Below are positions 1 through 64,000 of a DNA stretch of 64,000 nt, piece by piece. This stretch comes from DASRDR01 sp963812945 [NCBI: uncultured Candidatus Rokubacteria bacterium] (GTDB taxonomy: Bacteria; Methylomirabilota; Methylomirabilia; Rokubacteriales). The number at the start of each line of letters is the position of its first letter. The stretch's first letter is position 1. The position numbers and the translations under genes are program-made. The stretch is from assembly GCA_963812945.1 (NCBI GenBank), contig CAWEXD010000010.1:682001-746000 (forward strand). The letters are read 5' to 3'. The notes below the pieces were generated by a model. It searched no databases. It saw nothing but the letters and a program-made list of their open reading frames with translations, and had not been told where the DNA came from.

Positions 1-486
1 CCGGCGGCTGTCCCGGATCCGCTCGAGGTTGGCCCGGCTCGCGTCGGCCGCGGCGCGGCTCCGCGCCAGATTCTCCCGGGCGGCGACGACATCGGCGTTG
101 AGCTGGTCGACGGTGAGGTCCGCCTCGCGGCGGTCCAGGTCGGCGAGGGGCTGGCCTTCCCGGACGGCGTCCCCGAGGTCCGCGTGGAGCCGGACGACCA
201 TCCCCTGAATCTGCGTGCGGGCGACGGCTTCCTCCCACGCGAGGAGGCTCCCGACCGTGTCGACGCTCCGCTGGACCTGCCGGCCCTCGACGACCGCCGT
301 CGTGATGCGGAGCGCGGGTGGCTCGGGCGCGCCCGCTCCGGGGCGGGCCCCGCCGGGCGCCCGCGGCTGGGCGGGGGCGCCGAGGGCCAGGGCCAGGCCC
401 AGGAGCACGACCGAGGCGGGTCCGTGGACGCGGGCGGCGCGGCAGCGGGAGGGCGAAACCGTCGGTGCCACAGGGGTGGCGTCCAT
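1..486 (-). CDS. RND efflux periplasmic adaptor (HlyD/MFP family), N-terminal part
   Basis: Reading the minus strand from the ATG at 486 gives 162 codons that stay open to the window edge, so only the N-terminus is present. An arginine-containing start is followed by a hydrophobic stretch (VVLLGLALALGAPA), which fits a signal peptide or anchor. A Pro/Ala/Gly-rich linker comes next, then a biotinyl-lipoyl-like half motif (QGMVVRLHADLGDAVREGQP). The end is a helical Ala/Arg/Asp-rich segment (NADVVAARENLARSRAA) matching the start of the coiled-coil hairpin. Periplasmic adaptors of this family join an inner-membrane RND pump to an outer-membrane channel. The pump gene would lie beyond position 1, which cannot be checked. 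The substrate is unknown. The gene is divergent from greA. Confidence 0.72.
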   Translation of the reverse strand, partial: MDATPVAPTVSPSRCRAARVHGPASVVLLGLALALGAPAQPRAPGGARPGAGAPEPPALRITTAVVEGRQVQRSVDTVGSLLAWEEAVARTQIQGMVVRLHADLGDAVREGQPLADLDRREADLTVDQLNADVVAARENLARSRAAADASRANLERIRDSRR

Positions 487-525
487 TGTAGCAGGGGGTA
501 GTAAAATGGCCGGCGGCCCCGACGG

Positions 526-1020
526 ATGATACAGCGCACGCCGATGACCCGGGAAGGCCACGCCCGCCTCCAGCAGGAGCTGGAGCAGCTGAAGCGCGTG
601 GAGCGCCACGCCATCATCAAGGCCATCGCCGAGGCGCGGGCGCACGGGGACCTCTCCGAGAACGCCGAGTACCACGCCGCCAAGGAGCGCCAGGGGTTCA
701 TCGAGGCGCGGATCCGGGAGCTCGAGGCCAAGGTCAGCGGCGCGGAGGTCATCGAGCCCCCCGGGGCCGGCCCGCGCGTGACCTTCGGGTCGACGGTCCG
801 CCTCCGGGCGGCCGACGGCAAGGAGCTGCGCTACCAGATCGTCGGGTCCGACGAGGCCGACCCCGCGCGGGGCCGCATCTCGATCCTCTCGCCCATCGCC
901 CGGACGCTGATCGGCAAGGAGGTCGGCGACGTGGTCAAGGCCCAGGCGCCCGGCGGGACGCGGGAGCTCGAGATCGTGGCGGCGAACTTCCCCTGGGAAC
1001 CGCCCCGCCCGGGCGGCTAG
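526..1020 (+). CDS. greA: Transcription elongation factor GreA
   Basis: This 164-residue protein has the usual GreA length and layout. An N-terminal coiled coil (about 1-78) carries the tip motif GDLSENAEY, with acidic D42 and E45 that stimulate RNA polymerase transcript cleavage. A C-terminal FKBP-like domain (about 85-160) follows. The family rescues backtracked RNA polymerase in the cytoplasm by inducing cleavage of the nascent RNA 3' end. A TAAAAT hexamer at 502-507, about 19 nt before the ATG, could be the -10 element; no convincing -35 is seen. No strong Shine-Dalgarno sequence precedes the ATG, and the internal ATG at 544 is an alternative start. The neighbouring genes are unrelated and point toward or away from it. 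Confidence 0.95.
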   Translation: MIQRTPMTREGHARLQQELEQLKRVERHAIIKAIAEARAHGDLSENAEYHAAKERQGFIEARIRELEAKVSGAEVIEPPGAGPRVTFGSTVRLRAADGKELRYQIVGSDEADPARGRISILSPIARTLIGKEVGDVVKAQAPGGTRELEIVAANFPWEPPRPGG

Positions 1021-1044
1021 GGTGCGTGGGCCGCGGGGCCCGGG

Positions 1045-2172
1045 TCAGGCCCGAAGCGCGTCCCGGAGCTCGCGGGCGAGGGTCTCGACGGTGCCACGCG
1101 TGCCGCCGGCGAGCTTCTGCCGCCACTCCCCGTCGGTCACGAACCGGCGGTCGCCGAGCCGCTCGGCCCACGGCCGGATCGCCTCCCGGATGGCGCGGAT
1201 CTCGTAGGGGTCGCCCCGAAGCTCGCGCGCCCGGGCCATCACGTCGGGGACCACGCGGATGAACGCCCGGAGCGCGGTCCCGGTCTTGATCGAGTACTTC
1301 CGGCCCGCCCACGCGTTCGGGAAGGTCTGGGCGAGCGCCTTCACGTAGTTCAGGAAGAAGCGCCGCCCGGCCTCGCGGAGCTCCTTGGCGCGCCCGCGCC
1401 CGCCCATCTTCTCGACGCTCTCCACCAGGTCCACGATCTCCTCGGCGAGGGGCGCCTGGGCCACGCGGCCCCGCCCGATGCCGAGCATCTTGATCTCCCC
1501 CTGGAGGGGCGAGGTCTCGTCCTCGCTGAGCGTCCGGATGATGTCGTGGGCGAGGGCCTGGGTCTCGTCGGGGTAGAGCTTCCGTCCGGCGAGACTGACC
1601 AGGTGGGACGGGTTCAGCCGCGTGTGCTTGGCGTTGATCGTGACGAAGAGCTCGACGATCTGCTGCGCGTCCAGCGTGTCGAAGAGGACCGCGGGCACGT
1701 CGAGCCCCCGGAGATCGCCCTCGGCGGCGAGCGCGTGGAGGGCGAGGAGGCGATGCTGGCCGTCGAGCACGCGGAGGACCCCCGGCTCCTCGGGGATCTC
1801 GAGGAACCCGAGGTCGGGGTGGTGCGGGACCGCGCGGAAGCCGAGCCGCTTGTCGGAGGTGATGATCACGGCGCCGGGGATCGCCGGGAGCTTCCCCGCC
1901 TCCCGGCAGTCGCGGAAGTAGGAGACCAGCTCCTCGATCTTGCGGCGGATCACGGGGCGCTGGTAGGCCTCCGAGGTCTCGCCGATCCGGCTCTCCAGGA
2001 CCTCCCAGTTCACGCGCGTGCGGGCGGCGCGGCGCGGGGCCTTCGCCTCGGGGAGGCCGCCGTAGCCCAGGACCTCGAACCGGACGAGCTGGTCGATCTC
2101 GCGGGCGGAGAAGGAGGCCTGGTAGAATTCGACGCCGTACTGCTTGATGCGGTGCGCGGCGACGCTGATCAT
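1045..2172 (-). CDS. DGQHR-domain protein (DndB-like)
   Basis: A 375-residue protein carrying the signature DGQHR (residues about 137-141, in VLRVLDGQHRLLALHAL). This motif defines the DGQHR/DndB-like superfamily. After it come FVTINAKHTRLNPSH and a helical C-terminal half. DndB is the regulator of phosphorothioate DNA modification loci, and relatives occur in integrative elements. Here no dndCDE, dptFGH or other modification gene lies nearby, so the protein is orphan and its biochemical role is unknown. It converges on greA with a 24-nt gap. No signal peptide or membrane segment is visible. Family assignment rests on the motif and length; function is not inferred. Confidence 0.75.
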   Translation of the reverse strand: MISVAAHRIKQYGVEFYQASFSAREIDQLVRFEVLGYGGLPEAKAPRRAARTRVNWEVLESRIGETSEAYQRPVIRRKIEELVSYFRDCREAGKLPAIPGAVIITSDKRLGFRAVPHHPDLGFLEIPEEPGVLRVLDGQHRLLALHALAAEGDLRGLDVPAVLFDTLDAQQIVELFVTINAKHTRLNPSHLVSLAGRKLYPDETQALAHDIIRTLSEDETSPLQGEIKMLGIGRGRVAQAPLAEEIVDLVESVEKMGGRGRAKELREAGRRFFLNYVKALAQTFPNAWAGRKYSIKTGTALRAFIRVVPDVMARARELRGDPYEIRAIREAIRPWAERLGDRRFVTDGEWRQKLAGGTRGTVETLARELRDALRA

Positions 2173-2315
2173 CGGGAATCCGAGGTCATGCTAGCCGGGG
2201 GGCATCCGGGTGTCAACGCCGGCGCCTCCAAATTGACGCCGGGGCCGGGCCCGCGCCCCGGCCGGCCGAGGCTAGCCGGGGCCAACAGGAGCCGACTGAG
2301 GCCAGCTGGAGGACG

Positions 2316-2618
2316 ATGGCGACGGTCCGGATCACGTACTGGCGCGACATCCCGATGCTCGTGACCGCGCGGGACGCCGGCGGCGAGGTCAGCGTGCCGC
2401 TCGGCCCGGCATTCCAGGACCTGGTCGACCGCGTCGCCATGCAGGACGGGGCCGCGGAGGAGGACGCCTACCTGGCCGAGTGGCGTGTCGGGCCAGCCGA
2501 GGAGGCGCCGGGCCCCGCCGGCGCCGTCGCGGCGGCCCGCGCGCAGGCGCTCGAGGGGGAGCTCGACGCGCTGCGGGATCGCCACCTGCGCGCGCCGCGC
2601 CGGGGGGAGTCCGCCTGA
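2316..2618 (+). CDS. Virulence-factor-domain small protein
   Basis: A 100-residue protein with the pattern ITYWRDIPMLV near the N-terminus and AYLAEWRVG near residue 60. Both match the small conserved family annotated as 'virulence factor' (PF13769-type) in many alphaproteobacteria and other bacteria. The start ATG follows a CTGGAGG ribosome-binding site. The C-terminal third is Ala/Arg-rich and probably less ordered. The family's biochemical function is not established, and the name should not be read as evidence of pathogenicity. The gene stands alone between the DGQHR gene (divergent) and tpx. Confidence 0.6.
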   Translation: MATVRITYWRDIPMLVTARDAGGEVSVPLGPAFQDLVDRVAMQDGAAEEDAYLAEWRVGPAEEAPGPAGAVAAARAQALEGELDALRDRHLRAPRRGESA

Positions 2619-2640
2619 CCCACGGCTCCCCAGGGGGGTG

Positions 2641-2681
2641 GCCGTACGCCGCCATACGCGGCCATGCGCCGGTGGTACGAT
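2641..2681 (+). promoter_or_regulatory. tpx promoter with three 10-bp direct repeats
   Basis: An extended -10 element, TG-G-TACGAT (2673-2681), lies 75 bp before the tpx start. Directly upstream, 2641-2670 consists of three imperfect 10-bp units (GCCGTACGCC, GCCATACGCG, GCCATGCGCC), one per helical turn, where a -35 box would sit. This is consistent with an activator or repressor site. The binding protein is unknown. Confidence 0.45.
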
Positions 2682-2756
2682 GGAACTGACCCGCTGCGGG
2701 CGCCCGGCGCGCCGCGATCCCAGCGCGAGACACCAACTCTCAGGGAGGACACGCCG

Positions 2757-3272
2757 ATGGCCGGACGCACGGTGAAGATGCGTGGTAACCCCTTGCCCGT
2801 CGCGGGCCCGGAGCTCCGGGTCGGCGACCGCGCTCCCGACTTCAAGCTCCACCAGCGCGGGGCGGAAGGCCTCCGGGACGTCACCCTCCACGACTTCACC
2901 GGGAAGACGCTCGTCCTGAGCGTGGTGCCGTCGCTCGACACGCCGGTCTGCGAGGCCCAGACGAAGCGCTTCAACGACGAGGCGGCGAAGCTGCCGGGGA
3001 ACGTGGCCGTGCTGACGGTGAGCATGGATCTGCCGTTCGCCCAGGCGCGCTTCTGCGGCCAGCACGGCGTCGACCGGGTCCAGACGGCCTCCGACCACCG
3101 CGACGCCAACTTCGGCCACGCCTACGGGACCCTCATCGAGCCCCTCCGGCTCGAGGCGCGCGCCCTCTTCGTGGTCGGCGCCGACGGCCGGTTGAAGCAT
3201 GTCCAGTACGTGCCGGAGGTCACGGAGCACCCGGACTACGACAGCGCGCTGGGCGCCGCCCGGCACGGGTAG
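2757..3272 (+). CDS. tpx: Thiol peroxidase (atypical 2-Cys peroxiredoxin)
   Basis: The 171-residue protein reduces hydrogen peroxide and alkyl hydroperoxides using thioredoxin. The peroxidatic cysteine is C65 in the motif DTPVC, with the preceding Thr also conserved, and the resolving cysteine is C100 in RFCGQHG. This Tpx-type spacing distinguishes it from AhpC and BCP. The thioredoxin-like fold starts at about residue 20 (GDRAPDF). An upstream in-frame ATG at 2664 would add 31 residues unlike the family, so the ATG at 2757 is preferred; GGGAGGA precedes it. It begins an oxidative-stress block with the PerR-like regulator and katG. Confidence 0.94.
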   Translation: MAGRTVKMRGNPLPVAGPELRVGDRAPDFKLHQRGAEGLRDVTLHDFTGKTLVLSVVPSLDTPVCEAQTKRFNDEAAKLPGNVAVLTVSMDLPFAQARFCGQHGVDRVQTASDHRDANFGHAYGTLIEPLRLEARALFVVGADGRLKHVQYVPEVTEHPDYDSALGAARHG

Positions 3273-3290
3273 CCCGCCGCCCGCTCCGAG

Positions 3291-3321
3291 CCCGGGCGCT
3301 CCCCGCCAGGGGGCGCCCGGG
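3291..3321. terminator. Hairpin after tpx
   Basis: The inverted repeat CCCGGGCGC (3291-3299) / GCGCCCGGG (3313-3321) extends inward by CCCC/GGGG with a single bulged T. This gives a very stable hairpin 18 nt after the tpx stop. There is no U-run, so it would be a non-canonical GC-rich terminator. Confidence 0.55.
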
Positions 3322-3353
3322 GCGGTCGAGTGCCCGGCCGGTCCGCCGCCCCC

Positions 3354-3406
3354 TTGACAGGCCCGCCGCCGCCCGCGAGAATATCTCCTAGATGAGAATC
3401 ACTCGC
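3354..3406 (+). promoter_or_regulatory. perR-like gene promoter and possible operator
   Basis: A consensus -35 TTGACA (3354-3359) is followed after 17 bp by GAGAAT (3377-3382, 4 of 6 to TATAAT). Transcription would start within a few bases of the ATG at 3392, giving a leaderless mRNA. GCGAG (3375-3379) and CTCGC (3402-3406) flank the start symmetrically around an AT-rich core, which could be an autoregulatory operator. Confidence 0.5.
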
Positions 3407-3955
3407 AGAAACGAACCCGAGCCGGATACGGCCTCCGCGCCCATCGCCCGGCTCTGCGAGGCGTTCGCGCGCCGGTGCCGCGAGCACGGCGTGCGGGTCA
3501 CGACCCAGCGCCTGGCGGTCTACCGGGCGCTCGCCGAGGATCCGAGCCATCCCACCGCCGACACGGTCTACCAGCGGCTCCGGGGGGCGATGCCGTCGCT
3601 CTCGCCCGCGACGGTGTACCGCGTGCTCGAATCCCTCGTGCGGGACGGCCTCCTCCGGCGCGTGAGCACGACCGGCGGCGCGGGGCGGTTCGACGCCAAC
3701 CTCCTGCCCCACCAGCACCTGATCTGCCGGGTCTGCGGCCGCATGACCGACGTCCACGCCCCCGCGGTGCGCGCGGTGGAAGTCGGCCGCCTGGCCGCCG
3801 AGGTGCGGCCGCGCTTCGTCGTCGAGGACGTCGACGTCCGCATCGTCGGCCGGTGTGAGACGTGCCCGCCGGGCCCGGCCGGCCCGCGCGGCCCGGCCCG
3901 CGCCGCGCGGCGGCGGGCGCGCCCGGCATCGACCCACCGCATACGGTCTACCTGA
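3392..3955 (+). CDS. Fur-family regulator, PerR-like
   Basis: A 187-residue metal-dependent repressor. The winged helix spans about residues 33-92 (VTTQRLAVYRAL to SPATVYRVLESL). The dimerisation half has two CxxC zinc motifs (C112/C115 and C155/C158) and the metal ligands around RFDAN..PHQHL. Asp at position 101 is typical of PerR, where Fur usually has Glu. Being directly upstream of katG also suggests peroxide sensing. The C-terminal 25 residues are an unusual Pro/Gly/Arg/Ala-rich tail. No ribosome-binding site precedes the start, and the promoter places the transcript start at the ATG. PerR rather than Fur is inference; the family is certain. Confidence 0.88.
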   Translation: MRITRRNEPEPDTASAPIARLCEAFARRCREHGVRVTTQRLAVYRALAEDPSHPTADTVYQRLRGAMPSLSPATVYRVLESLVRDGLLRRVSTTGGAGRFDANLLPHQHLICRVCGRMTDVHAPAVRAVEVGRLAAEVRPRFVVEDVDVRIVGRCETCPPGPAGPRGPARAARRRARPASTHRIRST

Positions 3956-3960
3956 GCTAG

Positions 3961-6189
<2,229 letters not shown>

Positions 6190-6195
6190 TCCCAG

Positions 6196-6230
6196 GCGGC
6201 GCGGGTGGGCGGAATGACCACCCGCGCCGC
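6196..6230. terminator. Hairpin terminator after katG
   Basis: A perfect 13-bp inverted repeat (GCGGCGCGGGTGG at 6196-6208 and its complement at 6218-6230) with a 9-nt loop starts 7 nt after the katG stop. It has no T-run but is isolated and very stable. Confidence 0.7.
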
Positions 6231-6356
6231 ATCGACCTCTCGGCCACCGGCGCCGAGACGGCTTTGACGGCCGAGCGGCGCCGGGCCCTCGACACCGACC
6301 TCGCGTCCGATCCCTGACCGGCGGCAGCGCGCGGAAGGCGCCCGCGCCGAGCGTCG

Positions 6357-6827
6357 ATGTCAGGACCCACGCGGATCGGGGTGGTCTCGGACACGCACGG
6401 CCTCCTGCGTCCGGAGGCGCTCGACCGGCTTCGGGGCGTCGACCGGATCGTCCACGCGGGTGACATCGGCAGCCCGGAGGTGTTGAGCGCCCTGGCGGCG
6501 GTCGCGCCCGTCACGGCCGTGCGCGGGAACAACGACCGGGACGCCTGGGCGCGCGATCTCCCCGAGACCGTGATCCTGGAGGTGGGCCAGGTCCGGCTCT
6601 ACATCCTCCACGACGTCAAGACGATCGCCATCGACCTGCGGGCGGAGGGCATCGACGCCGTCGTCGCCGGGCACTCCCACAAGCCCGCGCTCGCGAGCCG
6701 GGACGGCATCCTGTTCATGAATCCCGGCAGCATCGGGCCCCGCCGGTTCACCCTGCCGATCGCCATGGGCTTCCTGACGGTCCGTGGTGCGGGCGTGCGC
6801 GGCCGGATCGTGTACCTCGACCCGTGA
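6357..6827 (+). CDS. YfcE/MJ0936-family metallophosphoesterase
   Basis: A 156-residue calcineurin-like phosphoesterase of the small YfcE type. The metal-binding blocks are all present: SDTHG (about 11-15), HAGDIGS, RGNND, HD and GHSHKP. These enzymes hydrolyse phosphodiesters with Mn-type metals; the physiological substrate of this subgroup is mostly unknown. The start ATG lies about 170 bp after katG, beyond its terminator hairpin, so the gene is probably transcribed separately. No signal peptide is seen, so it is cytoplasmic. Confidence 0.88.
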   Translation: MSGPTRIGVVSDTHGLLRPEALDRLRGVDRIVHAGDIGSPEVLSALAAVAPVTAVRGNNDRDAWARDLPETVILEVGQVRLYILHDVKTIAIDLRAEGIDAVVAGHSHKPALASRDGILFMNPGSIGPRRFTLPIAMGFLTVRGAGVRGRIVYLDP

Positions 6828-6883
6828 GGCGCCCGCGCGTGATACGTTCCCCGGGGATGCCCATCGCCGGAGGCCACTAGCGC

Positions 6884-8050
6884 ATGGAACGAAGCGAGCA
6901 CCGCATCCTGACGACCCACGTCGGCAGCCTGCCCCGGCCGCCCCCGCTCCGGGAGCTCCTCGTGCGCCAGGATCGCGGCGAGCGCATTAACGTGGCGGAG
7001 CTGGCCCACGAGACCGAGACGGCCGTCCGCTGGGCCGTCGACCGGCAGCTGTCCGTCGGGATCGACGTCGGCAACGACGGCGAGCAGCCCCGGGCGGGGT
7101 TCTCGACCTACGTGGCCCGAAGGATGCGAGGATTCGGCGGGGCGAGCCAGCGGCGGCTGGCGCGGGACCTCACGGACCACCCCGACTTCGCCGAGCAGCT
7201 CGCGTCCCGGCGCCGCGGGGCGGCCCGCATCGGGAACGCCCCGCAGGCCGTCGCCGAGGTGGAGTACGCCGACCTCGGCGCGGCCGAGGCGGAATGCCAG
7301 CTGTTCCTGGCGGCGACGGCCGCCCATCCGCGGCGGTTCGTCGAGCGCTTCATGACGGCGGTCTCGCCGGGCACCGCCGCGACGATCCTGCTCAACGCCC
7401 ACTACGACTCCCACGAGCGGTACGTCCGGGCGCTCGCCCGTGAGCTGAGGAAGGAGTACCAGCTGGTCCACGCGCAGGGCCTCGTCCTCCAGCTGGACTG
7501 CCCGGATCTCGCCATGGAGCGGGCGCGCTTCTTCCAGGACGAGCCCCTCGAGCGCTTCCAGGCGATGGTGGCGCTCCACGTCGACGCGATCAACGAGGCG
7601 ATCGCGGGGATCCCGACGGACCGCGTGCGCCTGCACGTGTGCTGGGGCAACTACGACGGGCCGCACACCCACGACGTGCCGCTCGAGGCCGTGCTGCCGC
7701 TCCTCTACCGGGCGAACGTGGGCGCGCTCTCGCTGCCCCTGGCCGGGCCGCGCCACCAGCACGAGTACCGGGTCCTCGCGCGCCATCCCCTGCCCGACGG
7801 CATGCTGTTCCTGCCCGGCGTGATCGACACGACGACCAACGTCGTGGAGCACCCCGAGGTCGTGGCGGAGCGGATCGCCCAGGCGGTCGAGGCGGTCGGC
7901 GACCGCACCCGCGTCATCGCCTCGACGGACTGCGGCTTCGGGACGTTCGCGGGCTCGGAGAACGTGGCCGAGAGCGTCGTGTGGGCGAAGCTCGGCGCGC
8001 TCGTCGAGGGCGCGGCCCTCGCGTCGGCGCGGCTCTGGGGCCGGCCGTGA
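6884..8050 (+). CDS. MetE C-terminal-like (cobalamin-independent methionine synthase family) protein
   Basis: A 388-residue single-domain protein of the Meth_synt_2 (PF01717-type) family, about half the length of full MetE. It starts with the family signature THVGSLPRP. A zinc site is visible in RLHVCWGNYDGPHTHD (His and Cys) and in STDCGFGTF (Cys). Related proteins move methyl or alkyl groups onto thiols, and some act as epoxyalkane:coenzyme M transferases or core methionine synthases. Without the N-terminal folate module, the methyl donor here is unknown. An epoxide-hydrolase-like gene follows after only 10 nt, so they are probably co-transcribed. A role in thiol or epoxide metabolism is speculation. 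Confidence 0.82.
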   Translation: MERSEHRILTTHVGSLPRPPPLRELLVRQDRGERINVAELAHETETAVRWAVDRQLSVGIDVGNDGEQPRAGFSTYVARRMRGFGGASQRRLARDLTDHPDFAEQLASRRRGAARIGNAPQAVAEVEYADLGAAEAECQLFLAATAAHPRRFVERFMTAVSPGTAATILLNAHYDSHERYVRALARELRKEYQLVHAQGLVLQLDCPDLAMERARFFQDEPLERFQAMVALHVDAINEAIAGIPTDRVRLHVCWGNYDGPHTHDVPLEAVLPLLYRANVGALSLPLAGPRHQHEYRVLARHPLPDGMLFLPGVIDTTTNVVEHPEVVAERIAQAVEAVGDRTRVIASTDCGFGTFAGSENVAESVVWAKLGALVEGAALASARLWGRP

Positions 8051-8060
8051 GGGAGCGCGG

Positions 8061-9002
8061 ATGACCGAGATCCGGCACCGCACGATCCGCGCGAACGGGA
8101 TCCGCATGCACGTGGCCGAGGCGGGCGCGGGCGTCCCGGTCGTCATGTGCCACGGCTGGCCGGAGCTCTGGTACTCCTGGCGGCACCAGCTCGCCGCGCT
8201 CGCGGCCGGCGGCTTCCGCGCGATCGCCCCGGACATGCGGGGTTACGGCGAGACCGACGCGCCGGCGGACCCGGCCGAGTACCGGACGTCGGTCATCTGC
8301 GCCGACATCCTGGGGCTCCTCGACGCGCTGGGACTCGAGCGCGCCGTCGTCGTCGGCCACGACTGGGGCGGGCATCACGTCTGGCAGTTCGGGCTCCGGC
8401 ATCCCGACCGGTGCATGAGGCTGGTCGGCCTCAACACGCCGTACGGGCCCCCGGGGCCGGTGCCGCCGACCCAGTGGCTCCGCGAGCGGTTCGGCGAGGA
8501 CGGCTATTACATGCTGTGGCACCAGAAGCCCGGCCGCTCCGAGGCGGAGCTCGAGGCCGACCTCCGCGGCAACCTCCGGAAGGTCTTCAAGGGCTTCGAG
8601 CACGCCGGCGACCTCTGGACGATGGCGACCTTGGGCGAGGGCCGCGGGAGCCTCCTGGCCGCCGTGTCTCCCGAGGGCTGCTTCCTGACCGACGCCGAGC
8701 TCGACGTCTACGTGCGCGCGTTCGCGGAGACGGGCACCCGCGGGTCGTTCAACTGGTACCGGGCGCTCGACCTGAACTGGGAGGACGAGCGGCAGATCGC
8801 CGACCCGACGATCCGCGTGCCCGCGCTCATGATCACGGCCGAGAACGACCCCATCTTGCGGCCGGCCCTGGCCGCGGGGATGCCGAAGTGGATCCCCGAT
8901 CTCCGCATCGCGAACATCCCTCGCTGCTCCCACTGGACCCAGCAGGAGCGGCCGGACGAGGTCAACCGCCTGCTCCTGGACTTCCTCGCCGACCTGCGGT
9001 GA
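8061..9002 (+). CDS. Alpha/beta hydrolase, epoxide-hydrolase type
   Basis: A 313-residue alpha/beta hydrolase. The oxyanion-hole motif HGWP is at 31-34 and the nucleophile elbow GHDWGG gives Asp101; an Asp nucleophile marks epoxide hydrolases and haloalkane dehalogenases. The acid (TAENDPIL) and catalytic His (CSHWTQQERP) follow in order. A lid-domain Tyr in FNWYRALDL fits the proton-donating Tyr of epoxide hydrolases. The reaction is therefore likely hydrolysis of an epoxide to a diol, substrate unknown. It lies 10 nt behind the MetE-like gene. Haloalkane dehalogenase is the main alternative. Confidence 0.82.
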   Translation: MTEIRHRTIRANGIRMHVAEAGAGVPVVMCHGWPELWYSWRHQLAALAAGGFRAIAPDMRGYGETDAPADPAEYRTSVICADILGLLDALGLERAVVVGHDWGGHHVWQFGLRHPDRCMRLVGLNTPYGPPGPVPPTQWLRERFGEDGYYMLWHQKPGRSEAELEADLRGNLRKVFKGFEHAGDLWTMATLGEGRGSLLAAVSPEGCFLTDAELDVYVRAFAETGTRGSFNWYRALDLNWEDERQIADPTIRVPALMITAENDPILRPALAAGMPKWIPDLRIANIPRCSHWTQQERPDEVNRLLLDFLADLR

Positions 9003-9131
9003 CCGGCCGCCCCTGCGGCCCCACACAAGTCAGCGACCGAATCGAACCGGCATGCTACGGTGCCGCCTTGAAGTCCAGGCTCGTCGCCCGGGCGACGAGG
9101 ACGACAGACCTGACAGCCTGGGAGGACGAGG

Positions 9132-9689
9132 ATGACCAAGGTGCGTCGGGGCGCTTCGATGTGGACACTCGCGATGGCCCTCATCGCGGTCGGTGTGACC
9201 ACGACGGCACTGGGCCAGGCCTCGAAGGCCCAAGGAACCGTGACGGTCGGCAAGACCAAGGTGACGATCGCGAATGCGATGGCGGTCGGCTACAAGGCGC
9301 CCAACGGGCAGCTGATCTCCGTCCTGCTGTCGGACAAGCCTGCCAGCGCGAAGGAGTTCGCGACCGACACCCGCATCGGCGCCGGCGAGAGCTACGTCGC
9401 GGGCATCTTCGAAGGCGCGTGGAAGAGCCAGCACGCCGGCAAGGAGCTCTCGGGGTTCACGTTCACGATCGGCCCCAAGGGCACCCTCATGACCGAGGAG
9501 TTTCTCGTCGGCGGGCAGAACAACACGTTCATGATCGGGAGCGACCACTACGTCCTCGACCTCAAGTCGACCTCGCCGCGCCTCGTCGGCTCGATCAAGA
9601 CGAAGAAGCCGTCCGTGGACCTCGGGGGCGGGCGCACGGCCGGCATCGACGCGACGTTCGACGTCGCCGTGGGCGCGCCGGGGAAGTAG
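9132..9689 (+). CDS. Secreted protein of unknown function
   Basis: A 185-residue protein with a clear signal peptide: MTKVRR, then the hydrophobic WTLAMALIAVGVTTTALG, with likely cleavage near ALGQA. The mature part is rich in Gly, Thr, Lys and beta-prone segments and has no cysteine. That suggests a small beta-sheet periplasmic or secreted domain. I do not recognise the family. The ATG has GGGAGGACGAGG upstream. It stands alone between the hydrolase and the PaaK-like genes, followed by about 250 bp without a supported gene. Confidence 0.65.
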   Translation: MTKVRRGASMWTLAMALIAVGVTTTALGQASKAQGTVTVGKTKVTIANAMAVGYKAPNGQLISVLLSDKPASAKEFATDTRIGAGESYVAGIFEGAWKSQHAGKELSGFTFTIGPKGTLMTEEFLVGGQNNTFMIGSDHYVLDLKSTSPRLVGSIKTKKPSVDLGGGRTAGIDATFDVAVGAPGK

Positions 9690-9943
9690 GCTGCCGGGGC
9701 CGGCGAGCTCGATCGTCGGTCAGAATCTGACCTCGGGAGGGAGAGTCGATCGCACCACCTCTGCGCACGGCGGCGCGAGAGGAAGGTGCAGGCTCGGCCA
9801 TGAGTGTTGGGCCGGTGTGGCGGCCGCAACCCTGCGAACGGTGGTGCAGTGACGCCGGGAGGGCGGCCCGCGCGCCTGTGGAGCGTCACCCGTGTGGACC
9901 GCGAGGCCATCCGGCTCGAAACGGACGGCGCGACGGCCTGGCG

Positions 9944-11239
9944 ATGAGGTCCACGATGGCATGGGATCGGCTCCGGCCGGCGTGGGAGCTGTATCGGCAG
10001 CAATGGTTGCCCGAGGACCAGCTGCGGGAGCTCCAGAACGCCCGCCTTCGAGCGCTGGTCCGGCACGCCTACCGCTCAGTTCCCCACTACCGCCGCCTGT
10101 TCGACTCGCGAGGCGTGCGCCCCGACGACATCGCCACTGTGGAGGATCTCCCCAAGATCCCGATTCTCACCAGAGCCGAGCTGGCTCAAGGGCACGCGGC
10201 CGACTTCCTCGCGAGCGGCGTCGACCTCCAACGCTGCGCGACAAGCCGAACCAGTGGCTCAACCGGCCGGTGGCTGACCCTGTACCACACGATGCCCGAG
10301 AAGACGGTCAGCGACATGTCCTACGTCCGGTCTCATCTGGCCAATGGCGTGCGCCCCTGGCACAAGCAGGTGACGATCTCACCCGACTTCCGGTTGCGCG
10401 GGCGCAAGCACTGGATCGACCGACTGCGGGGATCACGGAAGCTCCGTTTGTCGAATGCAAGAGACATGCGGGAGCACATCGACGTCCTGCGCGCCTTTCA
10501 CCCTCACGTGCTCGCCGCGAGCAACCCCAATCTACGACTCCTCGCTCGGATCATCAGAGAGCGGGGCATCCCGGACATCCGGCCGCGCGTCGTGATTGGG
10601 TCGGCGAATCTGCTCGACACGGCCTCCCGGGCCCTCATCGACGACACCTTCGGCGTCCGGATGGCCGACGAGTATGCGTCGGCGGAGGCGGGCTGCATCG
10701 CCTGGGAGTGCCCGGCTCACACGGGTTATCACCTAAGCTCCGACATCGTCGTCGTCGAGTTCGTCCGGCACGGGAGGCCAGCCCGGCCGCACGAGGCCGG
10801 ACATGTCGTGCTGACGCCGCTGTTCCGGCGGACGATGCCTCTGATCCGCTACAGCCAGGGCGACATCGGCGCCCCGACGACCGAGCGCTGCCCCTGCGGG
10901 CGAACGCTCCCGCTCATGCGAGTGATCGAAGGCCGGTCGGACAGCTTCCTCACGCTGCCAAGCGGCGCGATGCTGTCGCCGTTGAGCGTGGTGTCGGCCA
11001 TGATGCGTGGCGAGCCCGCGGTCGACGAGTACCTCGTGGTTCAGGAGGCCCGCGATTCGATCGTTCTGCAGCTCGTCGTGCGCCGCGGAAGCGACCCCGA
11101 ACTGGGGGAGCGGCTGCAGCGGAGCATGGAGCACTTGGTCCGCCACGAGGCTGCCGTCCGGATCGAGGTGGTCGCCCGTATCGAGCGCGACCCGGACAAG
11201 CCCCGGTCCATCATCTCCCGGGTGCCCGTCACCTTCTGA
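9944..11239 (+). CDS. PaaK-like AMP-dependent ligase (phenylacetate-CoA ligase family)
   Basis: About 431 residues of the PaaK/CapK branch of adenylate-forming enzymes. The N-terminal helical region (RLRALVRHAYRSVPHYRRLF) is typical of the family. The ATP-binding loop is ATSRTSGSTGRWLTLY. Later blocks are EYASAEAGCIAWEC, TPLFRRTMPLIRYSQGDIG and CPCGRTLPLMRVIEGRSDS, the last with a Cys pair. Such enzymes activate a carboxylic acid as an acyl-adenylate, usually passing it to CoA or another acceptor. The substrate cannot be read. The frame stays open upstream to 9800, but that part looks non-coding, so ATG 9944 (or 9956) is preferred. It begins a three-gene run with a second ligase-like gene and a binding protein. 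Confidence 0.8.
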   Translation: MRSTMAWDRLRPAWELYRQQWLPEDQLRELQNARLRALVRHAYRSVPHYRRLFDSRGVRPDDIATVEDLPKIPILTRAELAQGHAADFLASGVDLQRCATSRTSGSTGRWLTLYHTMPEKTVSDMSYVRSHLANGVRPWHKQVTISPDFRLRGRKHWIDRLRGSRKLRLSNARDMREHIDVLRAFHPHVLAASNPNLRLLARIIRERGIPDIRPRVVIGSANLLDTASRALIDDTFGVRMADEYASAEAGCIAWECPAHTGYHLSSDIVVVEFVRHGRPARPHEAGHVVLTPLFRRTMPLIRYSQGDIGAPTTERCPCGRTLPLMRVIEGRSDSFLTLPSGAMLSPLSVVSAMMRGEPAVDEYLVVQEARDSIVLQLVVRRGSDPELGERLQRSMEHLVRHEAAVRIEVVARIERDPDKPRSIISRVPVTF

Positions 11240-11278
11240 TGCGGCAGGCGAGCTTCGGGGCACCATCCCGCCGGGGCG

Positions 11279-12951
11279 ATGGCCGGAGTCTCGACGTATG
11301 ATCGGGGGCGCGTGATCCGTCTCGGTCCCGGGTTAGGTCCGCTCGAAGACGTCGTCGCAGGGATGCGCCTGCTGTGGCGGCTCCCGGCCTACCTCCGACA
11401 CCCGATCGACGGGCTGCAAGCCCGCCGCATCCTGCGCCGCCGCCTGGCCGAGCGCGAGGCAGATTTCCTCGCGCTCGTGAGGGCCACCATCTACGGGCAT
11501 GCCGGGAGTCCTTATCGCCGCCTGTTGGCGCGAGTCGGCTGCGAATCCGGCGATGTCGAGCGGCTCGTCTCGCAGGGCGGCGTTGAAGGAGCGCTCGAGA
11601 TCCTCGTTCGCCACGGGGTCTACCTGACCATCGACGAGCTGAAGGGCCGTCGCCCGGTGGTACGCGGCACGACAACGCTGGACTTCCACCCCAACCAGCT
11701 GATCAATCCGCTCGCGGACTGGCACGTGCCCGGCCAAACCAGCGGGAACCGCGGCCAGCCCGTGCTCATCCAGACAGACCTCCGATTCATCGGCGACTTC
11801 GCGGTGAACCTGCGCCTCTTCCTCGACGCTTGTGGCGCCGCGGAGTGGCAGCACGCGTTCTGGGAGGTGCCCGGGGGGGCCGCTGTCGCGCAGGTGATCG
11901 AGACAGCGAGAGCCGGGGTTCGCGTCGAGCGGTGGTTCTCGCAGCTCGACCCGAGGTCGCAGGGGCTTCACCCACGCTACCGCCTCGGCCCGCAGCTGAT
12001 GCACTGGGTCAGTCGTCTGGCCGGAGCCCCGCTCCCCTTGCCGGAGCACGTGCATCTGGAGGATCCGCTCCCGATCGTGCATTGGCTGCGAACGGTGCGG
12101 GAGGCCGGTGGCACGCCCCACCTCAAGACGTACGGGAGCTCGGCGGTCCGCCTCTGCCTCCGCGCGCTCGAGGCGGGCGCGGATCTGACGGGCGTCAAGC
12201 TCTCGGTCAGCGGGGAGCCGATCACCGACGCCCGCATGGCCACCATCCGCAAGGCGGGCGCCGACGCTGTCCCGCGGTGGGGAAGCCGGGAGTGTGGGCC
12301 GATCGGGTACGGATGCCTGGAGCCGGAGGCGGCCGACGACCTCCACCTGCTGCACGACCTGCACGCCTTCATCCAGACGGGCCCGGATTGTCCCGGGGGC
12401 CTTCCACCAGGCGCAATCCTCACGACGTCGCTGCGCGCGACCGCACCGCTGATCCTCCTCAACGTCTCCCTCGGCGATCAGGCGGTCGTCCGCCAACGGG
12501 CGTGCGGATGTCCTCTCGACGGACTCGGCTGGACGACCCACGCCCACACGATCCGCAGCTACGGAAGGCTGACCGGGGGCGGCGTGGCCGTCCGGACTCC
12601 GACGTGCTCGTCGTCCTCGAGGAGATCCTTCCCGCTCGCTTCGGAGGCTCTCCGACCGACTACCAGCTCGTCGAGGAGGTCGGACCGCTCGGCGAACCGA
12701 AGCTCCGGCTGCTCGTGCATCCGCGGGTGGGAGCGATCGATGCCGACGCGCTGGTCCACGCGTTCCTCGAGGCCCTAGGGGCCGGCTCCGGGGCCGAGCG
12801 CGTTATGGCCGCCGTCTGGAACGATGCGCACATGGATTGCCTGGAGCGCCGGCCTCCCATCGTGGCCGCGTCCGGAAAGATCCTCCACTTGGCGGGATCG
12901 GCGGCGGCGACCCGTCACGGCCGAACCGGCACCACGGGAGTTGACGCATGA
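11279..12951 (+). pseudogene. Second PaaK-like adenylate-forming protein, frameshifted
   Basis: Residues from 11279 to about 12590 form one frame: YLRHPIDGLQARR, SPYRRLLARVGCESGDVERLV, DELKGRRPVVRG, SRECGPIGYGCLEPE, SYGRLTGGGVAV. The family's C-terminal block (PDSDVLVVLEEILPARFGG, then PTDYQLVEEVGP) continues only in the -1 frame to 12951. One base, probably a C in GTC(C)CGG near 12592, is missing relative to a working gene. The unshifted frame runs on as Ser/Arg-rich nonsense to 12778. The family is a long PaaK-like group with an atypical ATP loop (QTSGNRGQP). It overlaps the next gene's ATG by 4 nt, implying that the downstream frame was once intact. A true pseudogene and a sequencing error are both possible. 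Confidence 0.7.
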
Positions 12952-13967
12952 GCAGACTCTGGTGGAAGCAGGTCACCGTCACGTTGCTGGCCGGTGTCCT
13001 CTCGGGCCTTCCCCTGCCGGGAGCCACCCAACTCCGTCCGACCACCGTTGCCGACACCGAACTGCCGGAGCGGAGTGCCCTGAGGGTCGGCCTCGCGGCC
13101 CCGGCCGGGGTGTTCCTGCCACTGTATCTCGCCGCCGACCGCACGGCTCAGTCGGAAGGGCTCCGAATCGAGCTGCTGACCTTTCGTGGAGGGTCGGGAC
13201 TCGCGCAAGCTCTTGCCTCCGACTCCGTCGACGTGGCGCTGATGGCACTGGGCACGGTCGTCAACCTGCTCGACACGGGGCATGAAGTCCGCGTCTTCTA
13301 CGGCGGCCTCTCTCGGGCGGATAACGAGTGGTTCGCTCAGCCGGGCATCGGGTCTTGGATGGATGTGCGGGGACGAAGGTTCGGGATCTCGCAGCCGGGA
13401 GGTTTCTTCGAGGCGATGACGCGCCACGTCCTGCGCAAGCACGGTCTGGAGGCCGGACGAGACGTCCATCTCGTGCCCGTCGGCGGTTCGCCGACCGCCC
13501 TTCAGGCCCTCGTCGCCGGACGAGTGGACGTCGCGTTCCTCGGGCCGCCGGCGAAGTGGGAGGCGCAGAGCCGAGGGTTCGTGCAGATCGGTACGGAAGC
13601 CGCCGAGATCGCACCGGAGTGGCCGAAGAATCTATTCGTGGCGAAGCAGTCGTTCCTGACCAGCCACCCGCGCACGGTGCGTGCGCTCCTGCGCGCCCAC
13701 GTCCGCGCCATCCGCCTCGCGCGGAACGACGCCCAGACCGCGACCCAGACCCTCATCCACCATCTCAAGTATGAGCCGACGGTGGCGGGGCTTGCGTACG
13801 ACGGAGTGGTGCGGGGGTTCAACGAGCGCGGGATCATGTCGGCCGTAGGTCTCGCCGCCTTCTGGGATCTCTCGATCGCGGCCGGCGAGGTGAGCCGCCC
13901 GTTGCCTCCGTCACGGTTCCTGGACCAACGCTTCATCGATAGCTTCGACACCTGGGCCCCACGGTGA
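12948..13967 (+). CDS. NMT1/SsuA-like ABC transporter substrate-binding protein
   Basis: The 339-residue exported protein has a signal peptide (MSRLWWKQ, then VTLLAGVLSGLPLPGA). Two periplasmic-binding lobes follow: VGLAAPAGVFLPLYLAADR, then SGLAQALASDSVDVALMALG, then GRRFGISQPGG and SPTALQALVAGRVDVAFLGPP. This pattern is that of the NMT1/THI5-like nitrate/sulfonate/taurine binding family. The ligand is unknown. No permease or ATPase is nearby, so any transporter partner is elsewhere. Its ATG overlaps the stop of the preceding ligase-like gene (ATGA), suggesting translational coupling. The gene ends 30 bp before the left edge of the tRNA-Leu island. Confidence 0.82.
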   Translation: MSRLWWKQVTVTLLAGVLSGLPLPGATQLRPTTVADTELPERSALRVGLAAPAGVFLPLYLAADRTAQSEGLRIELLTFRGGSGLAQALASDSVDVALMALGTVVNLLDTGHEVRVFYGGLSRADNEWFAQPGIGSWMDVRGRRFGISQPGGFFEAMTRHVLRKHGLEAGRDVHLVPVGGSPTALQALVAGRVDVAFLGPPAKWEAQSRGFVQIGTEAAEIAPEWPKNLFVAKQSFLTSHPRTVRALLRAHVRAIRLARNDAQTATQTLIHHLKYEPTVAGLAYDGVVRGFNERGIMSAVGLAAFWDLSIAAGEVSRPLPPSRFLDQRFIDSFDTWAPR

Positions 13968-13996
13968 GCGGCTAGTCAACACCCTCCGGAATCGTT

Positions 13997-14051
13997 TGGT
14001 GCCGGGAGGGGGAATCGAACCCCCACGGGCTTGCGCCCACCAGATTTTGAG
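13997..14051. repeat. Left attachment repeat (attL), tRNA-Leu 3' fragment
   Basis: 55 bp identical to 19730-19784, offset 5,733 bp. It contains the CCA end, T arm, variable arm and part of the anticodon arm of tRNA-Leu(CAA), and diverges right after the anticodon loop. It cannot fold as a complete tRNA, so it is an integration scar rather than a tRNA gene. Confidence 0.92.
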
Positions 14052-14430
14052 AGTGTCCACCGCCACGCAGGGCGGTCTCACGCCGTCGTGCGTGGTCTCA
14101 CTCAGACCGCATGAACACAGGCGATAGGACCACCCGACTCACCTCGATGAGTGCGACCGAGTGACCCGGAGAATGCCGGAATGCGCCGTGCAACTAGCCC
14201 GAGAGTAGACCGCACAGCGTCCCATATCGACCCTGCCGGTCGCGTCTCCGGCTCGATCCTGGGGCAACTGTGGCCCGCAGGGAGGCCGTCCCCTCCCCTA
14301 GCCCGGCACCTTTACGCGGTTAGTCCGTCTCCGCTTGGCGCTCTTAAAGCTGCTGTCAGCCGGATGCTCCGGGCTGCTACCATGCGGGCCCTGGCGCCGT
14401 GACGCTCCCGGCCTCGAAAGGACCCGTGCC
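14052..14430. other. Island left end without a supported gene
   Basis: Short open frames here have no family features. GGTCTCAC occurs twice (14074-14081 and 14094-14101), 20 bp apart, close to the attachment repeat; these could be integrase arm-type sites. A GAAAGG ribosome-binding site for the next gene lies near the right edge. Confidence 0.4.
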
Positions 14431-15204
14431 ATGAGACGCTGGTTCCTTCCGGGTACCCTCGGCCTGCTAACGGCTGCCTGCGCCAGCGCCCCAGCTGGCC
14501 ACTGGTATGGGCCGAGCGATCCGCAGCGGCGGGCGTCGGACGAATACGAGTGCCTCCGGGTGAGCACGCTTGGTCCCGGGGCGCCGTTCATCGTACCGGG
14601 GGGTGCCACTACGATCTATGGCCCAAGCGGCGTGGTAACGACAATTCCCGGAGCACCCATTGTGTTCCCAGGCTCGCCTGAGCGCGACTGGGCCCTGTAC
14701 GAATCTTGCCTGAAGGCTCGCGGTTGGGAGTACCGGCTCGATGAGCCCGCGCCTACTGCTAAGCCAGCCGGGACGCCCCAGTGGCTACTCCGACAGGGCG
14801 GACAGGGCGATGCCTTCGAGCCGTGGCCGACTGAGACCGCATGTAAGGAGAGACGCGACGTACTGCTGAGACTTGGCTTATGGCTGTCGTCCTATTGCGA
14901 GCCCGTGAAGGCACCAGAACCAGCAGCCTTGGCGGCGGCCCGCCCCGACCCCCCAACATTCTGGCGAGCGGTGCGAACGTCGTCACGGGCGTGGCCATCA
15001 TTCGAAGCCTGCGAGCGAGTAGTGAACGGGTGGCCGCGGAATCCTGAATGGCTATACCGGTGCGATTCCATCACAGAAGGGCAATGGGCGATCATCGGAC
15101 GGACGGGCAACGTCGCCACTCGGAGCTATTGTGAACAGTGGGTCAAGGCCAGGGTCGCCGCTGGGCAGGATCCTACGTGGACGTTTCGCTGTGAGCCAGA
15201 CTAG
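14431..15204 (+). CDS. Island lipoprotein of unknown function
   Basis: The 257-residue product begins MRRWFLPGTLGLLTAACASA, a lipoprotein signal with lipobox LTAAC, so it should be anchored through the cysteine near residue 18. A glycine- and proline-rich segment (IVPGGATTIYGPSGVVTTIPG) follows. The rest has several Trp and spaced cysteines (ESCLKARGWEY, TACKERR, SSYCEP, FEACERV, YRCDS, SYCEQW, FRCEPD). Recurring Cys/Trp spacing suggests repeated small disulfide units. The in-frame ATG at 14335 would bury the signal, so 14431 is preferred. No family recognised; it is island cargo. Confidence 0.6.
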   Translation: MRRWFLPGTLGLLTAACASAPAGHWYGPSDPQRRASDEYECLRVSTLGPGAPFIVPGGATTIYGPSGVVTTIPGAPIVFPGSPERDWALYESCLKARGWEYRLDEPAPTAKPAGTPQWLLRQGGQGDAFEPWPTETACKERRDVLLRLGLWLSSYCEPVKAPEPAALAAARPDPPTFWRAVRTSSRAWPSFEACERVVNGWPRNPEWLYRCDSITEGQWAIIGRTGNVATRSYCEQWVKARVAAGQDPTWTFRCEPD

Positions 15205-15332
15205 CCATTAGAACGACTAGGTAGCTTCCCGAACATCTCGCCCCTACCGGGACGCCGGGAAAAGGCCGCACCCATCGGCCCTGGGGCGGGAATTCTCTTT
15301 TCGAGTGGGCAGGCTTCATGTGGGAGGAGCCT

Positions 15333-16184
15333 ATGGCCAGCCATCGCGATATTCCGAAGCGCCTTACGCGCTTCAACTACTGGACAAGGGCAGGTACCCG
15401 GCCCGCGTCTGCGCTTGAATTGTCGTTCGGACGGTCCGCGTCGAAGGATCGCCACGAACAGTTTGCGGACCGGTTCCAGAAGCACAGAAACGGTCCATGC
15501 GGCGTGCCTGGATGCGGGACCGACAAGCTCTATCAGAATGCGACGCCCAAGGATCGGGAACGTCTCGCGCTTGAGGAGCTCGCGGCCACAGATTCACGCT
15601 GGAACAATGTCCGCGGTGCCCAGGCGCTCTACCGCAAGCTCGACACGGAAGCGCGAAAGCGGATTGACTCTGCGTGGAGCCTGCGAAGTGGCCAGTGGCG
15701 AACCCTGCTACGAAACATCGCACGCGATCAACTAGCCTACGATCAAATCACCAGAAGTAAGCCACGAGACGAGGAGCTTTTTCTGGTGGCAGAACGCTTT
15801 GGCCGTAGCGAATCATGGGCGCGGCAAGTCTATGCGCGTTACAGCGCGCAAGCGTCAGATTTGAGAGGTGCTGGCGTGCTGGTGCCGTCCCCGGAAGGGC
15901 GTCGAGCGTGGCAGCAGGCTGGGCTGACGGTCGAGGGGCGGCGCGTGAAGACGGTGTCGCAGATTCCGCAAGAGCTAACCAAGGGGAAGACCGGGCGGGC
16001 CCGGCGCGCCTCCGAGGATCGATGGATCGAACACTGGTTCGCTCACGCGCTGCGAAACCTGGGCAGGTACCGGAACAATAACGAGCCGATGCCATGGCCG
16101 GGACGAGATGCTCCCCCTGGCGCCTCCCAGAAGTGCGTCGAGACGTGTCTCGACGAGCGTAACCGGCGCGCCGAGGACGTGTAG
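15333..16184 (+). CDS. Island protein of unknown function
   Basis: A 283-residue protein starting at 15333, just behind a strong GGGAGGAG ribosome-binding site; the upstream ATG at 15318 lies before that site. It is basic and hydrophilic with no signal or membrane segment. Near residue 55 there is PCGVPGCGTDKLYQNATPKD, a Cys pair. A helical middle part includes LVAERFGRSESWARQVYARY, which resembles a helix-turn-helix. The C-terminal part is Arg-rich. It may bind nucleic acid, but I do not recognise a family. Base composition is like the rest of the island. Confidence 0.55.
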   Translation: MASHRDIPKRLTRFNYWTRAGTRPASALELSFGRSASKDRHEQFADRFQKHRNGPCGVPGCGTDKLYQNATPKDRERLALEELAATDSRWNNVRGAQALYRKLDTEARKRIDSAWSLRSGQWRTLLRNIARDQLAYDQITRSKPRDEELFLVAERFGRSESWARQVYARYSAQASDLRGAGVLVPSPEGRRAWQQAGLTVEGRRVKTVSQIPQELTKGKTGRARRASEDRWIEHWFAHALRNLGRYRNNNEPMPWPGRDAPPGASQKCVETCLDERNRRAEDV

Positions 16185-16366
16185 GGACTCTCCCCGAAGA
16201 CTGCTACGAACCCGGTCAAACTCCGGTAAACGCTCGTCCGATCACGTCTTTTGCCGTGCCTTCGCCAGCGAGGCAGGTAAATAGCTCGCTTTCCCTCCAT
16301 CCCGCACAATCGCGCCGTGTACCACGACTCGGACAGACGGCGAACGCCGGATTGGGAGGGAGAGGA

Positions 16367-16564
16367 ATGAACGAGATGAAGCTGTTCACGGTTCAGGAGT
16401 GCGCAGAGCTCACCGGAACCAGCGTCGCCTACTGGCGCAAGGCCATCGCGCGTCGAAGGATCCCGGTGCACCGGATCGGAAGGCTCGTCAGGATCGCCCA
16501 GCGCGACCTTGAGGCCATGCTACGGGCCGGCTTCCGGGGCTCGCGGGACGAGGTGTCCCGATGA
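16367..16564 (+). CDS. Excisionase-like helix-turn-helix protein
   Basis: A 65-residue protein with the MerR-like/excisionase HTH pattern LFTVQECAELTGTSVAYWRKAIARRRIPVHRIGRLVRI followed by RDLEAML. This is the common 'helix-turn-helix domain, excisionase family' architecture: recognition helix, then wing. Such proteins bend att DNA for excision or regulate element genes. The ATG follows GGGAGGGAGAGGA closely. Its stop overlaps the start of a 56-codon gene (ATGA), which in turn overlaps the next, forming a coupled chain. Confidence 0.75.
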   Translation: MNEMKLFTVQECAELTGTSVAYWRKAIARRRIPVHRIGRLVRIAQRDLEAMLRAGFRGSRDEVSR

Positions 16565-16731
16565 GCACCGACACGGAACAGCCGGAGATGTTGGTCCGAT
16601 TGGTGAAGACGGTCGAGAACCACGCATCTGCGGTAGAAGGTTGTACGAAGGCCATCCGGGCACTCGCCGGGGAGATCGCGCACCTTGAGGAAGCGATCCG
16701 AGCCACGGCCCCTGGGAGTGCGCGGCAATGA
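16561..16731 (+). CDS. Small coupled protein (56 aa), possible coiled coil
   Basis: This reading frame is too short for many gene finders. Its ATG (16561) overlaps the stop of the HTH gene and its TGA overlaps the ATG of the next gene, both as ATGA. The product is 56 residues with hydrophobics at heptad-like spacing (LVRLVKTVENH, AIRALAGEIAHLEEAIRA). It is probably a helical or coiled-coil accessory protein. The perfect double overlap is the main support; function unknown. Confidence 0.6.
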   Translation: MSTDTEQPEMLVRLVKTVENHASAVEGCTKAIRALAGEIAHLEEAIRATAPGSARQ

Positions 16732-18092
16732 AGCCCCTGCCACCGGAGGCCGTGCCCGAGCGAGGGCTCCTGGCCGAGTACCTCGCCTACGCCAGCCCCA
16801 CGACCGACGCCCCGCAGCCGTACCACCTCTTTTGCCGGGCTGGTGGTCCTGTCGGCGCTCCTGGGCAACCGCGTGTCGATCCCCTTCGGTCCCCAGGCCC
16901 TCATGCCCAACCTGTACGTGGTCCTGATCGGGCGGTCCACCTTCTCGCGCAAGACCACGAGCATCACGATCGCGCAAGGCATCCTCCGGCACTTCGAGGG
17001 CACGCAAGTGCTGCCCTCGGAGTTTTCGCCGGAGGCGTTCCTCGAGAAGCTGGGTCGAGCTCCAGCGGGATTGCTGATCTACCCCGAATTCAGCCGCGCA
17101 CTGGCGGCGTTCCGACGCGACTACATGGCCGGGATGGTGGAGCGGCTGACGGAGCTCTACGACTGCCCCCCGCGCTACAGCCGCGAGCTCCGGGGCGGGA
17201 ACAAGATCGAGATCGAGCGTCCGGTGGTGTCGATCCTGGCCGGCAGCACCCTGGAATGGCTCCAGCGTCAGATGGGGGAGGACGACGTGCGGGGCGGCTT
17301 CTTCCCGCGCTTCCTGTTCGTGCCGGAGGCCCCCAAGGAGCGATCCCTGGCGATTCCTCCACCGCCGGATCCGGTGGCCGAGAATCGGATCGTCCACGGG
17401 CTCGCCAGTCTCCAGCGCCTGGAAGGCATGGCGAGCTTGGAGGCCGTCCGAGACGACTACGAGGGCTGGTATCGGCGGATCGAGCCGCCACCTATGCCCA
17501 GGAGGAGAACGAGGCCACCGGCGCATTCGTGGGTCGCCTCACGGTGACCGCCCTCAAGCTCGCCCTGCTGTACCACGTGGCGGAGTATCCGTCGTCCCTG
17601 ACGGTTAGCCGGGAGGCCCTGGCGCGAGCGCTGGCGCTCACGGGGTGGCTTCAGCAGCAAGTGGAGTGGCTCCTGCGGGACGGCCTGGCGTTCACACGCG
17701 CCGAGAAGCAGCGGCAGCGCGTTCTGGCGATCATTCGCCGCAAGCCGGGTATTCAGCACTCGCCCCTGCTCAAGGCGTCCCATCTCAGCGCTCGGGAGTT
17801 TCGGGAGGTGGTGGAGAGAGTCGCGCATGATGCTTCCGTGCCCTTGAATGTTCGGTGGTCTGTTGTGTCAGAGGGTCCTGTATGGGACGAGTTCAAGGAC
17901 TACGCCTTGGGCACAGAACGTTTTATCCTGGTTCACCCAGGCAAGCCGTTGCGATTCTCGCAGAAGAGCTCGAATCCGCCCAAATCCGGCGTAGGCACCA
18001 TTGAAATAGCGGATCCAGAAAGCGGTCGGCTTCTCTCAAGAAGTCTCGCCTCCTCGTTAGGGCCGAGTTCCGGCGTAATCCCTGAACGTTAG
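16728..18092 (+). pseudogene. P-loop DUF3987-like island protein with two frameshifts
   Basis: The coherent protein is read in three segments. Frame A runs from ATG 16728 (MKPLPPEAVPERGLLAEY to YHLF). After an extra T in TTTT (16830-16833), frame B continues (AGLVVLSALLGNRV, YVVLIGRSTFSRKTT, LIYPEFSRALAAF, RRIEP). After a missing base near 17487, frame A resumes (TYAQEENEATGAFVGRL, LALLYHVAEYPS) to the stop at 18092. GRSTFSRKTT is a P-loop-like motif as in DUF3987/phage primase-helicase-like proteins of integrative elements. The two shifts cancel, so an open frame spans the whole gene but its middle is scrambled. Decay and assembly indels are both possible. Confidence 0.65.
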
Positions 18093-18457
18093 TGAAGGTG
18101 AATGACTAGCGGATTAGTGAAGTTCCTTCGGGAACAACTTGTGCCAGTTGTGGCCACAATCGCACTCGATCAGATTCAACGTCACGGCGTCCTACAGATC
18201 ATTCCGACGGAGGGCGTTTCCAATCCAACGCTCCCGAAGCAACTTGGTAACTTTGGCCTTCTCTTGGGTATCTGTGCCGCCCTTGTTGGAACAGGCGCAT
18301 ATAGTGCTCCGGCTCGCGAAGGGCGGCGAGTCGAACCCCTTGGGGCGTCCTTCCCGCCTCGAACATCGACAACCGACGTGGCATCGCACGAGAGGGCCAG
18401 GGGTGGGATGAGCTCCGCGATTCCCTCCCGCGAGGACGGAGAGAAACGTCGCAGCGG
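18093..18457. other. Gap between island P-loop gene and integrase
   Basis: Open frames exist on both strands (for example from 18102) but none has a recognisable domain, and frame quality is poor. A T-arm-like string (GGTTCGACTC on the minus strand near 18330) is seen, but no tRNA can be folded. It could be the remnant of another gene or att region. Nothing further is supported. Confidence 0.35.
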
Positions 18458-19648
18458 GTGCAATCAGCGGAGACCGGAGGGATGCTCACGGAAGTCACGC
18501 AAGGCGTGGAGGCGGGCACGTGGTCTCGGCGGAAGAAGGATGACGCACCTCGCGGAGTCCGACGGCATCCGTCCGGCGTGTGGGCGATCCGGTACACGTG
18601 CGGGGCGGGCCATCTTCACAAGGAGAAGGTGGGGACTCTGAAGTCCGACGCCATCTCTCGCTACCACCAGCGCCGCCAGCGTGCGCTGAGCGAGGCTGGC
18701 TGGTGCCCTGGGGTGGAGCGGGCAGCGGAGCGAACAAAGGCTCGACGCAGGGTCCGCTTCAAGGCCTACGCTGAGGGTTTCGATCGCTGGCGGGAGGCCC
18801 ACCTCCCACGGTCTCGGAAGGCCGATCAGGGCAAGGTTGCGGTGCTGACGGACAAGCTAGGCGATCAATGGCTCGACGAGATCACGGCAGACGACATTGA
18901 GCGGGCGCTCGACGCGATCGGCGCCAAACGCGCGCCGGCCACCCGCAACCGGTACCGGAGCTTCCTCTCGGCACTGTTCAAGCGAGCCCGCCGGGATGGG
19001 CACGTGACCAGCAACCCCGTGCGCGATGTTTCGAGGCTGACCGAGAACAACTCGCGGCTCGCCTTCCTAAACGACCAGGAGGAGGCGGCCATCATGGCGG
19101 CTCTCCCGGTTCACTTCCGACCGCACTTCACCGTCAGTGTCCATACGGGCCTTCGCTGGTCCGAGCAGATGGGGCTGACGTGGCGGTACGTGGACTTCCT
19201 GACCGGCTTTCTGACCGTGCCACGAAGCAAGCACGGCGGGGCGCGACGGGTGCCCATGAACTCGGTGGTCCGGTCAGTGCTCGTGGACCTGGCGACCCGG
19301 AGAACGCGCCCCGATGATGCCGACGAGCCCGTCTTCAAGCCGCAGCCCAAGCAGTCCGACGTGTTCTTCCCCCAGGCCGTCCAGCGCGCCCAGGCGGCCC
19401 TCCGAGAGCAGGGACGGGACGCGACACGCCTGGATGGGTACGTGTGGCATTCGAACCGGCACTCGTTCGCCTCACGGCTCGTCATGGCCGGCGTGGATCT
19501 GCGCACGCTCCAGGAGCTCGGCGGCTGGAAGACGGCCAGCATGGTCAGCCGCTACGCGCACCTCGCACCGGGCCATCTTGCCGCTGCGGTCGAGCGGCTC
19601 GTGACAGCGGCTCCGAGAGCATACCGGTGCTGTGGAACTAGCCCGTAA
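18458..19648 (+). CDS. Tyrosine recombinase / phage-type integrase
   Basis: About 396 residues. An Arg/Lys-rich N-terminal arm-binding segment comes first, then a SAM-like core-binding domain (about 105-200, WLDEITADDIERALDAI, RNRYRSFLSALFKRA). The catalytic domain has the residues expected of tyrosine recombinases: Arg in HTGLRWSEQ, Lys in PRSKHGG, HxxR in SNRHSFASRL, and the nucleophile Tyr in MVSRYAHLAP. It would integrate and excise the island at the tRNA-Leu 3' end, whose attachment repeat starts 81 bp after its stop. The start is uncertain: GTG 18458 or ATG 18482, the latter touching GGAGGG with almost no spacer. A C-terminal Cys pair (YRCCGTSP) is unusual. Confidence 0.93.
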   Translation: MQSAETGGMLTEVTQGVEAGTWSRRKKDDAPRGVRRHPSGVWAIRYTCGAGHLHKEKVGTLKSDAISRYHQRRQRALSEAGWCPGVERAAERTKARRRVRFKAYAEGFDRWREAHLPRSRKADQGKVAVLTDKLGDQWLDEITADDIERALDAIGAKRAPATRNRYRSFLSALFKRARRDGHVTSNPVRDVSRLTENNSRLAFLNDQEEAAIMAALPVHFRPHFTVSVHTGLRWSEQMGLTWRYVDFLTGFLTVPRSKHGGARRVPMNSVVRSVLVDLATRRTRPDDADEPVFKPQPKQSDVFFPQAVQRAQAALREQGRDATRLDGYVWHSNRHSFASRLVMAGVDLRTLQELGGWKTASMVSRYAHLAPGHLAAAVERLVTAAPRAYRCCGTSP

Positions 19649-19729
19649 CTGTCCCGGCGCTCCTTCGGCGCACGAAAACCACGCTCCTGTGGCGGTCGGC
19701 GCTGCGCGGTAACTACGTGCAGAGATTGA

Positions 19730-19784
19730 TGGTGCCGGGAGGGGGAATCGAACCCCCACGGGCTTGCGCCCACCAGATTTTGAG
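19730..19784. repeat. Right attachment repeat (attR) within tRNA-Leu
   Basis: 55 bp identical to 13997-14051; it forms the 3' part of the intact tRNA-Leu gene, including the encoded CCA. The element therefore restored the tRNA sequence on insertion. Confidence 0.92.
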
Positions 19785-19817
19785 TCTGGCGCGTCTGCCT
19801 AGTTCCGCCATCCCGGC
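19730..19817 (-). tRNA. tRNA-Leu (anticodon CAA)
   Basis: The minus strand folds as an 88-nt class II tRNA. The acceptor is GCCGGGA/TCCCGGC with encoded ACCA. The anticodon stem is CCAGA/TCTGG with loop CTCAAAA, so the anticodon is CAA, reading UUG. A long variable arm (GGGCGCAAGCCC-type hairpin) and T loop TTCGATT are present. It is the integration target of the adjacent island, which supplies its 3' 55 nt. Confidence 0.95.
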
Positions 19818-19925
19818 AGCCTCCCGAGTCTAGGGTGCGGTCCTGGGGGGGTCAAGGCGAGGGCGCCCCGTGAGCTGAGGCCCAGCGGAACGCGTGAATC
19901 CACGCGATTCTTCGGGGCCCGCGCC

Positions 19926-19955
19926 TTGACAAGGCGGTGACGCGCACGGTACCGT
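19926..19955 (+). promoter_or_regulatory. Probable tRNA-Ala promoter
   Basis: TTGACA (19926-19931) lies 18 bp before TACCGT (19950-19955), 11 bp upstream of the tRNA-Ala 5' end. The -35 is consensus and the -10 is weak. Confidence 0.45.
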
Positions 19956-19966
19956 CCAGTTCCTAC

Positions 19967-20042
19967 GGGGCTGTAGCTCAGCTGGGAGAGCACGAGGCTG
20001 GCAGTCTCGGGGTCAGGGGTTCGATCCCCCTCAGCTCCACCA
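19967..20042 (+). tRNA. tRNA-Ala (anticodon GGC)
   Basis: A 76-nt cloverleaf: acceptor GGGGCTG/CAGCTCC, D arm GCTC..GAGC, anticodon stem CGAGG/TCTCG with loop CTGGCAG (anticodon GGC), T loop TTCGATC and encoded CCA. The G3-U70 wobble pair, the alanine identity element, is present. Confidence 0.97.
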
Positions 20043-20174
20043 TTTGAATCCGCGGGGTTAGGCGCAGGCCCGGCCCCGCGGATTCTGCTGTTTCGGGGCC
20101 CGATTCCGGTCGGCTCACCACTCAGCCGGGCCGACGCGGGTCGCGTGGCACGGAGGTTGCTCCCTCCAAGCGTC

Positions 20175-21214
20175 ATGCGACGGGATCGCGTCTGTTCGTC
20201 GGGCTCCTGCTGAGCCTCTTGACGGCCGCGCCGGCCGCGGCCCTGGACGGTGCGCCGGCGCCCGAGCCGGCGGCGGGCGAGTCGTCCGCCCCGGAGCCCG
20301 CCGATCTCCGCGAAGAACTCGACCAGTTGCGCGAGCGGCTGAACCGTCTCGAGACCGTCCACGCGAGCCTGCCCCGGTCGCTCCACGCCTTTCCGCTGCC
20401 GGCGCGCCTCGAGTTCGCCGGGGAGGCCGTGCCGCTCGGGCGGTGGGACGTGGCGGAGCGCCTCGAGCGGGAGTTTCTCTTGTCCCTGGGGAATCCCGCC
20501 CAGGTGGTCCTCTGGCTCAAGCGCAGCGCCCGCTACTTCCCGTACATCGAGCGCGAGCTCGCGCGGGCGGGGCTGCCCGACGATCTCAAGTACGTGGCCG
20601 TCATCGAGAGCGCGCTCCTGCCGGGCGCCTACTCGCACGCGAGCGCGCTCGGCATCTGGCAGTTCATCGCGTCGACGGCCCGGCGCTACGGGCTCGCCGT
20701 CACCTCGGGCTGGGACGAGCGGCGCAATCCCGAGCGCTCCACCGCCGCCGCGCTCGCCTTCCTTCGCGAGCTCCGACAGCGGTTCGCCGAGTGGCCGCTC
20801 GCGCTCGCCGCCTACAACGCCGGCGAGACCCGCGTCGACCAGGCGATGCGTCACCAGGGCGTGACGAGCTACTACCAGCTCGCCCTGGCCGACGAGACGG
20901 AGCGCTACGTCTTCCGGGCGCTCGCGGCGAAGCTGATCCTCTCCGAGCCGGAGCGGTACGGCTTCGAGGTGCCGCACGAGCAGCGGTACCGGCCCCACGA
21001 CGCCGACGTCATCGTGATCGACCTCCGGGACCGGACGGCCGTGGCCGAGCTCGCCCGGCAGGCCGGCTCGTTCTACCGGGAGCTCAAGGCGCTGAACCCC
21101 GAGATCGTCGACGACTGGCTCGGGAAGGGTCGCTACGCGATCCGCGTCCCGAAGGGCCACGGCCCGACCCTGCGCGCCGGGCTCCCCGGCCGGGTGGGAA
21201 GCCCCGTGCGATAG
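20175..21214 (+). CDS. Membrane-bound lytic transglycosylase D-like (MltD/Slt) with disturbed start
   Basis: The frame encodes a signal sequence (RLFVGLLLSLLTAAPAAAL), a short coiled coil (ADLREELDQLRERLNRLE) and a lysozyme-like transglycosylase domain. The catalytic Glu is in VAVIESALLPGAYSHASALGIWQF, followed by the conserved LALAAYNAGE. The C-terminal part resembles a cell-wall-binding segment. Such enzymes cleave peptidoglycan to anhydro-muropeptides in the periplasm. No ATG, or GTG upstream of the signal, exists in this frame. ATG 20175 fits only if one G is missing from CGGGATCG (about 20181-20184); otherwise TTG 20219 or a non-standard codon would be used, losing the signal. Family certain, start uncertain. 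Confidence 0.82.
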
Positions 21215-21451
21215 CGTCCGACCGGGCGCCCGCCCGAGGGGCGCCGGATCACGATCGCGCCGCGCCGCTATCCCGGCGAGCGCCCGGGCGCGCCCGCGTG
21301 AGTCCCGGCTGACGCGCCTCCAGCCGGGCCCCGGGGGCGCGCGGGGAACAGACCGAGGCGGCCGTCGCAATTCCTGCCGAGCGGCGCTCCTCCCGGTGGG
21401 AGACTGGATCTCTCGATCGCGGGAAGGGCCCTCCCTTCCCGGGAGGGCACG

Positions 21452-21829
21452 ATGCTCCAGACTCGCGTCTTGCGCCCACGCTGGCTGACCGGCGCCCTGA
21501 TCTTTTGGGCGTCGGCCTGGCTCGCGCTCCCGACCCCGGGCGAGGGGGCGCCACTGCCCCCGGCTCGTGGGGCCGCGGACGTGGCCGGCGCCTCCGGGGC
21601 CGACGGCCCCGCGCTCCGCGACGCCCTCCTGGCCCAGGGCCTGACGCCCGCCGACGCGGACCTCGTCCTGGCCCGCCTGACCCCGGCGGAGCAGGCCGAG
21701 CTGGCCCGGCGCGCCGGGGAGCTGGGGGTGGGCGGAGATCCCAGCTTCGTGCTGATCGTCTTGGCCATCCTGCTCGTGGCGATCCTCCTCTACCTCCCCC
21801 TAGCCGGGAAGATGCAGGGATGGTGGTGA
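21452..21829 (+). CDS. Small membrane-associated protein, PA2779-like
   Basis: A 125-residue protein with an N-terminal signal or anchor (LTGALIFWASAWLALP), a linker, a helical region (LLAQGLTPADADLVLARLTPAEQAELARRAGEL) and a C-terminal transmembrane helix (FVLIVLAILLVAILLYLPL). The layout resembles the PA2779/DUF6627 group of small exported proteins ending in a membrane helix. The resemblance is judged by eye, and function is unknown. It is followed by an independent promoter for the CBS gene. Confidence 0.5.
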   Translation: MLQTRVLRPRWLTGALIFWASAWLALPTPGEGAPLPPARGAADVAGASGADGPALRDALLAQGLTPADADLVLARLTPAEQAELARRAGELGVGGDPSFVLIVLAILLVAILLYLPLAGKMQGWW

Positions 21830-21914
21830 CCGCCCCGGCCCGACGCCGCGGGAGGGTCTAGGGCGGGCGTTGCCGGCAGGGAAAATTTACTGCTGCCGGC
21901 CACAGTTGCGGGCG

Positions 21915-21943
21915 TTGACAGCCCCCGCGCTCCGGCATAGAGT
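21915..21943 (+). promoter_or_regulatory. Promoter of the CBS-domain gene
   Basis: TTGACA (21915-21920), a 17-bp spacer and TAGAGT (21938-21943, 4 of 6) lie 63 bp before the ATG of the CBS-domain gene. Confidence 0.55.
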
Positions 21944-22006
21944 CGCTCCCATCAGGTCCTGCGGGCGCCGCTGCCCTCGGCGGGCCCGCCGGAAGGGGAG
22001 CGCGAC

Positions 22007-22537
22007 ATGGAAGCGCGGGAGTATCACGACGCCTACTCCGAATCGCTCGAGGCGGACTTCCGGGAGCTCGAGAGCGCCCTCCTGAGCGATACGGTCAAGA
22101 TCCTGGCGCCGAACGAGCCCATCAAGTGCTCGGCCGACACCACCGTCCAGGCCGCCATCCTCCAGATGGCCGAGAAGCGCCGGGCCGCGGTGGTCATCGT
22201 GAACCGAGAAGGCGAGCTCCAAGGGATCTTCACCGAGCGCGACCTGCTCCGGCGCGTCGCGGTGCCCGGGCGCGACCCGAAGACGACGCCCCTCGGCGAG
22301 GTCATGACGCGCGAGCCCGAGACGCTCGGCCCGGACTCCCTGATCGCCTACGCGATCAACCGGCTCCACAACGCGCGCTACCGGACGATCCCCTTGATCG
22401 ACGCCCAGGGGCGGCCGATCGGCATCATGACCGTGAACGACATCGTCCAGTGGCTGGCGGAGCTCTTCCCGGAGGCGATCCTCAACGCGCGGCCGGGCGG
22501 CGGACTGAAGCGCCCGCACGACGTCGACGCGGGCTGA
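22007..22537 (+). CDS. Tandem CBS-domain protein
   Basis: A 176-residue cytoplasmic protein with two CBS motifs. The first covers about 30-90 (VQAAILQMAEKRRAAVVIVN..GIFTERDLLRRV) and the second about 100-160 (LIAYAINRLHNARYRTIPLID..GIMTVNDIVQWL). Paired CBS motifs form a Bateman module that binds adenine nucleotides. Stand-alone versions act as energy or redox sensors of partner proteins, but the partner cannot be read here. An N-terminal 28-residue acidic helix precedes the first motif. Confidence 0.87.
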   Translation: MEAREYHDAYSESLEADFRELESALLSDTVKILAPNEPIKCSADTTVQAAILQMAEKRRAAVVIVNREGELQGIFTERDLLRRVAVPGRDPKTTPLGEVMTREPETLGPDSLIAYAINRLHNARYRTIPLIDAQGRPIGIMTVNDIVQWLAELFPEAILNARPGGGLKRPHDVDAG

Positions 22538-22570
22538 CGCGCCTGGCGCGTCGCGCCCCGGAAACACCAC

Positions 22571-22594
22571 CGCCCCCGGAGCGTTCCGGGGGCG
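22571..22594. terminator. Bidirectional hairpin terminator
   Basis: A perfect 10-bp stem (CGCCCCCGGA / TCCGGGGGCG) with a GCGT loop sits between two convergent genes, 34 bp after the CBS gene and 54 bp after the exported-protein gene. No T-run. Confidence 0.65.
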
Positions 22595-22648
22595 GCGCTG
22601 TCACAGGGCCGCGGCCGCGGCGCCTGCCGAGTCGGTCGCGAGGGCGCG

Positions 22649-22936
22649 CTACTTCACCTGCTCGGCGAGCCACTTCGCCGCCTTGGCCTGCGCCTCGGAC
22701 AGACCGTGCTTGCCGCCTCCGTGCGAGGCCTCGGCGTCCTTGACCAGGATCTTGGCTTCCTCGATCATTCCGGCGTTGCGAGCCTTCTGCCGATCGTCGC
22801 CCATCCCGGCCTTGGGCTCGGCGGCCGCGATGGCTTCGTTGGCGCCCTTGACCAGGGTGGGACAGCTGAACGCCCAGACCTGGCCGGCGGCGAGTCCGAC
22901 CAGGAGCGCGAGCGAGACTACGAAGAACGTCCGCAT
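22649..22936 (-). CDS. Small exported helical protein
   Basis: A 95-residue protein with a signal peptide (MRTFFVVSLALLVGLAAGQVWA, cut near VWA-F). The mature part is short and helical, beginning SCPTLVKGANEAI, with a single cysteine and a His/Gly stretch (EASHGGGKHGLSEAQAKAAKWL). Similar short 'CPTLVK' proteins are seen in many proteobacteria, function unknown. GAGGAGG stands 7 nt before the ATG. It is divergent from nuo cluster 1, sharing a 126-bp promoter region. Confidence 0.65.
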   Translation of the reverse strand: MRTFFVVSLALLVGLAAGQVWAFSCPTLVKGANEAIAAAEPKAGMGDDRQKARNAGMIEEAKILVKDAEASHGGGKHGLSEAQAKAAKWLAEQVK

Positions 22937-23043
22937 GGCAGGCCTCCTCTTCGAGGTGAGCGTGGCGAGCGAGAACCCCGTCGGGGAAACGGCGGGGCCT
23001 TCGGCAAGGTTCCCGGCCCGGCGGTACCCGGACCTGACCGCCT

Positions 23044-23052
23044 TGGTATAAT
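23044..23052 (+). promoter_or_regulatory. Extended -10 promoter of nuo cluster 1
   Basis: TG-G-TATAAT: a perfect -10 (23047-23052) with a TGn extension and no clear -35. The likely start is near 23059, only a few nt before the GTG of nuoA (23063), so the operon mRNA would be nearly leaderless. Confidence 0.65.
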
Positions 23053-23062
23053 ACCAGCCGCC

Positions 23063-23416
23063 GTGGCTGAGTACTTCCCCGTTCTCGTCTTCCTCGCGAT
23101 GATCGTGGCCTTCGGCGTCGTGAGCCTGGCCGCCGCGGCGGTGGTCCGCCCCTCGCGCCCGACCCCGGCCAAGCTCGAGAGCTACGAGTGCGGGCCGGAG
23201 CCGATCGGCCCCGCCTGGATCCAGTTCCCGATCGGGTTCTACCTGGTGGCGCTGGTGTTCATCGTCTTCGACGCCCTGGTGGTGTTCCTCTTCCCGTGGG
23301 CCCTCGTCCTCCGCGCGCTCGGGTGGGCGGCCTTCGGGCCGATGCTCCTGTTCCTCCTCATCCTCGGCCTCGGGTGGCTCTACGCGTACCGGGAAGGGAT
23401 CCTCGCGTGGAGATAA
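23063..23416 (+). CDS. nuoA: NADH-quinone oxidoreductase subunit A (cluster 1)
   Basis: A 117-residue membrane subunit of complex I with three helices. The conserved loop [16 protein letters not shown] carries the Cys at the quinone-access region. The start is GTG 23063, directly after the extended -10 promoter; the long upstream extension of the frame is not coding. Its last 10 nt overlap the GTG start of nuoB. It opens cluster 1, which encodes all membrane subunits and the B-C-D-I connecting arm but no NADH module. The closest alternative would be a subunit A of a ferredoxin-type complex, which shares this sequence. Confidence 0.93.
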
Positions 23417-24045
23417 AGCCGCCGATCCCGGTCGTCCCGATGCCGGGCTGGGAGGAGATCAAGGACCTCCAGGAGTGGGTCAAGTACCGGCAGGAGCGAC
23501 CCGGCGGGGACCAGGTCTCGGACGCGGTCCAGGGGCTGTGGGACCGTCTCGAGCACTTCCCGGGCGGCTGGCTCGCGGTGACCTCCACCACCAAGCTCTT
23601 CAACTGGGCGCGGAAATCCTCGATGTGGCCGGTGACGTTCGGGCTGGCGTGCTGCGCGATCGAGATGATGGCGACCTTCGCCTCGCGGTTCGACGTCGAG
23701 CGCTTCGGCATGGTGCCGTGGGCGTCGCCGCGTCACGCCGACCTGATGATCGTCTCCGGCACGGTGACCATCAAGATGGCGCCGATGCTCAAGCGCATCT
23801 ACGAGCAGATGGCGGACCCCAAGTGGTGCATCTCCATGGGCTCGTGCGCGAACTCGGGCGGGCCCTTCCGGCACGGCTACCACGTCGTCAAGGGCGTGGA
23901 CCGCGTCGTGCCGGTCGACGTCTACGTCCCCGGGTGCCCCCCGACGCCCGAGTCCCTGATGTTCGGCATCCTCAAGCTCCACGAGAAGGTCGCCACGTTC
24001 GAGCACACCGGCCAGCGGGACGCGCCGGGTGCTCCCCCGGACTGA
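23407..24045 (+). CDS. nuoB: NADH-quinone oxidoreductase subunit B (cluster 1)
   Basis: A 212-residue subunit that holds the terminal [4Fe-4S] cluster N2. Ligand cysteines are visible in [10 protein letters not shown] (tandem Cys), [12 protein letters not shown] and VPGCPPTPE. It has a long N-terminal extension of about 55 residues ([19 protein letters not shown]) before the core, absent from the cluster 2 copy. It passes electrons to quinone at the interface with NuoD and NuoH. GTG start, overlapping nuoA by 10 nt. Confidence 0.95.
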
Positions 24046-24130
24046 CGGTGGCGCCGCTTCGATCACGCCGGATCGTCGGGAGCGTCGAGGGGCCGAGGAG
24101 CGCGCAGCCCCGGGCGGTCGGCCCGCGCTC

Positions 24131-24601
24131 GTGACGGCCGACGCCGCGATCGCCCGCCTGCGGGAGGCCTTCGCGGTCGAGGCCGCCGGCGAGGATCCGA
24201 AGCGCCCCCTGGACGTCCGCCACCTCGTGGTGACGGTGCCGGTGGAGCGGTGGGTGGAGTGTCTCCGGTTCGTCCGCGACACCCTCGGCTGCCGCTACTT
24301 CTGCCACCTCACGGCTGTCGACTGGAAGGCGGAGGGCTTCGACGTCGTCTGCCGCGTGGAGAATCTCGAGACGCACCTCGGGCTGACCGTGAAGACGCGC
24401 GTCGCCCGCGAGGCGCCGTGCCCGAGCCTGACGGAGCTCTTCCGCGGCGCGCTCTGGATGGAGCGGGAGTGCCACGAGCTCTTCGGGATCCGCTTCGAGG
24501 GCCATCCCGACCTCCGCCGGCTCCTCTTGCCGGAGGACTGGGAAGGGTATCCACTCCGGAAGGACTACGCGGTCGACACGCCGCATCCTCCGTACCGATG
24601 A
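24131..24601 (+). CDS. nuoC: NADH-quinone oxidoreductase subunit C (cluster 1)
   Basis: A 156-residue peripheral-arm subunit (30-kDa family). Signatures are [56 protein letters not shown]. The likely start is GTG 24131; the frame is open further upstream, but the added residues are Arg-rich and unlike the family. It is separate from NuoD, not fused as in E. coli. About 85 bp separate it from nuoB, a rare gap in this tight operon. A NIPSNAP-like gene follows before nuoD. Confidence 0.93.
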
Positions 24602-24659
24602 GGGCGCGCCGCGCCCGACCCATGCATGAACCGACTCGAGCCCTTCACGGGAGGTCCCG

Positions 24660-25298
24660 ATGATCCACGAGCTCCGCCGCTACACGATCAAGCCCGGCAA
24701 GACCGCCGAGTACGTCGAGAAGTCCGGCTCCATCGGCCGCCCGGTCCGCGGCGACCGCTACGGCAAGCTCCTCGGGTACTGGTCGACCGAGCTGGGGCCG
24801 CTGAACCAGGTGGTGCACCTCTGGGAATTCGCCGACCTCGCCGCGCGGGCGGCGGCGCGGGCGGGGCTCGCGAAGGACGAGCGCTGGGTCAAGGAGTACC
24901 TGCCGGTGAGCGGGCCCCTCCTGGAGGCCCAGGAGAACCTGATCCTCACGCCGTTCGACTGGGCGCCGTTCCGGCCGACCTCGGGGATGGGCATCCACGA
25001 GCTCCGCGTCTACCGGCTCCATCCGGGCAAGGTGCCCGCGTACAGCGAGGCGATGCGCGAGGCGCTGCCGCTGCGGGAGAAGCACTCCGTGCCGGTGGGC
25101 TACTGGCAGGTCGAGATCGGGCCGCTCAACACCGTCGTGCACCTCTGGGGGTACAAGGACCTGGCGCACCGCGCCGACGTGCGGAAGGCGCTGGCGGCCG
25201 ACGCGACCTGGCAGACGGCCGTCGGCCGGCTCGTGCCGCTCCTCCAGGCCCAGGTGTCGACGATCCTGGTGCCGACGAGCTACTCGCCCTGCCGCTAG
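24660..25298 (+). CDS. Tandem NIPSNAP-domain protein inside the nuo operon
   Basis: A 212-residue protein made of two similar halves, each starting with an IHELR-[RV]Y pattern (MIHELRRYTIKPGK and GIHELRVYRLHPGK). Each continues through GYW..E.GPLN.VVHLW to a closing segment (ENLILTPFDWAPF; VSTILVPTSYSPC). This is the NIPSNAP fold, a dimeric ferredoxin-like alpha/beta barrel. Bacterial members are mostly uncharacterised. GGGAGGT precedes the ATG. It lies between nuoC and nuoD in the same direction, 58 and 36 nt from them, so it is probably co-transcribed with complex I. A link to complex I assembly or quinone chemistry is only a hypothesis. Confidence 0.82.
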   Translation: MIHELRRYTIKPGKTAEYVEKSGSIGRPVRGDRYGKLLGYWSTELGPLNQVVHLWEFADLAARAAARAGLAKDERWVKEYLPVSGPLLEAQENLILTPFDWAPFRPTSGMGIHELRVYRLHPGKVPAYSEAMREALPLREKHSVPVGYWQVEIGPLNTVVHLWGYKDLAHRADVRKALAADATWQTAVGRLVPLLQAQVSTILVPTSYSPCR

Positions 25299-25334
25299 CT
25301 CGATGCGGCGGAGCCCGATGCCCGTGACGCTCCC

Positions 25335-26495
25335 ATGACCGCGCCCGCGCGGACCGTCGTCGAGTACGGCTACGGGGGCAACGAGCGCCTCGTGATGAAC
25401 ATGGGGCCCCAGCATCCGTCCGCCCACGGCGTCTTCCGGATGATCCTCACGCTCGAGGGCGAGACGATCGTCGCCGTCGACCCGGTGATCGGGTACCTCC
25501 ACCGCTGCCACGAGAAGCTCGCCGAGACCCTCACCTACGTCCAGTACCCGTCCATCGCCTCCAAGACCGACTATGTCTCGGCGATGACCGCCGAGCTCTG
25601 CTACGTGCGGGCGGCGGAGCAGCTCGGCCAGATCGAGGTCCCGAAGCGGGCGCAGTACCTCCGCGTCCTGGCGGCGGAGCTCCAGCGCGTCGCCTCCCAC
25701 TGCCTCTGGCTCGGCACCTGGTGCATGGACATGGGCGGGGCGCTCGGGGGCGGGGCGACGATGTTCCTCTACTGCTTCCGCGAGCGGGAGATGATCCTCG
25801 ACCTCTTCGAGGCGCTCACGGGGGCGCGGCTCCTCTACGGGTTCCACCAGGTGGGCGGGACGCGCTACGACATCCCCGCCGGGTGGGCCGAGAAGTGCCG
25901 GGAGACGCTGACCCACATCGAGGGGCGCCTCTTCGAGTACGAGGCCCTCCTCGAGGGGAACACGATCTTCCTGGTGCGCACCCAGGGCGTGGGCGTGATC
26001 TCCCGGGAGCTCGCGCAGGAGGTGGGCGTCTCCGGCCCGCTCCTCCGAGGCTCGGGGTTCTCCCACGACATTCGCCGCGTCGAGCCCTACTCCTCGTACG
26101 AGGAGTTCCAATTCGACGTGCCGGTCGAGACCGCCGCGGACTGCCACGCGCGCTACCGCGTCCGGATGCAGGAGTTCCGGCAGGCGATCCGCATCGTCCG
26201 CCAGGCGCTGGACGGGCTGCCGGCGGGGCCCATCTCGTCGCGCCCCGGGGTCAAGTCGATCGGCCAGGTGAAGCTCCCGAAGGGCGAGACCTACGCGCGG
26301 GTCGAGAGCCCGCGGGGCGAGGTCGGGATCTACCTCGTCTCGGACGGCTCGACGAAGCCCTACCGCATGAAGTGGCGCGGGGCGTCGTTCTCGAACCTGG
26401 CGGTGGCGGGCCACATCCTGCCGGGCCACAAGATCGCCGACGCCGTCGCCATCCTGGGCTCGATCGACCCCGTCTTCGGCGAGGTCGACCGCTAG
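25335..26495 (+). CDS. nuoD: NADH-quinone oxidoreductase subunit D (cluster 1)
   Basis: A 386-residue 49-kDa-type subunit that forms the quinone site with NuoB. Motifs are NMGPQHPSAHGVFR (quinone-site His), GYLHRCHEKLAE, the hydrogenase-derived region LWLGTWCMDMGG, and the C-terminal HILPGHKIADAVAILGSIDPVFGEVDR. The terminal Arg is the usual family end. Sequence differs markedly from the cluster 2 paralogue (469 residues), so the two clusters are not a recent duplication. Confidence 0.96.
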   Translation: MTAPARTVVEYGYGGNERLVMNMGPQHPSAHGVFRMILTLEGETIVAVDPVIGYLHRCHEKLAETLTYVQYPSIASKTDYVSAMTAELCYVRAAEQLGQIEVPKRAQYLRVLAAELQRVASHCLWLGTWCMDMGGALGGGATMFLYCFREREMILDLFEALTGARLLYGFHQVGGTRYDIPAGWAEKCRETLTHIEGRLFEYEALLEGNTIFLVRTQGVGVISRELAQEVGVSGPLLRGSGFSHDIRRVEPYSSYEEFQFDVPVETAADCHARYRVRMQEFRQAIRIVRQALDGLPAGPISSRPGVKSIGQVKLPKGETYARVESPRGEVGIYLVSDGSTKPYRMKWRGASFSNLAVAGHILPGHKIADAVAILGSIDPVFGEVDR

Positions 26496-26500
26496 CCGCG

Positions 26501-27490
26501 ATGGACACGCTCCTCTGGACCCTGGGGCCGCCGTTCCTCCTCCTGAACGGCGTCCTCATCCTCGTCACGTACCTGACGCTCCTCGAGCGGAAGTTCGCCG
26601 CCCGGCTCCAGTCCCGGGTCGGGCCCTACGAGGTCGGGCGCCCGCACGGATGGCTCCAGCCGATCGCCGACGCGGTGAAGCTCCTCCTCAAGGAGGACAT
26701 CGTCCCGACGGCGGCCGACCGCGTGGTCTACACGCTGGCGCCCATCGTCTTCCTGGTCCCCGCGTTCCTCATGTACGCCACCATTCCCTTCGCCCGGGGC
26801 TGGGCGCTGGCGGACCTCGAGATCGGCCTCGTGTTCGTCCTCGCCGTCTCCTCGCTGGAGGTGGTGGGGCTCTTCATGTGCGGGTGGGGCTCCAACAACA
26901 AGTACGCGCTCCTCTCGGCGATGCGCGCCGTGAACCAGATCATCTCCTACGAGGTGCCCTTCATCCTGGTGGCGCTGGTGCCGGTCGTGCTCACGGGATC
27001 GCTCAGGCTCTCGACCATCGTCGACGCCCAGGCGGGGCTCCTCGGGTGGTTCGTCTTCTATCCCGCGCTCGGCCAGGTGGCCTTCGTCCTCTTCATGGTC
27101 GTGGCGCTCGCCTCGGAGAACCGCATCCCGTTCGACATCGTCGAGGCCGAGTCGGAGCTCGTGGCGGGCTTCCGGGTGGAGTACTCCGGGATGAAGTTCG
27201 CCCTGATCCAGCTGGCCGAGTTCGTCCACCTCTTCGGCGTGGCCTGCCTCGGCACGCTCCTCTTCCTCGGGGGGTGGCTCGGCCCCGGGCCGGCGGCGCT
27301 CGGCCCGGTCTGGTTCGTGCTGAAGGCGCTCTTCCTCTTCCTCCTGGTCATCTGGGTGCGGTGGTCGTTCATCCGGATCCGGGTGGACCAGATCCTGGCG
27401 CTGTCGTGGAAGGTGTTCCTGCCGCTCTCGATCGGGCTCCTGGTGGCCACGGCGGCGGTGGTGGCGGCGCGCGGAGGGGCCGGTGGCTGA
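26501..27490 (+). CDS. nuoH: NADH-quinone oxidoreductase subunit H (cluster 1)
   Basis: A 329-residue membrane subunit with about eight hydrophobic helices. It carries the family motifs LLERKFAARLQSRVGP, GWLQPIADAVKLLLKED, GWGSNNKYALLSAMRAVNQIISYEVP and ENRIPFDIVEAESELVAGF. It links the peripheral arm to the proton-pumping membrane arm and forms part of the quinone channel. It starts 5 nt after the nuoD stop and overlaps nuoI by 8 nt. Confidence 0.96.
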   Translation: MDTLLWTLGPPFLLLNGVLILVTYLTLLERKFAARLQSRVGPYEVGRPHGWLQPIADAVKLLLKEDIVPTAADRVVYTLAPIVFLVPAFLMYATIPFARGWALADLEIGLVFVLAVSSLEVVGLFMCGWGSNNKYALLSAMRAVNQIISYEVPFILVALVPVVLTGSLRLSTIVDAQAGLLGWFVFYPALGQVAFVLFMVVALASENRIPFDIVEAESELVAGFRVEYSGMKFALIQLAEFVHLFGVACLGTLLFLGGWLGPGPAALGPVWFVLKALFLFLLVIWVRWSFIRIRVDQILALSWKVFLPLSIGLLVATAAVVAARGGAGG

Positions 27491-28022
27491 GGGCGGCGTG
27501 CGCACGACCTGGCGGATGGCGCGGGCGGCGGGCACGGCCATGGCCATGACGCTCCGGAACTTCTTCCGCGCGCCGGTGACCGTGCACTACCCGCGGGTGA
27601 CGCGGCCCTACCCCGACCGGTTCCGCGGACTGCTCGCGCTGACCTACGACCCGGAGACCGGCGAGGAGAACTGCATCGGCTGCCGGCTCTGCGAGTTCAT
27701 CTGCCCGCCGCAGGTGATCAAGGTCGAGATGCTGAAGGCGGAGAAGCGGAACTACGCCAAGCTCTTCACCCTCGAGCTCTACGCGTGCGAGTTCTGCGAG
27801 CTCTGCGTCCAGGTCTGCCCGACGGACGCGATCATCATGCTGCGCACGTTCGACCTGGCCGTCCACGACCGCCGGGAGCTGCTCCTCGACAAGGACCGGC
27901 TCCATGCGCTCGGCCGGCAGTTCACACCGTCCTGGGCCACCGGGACCGGGCTCCGGGCGATGCAGGCGCCCCCGGCCCGGGGAGGCGCCAAGGGCGAAGC
28001 GGCCAAGGACGCGGCCGAGTGA
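27483..28022 (+). CDS. nuoI: NADH-quinone oxidoreductase subunit I (cluster 1)
   Basis: A 179-residue ferredoxin-like subunit with two [4Fe-4S] motifs: CIGCRLCEFICPP and CEFCELCVQVCPTDAI (N6a and N6b). GTG start overlapping nuoH. The C-terminal 25 residues are a low-complexity Ala/Lys/Gly tail. In 11-subunit complexes without EFG this subunit is where an external donor such as ferredoxin could deliver electrons; here it could also dock to the EFG module encoded by cluster 2. Confidence 0.95.
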   Translation: MAEGGVRTTWRMARAAGTAMAMTLRNFFRAPVTVHYPRVTRPYPDRFRGLLALTYDPETGEENCIGCRLCEFICPPQVIKVEMLKAEKRNYAKLFTLELYACEFCELCVQVCPTDAIIMLRTFDLAVHDRRELLLDKDRLHALGRQFTPSWATGTGLRAMQAPPARGGAKGEAAKDAAE

Positions 28023-28077
28023 GCGCCCCCGCGTGGCCGGGCCGCGGGGGCTCCCGCCCAGCGGCGCGCCGCTGCCC

Positions 28078-28566
28078 ATGACCGGCGAAGCGCTGGGGCT
28101 CGGCGGGGTGGCCGTGCTGGTGCTCGGCGCCAGTCTCGGTGTCGTGCTCTCGCGGAACCTCTTCCACTCCGTCCTGTGGCTGGCCCTCGCGCTGGTGGGG
28201 ACCGCCGGCCTCTTCGTCCTCCTCCACGCCGAGTTCCTCGCCGCGGTCCAGGTCCTCCTCTACGCGGGCGGCGTCGTGACGATCGTGGTCTTCGCCATCA
28301 TGCTGACGGAGCGGCTGGTGGGCGAGACCCTCCGCCAGACGAACCGCGGCATTGCCGCGGGGGCGGTGGCGGCGGGAGCCGTGTTCGTCGCGCTCGCCGG
28401 GACCATCCTGCGAGCCCCGCGCGCCGGCGCCCCGACGGCGGACCTCACGACGGCGGCGCTCGGGACGGCGCTCCTCACCGAGTGGGTCCTCGCGTTCGAG
28501 GTGCTCGGGGTCCTCCTCGTGGCGGCCCTCCTCGGCGCCCTCTATCTCGCGCGCACGGAGGACTGA
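28078..28566 (+). CDS. nuoJ: NADH-quinone oxidoreductase subunit J (cluster 1)
   Basis: A 162-residue membrane subunit with about five helices. The motif FLAAVQVLLYAGGVVTIVVFAIML contains the conserved pi-bulge region of the family. The start is ATG 28078, 55 nt after nuoI. It belongs to the middle of the membrane arm next to NuoK and NuoA. Alternate upstream starts give unlikely Arg/Pro-rich extensions. Confidence 0.93.
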   Translation: MTGEALGLGGVAVLVLGASLGVVLSRNLFHSVLWLALALVGTAGLFVLLHAEFLAAVQVLLYAGGVVTIVVFAIMLTERLVGETLRQTNRGIAAGAVAAGAVFVALAGTILRAPRAGAPTADLTTAALGTALLTEWVLAFEVLGVLLVAALLGALYLARTED

Positions 28567-28631
28567 GCGACCATGCGCGGGAGGCTTCGTCCGGCCGCGG
28601 GGGCGGCGCTGGGCCTCGGGGGGCGGCGTCC

Positions 28632-28928
28632 GTGCTGAGGGCGTACCTCCTCCTCGCCGCCGCCATGTTCGCCATCGGGCTCTTCGGCGTCCTCACGCGG
28701 CGAAACGCCGTCGGCATCCTCCTCGGCCTCGAGCTCATGCTGAACGCCGTCAACATCAACCTGCTCGCCTTCGCGCGGTTCGGCGCGGGGATGGGCGGCT
28801 GGGTGCTCTCGCTCTTCACCATCGCGATCACGGTCACGGAGGTCGCGGTCGGGCTGGCCATCGTCATCGTGATCTTCCGCGTCCGCCGCACGGTCGATGC
28901 GGATCACCTGCATCTCCTCCGGGGCTGA
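28632..28928 (+). CDS. nuoK: NADH-quinone oxidoreductase subunit K (cluster 1)
   Basis: A 98-residue antiporter-related (MnhC-like) subunit with three helices. Conserved Glu residues lie in LLGLELMLNAVNINLLAF and in [16 protein letters not shown], both needed for proton transfer. GTG start 65 nt after nuoJ; the gap has no obvious function. The nuoL start directly abuts its stop. Confidence 0.94.
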   Translation: MLRAYLLLAAAMFAIGLFGVLTRRNAVGILLGLELMLNAVNINLLAFARFGAGMGGWVLSLFTIAITVTEVAVGLAIVIVIFRVRRTVDADHLHLLRG

Positions 28929-30836
28929 GTGCCGGTGACCGAGGCCGAGCTCGCCCTCCTGATCCTGGGCGCCCCCTTCGCCGCCGCGCTTCTCCTCGGC
29001 GCGTGTCCGCCGCTCCGGCGGGCCGGACACCTGGCCGCCTTCGTCTCCTTGGCCGGGGTGGGTGTCGCGCTCTGGGCGGCCATCCGGCTGGTGGCGGGGC
29101 TCTGGCTCGTGGGCGTCCAGACCCTGGCCCAGGGGGGCGGCGGGACCCGGGAGGTGACGCTGACGCTCCCGTGGCTGACCCAGGCCGGCCCGGTGCCGCT
29201 GGCGACGGTCGGCGTGTACGTGGACCCGCTGGCCGCCGGGATGGCGGCCCTGGTCACCCTGGTCGCCGGGCTGGTCCAGCTCTACTCGCTCGGCTACCTG
29301 GCCGACGAGACGCCGCCCGCGCTGGGCCGCTACTACCTCTATCAGTCGCTCTTCGCGTTCGCGATGCTCGGGCTGGTCTTCGCGCCGAACCTCCTCCAGC
29401 TCTTCGTCTTCTGGGAGCTGGTGGGCCTCTGCTCCTACCTCCTGATCGGCTTCTGGTACCAGCGCCCCGCGGCGGCCCAGGCGGCGGTCAAGGCGTTCTG
29501 GGTGACGAAGCTCGGGGACGTGGGCTTCCTCCTCGGAATCGTGCTGCTCTGGGGCGCGACCGGGACGTTCGAGTTCGAGACGCTCTTCCGCGCGGCGGCG
29601 GGCGGCACGCTCCCGGCGAATTTCACCCTGTACATGGCGCTGATCTACCTCGGGGCCGTCGGGAAGAGCGCCCAGTTCCCCCTCCACGTGTGGCTCCCCG
29701 ACGCGATGGAAGGCCCGACGCCGGTCTCGGCCCTGATCCACGCCGCCACCATGGTCACGGCGGGCGTGTTCCTGGTGGCGCGGGCGTACCCGCTCTTCCT
29801 GGCCGCCCCCGACGTGCTGTTCCTGATCGCGTGGGTCGGAGCCTTCACCGCCTTCCTCGCGGCGACGCTCGCCCTCGGGCAGTCGGACATCAAGCGCGTC
29901 CTCGCCTACTCGACGGTGTCCCAGCTGGGCTACATGATGGCGGCGCTCGGGGCCGGCGCGCTCGCCCCCGGGGTCTTGCACCTCCTCCTCCACGGCTTCT
30001 TCAAGGCGCTCCTGTTCCTCGCGGCCGGAGCCGTGATCCACGCGGTGCACACGAACGACATGGGGGCCATGGGGCGGCTCGCGCGCGCGATGCCGAAGAC
30101 GGCGATCGTGTTCGTCGTGGGCACGCTGGCCCTGGCCGGGGTGCCCCCCTTCTCGGGCTTCGTCTCGAAGGAGGCGATCCTGGCCGGCGTGTGGGAGGCG
30201 GGGCTCCGCGGGCCCTTCGTGCTCCTGGCCGCGACCGTGTTTCTCACCGCGCTCTACATGTTCCGGGCCGTCTTCCTGACGTTCTTCGGGACCCGGGACG
30301 CCGGCGGCCACCCGCACGATCCCCCCGCCGTCATGATGAGCCCGCTCTGGCTCCTGGCGGTCCTCTCGATCGTCGGCACGGCGCTCGGCAGCGCGGCGCT
30401 CGGCCAGACGTTCCCCGAGTTCCTCGCGCGGACGCCGGGCGTGGCGCTCCCGCACGGGCCGGCGTGGCTCACCCCGCTCTCCGTCGGGCTCGCGCTGGCG
30501 GGGCTCGTCCTGGCGTGGCTCGTCTACCAGCGGGGGGCGATCCCGGCCGCCGCCCTGACGCGCGCCCTCGGGCCCCTCCCGGGCTGGGCGGCCCGGGGCT
30601 ACGGGCTCGACGCGCTGTACATCGCGCTCTACCGGGGGGCCGTCCTCGCGCTGGGGCGGCTCGTCGGGTGGATCGACCGGTACCTGGTGGACGGGCTCGT
30701 CAACGTGGCGAGCGCGTTCACGCTCCGGGCCGGCTCGGACCTCCGGCGGCTCCAGACCGGGCGCGCCCAGGACTACCTCTACGGCGTGACGGCGGGCCTG
30801 CTCCTCGTCCTGGTGCTGTGGAGGCTCTGGGCGTGA
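28929..30836 (+). CDS. nuoL: NADH-quinone oxidoreductase subunit L (cluster 1)
   Basis: A 635-residue antiporter-like subunit of the distal membrane arm. It has 13 or more hydrophobic helices and the family motifs FVFWELVGLCSYLLIGFWYQ, GKSAQFPLHVWLPDAMEGPTPVSALIHAATMV, SDIKRVLAYSTVSQLGYM and HGFFKALLFLAAG. It has the long C-terminal helix expected of L. It is present only in cluster 1, so cluster 2 must borrow it or lack it. GTG start. A copy of the nuo-junction repeat follows directly. Confidence 0.97.
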   Translation: MPVTEAELALLILGAPFAAALLLGACPPLRRAGHLAAFVSLAGVGVALWAAIRLVAGLWLVGVQTLAQGGGGTREVTLTLPWLTQAGPVPLATVGVYVDPLAAGMAALVTLVAGLVQLYSLGYLADETPPALGRYYLYQSLFAFAMLGLVFAPNLLQLFVFWELVGLCSYLLIGFWYQRPAAAQAAVKAFWVTKLGDVGFLLGIVLLWGATGTFEFETLFRAAAGGTLPANFTLYMALIYLGAVGKSAQFPLHVWLPDAMEGPTPVSALIHAATMVTAGVFLVARAYPLFLAAPDVLFLIAWVGAFTAFLAATLALGQSDIKRVLAYSTVSQLGYMMAALGAGALAPGVLHLLLHGFFKALLFLAAGAVIHAVHTNDMGAMGRLARAMPKTAIVFVVGTLALAGVPPFSGFVSKEAILAGVWEAGLRGPFVLLAATVFLTALYMFRAVFLTFFGTRDAGGHPHDPPAVMMSPLWLLAVLSIVGTALGSAALGQTFPEFLARTPGVALPHGPAWLTPLSVGLALAGLVLAWLVYQRGAIPAAALTRALGPLPGWAARGYGLDALYIALYRGAVLALGRLVGWIDRYLVDGLVNVASAFTLRAGSDLRRLQTGRAQDYLYGVTAGLLLVLVLWRLWA

Positions 30837-30837
30837 G

Positions 30838-30894
30838 CCCACAGGCCGAAGGCCGTCCGATCAACTCCCGCGGAGCCAGGGTAGCCCAGTGAGC
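30838..30894. repeat. nuo-junction repeat, copy 1 (nuoL/nuoM)
   Basis: It contains the core ACAGGCCGAAGGCCGTCC (30841-30858), then GATCAACTC, then GGGTAGCCCAGTGAGC (30879-30894). GGCC-GAA-GGCC can form a tiny hairpin. It fills the gap between nuoL and the GTG of nuoM (30912). Core and tail blocks recur at 54591-54668, and the core alone at 53107 and 58053. Confidence 0.8.
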
Positions 30895-30911
30895 GCGCCA
30901 CGGGTCGCGCG

Positions 30912-32456
30912 GTGACCGAGCTGCCCGTCCTCTCGCTCGTCACGGTGACGCCGTTCCTGGCGGCCTGTCTCATCATGGCGTTCGGCCGCACGCGCCCGAT
31001 GGCGGTGCGGCTCATCGCCACGGTGGCGGCGAGCCTGACCCTCGTCCTGTCGGTGTACGTGTACGCCGCGTACGACCCGGCCGCCGGGGGCTTCCAGTTC
31101 CAGGAGCGGTACCCCTTGGTGCGGGCGCTCGGCATCGCCGTCGAGCTGGGCGCCGACGGCATGTCCGCGCTGATGATCCTCCTGACGGCGATCATCATCT
31201 TCGCCGGCGTGTTCGCGTCGTGGACGGTGCGGGTGCGGGACCAGGAGTTCTACGCCCTCCTCCTCACGCTCGTGACCGGCGTGTTCGGCGTCTTCGTCTC
31301 GCTCGACCTCTTCGTGTTCTTCCTCTTCTACGAGATCGCCGTCTTGCCGATGTACCTCCTCATCGGCATCTGGGGCTCGACGGGCGAGGTCCGCCCCCAG
31401 GGCATCTTCGCCTGGGCGTTCCGGGAGACGGGGGTCGGCACCAAGGAATACGCGGCGATGAAGCTGACCCTCTACCTCCTGTTCGGGTCGGCGTTCATCC
31501 TGGTCGGCCTCTTCGTCCTGTACTTCGCCGCCGGCGTCGGCTCGTTCTCGCTCGTCGCGCTCTCGGAGGTCACCTTCTCGCCGGCCACCCAGCGCTGGGT
31601 GTTCCTGCTGCTCTACGTGGGCTTCGGCATCCTGGCGGGCATCTGGCCGCTCCACACCTGGTCGCCCGACGGCCACGCCTCCGCCCCCACGGCGGTCTCG
31701 ATGCTCCACGCGGGCGTGCTCATGAAGCTCGGCGCGTACGGCGTCGTGCGCGTGGCGATGACGCTCCTGCCCGAAGGGACGCAGGCCTGGGCGCCGCTCG
31801 TGGGGACCGTGGCGGTCATCAACGTCGTGTACGGCGCGCTGTCGGCGATGGCCCAGACGGATCTCAAGTACGTCGTCGCCTACTCGTCGGTCTCCCACAT
31901 GGGGCTCGTCATGCTGGGCGCCGCCACCTTGACCGAGGCGGGGCTCAACGGCTCCGTCTACCAGATGTTCGCCCACGGGATCATGACGGGGCTGTTCTTC
32001 GCGCTGGTGGGACTCATCTACGAGAAGTCCCACACGCGCGAGATCGGCCGCATGGGCGGGTTCGGGCGGCGCATGCCCGGCATCGCGGCCTGCTTCACGC
32101 TCGGGGGCCTGTCGTCGCTCGGGCTCCCCGGCCTCGCCGGGTTCGTCGCGGAGATCCTCACCTTCCTCGGCGCCTGGCAGTCGGCCACCCGGTGGTGGCT
32201 CTTCCCCGCGGTCCTCGGCACGCTCCTCACGGCCATCTACGTCCTCCGCGTGGCGAAGCAGATCTTCTGGGGGCCGCTCGCCCCCGGGCCGCACGGGGAG
32301 TGGGCGGCCCTTCCCGACGCCGAGGGCCCCGAGTGGGTGAGTCTCGTCTTCCTGGCCGCGCTCCTGATCCTCTTCGGCCTGGTGCCGGGGCTCGTGCTCT
32401 CGCGCATCGACCCGGCGACTGTCGCCCTGCTGGACCGGATCGGGGTGCTCCCGTGA
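30912..32456 (+). CDS. nuoM: NADH-quinone oxidoreductase subunit M (cluster 1)
   Basis: A 514-residue antiporter-like subunit. Motifs include FVFFLFYEIAVLPMYLLIGIWG, LLYVGFGILAGIWPLHTWSPDGHASAPTAVSMLHAGVLMKLG (conserved Lys) and TDLKYVVAYSSVSHMGLVMLG, over about 14 helices. It pumps protons in the distal arm. GTG start just after the first nuo-junction repeat. The stop overlaps nuoN by one base (TGATG). Confidence 0.97.
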   Translation: MTELPVLSLVTVTPFLAACLIMAFGRTRPMAVRLIATVAASLTLVLSVYVYAAYDPAAGGFQFQERYPLVRALGIAVELGADGMSALMILLTAIIIFAGVFASWTVRVRDQEFYALLLTLVTGVFGVFVSLDLFVFFLFYEIAVLPMYLLIGIWGSTGEVRPQGIFAWAFRETGVGTKEYAAMKLTLYLLFGSAFILVGLFVLYFAAGVGSFSLVALSEVTFSPATQRWVFLLLYVGFGILAGIWPLHTWSPDGHASAPTAVSMLHAGVLMKLGAYGVVRVAMTLLPEGTQAWAPLVGTVAVINVVYGALSAMAQTDLKYVVAYSSVSHMGLVMLGAATLTEAGLNGSVYQMFAHGIMTGLFFALVGLIYEKSHTREIGRMGGFGRRMPGIAACFTLGGLSSLGLPGLAGFVAEILTFLGAWQSATRWWLFPAVLGTLLTAIYVLRVAKQIFWGPLAPGPHGEWAALPDAEGPEWVSLVFLAALLILFGLVPGLVLSRIDPATVALLDRIGVLP

Positions 32457-33862
32457 TGCTGCTGGCGCTCGAGCTCGGGGTTGCGGCGCTGGCCCTGGTC
32501 GTCTTCGTCCTGGGCCTCGGCGGCGGGCGCGCCCGCTCGCGCGAGGTCGGGTGGGTCACCGCCGTCGGGCTCGCCGGTCTCTACGGGCTCTCGCTGGTGA
32601 TCGACGCCCGCGGCCCCCTCTTCGACGGGGCCTTCGTGGTGGACGCGCTGGCCGTGTTCCTCAAGCAGATCTTTCTCCTGGCGACGCTCCTGGCGGTGGT
32701 CGGGGGGCTCGCCCGGCGGGACACCCCCGAGGCCCGGCGCGCGCTCGAGTACCACCTGCTGGTCCTGACCTCGCTCCTCGGCATGATGATCCTGGCGTCG
32801 GCCCGTGAGCTGGTGCTGCTCTTCGTGGCGTTCGAGCTGATGTCGATCCCGCTGTACGTCCTGGCCGGGTTCGTCAAGAAGGACGCGCGCGCGGTCGAGG
32901 CGTCGCTGAAGTTCTTCCTCGTCGGGAGCGTCTCGACGGCGGTGCTGGCCTACGGGCTGTCGTTCGTCTACGGGGCGAGCGGCAGCACGCGGCTGGACGT
33001 CGTCACGCGGGCGGCGGCCGGCGGGGACCCGCTCTTGATCCTGGGCCTCCTCCTCGTCCTCGGCGGGGTGGGGTTCAAGATCGCGGCCTTCCCGTTCCAC
33101 ATGTGGGTGCCCGACACCTACGAGGCGGCCGCGACCCCGTTCGTCGCGTGGCTGTCAGTGGCGCCGAAGGCGGCCGGGTTCGCCGCGCTGCTGCGGATCT
33201 TCGTCGAGCGGGCGGGGCCGACGGCGCCGGTGTGGTCGGGGACGGTGGCCGTCCTGGGCGCGCTGACGCTCGTGGCGGGGAACCTCATGGCGCTGCCCCA
33301 GACGGACGCGAAGCGGCTCCTCGCCTACTCGGGGATCGCCCACATCGGCTACATGCTCCTCGGCCTGGCGGCGATGAGCCCCCACGGCGTGGCGATGATG
33401 CTCTTCTACCTGGTCGCCTACCTGTTCTCGAACATGGGCGCGTTCATGGTCGTGGAGGCGGTGGCGGAGGCCGAGGGCTCGTCCACGATCCGGAGCTTCC
33501 GGGGCCTCGCCCAGCGCTCGCCGGCGCTCGCGCTCGCGATGCTCCTGTTCCTCTTGTCGCTGGGGGGGATTCCGTTCGTGGTGGGCTTCTGGGCCAAGCT
33601 CTACGTGTTCTGGGCCGCGGCCCAGGCGGGGTTCTACGGGCTGGTGCTCCTCGCCGCGGTGCTGACCGTCGTGGCGCTCTTCTACTACCTCCTGGTCGCC
33701 AAGCAGATGTACATCGACGCGCCGGCCCGCTCCACGCCGGTTCCCGTGCCCCCGGCCCTGGCCCTCGTGATCCTGGTCAGCGCCGCCGCGGTCGTTCTCC
33801 TGGGCCTCTATCCGGGGCCCCTCGTCGACACGGCCCTCCGCGCGGCGGCGCCGCTGTTCTGA
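32456..33862 (+). CDS. nuoN: NADH-quinone oxidoreductase subunit N (cluster 1)
   Basis: A 468-residue antiporter-like subunit. Motifs are LLFVAFELMSIPLYVLAGFVKKDARAVEASLKFFLVG, GFKIAAFPFHMWVPDTYEAAATPFVAWLSVAPKAAGF and TDAKRLLAYSGIAHIGYMLLG. It is the last gene of cluster 1; a convergent gene follows 22 nt later with no obvious hairpin terminator. ATG 32456 is preferred; GTG 32453 directly before it is in frame. Confidence 0.97.
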   Translation: MLLALELGVAALALVVFVLGLGGGRARSREVGWVTAVGLAGLYGLSLVIDARGPLFDGAFVVDALAVFLKQIFLLATLLAVVGGLARRDTPEARRALEYHLLVLTSLLGMMILASARELVLLFVAFELMSIPLYVLAGFVKKDARAVEASLKFFLVGSVSTAVLAYGLSFVYGASGSTRLDVVTRAAAGGDPLLILGLLLVLGGVGFKIAAFPFHMWVPDTYEAAATPFVAWLSVAPKAAGFAALLRIFVERAGPTAPVWSGTVAVLGALTLVAGNLMALPQTDAKRLLAYSGIAHIGYMLLGLAAMSPHGVAMMLFYLVAYLFSNMGAFMVVEAVAEAEGSSTIRSFRGLAQRSPALALAMLLFLLSLGGIPFVVGFWAKLYVFWAAAQAGFYGLVLLAAVLTVVALFYYLLVAKQMYIDAPARSTPVPVPPALALVILVSAAAVVLLGLYPGPLVDTALRAAAPLF

Positions 33863-33883
33863 CGGGCCCCGTCCGGGCGGCGC

Positions 33884-34177
33884 TCACCTCTTCCAGCGCC
33901 CCTCCTGGTAGACCCAGCCCTCGGCCGTCTTGACGTGGCGCCCGGGGATCCAGGTTCCCTGCGCCTGGACCCACCGGCCGTTGACCCAGCCGTAGGCGCT
34001 GCCCGTCCACGCCCAGTGGCCGGCGATCCAGACGAACTGCGGCCCGGGCGAGGGCGGGGGCTTCTCGACCTGAACCGCCGGCGGCGGGTCGGGCGCCCCG
34101 GCGGACGCCGGTGCCGCGCCCAGGACCACGAGTCCCAGGGCGGTCGCCAGGACCCCGTGACCCACGCGCATCTTCAT
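33884..34177 (-). CDS. Secreted WXXGXW-repeat protein
   Basis: A 97-residue protein with a signal peptide (MKMRVGHGVLATALGLVVLGAAPASA). The mature part has repeated aromatic-Gly units: VWIAGHWAW, YGWVNGRWVQ, TWIPGRHV and WVYQEGRW. This is the YXWQ/WXXGXW repeat family of small envelope proteins, function unknown. GGGAGAGCG lies before the ATG at 34177; longer upstream starts would bury the signal. It converges on nuoN. Confidence 0.75.
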   Translation of the reverse strand: MKMRVGHGVLATALGLVVLGAAPASAGAPDPPPAVQVEKPPPSPGPQFVWIAGHWAWTGSAYGWVNGRWVQAQGTWIPGRHVKTAEGWVYQEGRWKR

Positions 34178-34350
34178 GTTCGCTCTCCCGTTCCCCACGC
34201 TCGTTCCGACGACACGCCGCCCGCGGCATTCAGCGGGACCGCCGGCCGCTAGATCTGGCCTAGCTAAGCAGGGGCCCCCCCACCCGTCAAGCGGGCTGGC
34301 CCCGACACGCACGGCCGGAGCCCCGCCGCCCTCCCGGAACCGGTCCGCGC

Positions 34351-34395
34351 TTGACAGCGAAAGGGGGGCACGCTACCGTACCGACCGGTCGGTAC
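34351..34395 (+). promoter_or_regulatory. TetR promoter with palindromic operator
   Basis: TTGACA (34351-34356), 17 bp, TACCGT (34374-34379). A perfect 18-bp palindrome GTACCGACCGGTCGGTAC (34378-34395) overlaps the -10 and start region and ends 4 bp before the ATG. This is the classic layout for TetR autorepression. No ribosome-binding site lies between, so the mRNA is probably leaderless. Confidence 0.8.
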
Positions 34396-34399
34396 AGTC

Positions 34400-35032
34400 A
34401 TGACTGCGCGCCTGTCGCCCGTCAAGGAGCAGATCCTCGAGGTCGCCACGCGCCTGATGGCCGTCCGTGGCTACCATCGGACCGCGCTCGACGACGTTCT
34501 CCGGGAGAGCGGAGCTGGAAAGGGTAATTTCTACCACTACTTCCGCTCCAAGGAGGACCTCGGCTACGCCATCCTCGACCGGCTGCTGGAACGGTTCGAG
34601 GTCCGGACGCTCGGCCCCATCTTCGGAGATCCCGAGCGTCCGCCGCTCGACCAGGTCGAGGCCTTCCTCGATCAGGTGCTGGCCACCCAGCGAGCCGGCA
34701 ACTGCGTCGGCGGCTGCCCCATCGGCAACCTCGCCACCGAGCTCGCGGATGCCCACGAGGGCTTTCGCCAGCGCCTCGCCGACGGGTTCGAGCGATGGCG
34801 TCGATGCCTGGCCGCGGCGCTCGAGCGCGCCCGCGCGACCGGGACCCTCACGTCCGAGGTCGAGCCCGACGCCGTCGCGCGCTTCCTGGTGGCCGGCATC
34901 GAGGGCGCCATCCTCCTGACCAAGGTCCAGAAGGACATCCGCGTGATGGAGCACTGCGTGGCCGAGCTCCGGCGGCACCTCGGCCTCTACCGGTGCGACG
35001 ACGCGCCGGTCGTGGCGAGCGCGCGGCGATGA
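34400..35032 (+). CDS. TetR/AcrR-family regulator
   Basis: A 210-residue repressor. The N-terminal HTH covers about 8-55 (ILEVATRLMAVRGYHRTALDDVLRESGAGKGNFYHYFRSKEDLGYAIL). The ligand domain has GNCVGGCPIGNLATEL, a Cys pair typical of the TetR_C_16/YxaF-like group whose members respond to small electrophiles or flavonoids. It probably binds the palindrome overlapping its own promoter. Its stop overlaps the start of an ECF sigma gene (ATGA), so the regulator and the sigma factor are co-translated. Confidence 0.93.
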   Translation: MTARLSPVKEQILEVATRLMAVRGYHRTALDDVLRESGAGKGNFYHYFRSKEDLGYAILDRLLERFEVRTLGPIFGDPERPPLDQVEAFLDQVLATQRAGNCVGGCPIGNLATELADAHEGFRQRLADGFERWRRCLAAALERARATGTLTSEVEPDAVARFLVAGIEGAILLTKVQKDIRVMEHCVAELRRHLGLYRCDDAPVVASARR

Positions 35033-35643
35033 CCACCGAGCGCGCCCCCGTCGTGTCGGCCGAGACGCCGGACCAGCGGCTCCACCAGGACCTGCTCGCC
35101 CGCGCGCCCGGCGCGGTGGAGGCGCTCGTCTATCGCTACGGCGTGAAGATCTACCGCCTCGCGCTGCGCATCACGGGCAACCCCGAGGACGCCCAGGAGG
35201 TGAGCCAGGACGTTCTCTGGACCATCGTGCGGAAGATCGAGTCCTTCAAGGGGGAGTCGGCGCTCGGCAGCTGGATCTACCGGATCACCGCCAACGCGGC
35301 CTACGAGAAGCTCCGCAGCCGGCGCGGCAAGGACCAGGTCTCGTGGGAAGCGCTCTTGCCCGCGTTCGACGGCGACGGCCACCTCCTCGAGCCCGGCCGT
35401 GACTGGACCCAGCAAGCCGAGGATCCCGCGCTTCAGGCCGAAGCGCGGCAGCGGCTCAAGGAAGCGATCGACAGTCTCCCCGCGGACTATCGGACGGCGT
35501 TCGTCCTCCACGACATGGAGGGCCTGTCCAACCCGGAGATCGCCGAGATGCTTGGCGTGAGCCTGCCCGCCGTCAAGTCGCGCGTTCACCGCTCGCGACT
35601 GTTCCTGCGTCAGCGTCTGGCGCACTACTTCGGGCGCGCCTGA
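35029..35643 (+). CDS. ECF-type RNA polymerase sigma factor
   Basis: A 204-residue sigma-70 family protein with region 2 (about 25-95: YRLALRITGNPEDAQEVSQDVLWTIVRKIESFKG..SWIYRITANAAYEKLR) and region 4 (about 145-195: LPADYRTAFVLHDMEGLSNPEIAEMLGVSLPAVKSRVHRSRLFLRQRL). No anti-sigma gene is adjacent. Translation is coupled to the TetR gene, suggesting that the sigma factor is controlled by the TetR operator. The 3' end overlaps the convergent TVP38 gene by 71 nt. Confidence 0.93.
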   Translation: MTTERAPVVSAETPDQRLHQDLLARAPGAVEALVYRYGVKIYRLALRITGNPEDAQEVSQDVLWTIVRKIESFKGESALGSWIYRITANAAYEKLRSRRGKDQVSWEALLPAFDGDGHLLEPGRDWTQQAEDPALQAEARQRLKEAIDSLPADYRTAFVLHDMEGLSNPEIAEMLGVSLPAVKSRVHRSRLFLRQRLAHYFGRA

Positions 35644-36307
35644 CGCGCAGCGACGGGCGGAGCCAGAGCGCGAGGGCGGTCAGCGCCCCGAGCCCCAGCG
35701 CCCCGGCGACGAGCGGGCCGAGCCCCCGGCTCCCGAGGTCGCCCGCGGCGGCCATGAGAAAGGTCGCCGGGGTCATGCCGATCGCCGTCGCGACCAGGAA
35801 CGGGACGAGACGCATCCGCGTGAGCCCCGCCGCGTAGCTCAGGAGGTCGAACGCGGTGAGGGGCATGAGCCGCGCGAGCAGCACCGCGAACACGCCGTAG
35901 CGCTCGAAGAAGCCGTCCGTCCGGCGGAGCGCGGCCGGGCTGACGACCCGCTCGACCAGGGGGCGCCCCCCGAGCCGCGCGAGCCCGAAGCAGAGCGCGG
36001 CGGAGGCGAGCACGCTCGCCCACGACAGGAGCCCGCCCCAGAGCGTGCCGAAGAGCAGCCCGTTCGCGTAGATCACCGGGAAGGATGGGAGTGGCGCCAC
36101 CACCGCCTGGCCCAGGATCAGCGCGGCGCTGACGCCGGGCGCCCAGGGCCCGAATGCCCGGAGGTGATCGCGGACGCCGGCCCGGTCCCCCGTCGCCAGG
36201 AGGTGGCCGATCTCGAGGAGCTCGGTGCGCAGGGGGGACCAGGCCGCCAGGAGGAGCAGCCCCGCGAGACCGAGGGCCGGGAGGAGCACCAGGGCACGGA
36301 GCCGCAC
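35573..36307 (-). CDS. TVP38/TMEM64-family membrane protein
   Basis: A 244-residue inner-membrane protein of the VTT (DedA-like) superfamily with about six helices. The family core is visible in LPSFPVIYANGLLFGTLWGGLLSW, RTDGFFERYGVFAVLLARLMPLTAFDLLSYAAGLTRM and FLVATAIGMTPATF. DedA-like proteins are linked to lipid scrambling or transport. It starts from a GTG. The last 71 nt overlap the sigma-factor gene tail to tail; the extra C-terminal residues (RVRRARSSAPDADAG) are hydrophilic. Confidence 0.88.
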   Translation of the reverse strand: MRLRALVLLPALGLAGLLLLAAWSPLRTELLEIGHLLATGDRAGVRDHLRAFGPWAPGVSAALILGQAVVAPLPSFPVIYANGLLFGTLWGGLLSWASVLASAALCFGLARLGGRPLVERVVSPAALRRTDGFFERYGVFAVLLARLMPLTAFDLLSYAAGLTRMRLVPFLVATAIGMTPATFLMAAAGDLGSRGLGPLVAGALGLGALTALALWLRPSLRVRRARSSAPDADAGTVASGERAT

Positions 36308-36330
36308 CCGGCCATGCTAACACCCGAACG

Positions 36331-36359
36331 TTGACAGTGTCCGACCGGTGTGGTCAAAT
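36331..36359 (+). promoter_or_regulatory. Promoter of the rplU-rpmA-obgE operon
   Basis: TTGACA (36331-36336), 17-bp spacer, TCAAAT (36354-36359) with a TGG extension just before it. It precedes the rplU GTG by about 50 bp and includes space for a leader. Confidence 0.65.
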
Positions 36360-36410
36360 CGGGGGCTCCAACAGCCCGCGCTCGCCGCGACTTTCCGAGG
36401 AGGCACCGCC

Positions 36411-36728
36411 GTGGAAGCCGTGATCGTGTCCGGAGGCAAGCAGTACCGTGTTCGCGAGGGAGACGTGGTGCGTCTCGAGCGCCTCCCGACCGGACAGGGC
36501 GACACGGTGGAGTTCCGCGAGGTGGCCTACGTCCGCGGCGAGGGGGATCCCGTCGTGGACCCCGCCCGGCTCGGCGCGGCGCGTGTCCTGGGCCAGGTGG
36601 TGCGCACGGGACGCGACAAGAAGATCGTGGTCGTGAAGTTCAAGCGCCGGAAGAACTATCGGCGCCGGCAGGGCCATCGCCAGGCGTTCACCCAGGTCCG
36701 GATCACCCGGATCGACGCGGGCGCCTGA
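36411..36728 (+). CDS. rplU: 50S ribosomal protein L21
   Basis: A 105-residue L21 with the N-terminal [22 protein letters not shown] and the basic RNA-binding end [26 protein letters not shown]. It binds 23S rRNA in the 50S subunit. GTG start 8 nt after GAGGAGG. First gene of the conserved rplU-rpmA-obgE group. Confidence 0.97.
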
Positions 36729-36750
36729 GGGGATACGGAGCACCGCGACC

Positions 36751-37011
36751 ATGGCACACAAGAAGGGCGTCGGAAGCTCGCGGAACGGGCGGGACAGCCA
36801 GCCCAAGATGCTCGGGGTCAAGCGCTTCTCCGGGCAATGGGTGCCCGCCGGGTCGATCCTCGTCCGCCAGCGCGGCACGCGGTTCTTCCCGGGCCGGAAC
36901 GTGGGCCTCGGGGTCGACTTCACGCTCTTCGCCAAGGCGACCGGCGTCGTGGCCTTCGAGGAGCGGAACGGCCGGCGGCTCGTGAGCATCCTCGAGCAGG
37001 CCGCGACCTAG
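36751..37011 (+). CDS. rpmA: 50S ribosomal protein L27
   Basis: An 86-residue L27 beginning [19 protein letters not shown], the flexible N-terminal tail that reaches toward the peptidyl-transferase centre. The core [21 protein letters not shown] is typical. The initial Met-Ala start shows that no N-terminal cleavage is needed. 22 nt after rplU. Confidence 0.98.
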
Positions 37012-39182
<2,171 letters not shown>

Positions 39183-39202
39183 CCCCGTGATACTCTAGGG
39201 CC

Positions 39203-40468
39203 GTGGCGGCGATCGACGTGCGCGAGCTGGTCGAGACGCGCGCCCGGGCCGCGCGCGAGGCCGCCCGGACCGTGGCCCTCGCGAACGCCCGCGTCAAGAG
39301 CGAGGCCCTGCTCCAGATGGCGCGCGGCGTCGAGGAGAAGGCGCGCGCGATCCTCGAGGCGAACCGCGCGGACCTCGAGCGCGCTCGCGGGCAGGGGCAT
39401 CCGCGCGCCTTCCTCGATCGGCTGACGCTCACGGACGCGCGCGTGGAAGCCATGGCGACCGGCATCCGCCAGGTCGCCGCCCTCCCCGATCCCGTCGGCG
39501 AGACCGTCCGGGGATGGCGACGGCCGAACGGGATCGAGATCGCGCGGGTCCGCGTGCCGCTGGGCGTCATCGGCTTCATCTACGAGAGCCGCCCGAACGT
39601 GACGGCCGACGCCGCGGCGCTCTGCGTGAAGAGCGGGAACGCCTGCGTGCTCCGCGGCGGCAAGGAAGCCATCGAGTCGAACGCGGTCATCGCCGCGATC
39701 CTCGCCAAGGGCCTGGAGAAGGCCGGGCTCCCCCCCGAGGCGATCGGGTTCGTGGACGTGCCGGATCGCGAGGCGGTCGAGATCCTCATCCGGCTCGACC
39801 GGTACATCGACCTGGTCGTGCCGCGCGGCGGCGAGGCGTTCGTCCGGCTGGTCGCCGAGCGGGCCACCATCCCGGTCCTCAAGCACGACAAGGGCCTCTG
39901 TCACGTCTACGTGGACGCCGGCGCGGACCTCCAGATGGCGGCCGACATCGCGGTGAACGCGAAGGCCCAGCGCCCGGGCGTCTGCAACGCGATGGAGACG
40001 CTCCTCGTCCACGGCGACGTCGCCGCGGCGTTCCTGCCCGCTGTCGCCGCGCGATTCCGCGACGCGGGCGTGGAGCTCCGGGGCTGCCCGCGGACGCAGG
40101 AGCTCGTCCCGGCCGCGCGCCCGGCGACCGAGGCCGACTGGGACACGGAGTACCTCGACCTCATCCTCTCGGTCCGGGTCGTCCCGAGCTTCGAGGAAGC
40201 CGTCCGGCACATCCGACAGCACGGCTCGGGGCTGGCCGAGGCCATCGTGACCCGGGACTACCAGCAGGCGCGCCGCTTCGTGGCCGAGGTGGACGCCGCC
40301 TGCGTGCTCGTCAACGCCTCCACGCGCCTGGTCGACGGGCAGCAGTTCGGCATGGGCGCGGAGCTCGGGATCTCGACGTCGAAGCTCCACGCCCGCGGCC
40401 CCGTCGGCCTCGAGGAGCTCACCACCACGAAGTTCGTGGTGATGGGCTCCGGCCAGATCCGCGAGTAG
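39203..40468 (+). CDS. proA: Gamma-glutamyl phosphate reductase
   Basis: A 421-residue aldehyde-dehydrogenase-fold enzyme that reduces glutamyl-5-phosphate with NADPH, second step of proline synthesis. Signatures are VPLGVIGFIYESRPNVTADAAALCVKSGNACVLRGGKEA and the catalytic Cys in AQRPGVCNAMETLLVH. GTG start 20 nt after proB. Confidence 0.97.
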   Translation: MAAIDVRELVETRARAAREAARTVALANARVKSEALLQMARGVEEKARAILEANRADLERARGQGHPRAFLDRLTLTDARVEAMATGIRQVAALPDPVGETVRGWRRPNGIEIARVRVPLGVIGFIYESRPNVTADAAALCVKSGNACVLRGGKEAIESNAVIAAILAKGLEKAGLPPEAIGFVDVPDREAVEILIRLDRYIDLVVPRGGEAFVRLVAERATIPVLKHDKGLCHVYVDAGADLQMAADIAVNAKAQRPGVCNAMETLLVHGDVAAAFLPAVAARFRDAGVELRGCPRTQELVPAARPATEADWDTEYLDLILSVRVVPSFEEAVRHIRQHGSGLAEAIVTRDYQQARRFVAEVDAACVLVNASTRLVDGQQFGMGAELGISTSKLHARGPVGLEELTTTKFVVMGSGQIRE

Positions 40469-40501
40469 CCGTGGCGGAGGCCTGCGCCTGAGGCGCCGCC
40501 G

Positions 40502-41170
40502 ATGGCGGAGTGGCGGCTCGGCATCCTGGGCGGCACGTTCAACCCGATTCACCTGGGGCACCTCGTCCTGGCCGAGGCGTTCGGCGAGCGCCTGGCGCTC
40601 GACCGCGTGCTCTTCGTGCCCGTGGGCACGCCGCCGCACAAGCCGTCCGCGGGGCTCGTCTCCGCGCTCCACCGCTACGCCATGGTGAGCCTCGCCGTCG
40701 CCGGGCATCCGGGCTTCGTCGCGTGCCCCGTCGAGGTGGAGCGGGCCGGGCCGTCCTACTCGGTCCACACCGTCGAGACGCTGGCGGGCGACTGGCCGGG
40801 GGCGCGGCTCTTCTTCCTCATGGGGAGCGACACGTTCCTCGACCTGCCCACCTGGCGGACGCCGGAGCGGCTCGGCGCCTTCGCCACCCTCGCGGTCGGC
40901 TACCGGGCCGGCAGCGCGTTCGACCCGGAGGGCGCGGTGGCGCGCGCCGTGCTCGCGCGGCTCGGCCGGCCCGGGTGGCGCCGCGTCCCCCCCGTCGCCG
41001 CGGAGGCGCTGGCTCCCGGGGAGTGCGCGCTCGTCGAGACGCGGTCGGTCGACGTCTCGGCGCGGGAGATCCGCGAGCGCCTCGGCGCCGGGGAGAGCGC
41101 GCGGTACCAGGTGCCGCTGGCCGTGGCCGAGTACATCGCCGACCACCAGCTCTACCGCGAGCGCGCCTAG
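40502..41170 (+). CDS. nadD: Nicotinate-nucleotide adenylyltransferase
   Basis: A 222-residue NAD-synthesis enzyme that adenylates nicotinate mononucleotide. The nucleotidyltransferase motif GGTFNPIHLGHLVLAE (HxGH) is at about 9-24, and SAREIRERL matches the C-terminal ISSTxIR-type motif. LMGSDTFLDLPTWRTPERL is also family-typical. Placement next to rsfS is common in bacteria. Confidence 0.96.
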   Translation: MAEWRLGILGGTFNPIHLGHLVLAEAFGERLALDRVLFVPVGTPPHKPSAGLVSALHRYAMVSLAVAGHPGFVACPVEVERAGPSYSVHTVETLAGDWPGARLFFLMGSDTFLDLPTWRTPERLGAFATLAVGYRAGSAFDPEGAVARAVLARLGRPGWRRVPPVAAEALAPGECALVETRSVDVSAREIRERLGAGESARYQVPLAVAEYIADHQLYRERA

Positions 41171-41171
41171 C

Positions 41172-41522
41172 GTGCCTGGCGCTGTCGTCGAGAAGGCCCG
41201 GCTGTCGGCGCGCGCCGCGCTCGACAAGCGCGCCCAGGCCCCCCAGCTCCTCGATCTCGCCGCCCTGTCCGGGATCGCCGACTACTTCCTGCTCTGCACC
41301 GGCTCGTCGACGACGCACGTGAGGACGATCGCGGAGGCGATCGAGGCCGCGCTCAAGGCCGCCGGGTACCGCGCCCTCCACCGCGAGGGCGTCGCCGAGT
41401 CGGGCTGGGTGCTCCTCGACTACGGGGACGTCGTCGTGCACGTGTTCCTGCCCGAGACGCGCGCCTTTTACGCGCTCGATCGCCTGTGGGGCGACGCGCC
41501 GGAGCTGCCCATCGAGGCGTGA
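41172..41522 (+). CDS. rsfS: Ribosomal silencing factor RsfS
   Basis: A 116-residue RsfS/Iojap protein with LDLAALSGIADYFLLCTGSSTTHVRTIAEAI and EGVAESGWVLLDYGDVVVHVFLPETRAFYALDRLWGDAP. It binds L14 and prevents subunit joining during starvation. GTG start, one base after the nadD stop. Confidence 0.95.
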   Translation: MPGAVVEKARLSARAALDKRAQAPQLLDLAALSGIADYFLLCTGSSTTHVRTIAEAIEAALKAAGYRALHREGVAESGWVLLDYGDVVVHVFLPETRAFYALDRLWGDAPELPIEA

Positions 41523-41620
41523 TCCGCTCACCGCTGGACACCCCAAAAGGTGCGTGCTACGGTGACCTACGCGCCCGGGGCGCGGCACAGATCGGGCGAT
41601 GCGGAGGAGATGAGCCGTCG

Positions 41621-41998
41621 ATGGCGATCAAGCTCGGGCAGCATCGGCTGAAGGAGTTGCGCGAGGCGCTCGTGGCCAAGCGCCGGCAGCTCGAGACCGA
41701 GGTCGGGCGCAGCGTGGAGTACGAGAAGGGCCTCGACGAGGACTCGACCAAGGATCTCGGGGATCAGGCCAACACCGCGTACACGCGCGAGTTCCAGTTC
41801 GAGCTGGGCAACGGTGACCGGCGGCTCCTGCGCGAGGTGCTGACCGCGCTCCAGAAGCTCGACGAGGGCGGCTTCGGAGAGTGCGAGCGCTGCGCGGAGC
41901 CGATCGGCGAGAAGCGCCTCGACGCCTTGCCGTTCGCGCGCTACTGCATCGAGTGCCAGCGGCTCCTCGAGCGGGAGGACAAGGCCGCCGCCGGCTGA
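41621..41998 (+). CDS. DksA/TraR-family C4 zinc-finger protein
   Basis: A 125-residue protein with an N-terminal coiled coil (LKELREALVAKRRQLETEVGRS, RRLLREVLTALQKL) and a C4 zinc finger: CERCAEPI..RLDALPFARYCIECQ. DksA-like proteins bind the RNA polymerase secondary channel and modulate initiation with ppGpp. The coiled-coil tip region (EDSTKDLGDQANT) differs from the classical DxxDxA of E. coli DksA, so it may be a DksA-like paralogue. Start ATG 41621; an earlier in-frame start gives an unlikely extension. Confidence 0.88.
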   Translation: MAIKLGQHRLKELREALVAKRRQLETEVGRSVEYEKGLDEDSTKDLGDQANTAYTREFQFELGNGDRRLLREVLTALQKLDEGGFGECERCAEPIGEKRLDALPFARYCIECQRLLEREDKAAAG

Positions 41999-42029
41999 GC
42001 CGGCTCGCGCCGTTCCGGGGGCCCGCCAG

Positions 42030-42770
42030 ATGGCCCTCACCCGCTGGCTCGATCCCCTCCTCGATCTCGTCTTTCCCGCCGTCTGCCCGGTCTGCCTCAC
42101 CCGCTCGGACGATCCCGTCCACCGCCCGTTCTGCGGCCCGTGCTGGGCGTCGCTCCCGCGCGGTGTCGACCCGGGATGTCCCGTGTGCGGCGAGCCCTTC
42201 CCGGGACTCGCCGGGGCGCTCCCGTGCGACGCGTGCCGGAGGCGCCCGCCGGCCTACGCGTTCGCCCGCGCGGTCGCCCCCTACCGGGACGGGATGCGCG
42301 AGGCGATCCACGCGATGAAGTACGGGGGCCGCCCGGTCGTGGCCGCGCCGCTCGGGCGCCTCCTGGCGGAGGCGGCGCCGGGCGTCGTGCCGGCGCCGCC
42401 GTCGGAGTGGGCGGAGGGCCTCGTCCCGGTCCCGCTGCACCCGGCCCGGCTCGCGGAGCGGGGGTTCAACCAGGCGGAGCTCCTGGCCGCGCCGTGCGCG
42501 GCGCGCTGGCGCCTGCCGGTCTTCGGGCGCGTCCTGGTCCGCACGCGCCCGACGCCGCCCCAGACCGATCTCGACGCGGCGGCCCGGCGCGCCAACGTGC
42601 GGAACGCCTTCGCGGTCCCCCGGCCCGCGGAAGTCCGCGGGCGGCGCCTGCTTCTCGTGGACGACGTCCTGACCACGGGCGCGACGGCCGACGCCGCGGC
42701 CCAGGCCCTCCGCACGGCCGGGGCGGCGGCGGTCGGCGTCCTCGCGCTCGCCCGCGTCGTCGGCCGCTGA
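42030..42770 (+). CDS. ComF-family phosphoribosyltransferase-like protein
   Basis: A 246-residue protein with an N-terminal zinc region (CPVC, CGPCW, CPVCGEPF, CDACRR) and a type I phosphoribosyltransferase-like domain ending in the PRPP motif LLLVDDVLTTGATADAAAQAL. ComF relatives take part in natural transformation (DNA uptake and recombination), but many are found in non-competent species. It has no visible competence partners here. A strong hairpin follows. Confidence 0.9.
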   Translation: MALTRWLDPLLDLVFPAVCPVCLTRSDDPVHRPFCGPCWASLPRGVDPGCPVCGEPFPGLAGALPCDACRRRPPAYAFARAVAPYRDGMREAIHAMKYGGRPVVAAPLGRLLAEAAPGVVPAPPSEWAEGLVPVPLHPARLAERGFNQAELLAAPCAARWRLPVFGRVLVRTRPTPPQTDLDAAARRANVRNAFAVPRPAEVRGRRLLLVDDVLTTGATADAAAQALRTAGAAAVGVLALARVVGR

Positions 42771-42771
42771 C

Positions 42772-42795
42772 GGGCGCCCCCGCCCGGGGGCGCCC
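42772..42795. terminator. Terminator hairpin after comF-like gene
   Basis: A perfect 10-bp stem GGGCGCCCCC / GGGGGCGCCC with a GCCC loop starts 2 nt after the comF-like stop, upstream of the gap promoter. Confidence 0.72.
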
Positions 42796-42816
42796 AGCGC
42801 AACCAGCCGCGCCGCG

Positions 42817-42845
42817 TTGACCGCCTCGCGCCCGCGGCCTATAAT
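42817..42845 (+). promoter_or_regulatory. gap operon promoter
   Basis: TTGACC (42817-42822), 17-bp spacer, perfect TATAAT (42840-42845). About 60 nt of leader precede the gap ATG. Confidence 0.85.
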
Positions 42846-42854
42846 CATCGATAA

Positions 42855-43916
<1,062 letters not shown>

Positions 43917-43969
43917 ACTCCGGGCCCCGGGGCGGCCCCGCCCGAGCGGCCGCCGCCGCCCCCCCGCCG

Positions 43970-45157
43970 ATGCCCAAGCGCACGATCGAGGACGTCGACC
44001 TCCGGGACCGGCGCGTCTTCGTGCGGGTCGACTTCAACGTGCCGCTCGGCCGGGACGGCGAGGTGAGCGAGGACGCGCGGATCCGCGCGGCGCTGCCGAC
44101 GCTCCGCCACGCGCGGGCGCAGGGCGCGCGCCGGATGGTCGTCGCCTCGCACCTCGGCCGGCCCAAGGGCGGGCCGGAGGCGAAGTACTCGCTCGCTCCC
44201 GTGGCGCGGCGCCTCGGGGCGCTCCTCGGTGAGACGGTCCCCCTGGCCCCCGACTGCGTCGGGCCCGGCGTCGAGGCGCAGGCGGCGACGCTCCCGCCGG
44301 GCGGAGTGCTGCTGCTCGAGAACCTGCGCTTCCACGCGGGAGAGGAGGCGAATGACCCCGCGTTCTCCCAGGCGCTCGCGCGGCTCGGCGACGTCTACGT
44401 GGACGACGCCTTCGCGGCGGCCCACCGGGCCCATGCCTCGACCGAGGGGATCACGCGCCACCTGCGGCCCGCGGTCGCCGGGCTCCTCATGCGGCAGGAG
44501 CTCACCGCCCTCGCGCGGATCTTCGACGCGCCGACGCGCCCCCTCGTGGCCATCCTGGGGGGCGCGAAGGTGTCCGACAAGCTCGCGCTGATCGAGTCGC
44601 TCCTCGGCAAGGTCGACCGGCTCTTGATCGGCGGCGGGATGGCGTTCACGTTCCTCCGCGCCCAGGGGCGCGAGGTGGGGCGGTCGCTCCTCGAGGCGAA
44701 CCTGGTCGACCGGGCCCGCCGGCTCCTCGAGCAGGCGCGGACGCGGCAGGTCGACGTCCGGCTCCCCGTCGACACCGTGGTGGCGAGCTCGCCCGACGCG
44801 GCGGAGGGCCGGGTCGTCGAGAGCGGCGCGATCCCGGCGGACCTCATGGGGCTCGACATCGGCCCGGCGACGGTGCGCCACTTCGCGGAGGCCCTCCGCG
44901 ACAGCCGGACCATCATCTGGAACGGCCCGATGGGCGTCTTCGAGCGGGCGCCGTTCGCGGCGGGGACGCTCGGGCTCGCCCGGGCGGTCGTGGAGGCGCC
45001 CGCGCTGTCGGTCGTCGGCGGGGGAGACACGGTGGCCGCCGTCCAGGCGGCGGGCGTCACCGATCGGATCGGCTACCTCTCCACCGGGGGCGGGGCGTTC
45101 CTCGAGTACCTGGAAGGGCGGACCCTCCCCGGCGTGGCCGCCCTCGACGACGTCTGA
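43970..45157 (+). CDS. pgk: Phosphoglycerate kinase
   Basis: A 395-residue enzyme that makes ATP from 1,3-bisphosphoglycerate. Motifs are [52 protein letters not shown], and GGGDTVAAV near the C-terminal nucleotide site. ATG 43970, no clear Shine-Dalgarno, 54 bp after gap. Confidence 0.97.
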
Positions 45158-45167
45158 TGGCGGCCTG

Positions 45168-45974
45168 ATGGCAGACGGCGCCGTCCCGCGCACGCCGGTG
45201 GTCGCGGGCAACTGGAAGATGCACCTGACGCTCGCCGAGGCCCGGGCGCTGGCCGCCGCCGTCCGCGACGGCTGCCGCGGGCTCGCGGAGATCCGGGTCG
45301 CGGTGTGCCCGCCCGCCACGGCGCTGGCGGCGGTGGCCGACGTGCTCGCGGGCTCCCCCGTGCTGGTGGGGGCCCAGGACGCGCACTGGGAGGCCGCGGG
45401 CGCGTTCACCGGGGCGGTGTCGGCCGCCCAGGTCTGGGACGCGGGGGCGCGGCTCGTGATCCTGGGGCACTCCGAGCGGCGTCAGATCTTCGGCGAGACG
45501 GACGACGTCGTGCGGCGCAAGGTGACGGCGGCGCTCGGCGAGAGCTTGACCCCGCTCGTGTGCGTGGGCGAGACCGCGGCGGAGCGATCGGCCGGGCAGA
45601 CGCTCGCCGTGGTCACGCGCCAGCTCGAGGCGGCCCTCGGAGGGCGCGCCGCCTCGGACGTCGCGCGGTGCTGGCTCGCCTACGAGCCCGTGTGGGCGAT
45701 CGGGACGGGGCAGACGGCGACGCCCGCGCAGGCCGCCGAGGTTCACGCGCAGCTGCGCCTGGGACTCGCGCGGCTGGCGGGCCCCGCGGTCGCCGCCGCC
45801 TGTCCGATTCTCTATGGGGGGAGCGTCAAGCCCGAGGTCACGCCGGCGCTCATGGGGGAGCCGGACATCGACGGCGCGCTCGTGGGCGGGGCCAGCCTGA
45901 AGGCGGCCGACTTCCTCGGGATCGTCCGGGCAAGCCTCGAGGCCAAGGGCCGGGCCGGGGCGCCGCCCCGGTGA
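45168..45974 (+). CDS. tpiA: Triosephosphate isomerase
   Basis: A 268-residue TIM barrel that interconverts triose phosphates. Catalytic Lys in VAGNWKMH, His in LGHSERRQIFGE, Glu in AYEPVWAIGTGQTATPAQA, and phosphate-binding ILYGGSVKPE are all present. Starts 11 nt after pgk. Confidence 0.97.
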   Translation: MADGAVPRTPVVAGNWKMHLTLAEARALAAAVRDGCRGLAEIRVAVCPPATALAAVADVLAGSPVLVGAQDAHWEAAGAFTGAVSAAQVWDAGARLVILGHSERRQIFGETDDVVRRKVTAALGESLTPLVCVGETAAERSAGQTLAVVTRQLEAALGGRAASDVARCWLAYEPVWAIGTGQTATPAQAAEVHAQLRLGLARLAGPAVAAACPILYGGSVKPEVTPALMGEPDIDGALVGGASLKAADFLGIVRASLEAKGRAGAPPR

Positions 45975-46075
45975 GCCCCGCGGAACGATGAGGCCCCGGC
46001 ACCGGATTCGATGCGCCATCAACTTGGGAGGCCCGGGCGCCGACGCGCGCCCGGCGCCCGGAGAAGGAGCCTGAC

Positions 46076-46417
46076 GTGTACATCGCGGTAGTGGTCCTGC
46101 ATGCCCTCGTGTGCTTCGCCATCATCGGCATCGTGCTGCTCCAGGCCGGGAAGGGCGCCGACATCGGCTCGGCGTTCGGCGGAGGCGGGAGCCAGGCGGT
46201 GTTCGGCTCGATGGGGACGCCGACCATCCTCGGCAAGATCACGACGGTGGTCGCGATCCTGTTCATGATCACCTCGTTCAGCCTGGCGAAGATGTCCTCC
46301 CGGCCCGCGTCGGTCGTGCCGGCGAGCGCGCCGGCGCCGGCCGCGCCGGCCGAGACGACGGCCCCCGCCGCCACGGTCCCCGCCACGCCGGCGGCCCCGC
46401 CCGTCGCCCCGAAGTAG
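46076..46417 (+). CDS. secG: Preprotein translocase subunit SecG
   Basis: A 113-residue membrane protein with two helices (VVVLHALVCFAIIGIVLLQ and ILGKITTVVAILFMITSFSLA) separated by the family motif GKGADIGSAFGGGGSQAVFGS. SecG assists SecYE translocation. The C-terminal tail is unusually Ala/Pro-rich. GTG start, after GGAG. Linkage tpiA-secG is common in bacteria. Confidence 0.94.
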   Translation: MYIAVVVLHALVCFAIIGIVLLQAGKGADIGSAFGGGGSQAVFGSMGTPTILGKITTVVAILFMITSFSLAKMSSRPASVVPASAPAPAAPAETTAPAATVPATPAAPPVAPK

Positions 46418-46458
46418 GGCGCCGGGAGGCTGCCGGGAGGGCGCCAGGAGACCATCGG

Positions 46459-48598
46459 ATGCGCGGGACCAAGCTCCTCTTGCTGGCCGCGCCGACCCTC
46501 GTCGGCGTCTTCCTCCTCCAGTCGTACTTCTGGGTCCCGACCTTCGAGGACCAGGTCCGCGGGGACCCGGGCCGCCTCGAGCGCTTCATCAGCAGCTCCA
46601 TCGGCGACGCCGTGATCCTGAACCCGGCCATCTCGGCGGACTCGGCCTCGAGCGAGGTGAATTCGCTGGTCTTCGAGGGGCTGATCGAGCGGGACCTGGA
46701 CCTGTCCTTCCGGGGTCGCCTGGCGGAGTCCTGGCAGATCCTTGAGGAGGCCTACCTCTACGCGGACGAGACCGAGCGGCTGCCGGACGGGGCGCCGGCC
46801 ACGCCGGCGGCCCTCGTGGCACGGCTCCGGGCCGCCCAGGCCCGCGGCGCGCCCGAGCTCCGGGCCGTCGAGGCGATGACCGTGCTGCCCGCCGAGACCG
46901 CGAGCGTGCAGATCGCGCTCCCGAGCCCGCCCCGGCGGCCGGGCGCCCCCCCGGCGCCGCCTCCGGCGAGCGTCCCCGCCACCGTCCGGCGCCCGCCGCG
47001 GGTCAAGTTCACGCTCGGCGCCGTCGACCAGGATTTCTTCCAGAACCTCGACCGGCTGCTCGGGGGGTACGTGAAGCGACTCGACCTCTCTCCGCTACGT
47101 CGCCGCACCGGACGCCGCGACGGCCCGGGCGGCGGCCGAGGCGCACGTCCAGCCGGCGGAGGAGAACCCCGTCATCGTGTTCCGGCTCCGGCGGGGCGTG
47201 CGCTTCCACGATGGACGCGAGGTCACCGCGAAGGACGTGCGCTTCACCTTCGAGACCATCATGGACCCGCGGAACCTCTCCCCGCGCGTGCCGGACTTCG
47301 AGCCGATCAAGGCGGTTGAGACCCCGGAGTCCCACACGGTCCGGGTGACGTACAAGGAGCTCTTCCAGCCGGGCTTCGAGAGCTGGGGGATGGGGATCCT
47401 GCCCGAGCACCTCTTGAACCGCGCGGCGCTCGCCGCCGAGGCCCGCGCGGTGGGCAAGGACCCCGGCGCCTTCAGCGTGCGGGACTCCGGCTTCAACCGG
47501 CGGCCGATCGGGAGCGGGCCGTTCCGGTTCGCCGCGTGGGACAGCGACGTGTCCATCCGGCTCGTCCGGAACGAGGACTACTGGGAGGGGCCGCCGAACT
47601 TCCGGGAGTACTTCGTGCGGATCCTACCGGACGCGCTCACGTCGGAGCTCGCGTTCTACGCCGGCACGGCCGACGGCTACGGCGCCCAGGCCCACCAGGT
47701 GGCGCGGCTCCAGAACGATTCCCGCTTCCACGTGAACTCGCTGCTGGGCCTCGGGTACAGCTACGTCGGCTACAACCTCCGGCGCCCGCTGTTCCAGGAC
47801 GTGCGGGTGCGGACCGCCCTCGGCATGGCGATCGACATCGACGAGATCATCCGCTACGTCCTCTTCCGCCAGGGCCGGCGGACGACGGGGCCGTATCCTC
47901 AGCAGACCGCGTACTACGACCCGGACGTCAAGCCCCTGCCCTACGATCCGGCCGGCGCCGCGCGGCTGCTCGCCGAGGGCGGCTGGCGGAAGAACGCCGA
48001 CGGGATCCTCGAGAAGGACGGGAAGCCGCTCGCGTTCACGCTCATCACCAATGCGGGGAACGAGGAGCGCCAGGCGATCATGGTGATCGCCCAGAACGCG
48101 TGGCGCCGGCTCGGGGTCAAGGTCGAGATTCTGTCGCTCGAGTGGGCGGTCTTCATCCGGGAGCGCGTGAACAAGCTCGACTTCGACGCGGTCGTGCTCG
48201 GCTGGGCGATGGGACTCGACCCGGACATCTTCCAGATCTTCCACTCGAGCCAGGCCGGCCCCCAGCAGCTCAACTTCGTCGGCTACGCGAACCCCCGGGC
48301 GGACGAGCTCATGATCCGCATCCGCCGCGAGTACGACGAGGCCCGCCAGACCGCCATGGCCCGGGAGCTCCACCGGCTCATCGCCCGGGACCAGCCGTAC
48401 ACGTTCCTCTACGTGCGCCAGGCGCTGTCGCTGCTCGACGGGAAGATCGTCCGCATGGTGCGGCGGCCGGACGGAACCCCCCAGTACCTCCCGTTCGAGC
48501 CGAACCGCCTGGGCCGCATCAATTTCCACTTCGACCAGTGGCTGAAGACGCCCCGGCCGGTCCTCCCCCCCTTCCGGCCCGAGCTGACCACGGGGTAG
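46459..48598 (+). pseudogene. Peptide-type ABC transporter substrate-binding protein, frameshifted
   Basis: The coding sequence starts at ATG 46459 behind AGGAG with a signal or anchor (KLLLLAAPTLVGVFLLQSYFW), then SSIGDAVILNPAISADSASSEVNSLVFEGLIERD. This frame ends as family sequence near VKRLDL. The rest (RYVAAPDAATARAAAEA, VIVFRLRRGVRFHDGREVTAKDV to the end) continues in the +1 frame to 48598. The change lies near 47087, an extra T or a 2-base loss in GACCTCTCTCCG. The full product would be about 710 residues of the SBP_bac_5 (oligopeptide/dipeptide) family, with a long linker inserted after residue 90. The downstream half is fully conserved. A real frameshift or an assembly error cannot be distinguished. 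Confidence 0.8.
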
Positions 48599-48601
48599 CC
48601 G

Positions 48602-49561
48602 GTGCTCCCCTTCCTCGCCCGCGCGTGCTGGCGAAAGGTCTGGACGCTCTTCCTGATCTCGATCGTGTCCTTTCTCGTGATCCATCTCGCGCCCGGCTCG
48701 CCCAGCCAGATCGACCCGATGAACCCGCGCTTCACCAAGGAGCAGCTCGCCCGCTACCAGGCGGCCTTCGACCTCGACAAGCCGCTCCACGTCCAGTACT
48801 GGCTCTTCTACCAGCGACTGTTCACCGGGCAGCTCCGGTCGTTCAAGGACAACCAGCCCGTCTTGCCCAAGATCGTCCAGCGCGCGTGGAACAGCTTCCC
48901 GCTCTTCGTGGTGGGCACCATTCTGGTCTGGTGCTTCGCCTTCCCGCTCGGGATCGCGACCGCCGTCCGCCGTGACTCGTGGTTCGATCGGGCGACGACC
49001 GTGCTCGTCTTCGCGCTGATCTCGATCCCGGGGTTCTATCTCTCCTATCTCGCGATCATCTTCGTCGTCGAGACCTTCCAGGTCGACGTGATCGGGATCC
49101 AGACGTTCGGGCGCGACCCGACCGGGCTCTGGGTCCGGGCCATGGATCGCACCTGGCACCTCGTGCTCCCCTCGCTCCTCGGCGCCACCGCGGGGATCGC
49201 CGTGCTGTCGCGCTACGTGCGCTCGCAGATGCTCGAGGTGATCAGCTCCGACTACGTCCGCACCGCCCGCGCCAAGGGGCTGCCCGAGGACGCGGTGCTC
49301 TACCGGCACGCCCTCCGGAACGGCCTCCTCCCCTTCGTCACGATGCTCGGGCTCCTGATTCCGGCGCTCATCGGGGGAAGCGTCATCTTCGAGACGATCT
49401 TCGCGTGGCCGGGGATCGGCCGGCTCGGCTACGAGGCCATCCTGGCGCGCGATTATCCGGTCGTGATCGCGCTCAACTTCGTCGCGGCGCTCCTCACCGT
49501 CGTGGGCACCCTCCTGTCCGACGTCCTCTACATGATGGTGGATCCGCGGATCCGCCTGTGA
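48602..49561 (+). CDS. Peptide-type ABC transporter permease (DppB-like)
   Basis: A 319-residue inner-membrane permease with about six helices. It has the DppB/OppB-type start (RKVWTLFLISIVSFLVIHLAPGSP) and the conserved cytoplasmic EAA-like loop SSDYVRTARAKGLPEDAVLYRHALRNGLLP. It would form a heterodimer with the DppC-like product next to it. GTG start directly after the binding-protein gene; overlaps the next gene by 4 nt. Which peptide or nickel-type ligand it carries cannot be read. Confidence 0.94.
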   Translation: MLPFLARACWRKVWTLFLISIVSFLVIHLAPGSPSQIDPMNPRFTKEQLARYQAAFDLDKPLHVQYWLFYQRLFTGQLRSFKDNQPVLPKIVQRAWNSFPLFVVGTILVWCFAFPLGIATAVRRDSWFDRATTVLVFALISIPGFYLSYLAIIFVVETFQVDVIGIQTFGRDPTGLWVRAMDRTWHLVLPSLLGATAGIAVLSRYVRSQMLEVISSDYVRTARAKGLPEDAVLYRHALRNGLLPFVTMLGLLIPALIGGSVIFETIFAWPGIGRLGYEAILARDYPVVIALNFVAALLTVVGTLLSDVLYMMVDPRIRL

Positions 49562-50517
49562 GCCCCGGCGCGCGCGGCGAGTCGCCGGGACGCCTGGCCT
49601 GGCGGGGCTTTCGCCGGAACGGCCCGGCGGTGGTGGGCCTGGGGATCGTTCTCGCCTTCTTCCTGATCGCCCTGGTCGGGGTCGCCCTGACGAAGGGGGC
49701 GCGGCCCGTGCTGGATCCCCGCGAGGTGCGCCTGCCCGACCGGCTCCAGGGGCCCTTCGCGCGGCCGAACAAGGAGTCGGTGCCCGCGGCCAGCTGGCCG
49801 CGGCTCGGCGTCTACCCCTTCGGCACCGACGAGCTGGGGCGGGACGTCTTCGCGCGGATGCTCGAGGGCGCCTTCGTGTCGCTCTCGGTGGGGTTCGTCG
49901 CCGTCGGCCTCGCGGTGGCGATCGGGATCGTCGTGGGGGGGGTCGCCGGGTACTACGGGCCGGTCCGCCTCCGGGTGGGGCCGCTCAGGCTCCTGACCGT
50001 CGACACGATCGTGACGGGCCTCATCGACGTCATGCTGTCGTTCCCGGCGTTCTTCCTGATCCTGACGGTCGTGGCGATCCTCAAGCCGTCGATCTGGAAC
50101 ATCATGGTCGTGATCGGGCTCACGAGCTGGGAGGGCACGGCCCGGTTCGTCCGCGCGGAGATCCTGTCGCTGCGGGAGCAGGAGTTCATTCACGCCTCCC
50201 AGGCGTCGGGGGCGCGGGGCAGCCGGATCATCGCCCGGCACCTCGTCCCGAACGCCCTCGGGCCCGTCCTCGTGTCGGCGACGCTCGGCGTCGCGGGCGC
50301 GATCCTGACGGAGTCGAGCCTGTCGTTCCTCGGCTTCGGGGTGCCGCCGCCCGACGCGACCTGGGGCAACGTCCTTGCCGACGGCAAGCGTTTCATCTTC
50401 GACGCCCCGTGGCTGACGCTCATCCCCGGGACGGCCATCCTCGTCGTCGTCCTCGCGTTCAACCTCTTCGGCGAGGGGCTGCGCGAGGCCTTCAACCCCC
50501 GGCTCCGCGAGCGCTGA
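49558..50517 (+). CDS. Peptide-type ABC transporter permease (DppC-like)
   Basis: A 319-residue permease with the DppC N-terminal TM segment (GPAVVGLGIVLAFFLIALVGVALT), PFGTDELGRDVFARMLEG, and the EAA-like loop QEFIHASQASGARGSRIIARHLVPNALGP. Final motif TLIPGTAILVVVLAFNLFGEGLREAF is family typical. There is a large periplasmic insert (about 40-85) before GTDELGRD. No ATP-binding subunit gene follows; a tRNA and lipA come next. Confidence 0.94.
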   Translation: MSPGARGESPGRLAWRGFRRNGPAVVGLGIVLAFFLIALVGVALTKGARPVLDPREVRLPDRLQGPFARPNKESVPAASWPRLGVYPFGTDELGRDVFARMLEGAFVSLSVGFVAVGLAVAIGIVVGGVAGYYGPVRLRVGPLRLLTVDTIVTGLIDVMLSFPAFFLILTVVAILKPSIWNIMVVIGLTSWEGTARFVRAEILSLREQEFIHASQASGARGSRIIARHLVPNALGPVLVSATLGVAGAILTESSLSFLGFGVPPPDATWGNVLADGKRFIFDAPWLTLIPGTAILVVVLAFNLFGEGLREAFNPRLRER

Positions 50518-50533
50518 CCGGGGTGCCGCGATC

Positions 50534-50563
50534 TTGACAACGCGCGAGACCGGGCGGCAAGAT
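50534..50563 (+). promoter_or_regulatory. Probable promoter of tRNA-Leu(GAG)
   Basis: TTGACA (50534-50539) with CAAGAT (50558-50563) 18 bp downstream; the tRNA starts 10 bp after it. The -10 is weak (3 of 6). Confidence 0.45.
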
Positions 50564-50572
50564 ACGCCCTAC

Positions 50573-50657
<85 letters not shown>

Positions 50658-50738
50658 CCCTCTCCCCTTCTGGGGACGGCGGGGCTCCGAACCGGAGCCC
50701 CGTCGTGGTTTCGGGGATGGGCCGGGTCCGAGGCGCTG

Positions 50739-50747
50739 TGGCATAAT
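50739..50747 (+). promoter_or_regulatory. lipA promoter with extended -10
   Basis: TG-G-CATAAT: CATAAT (50742-50747) with a TGG extension and no -35 match, about 28 nt before the lipA ATG. It may also drive the overlapping nuo cluster 2. Confidence 0.5.
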
Positions 50748-50774
50748 GACCACCGGTACGAGCACTTCCCGCGA

Positions 50775-51761
50775 ATGATGCTGACGCTTCCCGTCATCCA
50801 GCCCGACGCACCACGGGAGCCCCAGGCGCGCAAGCCGGCCTGGCTCAAGGTCCGTGCGCCCGGCGGCCCCAACTACATGCGCCTGCAGGCCCTCATGCGC
50901 GAGCGGAAGCTCCACACCGTCTGCGAGGAGGCGCGCTGCCCGAACATCGGCGAGTGCTGGGAGGAGCGGACGGCGACCTTCATGATCCTGGGCGACGTCT
51001 GCACTCGCCGCTGCGGGTTCTGCGCGGTCGCGCACGGGCGGCCCGAGTGGGAGGACTGGGGGGAGCCGGACCGGGTCGGGCGCACGGTCGCCGAGATGGG
51101 GCTCGCCCACGTGGTGGTGACGAGCGTCAACCGCGACGACCTCGCCGACGGCGGGTCCGAGATTTTCGCGCGCACGATCACCGCGATCCGGCGCGAGGCG
51201 CCGGGCTGCCGCGTGGAGGTCCTGATCCCGGACTTCCAGGGCTCGGCGGCCGCGCTCGACACCGTGCTCCGCGCCCGGCCCGACGTCCTGAACCACAACA
51301 TCGAGACGGTGCCGCGCCTCTACCGCGAGGTGCGGCCGGGCTCGCGCTACGAGCGAAGCCTGGAGCTCTTCGGCCGGGCCCGCCGCCACGAGACGGCGCC
51401 CGTCGTCAAGTCGGGCATGATGCTCGGCCTGGGCGAGTCGCTGGAGGAGGTGCGCGCCACGATGGCCGACCTCCACGCGGCCGGCGTCGAGCTCCTGACC
51501 CTCGGCCAGTACCTCCGGCCCTCGCCTCGGCACCTGCCCGTGGTGCGCTACGCCCCGCCCGAGGAGTTCGCGGCGCTCGGCGCCGAGGGCCGGGCGCTCG
51601 GGTTCCGCCATGTCGAGGCGGGGCCCCTGGTGCGCTCCTCGTACCACGCCAAGCGCCAGGTCGAGCACGCCGCCGCCGCCGCCCCCGCCGCCCCCGCCGG
51701 GCCTGCTGCCGGGCCTGCTGCCGGGCCTGCTGCCGGGCCTGCTGCCGGGCCTGCTGATTGA
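50775..51761 (+). CDS. lipA: Lipoyl synthase
   Basis: A 328-residue radical-SAM enzyme that inserts two sulfurs into octanoyl groups on E2 proteins. The auxiliary cluster motif [13 protein letters not shown] and the radical-[13 protein letters not shown] (CxxxCxxC) are present, as is NRDDLADGG. The C-terminal about 25 residues are an odd tail of repeated PAAG units encoded by a 12-bp minisatellite. Its stop overlaps the ATG of nuoA of cluster 2. Lipoyl groups are needed by the pyruvate dehydrogenase encoded about 9 kb downstream. Confidence 0.97.
51697..51756. repeat. 12-bp tandem repeat in the lipA tail
   Basis: Five perfect copies of CCGGGCCTGCTG lie end to end, encoding a repetitive (PAAG)n lipA C-terminus. 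They end 5 bp before the nuoA start. The copies are identical, which suggests recent expansion and a site prone to length change. Confidence 0.93.
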
Positions 51762-52111
51762 TGCAGTACGTCCCGATCCTGATGGTCTTCGCCATCTCGC
51801 TCGGGGTGGCGTGTCTGCTCGCGTACCTCCCCGCCCTGCTGGGCCCGCGGCGGGCGACCCCGATCAAGCTCGAGACGTTCGAGTGCGGCAAGGACGTTCT
51901 CGCGCGCCCGGAGGGACGGTTCGCGATCAAGTTCTCGACGACCGCCATCTTCTTCATCATCTTCGACATCGAACTGATGTTCGTGTTCCCCTGGACCGTC
52001 GTGTACCGGAGCCTCGGCCTCTACGGGTTCCTCACGATGGTCGTGTATCTGGGGATCCTGATGCTCGGGCTGTACTACGTGTGGCGCAAGGGAGGGCTCG
52101 AGTGGGAGTAG
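51761..52111 (+). CDS. nuoA: NADH-quinone oxidoreductase subunit A (cluster 2)
   Basis: A 116-residue three-helix subunit, with the conserved loop [45 protein letters not shown]. The ATG at 51761 shares its A with the lipA stop codon (TGATG); TTG 51758 is an alternative. As in cluster 1, its last 10 nt overlap nuoB, which starts from a GTG. It opens cluster 2, which carries A-K but not L, M or N. Confidence 0.95.
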
Positions 52112-52560
52112 CCGACTTCTTCACGACGAAGCTCGACGCGGCGCTCGGCTGGGCCCGGAAGTACTCCATCTTCCAGTACCCGTTCGTCACGGCGTGCTGC
52201 GGCATGGAGTACATGGCGACCGCGTGCTCCCACTACGACGTCGACCGCTTCGGGGCCGGGCTGCCGCGCTTCTCGCCGCGCCAGGCCGACGTGCTCTTCG
52301 TCGTGGGCACGATCAGCCACAAGATGGCCCCGGTCCTCCGCCGCGTCTACGACCAGATGACCGAGCCGAAGTGGGTGGTCGCCTTCGGCGTCTGCACCTG
52401 CACGGGCGGGTTCTACGACAACTACGCGACGGTCCAGGGCATCGACACGATCCTGCCGGTGGACGTGTACATCCCGGGCTGCCCGCCCCGGCCCGAGAGC
52501 GTGCTCGACGGCCTGATGAAGCTCCAGGACAAGATCGCCGTGGGGCGGCAGCGGTACTGA
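52102..52560 (+). CDS. nuoB: NADH-quinone oxidoreductase subunit B (cluster 2)
   Basis: A 152-residue subunit lacking the long N-terminal extension of the cluster 1 copy. Cluster N2 ligands: [10 protein letters not shown] (tandem Cys), [14 protein letters not shown] and IPGCPPRPE. The CTCTGG pattern differs from CANSGG in cluster 1, again showing distinct lineages. GTG start overlapping nuoA by 10 nt. Confidence 0.96.
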
Positions 52561-52585
52561 GACCGGGCGCCCGCGCCTCTCTCCC

Positions 52586-53083
52586 ATGGACGGCACGGAG
52601 ATCCTCGCGCGGCTGGCCGAGCGCTTCGGCGCGGCCGTCCTCCTGTCCCACGCCGAGCACGGGGACCACACCCTCGTGGTGGAGCGGACGGCGCTGCCCG
52701 AGGTGCTCCGCTTCTGCCGGGACGACGCGGCGCTCCGGTTCGACATGCTGATGGACCTCAGCGCCGTGGACTACCTCGCCTACCCCGGCCGGGAGGACGC
52801 GCCGCGCTTCGAGATCGTCTACCACCTCTATTCGGTTCCGCACAACCACCGGCTCCGGGTGAAGGCCGGCGTGGACGAGGACGACCCGGTCGTCCCGTCG
52901 GCGGTGCCGCTCTGGCCGATCGCGAACTGGTTCGAGCGCGAGGTGTGGGACATGTTCGGCCTCCGGTTCACCGGCCATCCCGACCTCCGCCGCCTCCTGC
53001 TCTACGAGGGGTTCGAGGGGCACCCCCTCCGGAAGGACTACCCGGTCAACCGCCGGCAGCCCCTCATCGGCCCCAGGAACTGA
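52586..53083 (+). CDS. nuoC: NADH-quinone oxidoreductase subunit C (cluster 2)
   Basis: A 165-residue subunit. Family blocks LMDLSAVDYLAYPGREDAPRFEIVYHLYS and [47 protein letters not shown] are evident. Unfused to NuoD. It is followed by the second nuo-junction repeat and nuoD. Confidence 0.96.
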   Translation: MDGTEILARLAERFGAAVLLSHAEHGDHTLVVERTALPEVLRFCRDDAALRFDMLMDLSAVDYLAYPGREDAPRFEIVYHLYSVPHNHRLRVKAGVDEDDPVVPSAVPLWPIANWFEREVWDMFGLRFTGHPDLRRLLLYEGFEGHPLRKDYPVNRRQPLIGPRN

Positions 53084-53103
53084 GCCCGGGACGCCCATGA
53101 CCC

Positions 53104-53131
53104 CCCACAGGCCGAAGGCCGTCCGATCAGT
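53104..53131. repeat. nuo-junction repeat, copy 2 (nuoC/nuoD)
   Basis: The core ACAGGCCGAAGGCCGTCC (53107-53124), then GATCAGTTC, matches copy 1 exactly through the core and near-exactly after it. The tail block is degenerate (AGGGCGGCCGGGTGAGC). The nuoD GTG (53156) follows. Confidence 0.8.
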
Positions 53132-53155
53132 TCAGCGCCCAGCGAGGGCGGCCGG

Positions 53156-54565
53156 GTGAGCACGCCCTCCGAGACCGCCAGCGCGACTCCGCCCCCCGCC
53201 ACGCGCACCCAGGACTTCTTCCTCGGGGAGGGCGTCCCGGAGGGCGGGACCGAGAACCTCCTCGTCAACCTGGGCCCCTCGCACCCGGCGATGCACGGCA
53301 TCGTCCGCATCGTGACGGAGCTGGACGGCGAGCAGGTGGTGAAGACCGACGTCGAGATCGGGTACCTCCACCGCGCGTTCGAGAAGGAGTGCGAGATCGG
53401 GCCCTACAACGCGGCGATGCCGTACACGGACCGTCTGAACTACGTCTCGCCCCTCATCAACAACTTCGGCTTCTGCGGGGCGGTCGAGAAGCTCCTGGGG
53501 ATCACGCCCACCGAGCGCTGCCAGTACATCCGCGTGATCATGAGCGAGATCTCGCGGATCTGCGACCACCTCACGTGCGTCGGCGCCTCGGCGATGGAGC
53601 TGGGCGCGTTCACCGTGTTCCTCTACATGATCAAGGCGCGCGAGTTCCTCTGGGAGCTCGTGGAGCTCGTGACCGGGGCGCGGCTCACCATCTCGTACGG
53701 CCGCGTCGGCGGCCTCAAGGCGGACCTGCCCCCCGACTTCGAGGCGCGCGTCCGCCACGCGTTCGCCGAGACGCGAACGGTCCTCGCGGAGTCCCACCAG
53801 CTGCTCACGACCAACCGGATCTTCGTCGACCGGATGCAGGGCGTCGGCGTGCTCTCCGGGGACGAGGCGATCGCGTACTCGGTCACGGGGCCGCTGCTCC
53901 GCGCCTCGGGGGTGCCCTTCGACGTCCGGCGCGCGACGCCCTACTGGGTCTACGACCGGCTCGACTTCGAGATCCCGGTCGGCGACGGGGGCGACAACTA
54001 CGACCGCTACCTGGTCCGCATGGCCGAGATGGAGCAGTCGATGCGGATCACCGAGCAGGCGCTGGCCGCGCTCCCCGGCGGGCCGGTCAACGTCGACCAC
54101 GAGGGGCGCCCGTTCGTCCCGCCGGCCGAGTACGTGGACCGCGGCAAGCTCGGCAAGACCGCGGGCCTCCTGATCACGGACATCCGGCTCTCGCCGAACC
54201 TGGCCGGGCAGGAGCGCCGGCACCACGTGGCGCTGAACGCCCCCGACAAGCGCGCCGTGCTCCCGCCCAAGGAGACGACGTACGGCTCGATCGAGGGCCT
54301 GATGAACCACTTCATGCTGATCATGGACGGCTACGGCATCCGCCCGCCCCGGGGCGAGGCGTACTTCCCCGTCGAGGGGGCGAACGGCGAGCTCGGCTTC
54401 TACGTCGTCTCCGACGGCACCGACCGGCCGTACCGGGTGCGCTGCCGGCCGCCGTGCCTCCCGCCCATGGCCGCGCTCCCTCGCATGCTCGAGGGGGGCA
54501 TGGTCGCCGACATCGTGCCCACGTTCGGCTCGGTCAACATGATCGGCGGGGAGATGGACCGGTGA
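53156..54565 (+). CDS. nuoD: NADH-quinone oxidoreductase subunit D (cluster 2)
   Basis: A 469-residue 49-kDa subunit, long because of an N-terminal extension and internal insertions (for example, QERRHHVALNAPDKRAVLPPKE). Quinone-site motifs LGPSHPAMHGIVR and GYLHRAFEKECE are present. The end, ADIVPTFGSVNMIGGEMDR, is typical. GTG start close behind the second repeat; the third repeat follows its stop by 2 nt. Confidence 0.97.
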   Translation: MSTPSETASATPPPATRTQDFFLGEGVPEGGTENLLVNLGPSHPAMHGIVRIVTELDGEQVVKTDVEIGYLHRAFEKECEIGPYNAAMPYTDRLNYVSPLINNFGFCGAVEKLLGITPTERCQYIRVIMSEISRICDHLTCVGASAMELGAFTVFLYMIKAREFLWELVELVTGARLTISYGRVGGLKADLPPDFEARVRHAFAETRTVLAESHQLLTTNRIFVDRMQGVGVLSGDEAIAYSVTGPLLRASGVPFDVRRATPYWVYDRLDFEIPVGDGGDNYDRYLVRMAEMEQSMRITEQALAALPGGPVNVDHEGRPFVPPAEYVDRGKLGKTAGLLITDIRLSPNLAGQERRHHVALNAPDKRAVLPPKETTYGSIEGLMNHFMLIMDGYGIRPPRGEAYFPVEGANGELGFYVVSDGTDRPYRVRCRPPCLPPMAALPRMLEGGMVADIVPTFGSVNMIGGEMDR

Positions 54566-54567
54566 GC

Positions 54568-54668
54568 CAACAGGCCGCCACAGGCCGCCACAGGCCGAAG
54601 GCCGTCCGGTCAGACCCGTCCGACAAGACCCGTCTGATCAACTCGTGCAAAGCGCGGGTAGCCCAGTG
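54568..54668. repeat. nuo-junction repeat, copy 3 (nuoD/nuoE), expanded
   Basis: Three 10-bp units (CAACAGGCCG, CCACAGGCCG, CCACAGGCCG) begin the copy, then the core ACAGGCCGAAGGCCGTCC (54589-54606). Three 14-bp units follow (CGTCCGGTCAGACC, CGTCCGACAAGACC, CGTCTGATCAACTC). It ends with the same tail as copy 1, GGGTAGCCCAGTGAGC. The ATG of nuoE follows at 54672. The internal tandem units look like local amplification. Confidence 0.8.
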
Positions 54669-54671
54669 AGC

Positions 54672-55168
54672 ATGCCGGCGCCGTCGGCCCCTGCCGCCGG
54701 GCCGGTGCGCTTCTCGGAGGCGCAGCTCGCCGAGGTGCGCCGGCTGCAGGCGCTCTACCCGGTGCCGCGGGCGGCGCTCCTGCCCGTGCTGCGCCTGGCC
54801 CAGGAGACCTTCGGGCACGTCTCGCCCGCGGTCGAAGTCTACGTGGCCGGCCTCTTCGACCTCTCGCCCGCGCACGTCCACGAGGTGGTGACCTTCTACA
54901 CCCTGTTCTACCAGCGGCCGGTCGGCCGGCACGTCCTCGCGGTCTGCCACAACCTCTCGTGCACGCTCGCCGGGGCGGAGGACGTGCTCGCCCACCTGAA
55001 GACCCGGCTCGGGATCGAACCCGGCGAGACGACGCCCGACGGGCGCGTCACGCTCCTCCGGGTGGAGTGTCTCTGCGCGTGCGAGGTCGCCCCGATGATG
55101 CAGGTGGACGACGAGTACGTGGGTCCGCTCGACCGGGCGACGGTCGACCGCGTGCTGGCCGAGCTCCC

Positions 55169-55172
<4 letters not shown>
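54672..55172 (+). CDS. nuoE: NADH-quinone oxidoreductase subunit E
   Basis: A 166-residue 24-kDa-type subunit with a [2Fe-2S] cluster N1a: CHNLSCTLAG and CLCACEVAPMMQVDDEYVG give the four ligands. Start ATG 54672; GTG 54666 inside the repeat tail is an alternative. With NuoF and NuoG it forms the NADH-dehydrogenase module, present only in cluster 2. The stop overlaps nuoF. Confidence 0.96.
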
Positions 55173-56458
<1,286 letters not shown>

Positions 56459-56463
56459 GCGCG

Positions 56464-58098
56464 ATGCCGAAGCTGACGGTCGACGGCAAGGAGGTCGAGG
56501 TTCCGGCCGGGACGAACCTCATCGAGACCGCGCGCCGGCTCGGGATCGAGGTGCCCCACTACTGCTACCACCCGGGGCTCCCGATCGCCGGGGCGTGCCG
56601 GCTCTGCATGGTCGACATCGAGAAGACGCCGCGGCCGACGATCGCGTGCAACACGCTCGCCGCGGACGGCATGGCGGTCCTGACCCAGACGCCGCGCGTC
56701 CTCGAGCTCCGGCGCTCGGTCATGGAGTGGCACCTCATCAACCACCCCCTCGACTGCCCCGTCTGCGACCAGGCCGGGGAGTGCTGGCTGCAGATCTACT
56801 ACATGCAGCACGGGCTCTACGAGTCCCGGATGATCGACGACAAGGTGCACAAGCCGAAGGCGGTGCCGATTGGCCCGCACGTCATGCTGGACGCCGAGCG
56901 CTGCATTCTCTGCTCGCGCTGCGTGCGCTTCTGCGACACGGTGACGAAGACGGGCGAGCTCGGCATCTTCAACCGGGGCGATCACTCGGAGCTCGGGCTC
57001 TTTCCGGGCACCGTCCTCGACAACGCCTACTCCGGCAACGTGGTGGACATCTGCCCGGTCGGGGCCCTCACGGACCGCGACTTTCGCTTCCAGGCCCGCG
57101 TCTGGTACCTCGACCGCGCGAAGTCCGTCTGTCCGGGATGCGCCCGGGGCTGCAACATCGACGTGCACGTGAACCAGCGGCGCGCCCATCACGCGCAGGG
57201 CCGCCGGGTTGTGCGGTTGAAGCCCCGGTTCAACGCCGACGTGAACCGCTGGTGGATCTGCGACGAGGGCCGCTACGGCTTCGGGGACGTCGACGCCCCG
57301 ACCCGGCTCGAGCGCCCGGAGCTCCGCGAGGGCGGGACCCCGCGCCCGCTCACCTGGGACGAGGCCGTGACCGCGCTGGCCGAGGGTCTCCGCGCCGCCG
57401 GCCCGGAGTCGACGGGCGTGCTCCTCTCCCCCCGGATGACGAACGAGGATCTCTGGCTGGCCCGGCGCCTGTTCGTCGACACACTCGGCGTGCGGCACGT
57501 CGACTTCCGGGTGCCGCCCCCGGCGCCCGGCTCGGCGGACGACCTCCTTCGCGTCGCGGACAAGGCGCCGAACACGCGGGGCGCCGCGCTGCTCGGCGCG
57601 GGCCCGGCCGGGGCCCCCGACGGCCGGCACGTCCTCGACGCCGCCCGCGCCGGCCGCCTCAAGCTCCTCTGGGTCTTCGACCACGACCTCCTGGACTCGG
57701 GCTGGGCCCAGGCGGAGGTGGAGGAGGCGCTCGGGCGCGTCGAGGGCGTGGTCTTCCAGGGCCCGAATGCCCATGCGACGAGCGCGCGGGCCCACGTGGT
57801 CCTGCCGAGCGCCGCCTGGGTGGAGCGCGAGGGCACCTGGACGAACGTGGACGGCCGTGTCCAGCGATTCTGGCGGGCCGTGCTGCCGCGCGGCGACGCG
57901 CGGCCGGGCTGGGAGATCCTCGCCGCGGTCGCCCGCGCCCTCGGCCACGACTGGCGGCCCGCCCGCGCGGAGGCGCTCTTCCGAGAGCTGGCGGCCGCGG
58001 TGCCGGCCTTCGCCGGGCTGAGCTACAAGGCCCTCGGCGACCACGGGGCGCCACAGGCCGAAGGCCGTCCAATCAACACGCGCGGGGCTCCGGAGTGA
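56464..58098 (+). CDS. nuoG: NADH-quinone oxidoreductase subunit G, short form with repeat-encoded tail
   Basis: A 544-residue 75-kDa subunit. It has the [2Fe-2S] ferredoxin domain (CYHPGLPIAGACRLCMVDI), the HxxxCxxC motif (HPLDCPVCDQAGEC), a [4Fe-4S] site (CILCSRCVRFCD) and a further CPGCARGC..WICDEGR cysteine set. The molybdopterin-like domain that follows is short, so the protein is smaller than the usual 680-900 residues. The last residues, PQAEGRPINTRGAPE, are encoded by the fourth nuo-junction repeat, which supplies the C-terminus. It is in a tight run with nuoF and nuoH. Confidence 0.93.
   Translation: MPKLTVDGKEVEVPAGTNLIETARRLGIEVPHYCYHPGLPIAGACRLCMVDIEKTPRPTIACNTLAADGMAVLTQTPRVLELRRSVMEWHLINHPLDCPVCDQAGECWLQIYYMQHGLYESRMIDDKVHKPKAVPIGPHVMLDAERCILCSRCVRFCDTVTKTGELGIFNRGDHSELGLFPGTVLDNAYSGNVVDICPVGALTDRDFRFQARVWYLDRAKSVCPGCARGCNIDVHVNQRRAHHAQGRRVVRLKPRFNADVNRWWICDEGRYGFGDVDAPTRLERPELREGGTPRPLTWDEAVTALAEGLRAAGPESTGVLLSPRMTNEDLWLARRLFVDTLGVRHVDFRVPPPAPGSADDLLRVADKAPNTRGAALLGAGPAGAPDGRHVLDAARAGRLKLLWVFDHDLLDSGWAQAEVEEALGRVEGVVFQGPNAHATSARAHVVLPSAAWVEREGTWTNVDGRVQRFWRAVLPRGDARPGWEILAAVARALGHDWRPARAEALFRELAAAVPAFAGLSYKALGDHGAPQAEGRPINTRGAPE
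58051..58087. repeat. nuo-junction repeat, copy 4 (end of nuoG)
   Basis: ACAGGCCGAAGGCCGTCC (58053-58070), then AATCAACACGCGCGGGG. It lies in frame inside the last 16 codons of nuoG and ends just before the nuoH start (58103). The tail block is only partly kept (CGGAGTGATG). Confidence 0.8.
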
Positions 58099-58102
58099 TG
58101 CC

Positions 58103-59188
58103 ATGAGCGCCGTGATGGTGGACCTCGGGATCGCCTTCGCGCGGGTCGCGTTCGTCATGGGATTCATGCTGAACCTGGGCGGGATCCTCACCTGGGTCGA
58201 GCGGAAGCAATCCGCGGTGATGCAGGACCGGGTGGGCGCCAACCGCGCCTCGATCCTGGGGCTCCGGCTCTTCGGCCTCTTCCACCCGCTGGCGGACGCC
58301 CTCAAGATGCTGACCAAGGAAGACTTCATGCCGGCGCGCGCCGACCGGGTGCTCTTCCTGGCCGCGCCGGTCGTGTCGGTCTTCTTCGCCTTGTCCGGCT
58401 TCGCGACGATCCCGTTCGGCGACGTCCTGATCGTGGGCGGCCGGGAGATCTCGCTCCAGGCGGTGGAGCTGAACGCCGGGATCCTCTTCGTGTTCGCGAT
58501 GCTGTCGATGGGCGTCTACGGGGTCGTCCTGGCCGGCTGGGCCTCGGCCAACAACTTCGCCCTCCTCGGGGGCCAGCGCGCGGCCGCGCTCATGATCTCG
58601 GCGGAGGTCGCCATCGGAGCCTCGATCATGGGGGTGTGCATGGTCTACGGCTCGCTCGACCTCCAGGAGATCGCGCGAGGCCAGGGCGCGTACTGGTGGG
58701 GCGTCATCCCGAAGTGGGGCCTCTTCACCCAGCCGCTCGGGTTCATCCTGTTCCTGACCGCGGGCATCGCCACGACCAAGCGAGCGCCGTTCGACTTCCC
58801 GGAGGGCGAGTCGGAGATCATCGGCTACAACGTCGAGTACAGCGGGATGAAGTTCGGCATGTTCCTGATGGCCGACTTCCTGGAGACCGTCGTGGTGGCC
58901 GGGATGACGACCGCGCTCTTCCTGGGCGCCTGGCAGGTGCCGTGGCTCTTCCGGGACGGCTTCCACCTGCCCGGGGGGCTCACCCTCGGCCTGCCGCACC
59001 TCGTCGTGGTGCTGCTCCAGGTCGGGGCGTTCGTGACGAAGGTCGTGGCCGTGGTCTGGTTCCTGATGCTGGTCCGCTGGACCCTGCCGCGCTTCCGGTA
59101 CGATCAGGCGATGCGCCTCGGCTGGCTCGGGCTCCTGCCGCTGGCCGTGCTGAACATCGTCCTGACGGCCGCGGTGCTGCTCCTCTAG
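58103..59188 (+). CDS. nuoH: NADH-quinone oxidoreductase subunit H (cluster 2)
   Basis: A 361-residue membrane subunit. Motifs are WVERKQSAVMQDRVGANRA, FHPLADALKMLTKEDFMP, TTKRAPFDFPEGESEIIGYNVEYSGMKFGMF. It is longer than the cluster 1 copy and poorly conserved against it, implying an independent origin. It begins 4 nt after nuoG and immediately behind the fourth repeat. Confidence 0.97.
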   Translation: MSAVMVDLGIAFARVAFVMGFMLNLGGILTWVERKQSAVMQDRVGANRASILGLRLFGLFHPLADALKMLTKEDFMPARADRVLFLAAPVVSVFFALSGFATIPFGDVLIVGGREISLQAVELNAGILFVFAMLSMGVYGVVLAGWASANNFALLGGQRAAALMISAEVAIGASIMGVCMVYGSLDLQEIARGQGAYWWGVIPKWGLFTQPLGFILFLTAGIATTKRAPFDFPEGESEIIGYNVEYSGMKFGMFLMADFLETVVVAGMTTALFLGAWQVPWLFRDGFHLPGGLTLGLPHLVVVLLQVGAFVTKVVAVVWFLMLVRWTLPRFRYDQAMRLGWLGLLPLAVLNIVLTAAVLLL

Positions 59189-59204
59189 GAGGACGCGACC
59201 CACG

Positions 59205-59819
59205 ATGGCGACTGCGCCCACGCCCGCGCCGCACGTGCCGCCCCCACCGCCCTCACCGCCAAAAATCCTGCGCGTGCGGCAGCAGGTGACCGTCCGGCCG
59301 CAGCAGCGCTTCTACCTCGCGGAGGTGCTGGTCGGGCTCCGGGTGACCGCGGGCCACTTCTTCCGGAACATGGGACTCTGGGTGCGCGGGCGGAAGGGCG
59401 CCGTGACCTACCAGTGGCCGGAGGAGCGCCGGCCGCTCGCGACGCGGCTCCGGAGCCTCCACCGGCTGGTGCGGCGCGAGGACGGCTCGCCCCGCTGCGT
59501 CGCCTGCATGATGTGCGAGACCGTGTGCCCGGCGCACTGCATCTACATCGTGGCGGCCGAGCACCCGAACCCGGACATCGAGAAGTACCCCGAGCGGTTC
59601 GACATCGACCTCGGCAAGTGCGTCTTCTGCGGGTACTGCGTCGAGGCGTGTCCCGAGGACGCGATCCGCATGGACACGGGCATCCTGGAGTTCTCGGCGT
59701 ACAGCCGCGAGGGGCTCGTCTACTCGAAGGACGTGCTCCTGGCGCTCGAGCCGGCCGGGGCGGACGGCCTGCCGACCACGGCGCCGCCGCCGGCCCTGGT
59801 CCGCCTGGGGTTCGACTGA
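59205..59819 (+). CDS. nuoI: NADH-quinone oxidoreductase subunit I (cluster 2)
   Basis: A 204-residue subunit with two [4Fe-4S] sites, [16 protein letters not shown] and [16 protein letters not shown]. The N-terminus has a Pro-rich stretch ([17 protein letters not shown]). ATG 59205, after AGGAGG. The stop shares a base with the nuoJ start. Confidence 0.97.
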
Positions 59820-60310
59820 TGGAGTGGCTCGTCTTCGGGCTCGTGGCGGTGACGGCGATCGGGACCGCCATCGGGCTCGTGGTCCGGCCGAATCCGCTCC
59901 ACGGGGCGCTCTTCCTGGTGGGGAACCTGTTCTGCGTGGCGGTGCTCTTCCTCATGCTGCGGGCGGAGTTCCTGGCGCTCGCTCAGGTCATCGTCTACGC
60001 GGGCGCGATCATGGTGCTGTTCATCTTCGCCATCATGCTCCTGATCCCGGGCCGGGCCGAGTCGGGACCCGACTCGTTGGTCCGCGCGCGCCGGCTCGCG
60101 CTGCCGGTGGCGGCCGCGCTCGGGATCGCGGTCGTCCTGGTGGCCGGCCGGACCGGGGGGCCGGCCCCCGGGGCGCCGCCCGGCGGGGTCGGGGAGATCG
60201 GCCGCCTGCTCTTCACGGACTACCTCTTCCCGTTCGAGGTGACCTCGCTCCTGCTCCTGGCGGCCTTGGTCGGAGCCCTGACCTTGGCCCGGCGGCGGGC
60301 GACCTCGTGA
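59819..60310 (+). CDS. nuoJ: NADH-quinone oxidoreductase subunit J (cluster 2)
   Basis: A 163-residue membrane subunit, five helices, motif [28 protein letters not shown] with the family's pi-bulge region. Overlaps nuoI by one base (TGATG) and nuoK by 4 nt (GTGA). Confidence 0.95.
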
Positions 60311-60615
60311 CGCCCGTCCCGCCGGTGTACTATGTCGCGCTGTCGGCGATCCTGTTCGCCATCGGGGTGGCGGGGGTCCTGGTCCGCCGGAACCCCCTGG
60401 TGATCTTCATGTCGATCGAGCTTATGCTGAACGCCGCGAACCTGGCGTTCGTGGCCTTCGGGCGCGTCCACGGCGCGGCCGACGGGCAGGTCATCGTGTT
60501 CTTCGTGATGACAGTGGCCGCGGCCGAGGTCGCGGTCGGGCTGGCCATCATCGTGACGATCTTTCGGGCCCGGCACCGGATCGACGTCGACGATCTCGCG
60601 TTGATGCGCTGGTGA
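60307..60615 (+). CDS. nuoK: NADH-quinone oxidoreductase subunit K (cluster 2)
   Basis: A 102-residue subunit with three helices; conserved Glu in [18 protein letters not shown] and in [19 protein letters not shown]. It is the last nuo gene of cluster 2; nuoL, M and N do not follow, and pyruvate dehydrogenase genes come next instead. GTG start. Confidence 0.95.
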
Positions 60616-60649
60616 GCCGGGACAGATGGGCCGGAAGGGGGCCGAGGCA

Positions 60650-61651
60650 ATGGCGACGACAGGGTCCGTGACCAAGGGCGCCCCGGCGCGCGGCGAGGTG
60701 GCCGTGGACCTCGCGCTGCTCGAGCAGATGCTCCTGATCCGGCGCTTCGAGGAGAAGGCGGCCGAGATGTACGCGCTCGGCAAGATCGGGGGCTTCCTGC
60801 ACCTCTACATCGGCCAGGAGGCCGTGGCGGTCGGGGCGATCTCGAACCTCCGCCCGGACGACTACACCATCGCCGGCTACCGGGAGCACGGGCACGCGCT
60901 CGCCAAGGGCGCCGATCCCCGGCGGGTCATGGCGGAGCTCTTCGGGCGGCGCGACGGCGTCTCGAAGGGCAAGGGCGGCTCGATGCACATGTTCGACCGG
61001 GAGATCAACTTCCTGGGCGGACACGCGATCGTGGGCGGCTATCTGCCCATCGCCACCGGCGTCGGCTTCGCCATCCGCTACGAGGAGCGGAACCGGGTGA
61101 TCCTCTGCTTCTTCGGGGACGGCTCCGTGCCCCAGGGGGAGTTCCACGAGTCCCTGAACCTGGCGTCCCTCTGGAAGCTGCCGGTGGTGTTCATCTGCGA
61201 GAACAACCGGTACGCGATGGGCACCGCCATCCAGCGGGCGCTCGCCCAGACCGACATCTCACGCTACGCGCAGTCGTACGCCATGCCCGGGGAGGCGTGC
61301 GACGGCATGGACGTCCGGGCCGTGCGGGAGTGCGTCGGGCGCGCGGTCGCCCTCGCCCGGGAGACGAAGACCCCGACGCTCGTGGAGGCGCGCACCTACC
61401 GGTTCCGCGGCCACTCGATGCGGGATCCCGCCGCCGCCGTGTATCGCACGAAGGACGAGGTGGAGGAGGAGAAGCGGCGCGACCCCATCGCGCTCTTCCG
61501 CGACCGGCTCCTCGCGGAGCGCGCGCTGGACGAGGCGGGCTGGCAGGCCTTGACCGAGCGCGTCGAGGCCCGCGTCACCGACGCGGTCGCCTTCGCGGAC
61601 GCCTCGCCGGAGCCGCCGGCCGAGTGGCTGACCGCGGACGTCTACGCGTGA
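60650..61651 (+). CDS. pdhA: Pyruvate dehydrogenase E1 component, alpha subunit
   Basis: A 333-residue thiamine-diphosphate enzyme. The TPP motif is GDGSVPQGEFHESLNLASLWKLPVVFICENN (GDG to NN). YREHGHALAKGADPRRVMAELFGR and GKGGSMHMFDREINFLGGHAIVGG are typical of E1 alpha. Phosphorylation-loop-like YRFRGHSMRDPA is present. Start ATG 60650 (ATG 60626 is in frame too). With E1 beta and E2 it oxidises pyruvate to acetyl-CoA, giving NADH to complex I. Confidence 0.93.
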   Translation: MATTGSVTKGAPARGEVAVDLALLEQMLLIRRFEEKAAEMYALGKIGGFLHLYIGQEAVAVGAISNLRPDDYTIAGYREHGHALAKGADPRRVMAELFGRRDGVSKGKGGSMHMFDREINFLGGHAIVGGYLPIATGVGFAIRYEERNRVILCFFGDGSVPQGEFHESLNLASLWKLPVVFICENNRYAMGTAIQRALAQTDISRYAQSYAMPGEACDGMDVRAVRECVGRAVALARETKTPTLVEARTYRFRGHSMRDPAAAVYRTKDEVEEEKRRDPIALFRDRLLAERALDEAGWQALTERVEARVTDAVAFADASPEPPAEWLTADVYA

Positions 61652-61691
61652 GGGCGGACGGCGGCCGGGAGACACCAGGAGGGAGATCGTC

Positions 61692-62675
<984 letters not shown>

Positions 62676-62711
62676 CGATTCTCCCCATTTCCGCAGGAGG
62701 GTGAGCGGGCC

Positions 62712-64000
62712 ATGGCGGTGACCAGGGTGGTGATGCCGAAGCTGTCGGAGGCGATGGAGACGGGGAAGCTGCTCCGCTGGCTCAAGCAGGAGGGCGACCG
62801 GATCTCGGGCGGCGACATCATCGCCGAGATCGAGACGGACAAGGCGGACATCGAGCTCGAGGCGTTCGGCTCGGGCGTCCTGCGGAAGCTCCTGGTCCAG
62901 CCGGGGACGGCGGTGCCGGTGGGAGGCCTGATCGCGGTCATCGCCGATCCGGACGAGGACATCGGCGCCGTCGTGGGCGGCGGCGCGGCGGCGGCGCCCG
63001 CGGCGCCCAGGGCGGCGAGCCCGGCCCCGGCGGCCCCTCCGGCCCCCGCGGCCGCTCCCGCGACGCGCCCGGTCGTCCAGGCCCCGCCGGCCGCGGCCCC
63101 GGCGCCCCGGCCCGCCGCGGCTCCCGTGGCGGCCGTCGCCCCGGCCCCGCCCGCATCCAGCGTGGCAGTGCTGCCCGGCGGCCGGCTGCGGGTCTCGCCG
63201 CTCGCCCGGAAGCTCGCCCATCGGGCGGGCGTCGACCTGGCCCGGGTGACGGGCACGGGCCCCAGCGGCCGGATCATCCAGCGGGACATCGAGGCGCACC
63301 TCGCCGCCGCCCCGGCGGGAGCCCCCCGGGCGGGCGTGGCGGCAGCCGTGGCGGTCGCCCGGACGGGCCCCGAGACCGAGGACCTCGCGCTGACGCCGAT
63401 CCGCGCGGCGATCGCGCGCCAGATGGTCCAGTCGAAGGCGCCGGTGCCCCACTTCTACATCACCACCGAGATCGCGATGGAGCGGGCGGTGGCCCTCCGC
63501 GAGGAGCTCCAGGCGCTCCCCGGGGCGCCCAAGCTCACCTTCACGGACCTGGTGGTCCGCGCCTGCGCGGTGACGCTCCGGAAGCATCCCGGCGTCAACG
63601 CGAGCTTCCATGGGGAGACGATCCGGCGGCACCAGGCCGTGCACGTGGGCATCGCGGTCGCGGTCGAGGACGGGCTCATCACCCCGGTCCTGCGGGACGC
63701 CGACCAGAAGGGGCTCTTCCAGATCGCGGCCGACTCGCGCGACCTCGTCGAGCGGACCCGGGGCCGGAAGCTCCGGCAGCAGGAGCTCTCGGGCGCGACC
63801 TTCTCGATCTCGAACCTCGGCATGTTCCCGGTCGACGAGTTCTCCGCGATCATCAACCCGCCGGAAGGGGCGATCCTCGCGGTGGCGGCGATCATGGAGA
63901 AGCCCGTGGTGGTGGACGGTCAGCTGGCCGTCGGCAAGCGCATGCGGGTGACGCTCTCGTGCGATCACCGGGTGATGGACGGCGCGATGGGCGCCCGGTT
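62712..64000 (+). CDS. pdhC: Dihydrolipoamide acetyltransferase (E2), 3' end outside window
   Basis: An open frame of about 429 codons runs to the window edge. An N-terminal lipoyl domain contains the lipoylated Lys in EIETDKADIELEAFGSG. An Ala/Pro-rich linker follows, then a peripheral-subunit-binding domain (VSPLARKLAHRAGVDLARVTGTGPSGRIIQRDIEAHL). The acyltransferase domain ends with the catalytic DHRVMDG near the edge. Only the last residues are missing. The lipoyl group comes from LipA, encoded upstream of nuo cluster 2. Confidence 0.93.
   Translation, partial: MAVTRVVMPKLSEAMETGKLLRWLKQEGDRISGGDIIAEIETDKADIELEAFGSGVLRKLLVQPGTAVPVGGLIAVIADPDEDIGAVVGGGAAAAPAAPRAASPAPAAPPAPAAAPATRPVVQAPPAAAPAPRPAAAPVAAVAPAPPASSVAVLPGGRLRVSPLARKLAHRAGVDLARVTGTGPSGRIIQRDIEAHLAAAPAGAPRAGVAAAVAVARTGPETEDLALTPIRAAIARQMVQSKAPVPHFYITTEIAMERAVALREELQALPGAPKLTFTDLVVRACAVTLRKHPGVNASFHGETIRRHQAVHVGIAVAVEDGLITPVLRDADQKGLFQIAADSRDLVERTRGRKLRQQELSGATFSISNLGMFPVDEFSAIINPPEGAILAVAAIMEKPVVVDGQLAVGKRMRVTLSCDHRVMDGAMGAR

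What the first reader, a model, noticed from the sequence alone, without database searches (positions are those of the whole stretch)
30838..58087. A short repeat recurs at four nuo junctions in both complex I clusters
ACAGGCCGAAGGCCGTCC is found at 30841, 53107, 54589 and 58053. Each copy lies immediately upstream of a nuo start (nuoM, nuoD, nuoE, nuoH), and I saw none elsewhere in the window. Copies 1 and 3 also share GATCAACTC and GGGTAGCCCAGTGAGC. Because both nuo clusters carry it and nothing else in the window does, it could be a shared RNA-level signal (processing, stability, translation) or a mobile repeat that tolerates these gaps. Its core contains GGCC-GAA-GGCC, a tiny hairpin.
Basis: seen in the sequence. 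Interest (0 to 1): 0.78.

Follow-up and report, generated by a model that had tools for sequence, protein, structure and literature searches.

The report
Translated spacer repeats between nuo genes
A short DNA repeat sits at four joints of two respiratory complex I operons, where it mostly forms tiny reading frames that may hand ribosomes on from one gene to the next, much as a known family of mobile spacers is thought to do in mycobacteria.

Summary
The repeat is real. CCACAGGCCGAAGGCCGTCC occurs four times on the + strand: nuoL/nuoM (30839), nuoC/nuoD (53105), nuoD/nuoE (54588) and the 3' end of nuoG before nuoH (58051). The 18-mer has no other match with up to 2 mismatches.

The hairpin reading is weak: 3 of 4 copies fold less stably than the shuffle mean, and the stem never varies.

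The stronger pattern is translational. In 3 of 4 copies the repeat lies in a 19-35 codon frame whose TGA overlaps a GTG start (GTGA). In two of these the mini-ORF's GTG also overlaps the upstream gene's stop, just after a strong Shine-Dalgarno-like sequence. The fourth copy is read in frame as NuoG's C-terminal tail.

This is the layout described for mycobacterial MIRUs, thought to insert at start codons and keep -4 nt coupling (PMC12548453, passage). I read it as a MIRU-like, coupling-preserving spacer. The case is moderate: bridging by chance is about 0.6% (post hoc), similar Shine-Dalgarno-like sequences occur at 2 of 15 repeat-free gene ends, nuo restriction has p about 0.04, and the genome is not held.

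The parts
30839..30858 (+). repeat core, copy 1 (nuoL/nuoM junction)
30833..30892 (+). mini-ORF 1 (GTG, 19 codons, TGA); its GTG overlaps the nuoL stop (GTGA 30833-30836)
   Evidence: translation inferred
30889..30915 (+). second mini-ORF (GTG, 8 codons, TGA), chained by GTGA to mini-ORF 1 and to nuoM GTG 30912
   Evidence: translation inferred
30820..30824 (+). GGAGG Shine-Dalgarno-like sequence in the nuoL 3' end, just before mini-ORF 1
   Evidence: duplex -9.3
53105..53124 (+). repeat core, copy 2 (nuoC/nuoD junction)
53097..53159 (+). mini-ORF 2 (ATG, 20 codons, TGA); TGA overlaps nuoD GTG 53156; starts 13 nt after the nuoC stop
   Evidence: translation inferred
54588..54607 (+). repeat core, copy 3 (nuoD/nuoE junction)
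54562..54669 (+). mini-ORF 3 (GTG, 35 codons, TGA); GTGA overlaps with the nuoD stop at one end and the nuoE GTG 54666 at the other
   Evidence: translation inferred
54570..54597 (+). 10-nt tandem repeat (2.8 copies) in copy 3
54604..54645 (+). three diverged 14-nt units in copy 3 (seen by eye)
54548..54553 (+). GGGGAG Shine-Dalgarno-like sequence in the nuoD 3' end, before mini-ORF 3
   Evidence: duplex -8.6
58051..58070 (+). repeat core, copy 4, in frame in the 3' end of nuoG
58051..58098 (+). repeat-coded NuoG C-terminal tail; stop in GTGATG, 4 nt before nuoH ATG 58103

Best explanation
The repeat is a short (about 56-104 bp) interspersed element that inserted at gene joints of the two nuo operons in sense orientation, at or near start codons of the form GTGA/ATGA. 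It is tolerated because it is read through: ribosomes leaving the upstream gene start on a mini-ORF in the element, whose TGA overlaps the GTG of the next gene (or of a second mini-ORF), so -4 nt translational coupling continues. In copies 1 and 3 the mini-ORF has taken over an original Shine-Dalgarno sequence, and the gene downstream depends on coupling. In copy 4 the element became the in-frame tail of NuoG. Shown: the copies, frames, overlaps and Shine-Dalgarno energies. Inferred: that the elements moved, that the mini-ORFs are translated, and that coupling is why they are tolerated. The peptides themselves probably do nothing.
For: Four copies, same strand, at nuo joints. Mini-ORFs with GTGA overlaps: both ends in copies 1 and 3, 3' end in copy 2; copy 4 is open in the nuoG frame. 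In copy 3, two extra 10-nt and two extra 14-nt units add 48 nt, so its end stays in the same frame as copy 1's (both end ARVAQ, stop). Copies 1-3 sit in gaps of 75, 72 and 100 nt. Strong Shine-Dalgarno-like sequence before the GTG of mini-ORFs 1 and 3 (-9.3, -8.6), weaker before nuoM and nuoE (-3.7, -4.7; median of 61 predicted genes -5.3); of 210 in-gene DTGA sites 2.9% and 5.2% are as strong. In the solved-structure rows shown (60 of 82) no best NuoG stretch ends beyond residue 534 of 547, and the repeat starts at residue 533. Same layout as described for MIRUs in PMC12548453 (passage).
Against: At 71% G+C stops are rare: bridging by chance is about 0.23, 0.33 and 0.23 for copies 1-3 and 0.33 for copy 4, joint 0.6%, and I looked for it after seeing the sequence. 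The frame over the core differs: copies 1 and 4 read PQAEGRP, mini-ORFs 2 and 3 read HRPKAV; the PQAEGRP frame is open in copies 2 and 3 as well, without a start codon before it. Copy 2's 5' end does not overlap nuoC. Copy 1 needs a second 8-codon ORF to reach nuoM. nuoD and nuoH have fair Shine-Dalgarno sequences of their own (-7.4, -6.7), and nuoF and nuoG, without the repeat, have weak ones (-2.2, -2.1). Of 15 gene ends in DTGA with neither repeat nor overlapping next gene, 2 have equally strong sequences (-10.3, -10.8); the 5 overlapping pairs without the repeat have -8.6, -2.7, -6.4, -2.2 and -5.6. One repeat-free nuo gap (nuoB/nuoC, cluster 1) is 85 nt by my gene calls. No empty site or relative could be examined.
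Confidence: 0.45

Rival explanations
1. A generic short interspersed repeat that drifts into any short gap; its open frames are a by-product of 71% G+C.
For: Joint chance of the bridging is about 0.6% before allowing for hindsight. nuo restriction is about 0.04. Peptide frames differ among copies. Strong Shine-Dalgarno-like sequences also occur at 2 of 15 repeat-free DTGA gene ends.
Against: All four copies are in sense orientation at or beside gene joints. Copy 3's extra 48 nt keeps the terminal frame. Strong Shine-Dalgarno-like sequences lie just before two of the mini-ORFs.
Confidence: 0.32
2. An RNA signal: the GGCC-GAA-GGCC hairpin marks processing, stability or translation control of nuo mRNAs.
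For: The core is invariant in 4 of 4 copies. The hairpin has probability 0.78 and 0.97 in copies 1 and 4; copy 3 folds better than shuffles, z -2.79.
Against: Probability is only 0.19 and 0.53 in copies 2 and 3; 3 of 4 folds are less stable than the shuffle mean. No Rfam match there. No terminator-like or sigma-70-like site at copies 2-4 (copy 1 was outside that scan). The stem never varies, so no covariation test is possible.
Confidence: 0.14
3. Regulatory leader peptides: the mini-ORFs sense something and tune complex I translation.
For: Mini-ORFs lie before nuoM, nuoD and nuoE. An intergenic small ORF that promotes translation of the next gene is reported in Salmonella (PMC8092293, search listing only).
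Against: The peptides are not conserved: two different frames over the same DNA.
Confidence: 0.04

Closest known systems
MIRU (mycobacterial interspersed repetitive unit), Supply et al. 1997 as described in PMC12548453 and PMC4213456 (passages read; the 1997 paper itself not read)
   Same: Short units at operon joints, with an internal ORF coupled to the next gene at -4 nt, apparently inserted at start codons; similar size (53 and 77 bp types; here about 56-104 bp).
   Different: Host not identified as a mycobacterium; no sequence comparison made; one copy fused in frame to the upstream gene; copy number in the genome unknown. In M. tuberculosis the MIRU-bearing senX3-regX3 gap also drives transcription (PMC4213456); no sigma-70-like promoter was found at copies 2-4 here.
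Repeats read in frame in proteins: Rickettsia RPE (PMC3733652) and enterobacterial RU (PMC2759123); passages read
   Same: A repeat read in frame as part of a protein, in some RU cases at its 3' end, like copy 4 in NuoG.
   Different: CGTC-class RPE have 8-9 bp stems and RU long hairpins; here only a 4-bp stem.
REP elements, GTAG/CGTC super-families (PMC3733652, passages)
   Same: Short, interspersed, GC-rich hairpin; CGTC occurs at the edge of the core.
   Different: REP stems are 5-13 bp (GTAG) or 8-9 bp (CGTC); here 4 bp, and the CGTC overlaps the stem.

Membership tests
MIRU | Short repeat at joints of co-directional genes, in sense orientation | tested here: met
   4 of 4 copies; copy 4 lies in the nuoG 3' end
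MIRU | Internal ORF coupled to the downstream gene at -4 nt | tested here: inconclusive
   Direct in 2 of 4 (nuoD, nuoE), through a second mini-ORF in copy 1, not in copy 4; joint chance about 0.6%
MIRU | Insertion at a start codon | tested here: inconclusive
   Shine-Dalgarno-like sequences before the mini-ORFs of copies 1 and 3, but also at 2 of 15 repeat-free gene ends; no empty site available
MIRU | Dispersed, apparently mobile family in the genome | not testable with these tools
   Whole genome not held
MIRU | Sequence related to mycobacterial MIRUs; mycobacterial host | not tested
   No MIRU sequence was fetched. For the host: the best long NuoD matches in 100 genomes of the phylum of the Planobispora handle are 46-47% identical, listed fragments up to 51%
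REP (GTAG/CGTC) | Palindromic stem of at least 5 bp with an unpaired GTAG or CGTC tag | tested here: not met
   4-bp GGCC/GGCC stem; criterion from PMC3733652 passages
Described RNA family (Rfam 15) | Match above gathering score | tested here: not met
   3 matches in the window, none at the repeats

The most novel reading that the evidence does not exclude
A lineage outside the mycobacteria has evolved its own family of selfish mini-elements that home to GTGA/ATGA stop-start overlaps. They survive by keeping translational coupling, and have gathered in both complex I operons, where subunit ratios depend on coupled translation.
Probability: 0.28. Interest if true: 0.65.

Novelty: new variant of a known kind. 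Interest (0 to 1): 0.4.

Why it matters
If true, inserting into translational coupling sites is a more general strategy for small repeats than the mycobacterial case alone suggests. It would also give natural test cases of how far apart two coupled genes can be pushed if a mini-ORF bridges the gap. If not, the repeat is an ordinary interspersed spacer.

Tried and rejected
Duplication of the nuo cluster as the source of the copies: rejected, because the copies sit at L/M in cluster 1 and at C/D, D/E and G/H in cluster 2, not at matching joints. Origin from the similar nuoG stretch at 56847 (CACAAGCCGAAGGCGGTGCCGAT): its gapped score of 29 lies within the range of 12 shuffled windows (25-32), so treated as chance.

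Search for the repeat elsewhere: the exact 20-mer gave 5 stretches in the genome collection. All 5 lie in stop-to-stop frames whose longest is at least 170 codons, and in 4 of 5 a frame shown reads TAFGLW on the other strand; the organisms are unrelated to each other, so I take them as chance. An earlier count said TAFGLW of all five, which is wrong for L002. The exact 18-mer gave 1 hit in IMG/VR, inside an 848-codon open frame of a viral contig. Degenerate patterns for head and tail gave 0 hits each in IMG/VR. NuoD found no relative there.

Host lineage: the best long NuoD match in 150 genomes of the phylum of the Rhodobacteraceae handle is 50% identical, with listed fragments up to 56% (136 of 150 had a match). 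In 100 genomes of the phylum of the Planobispora handle it is 46-47%, fragments up to 51% (90 of 100). Both match lists were cut. From memory the gene order suggested Rokubacteria (Methylomirabilota); no call tests this.

Literature: in the rows listed by the searches I saw no title or abstract start about such a repeat in nuo operons or about MIRU-like elements outside mycobacteria. The lists were capped and cover open-licence papers only.

Full report
Observation. The four copies are exact over 20 bases (CCACAGGCCGAAGGCCGTCC) at 30839, 53105, 54588 and 58051, all on the + strand. With up to 3 mismatches over 18 bases there are 6 matches against a shuffle mean of 0.30. The two extra ones (56849 and 61907, each with 3 mismatches) are not supported as copies: a gapped search with copy 1 scored at most 30 outside the copies, while 12 shuffled windows reached 25-32. 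Copies 2-4 score 45-56 against copy 1.

Neighbours. NCBIfam models match nuoL, nuoM, nuoN, nuoC, nuoD and nuoE above a curated cut-off; nuoH matches its family at 1e-81 but below the equivalog cut-offs. Pfam supports the remaining subunits (nuoI by 4Fe-4S domains only). Cluster 1 runs A, B, C, a NIPSNAP gene, D, H, I, J, K, L, M, N. Cluster 2 runs A to K, followed by pyruvate dehydrogenase genes. Copies 1-3 lie in gaps of 75, 72 and 100 nt. Most repeat-free nuo junctions are tighter, but nuoB/nuoC of cluster 1 is 85 nt by my gene calls, and nuoH/nuoI of cluster 2 is 85 or 16 nt depending on the start chosen. Copy 4 lies in the open nuoG frame.

Frames. Copy 1: GTG 30833 overlaps the nuoL stop, the frame runs 19 codons to TGA 30890-30892, which overlaps GTG 30889; that frame runs 8 codons to TGA 30913-30915, which overlaps the nuoM GTG 30912. 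Copy 2: ATG 53097, 20 codons, TGA 53157-53159 overlapping the nuoD GTG 53156; its start does not overlap nuoC. Copy 3: GTG 54562 overlaps the nuoD stop; 35 codons; TGA 54667-54669 overlaps the nuoE GTG 54666. Copy 4: the nuoG frame reads through the repeat (PQAEGRPINTRGAPE) and stops at 58096-58098 in GTGATG, 4 nt before the nuoH ATG 58103. The core is read as PQAEGRP in copies 1 and 4 but as HRPKAV in mini-ORFs 2 and 3; the PQAEGRP frame is also open in copies 2 and 3, in the frame of the downstream gene, but with no start codon before it. In the solved-structure search of NuoG, 60 of 82 matched sequences are shown; the best stretches that reach farthest end at residue 534 of the 547-residue query (8rqz_C, 9gzq_A, 1aa6_A), and the repeat begins at residue 533, so it appears to supply an extra tail.

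How surprising. With ends fixed and interiors shuffled, the chance of an open, in-phase bridge is about 0.23, 0.33 and 0.23 for copies 1-3 and 0.33 for copy 4; jointly 0.018 for three and 0.006 for four. This is modest and post hoc; in copies 2 and 4 the shuffled interiors never gave a stop. Two further facts point the same way. Copy 3 is longer than copy 1 by 48 nt (two extra 10-nt and two extra 14-nt units), which keeps the same terminal frame. And the 20 bases before the GTG of mini-ORFs 1 and 3 pair strongly with the 16S tail (-9.3 and -8.6), more than those before nuoM and nuoE (-3.7 and -4.7; median of 61 predicted genes -5.3). Among 210 in-gene DTGA sites 2.9% and 5.2% are as strong; among random in-gene 20-mers 6.4% and 8.4%. 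That is what insertion between a Shine-Dalgarno sequence and its start codon would leave. Against this: nuoD and nuoH have fair sequences of their own (-7.4, -6.7), nuoF and nuoG lack both repeat and a good sequence (-2.2, -2.1), the 5 overlapping gene pairs without the repeat range from -2.2 to -8.6, and of 23 predicted genes ending in DTGA, 15 have neither repeat nor overlapping next gene, yet 2 of these 15 reach -10.3 and -10.8.

RNA. The stem is 4 bp with a 3-nt loop. Its probability is 0.78, 0.19, 0.53 and 0.97 in copies 1-4, and fold energies have z = +1.19, +0.48, -2.79 and +1.06 against shuffles. Only copy 3 folds better than chance, and it carries extra tandem units. No Rfam family lies there, and no terminator-like or sigma-70-like site lies at copies 2-4 (copy 1 not scanned). 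The stem is identical in all copies, so covariation cannot be tested.

Specificity. All four copies are at nuo joints, but 21 of the 45 co-directional junctions with gap <200 in the window are nuo junctions, so 4 of 4 has a chance of about 0.04 (from my own gene calls, which place some starts late, for example nuoE and nuoI). The genome is not held, so I cannot say whether the repeat occurs at other operons.

Distribution. In the collection described as 84,980 species genomes the exact 20-mer occurs in 5 stretches, all in open frames of organisms unrelated to each other; the exact 18-mer occurs once in IMG/VR. Diverged copies were not searched for there. The repeat is therefore private to this lineage in exact form, or its relatives are absent or diverged.

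Comparison. A 2025 review (PMC12548453, passages only) describes MIRUs as apparently mobile repeats that insert at start codons so that an ORF inside is coupled to the gene at -4 nt, likely with minimal effect on expression, citing Supply et al. 1997, which I did not read. PMC4213456 (passages) gives 77-bp and 53-bp MIRUs in the senX3-regX3 gap, and says that gap can also drive transcription. The present repeat works like a MIRU in layout; membership is not shown because sequence kinship, mobility and host were not tested. REP membership fails on stem length. In-frame fusions like copy 4 are known for other small repeats (PMC2759123, passages).

Verdict. A real repeat, most simply a MIRU-like, translation-compatible spacer; the generic-repeat reading is not far behind, the RNA-hairpin reading is weaker, and nuo specificity is open.

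Noticed in passing
13997-14051 and 19730-19784: 55-nt perfect direct repeat; the second copy is the 3' part of tRNA-Leu (caa). With a phage-type integrase gene at 18458-19645 and an int-alpA RNA match at 15237-15306, this looks like an integrated element of about 5.7 kb.
   Followed up: partly
23063-33862 and 51761-60615: The two complex I clusters look complementary: no E, F or G among the genes called in the first, which has L, M, N; the second has A to K and is followed by pyruvate dehydrogenase genes instead of L, M, N.
   Followed up: partly
51696-51756: 12-nt tandem repeat, 5.1 perfect copies, directly before nuoA.
   Followed up: no
53156-54565: This NuoD is longer than the family model (residues 34-469 against model positions 2-386), suggesting an insertion of about 50 residues.
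   Followed up: no
24660-25298: A NIPSNAP gene with two matched stretches sits between nuoC and nuoD of cluster 1.
   Followed up: no
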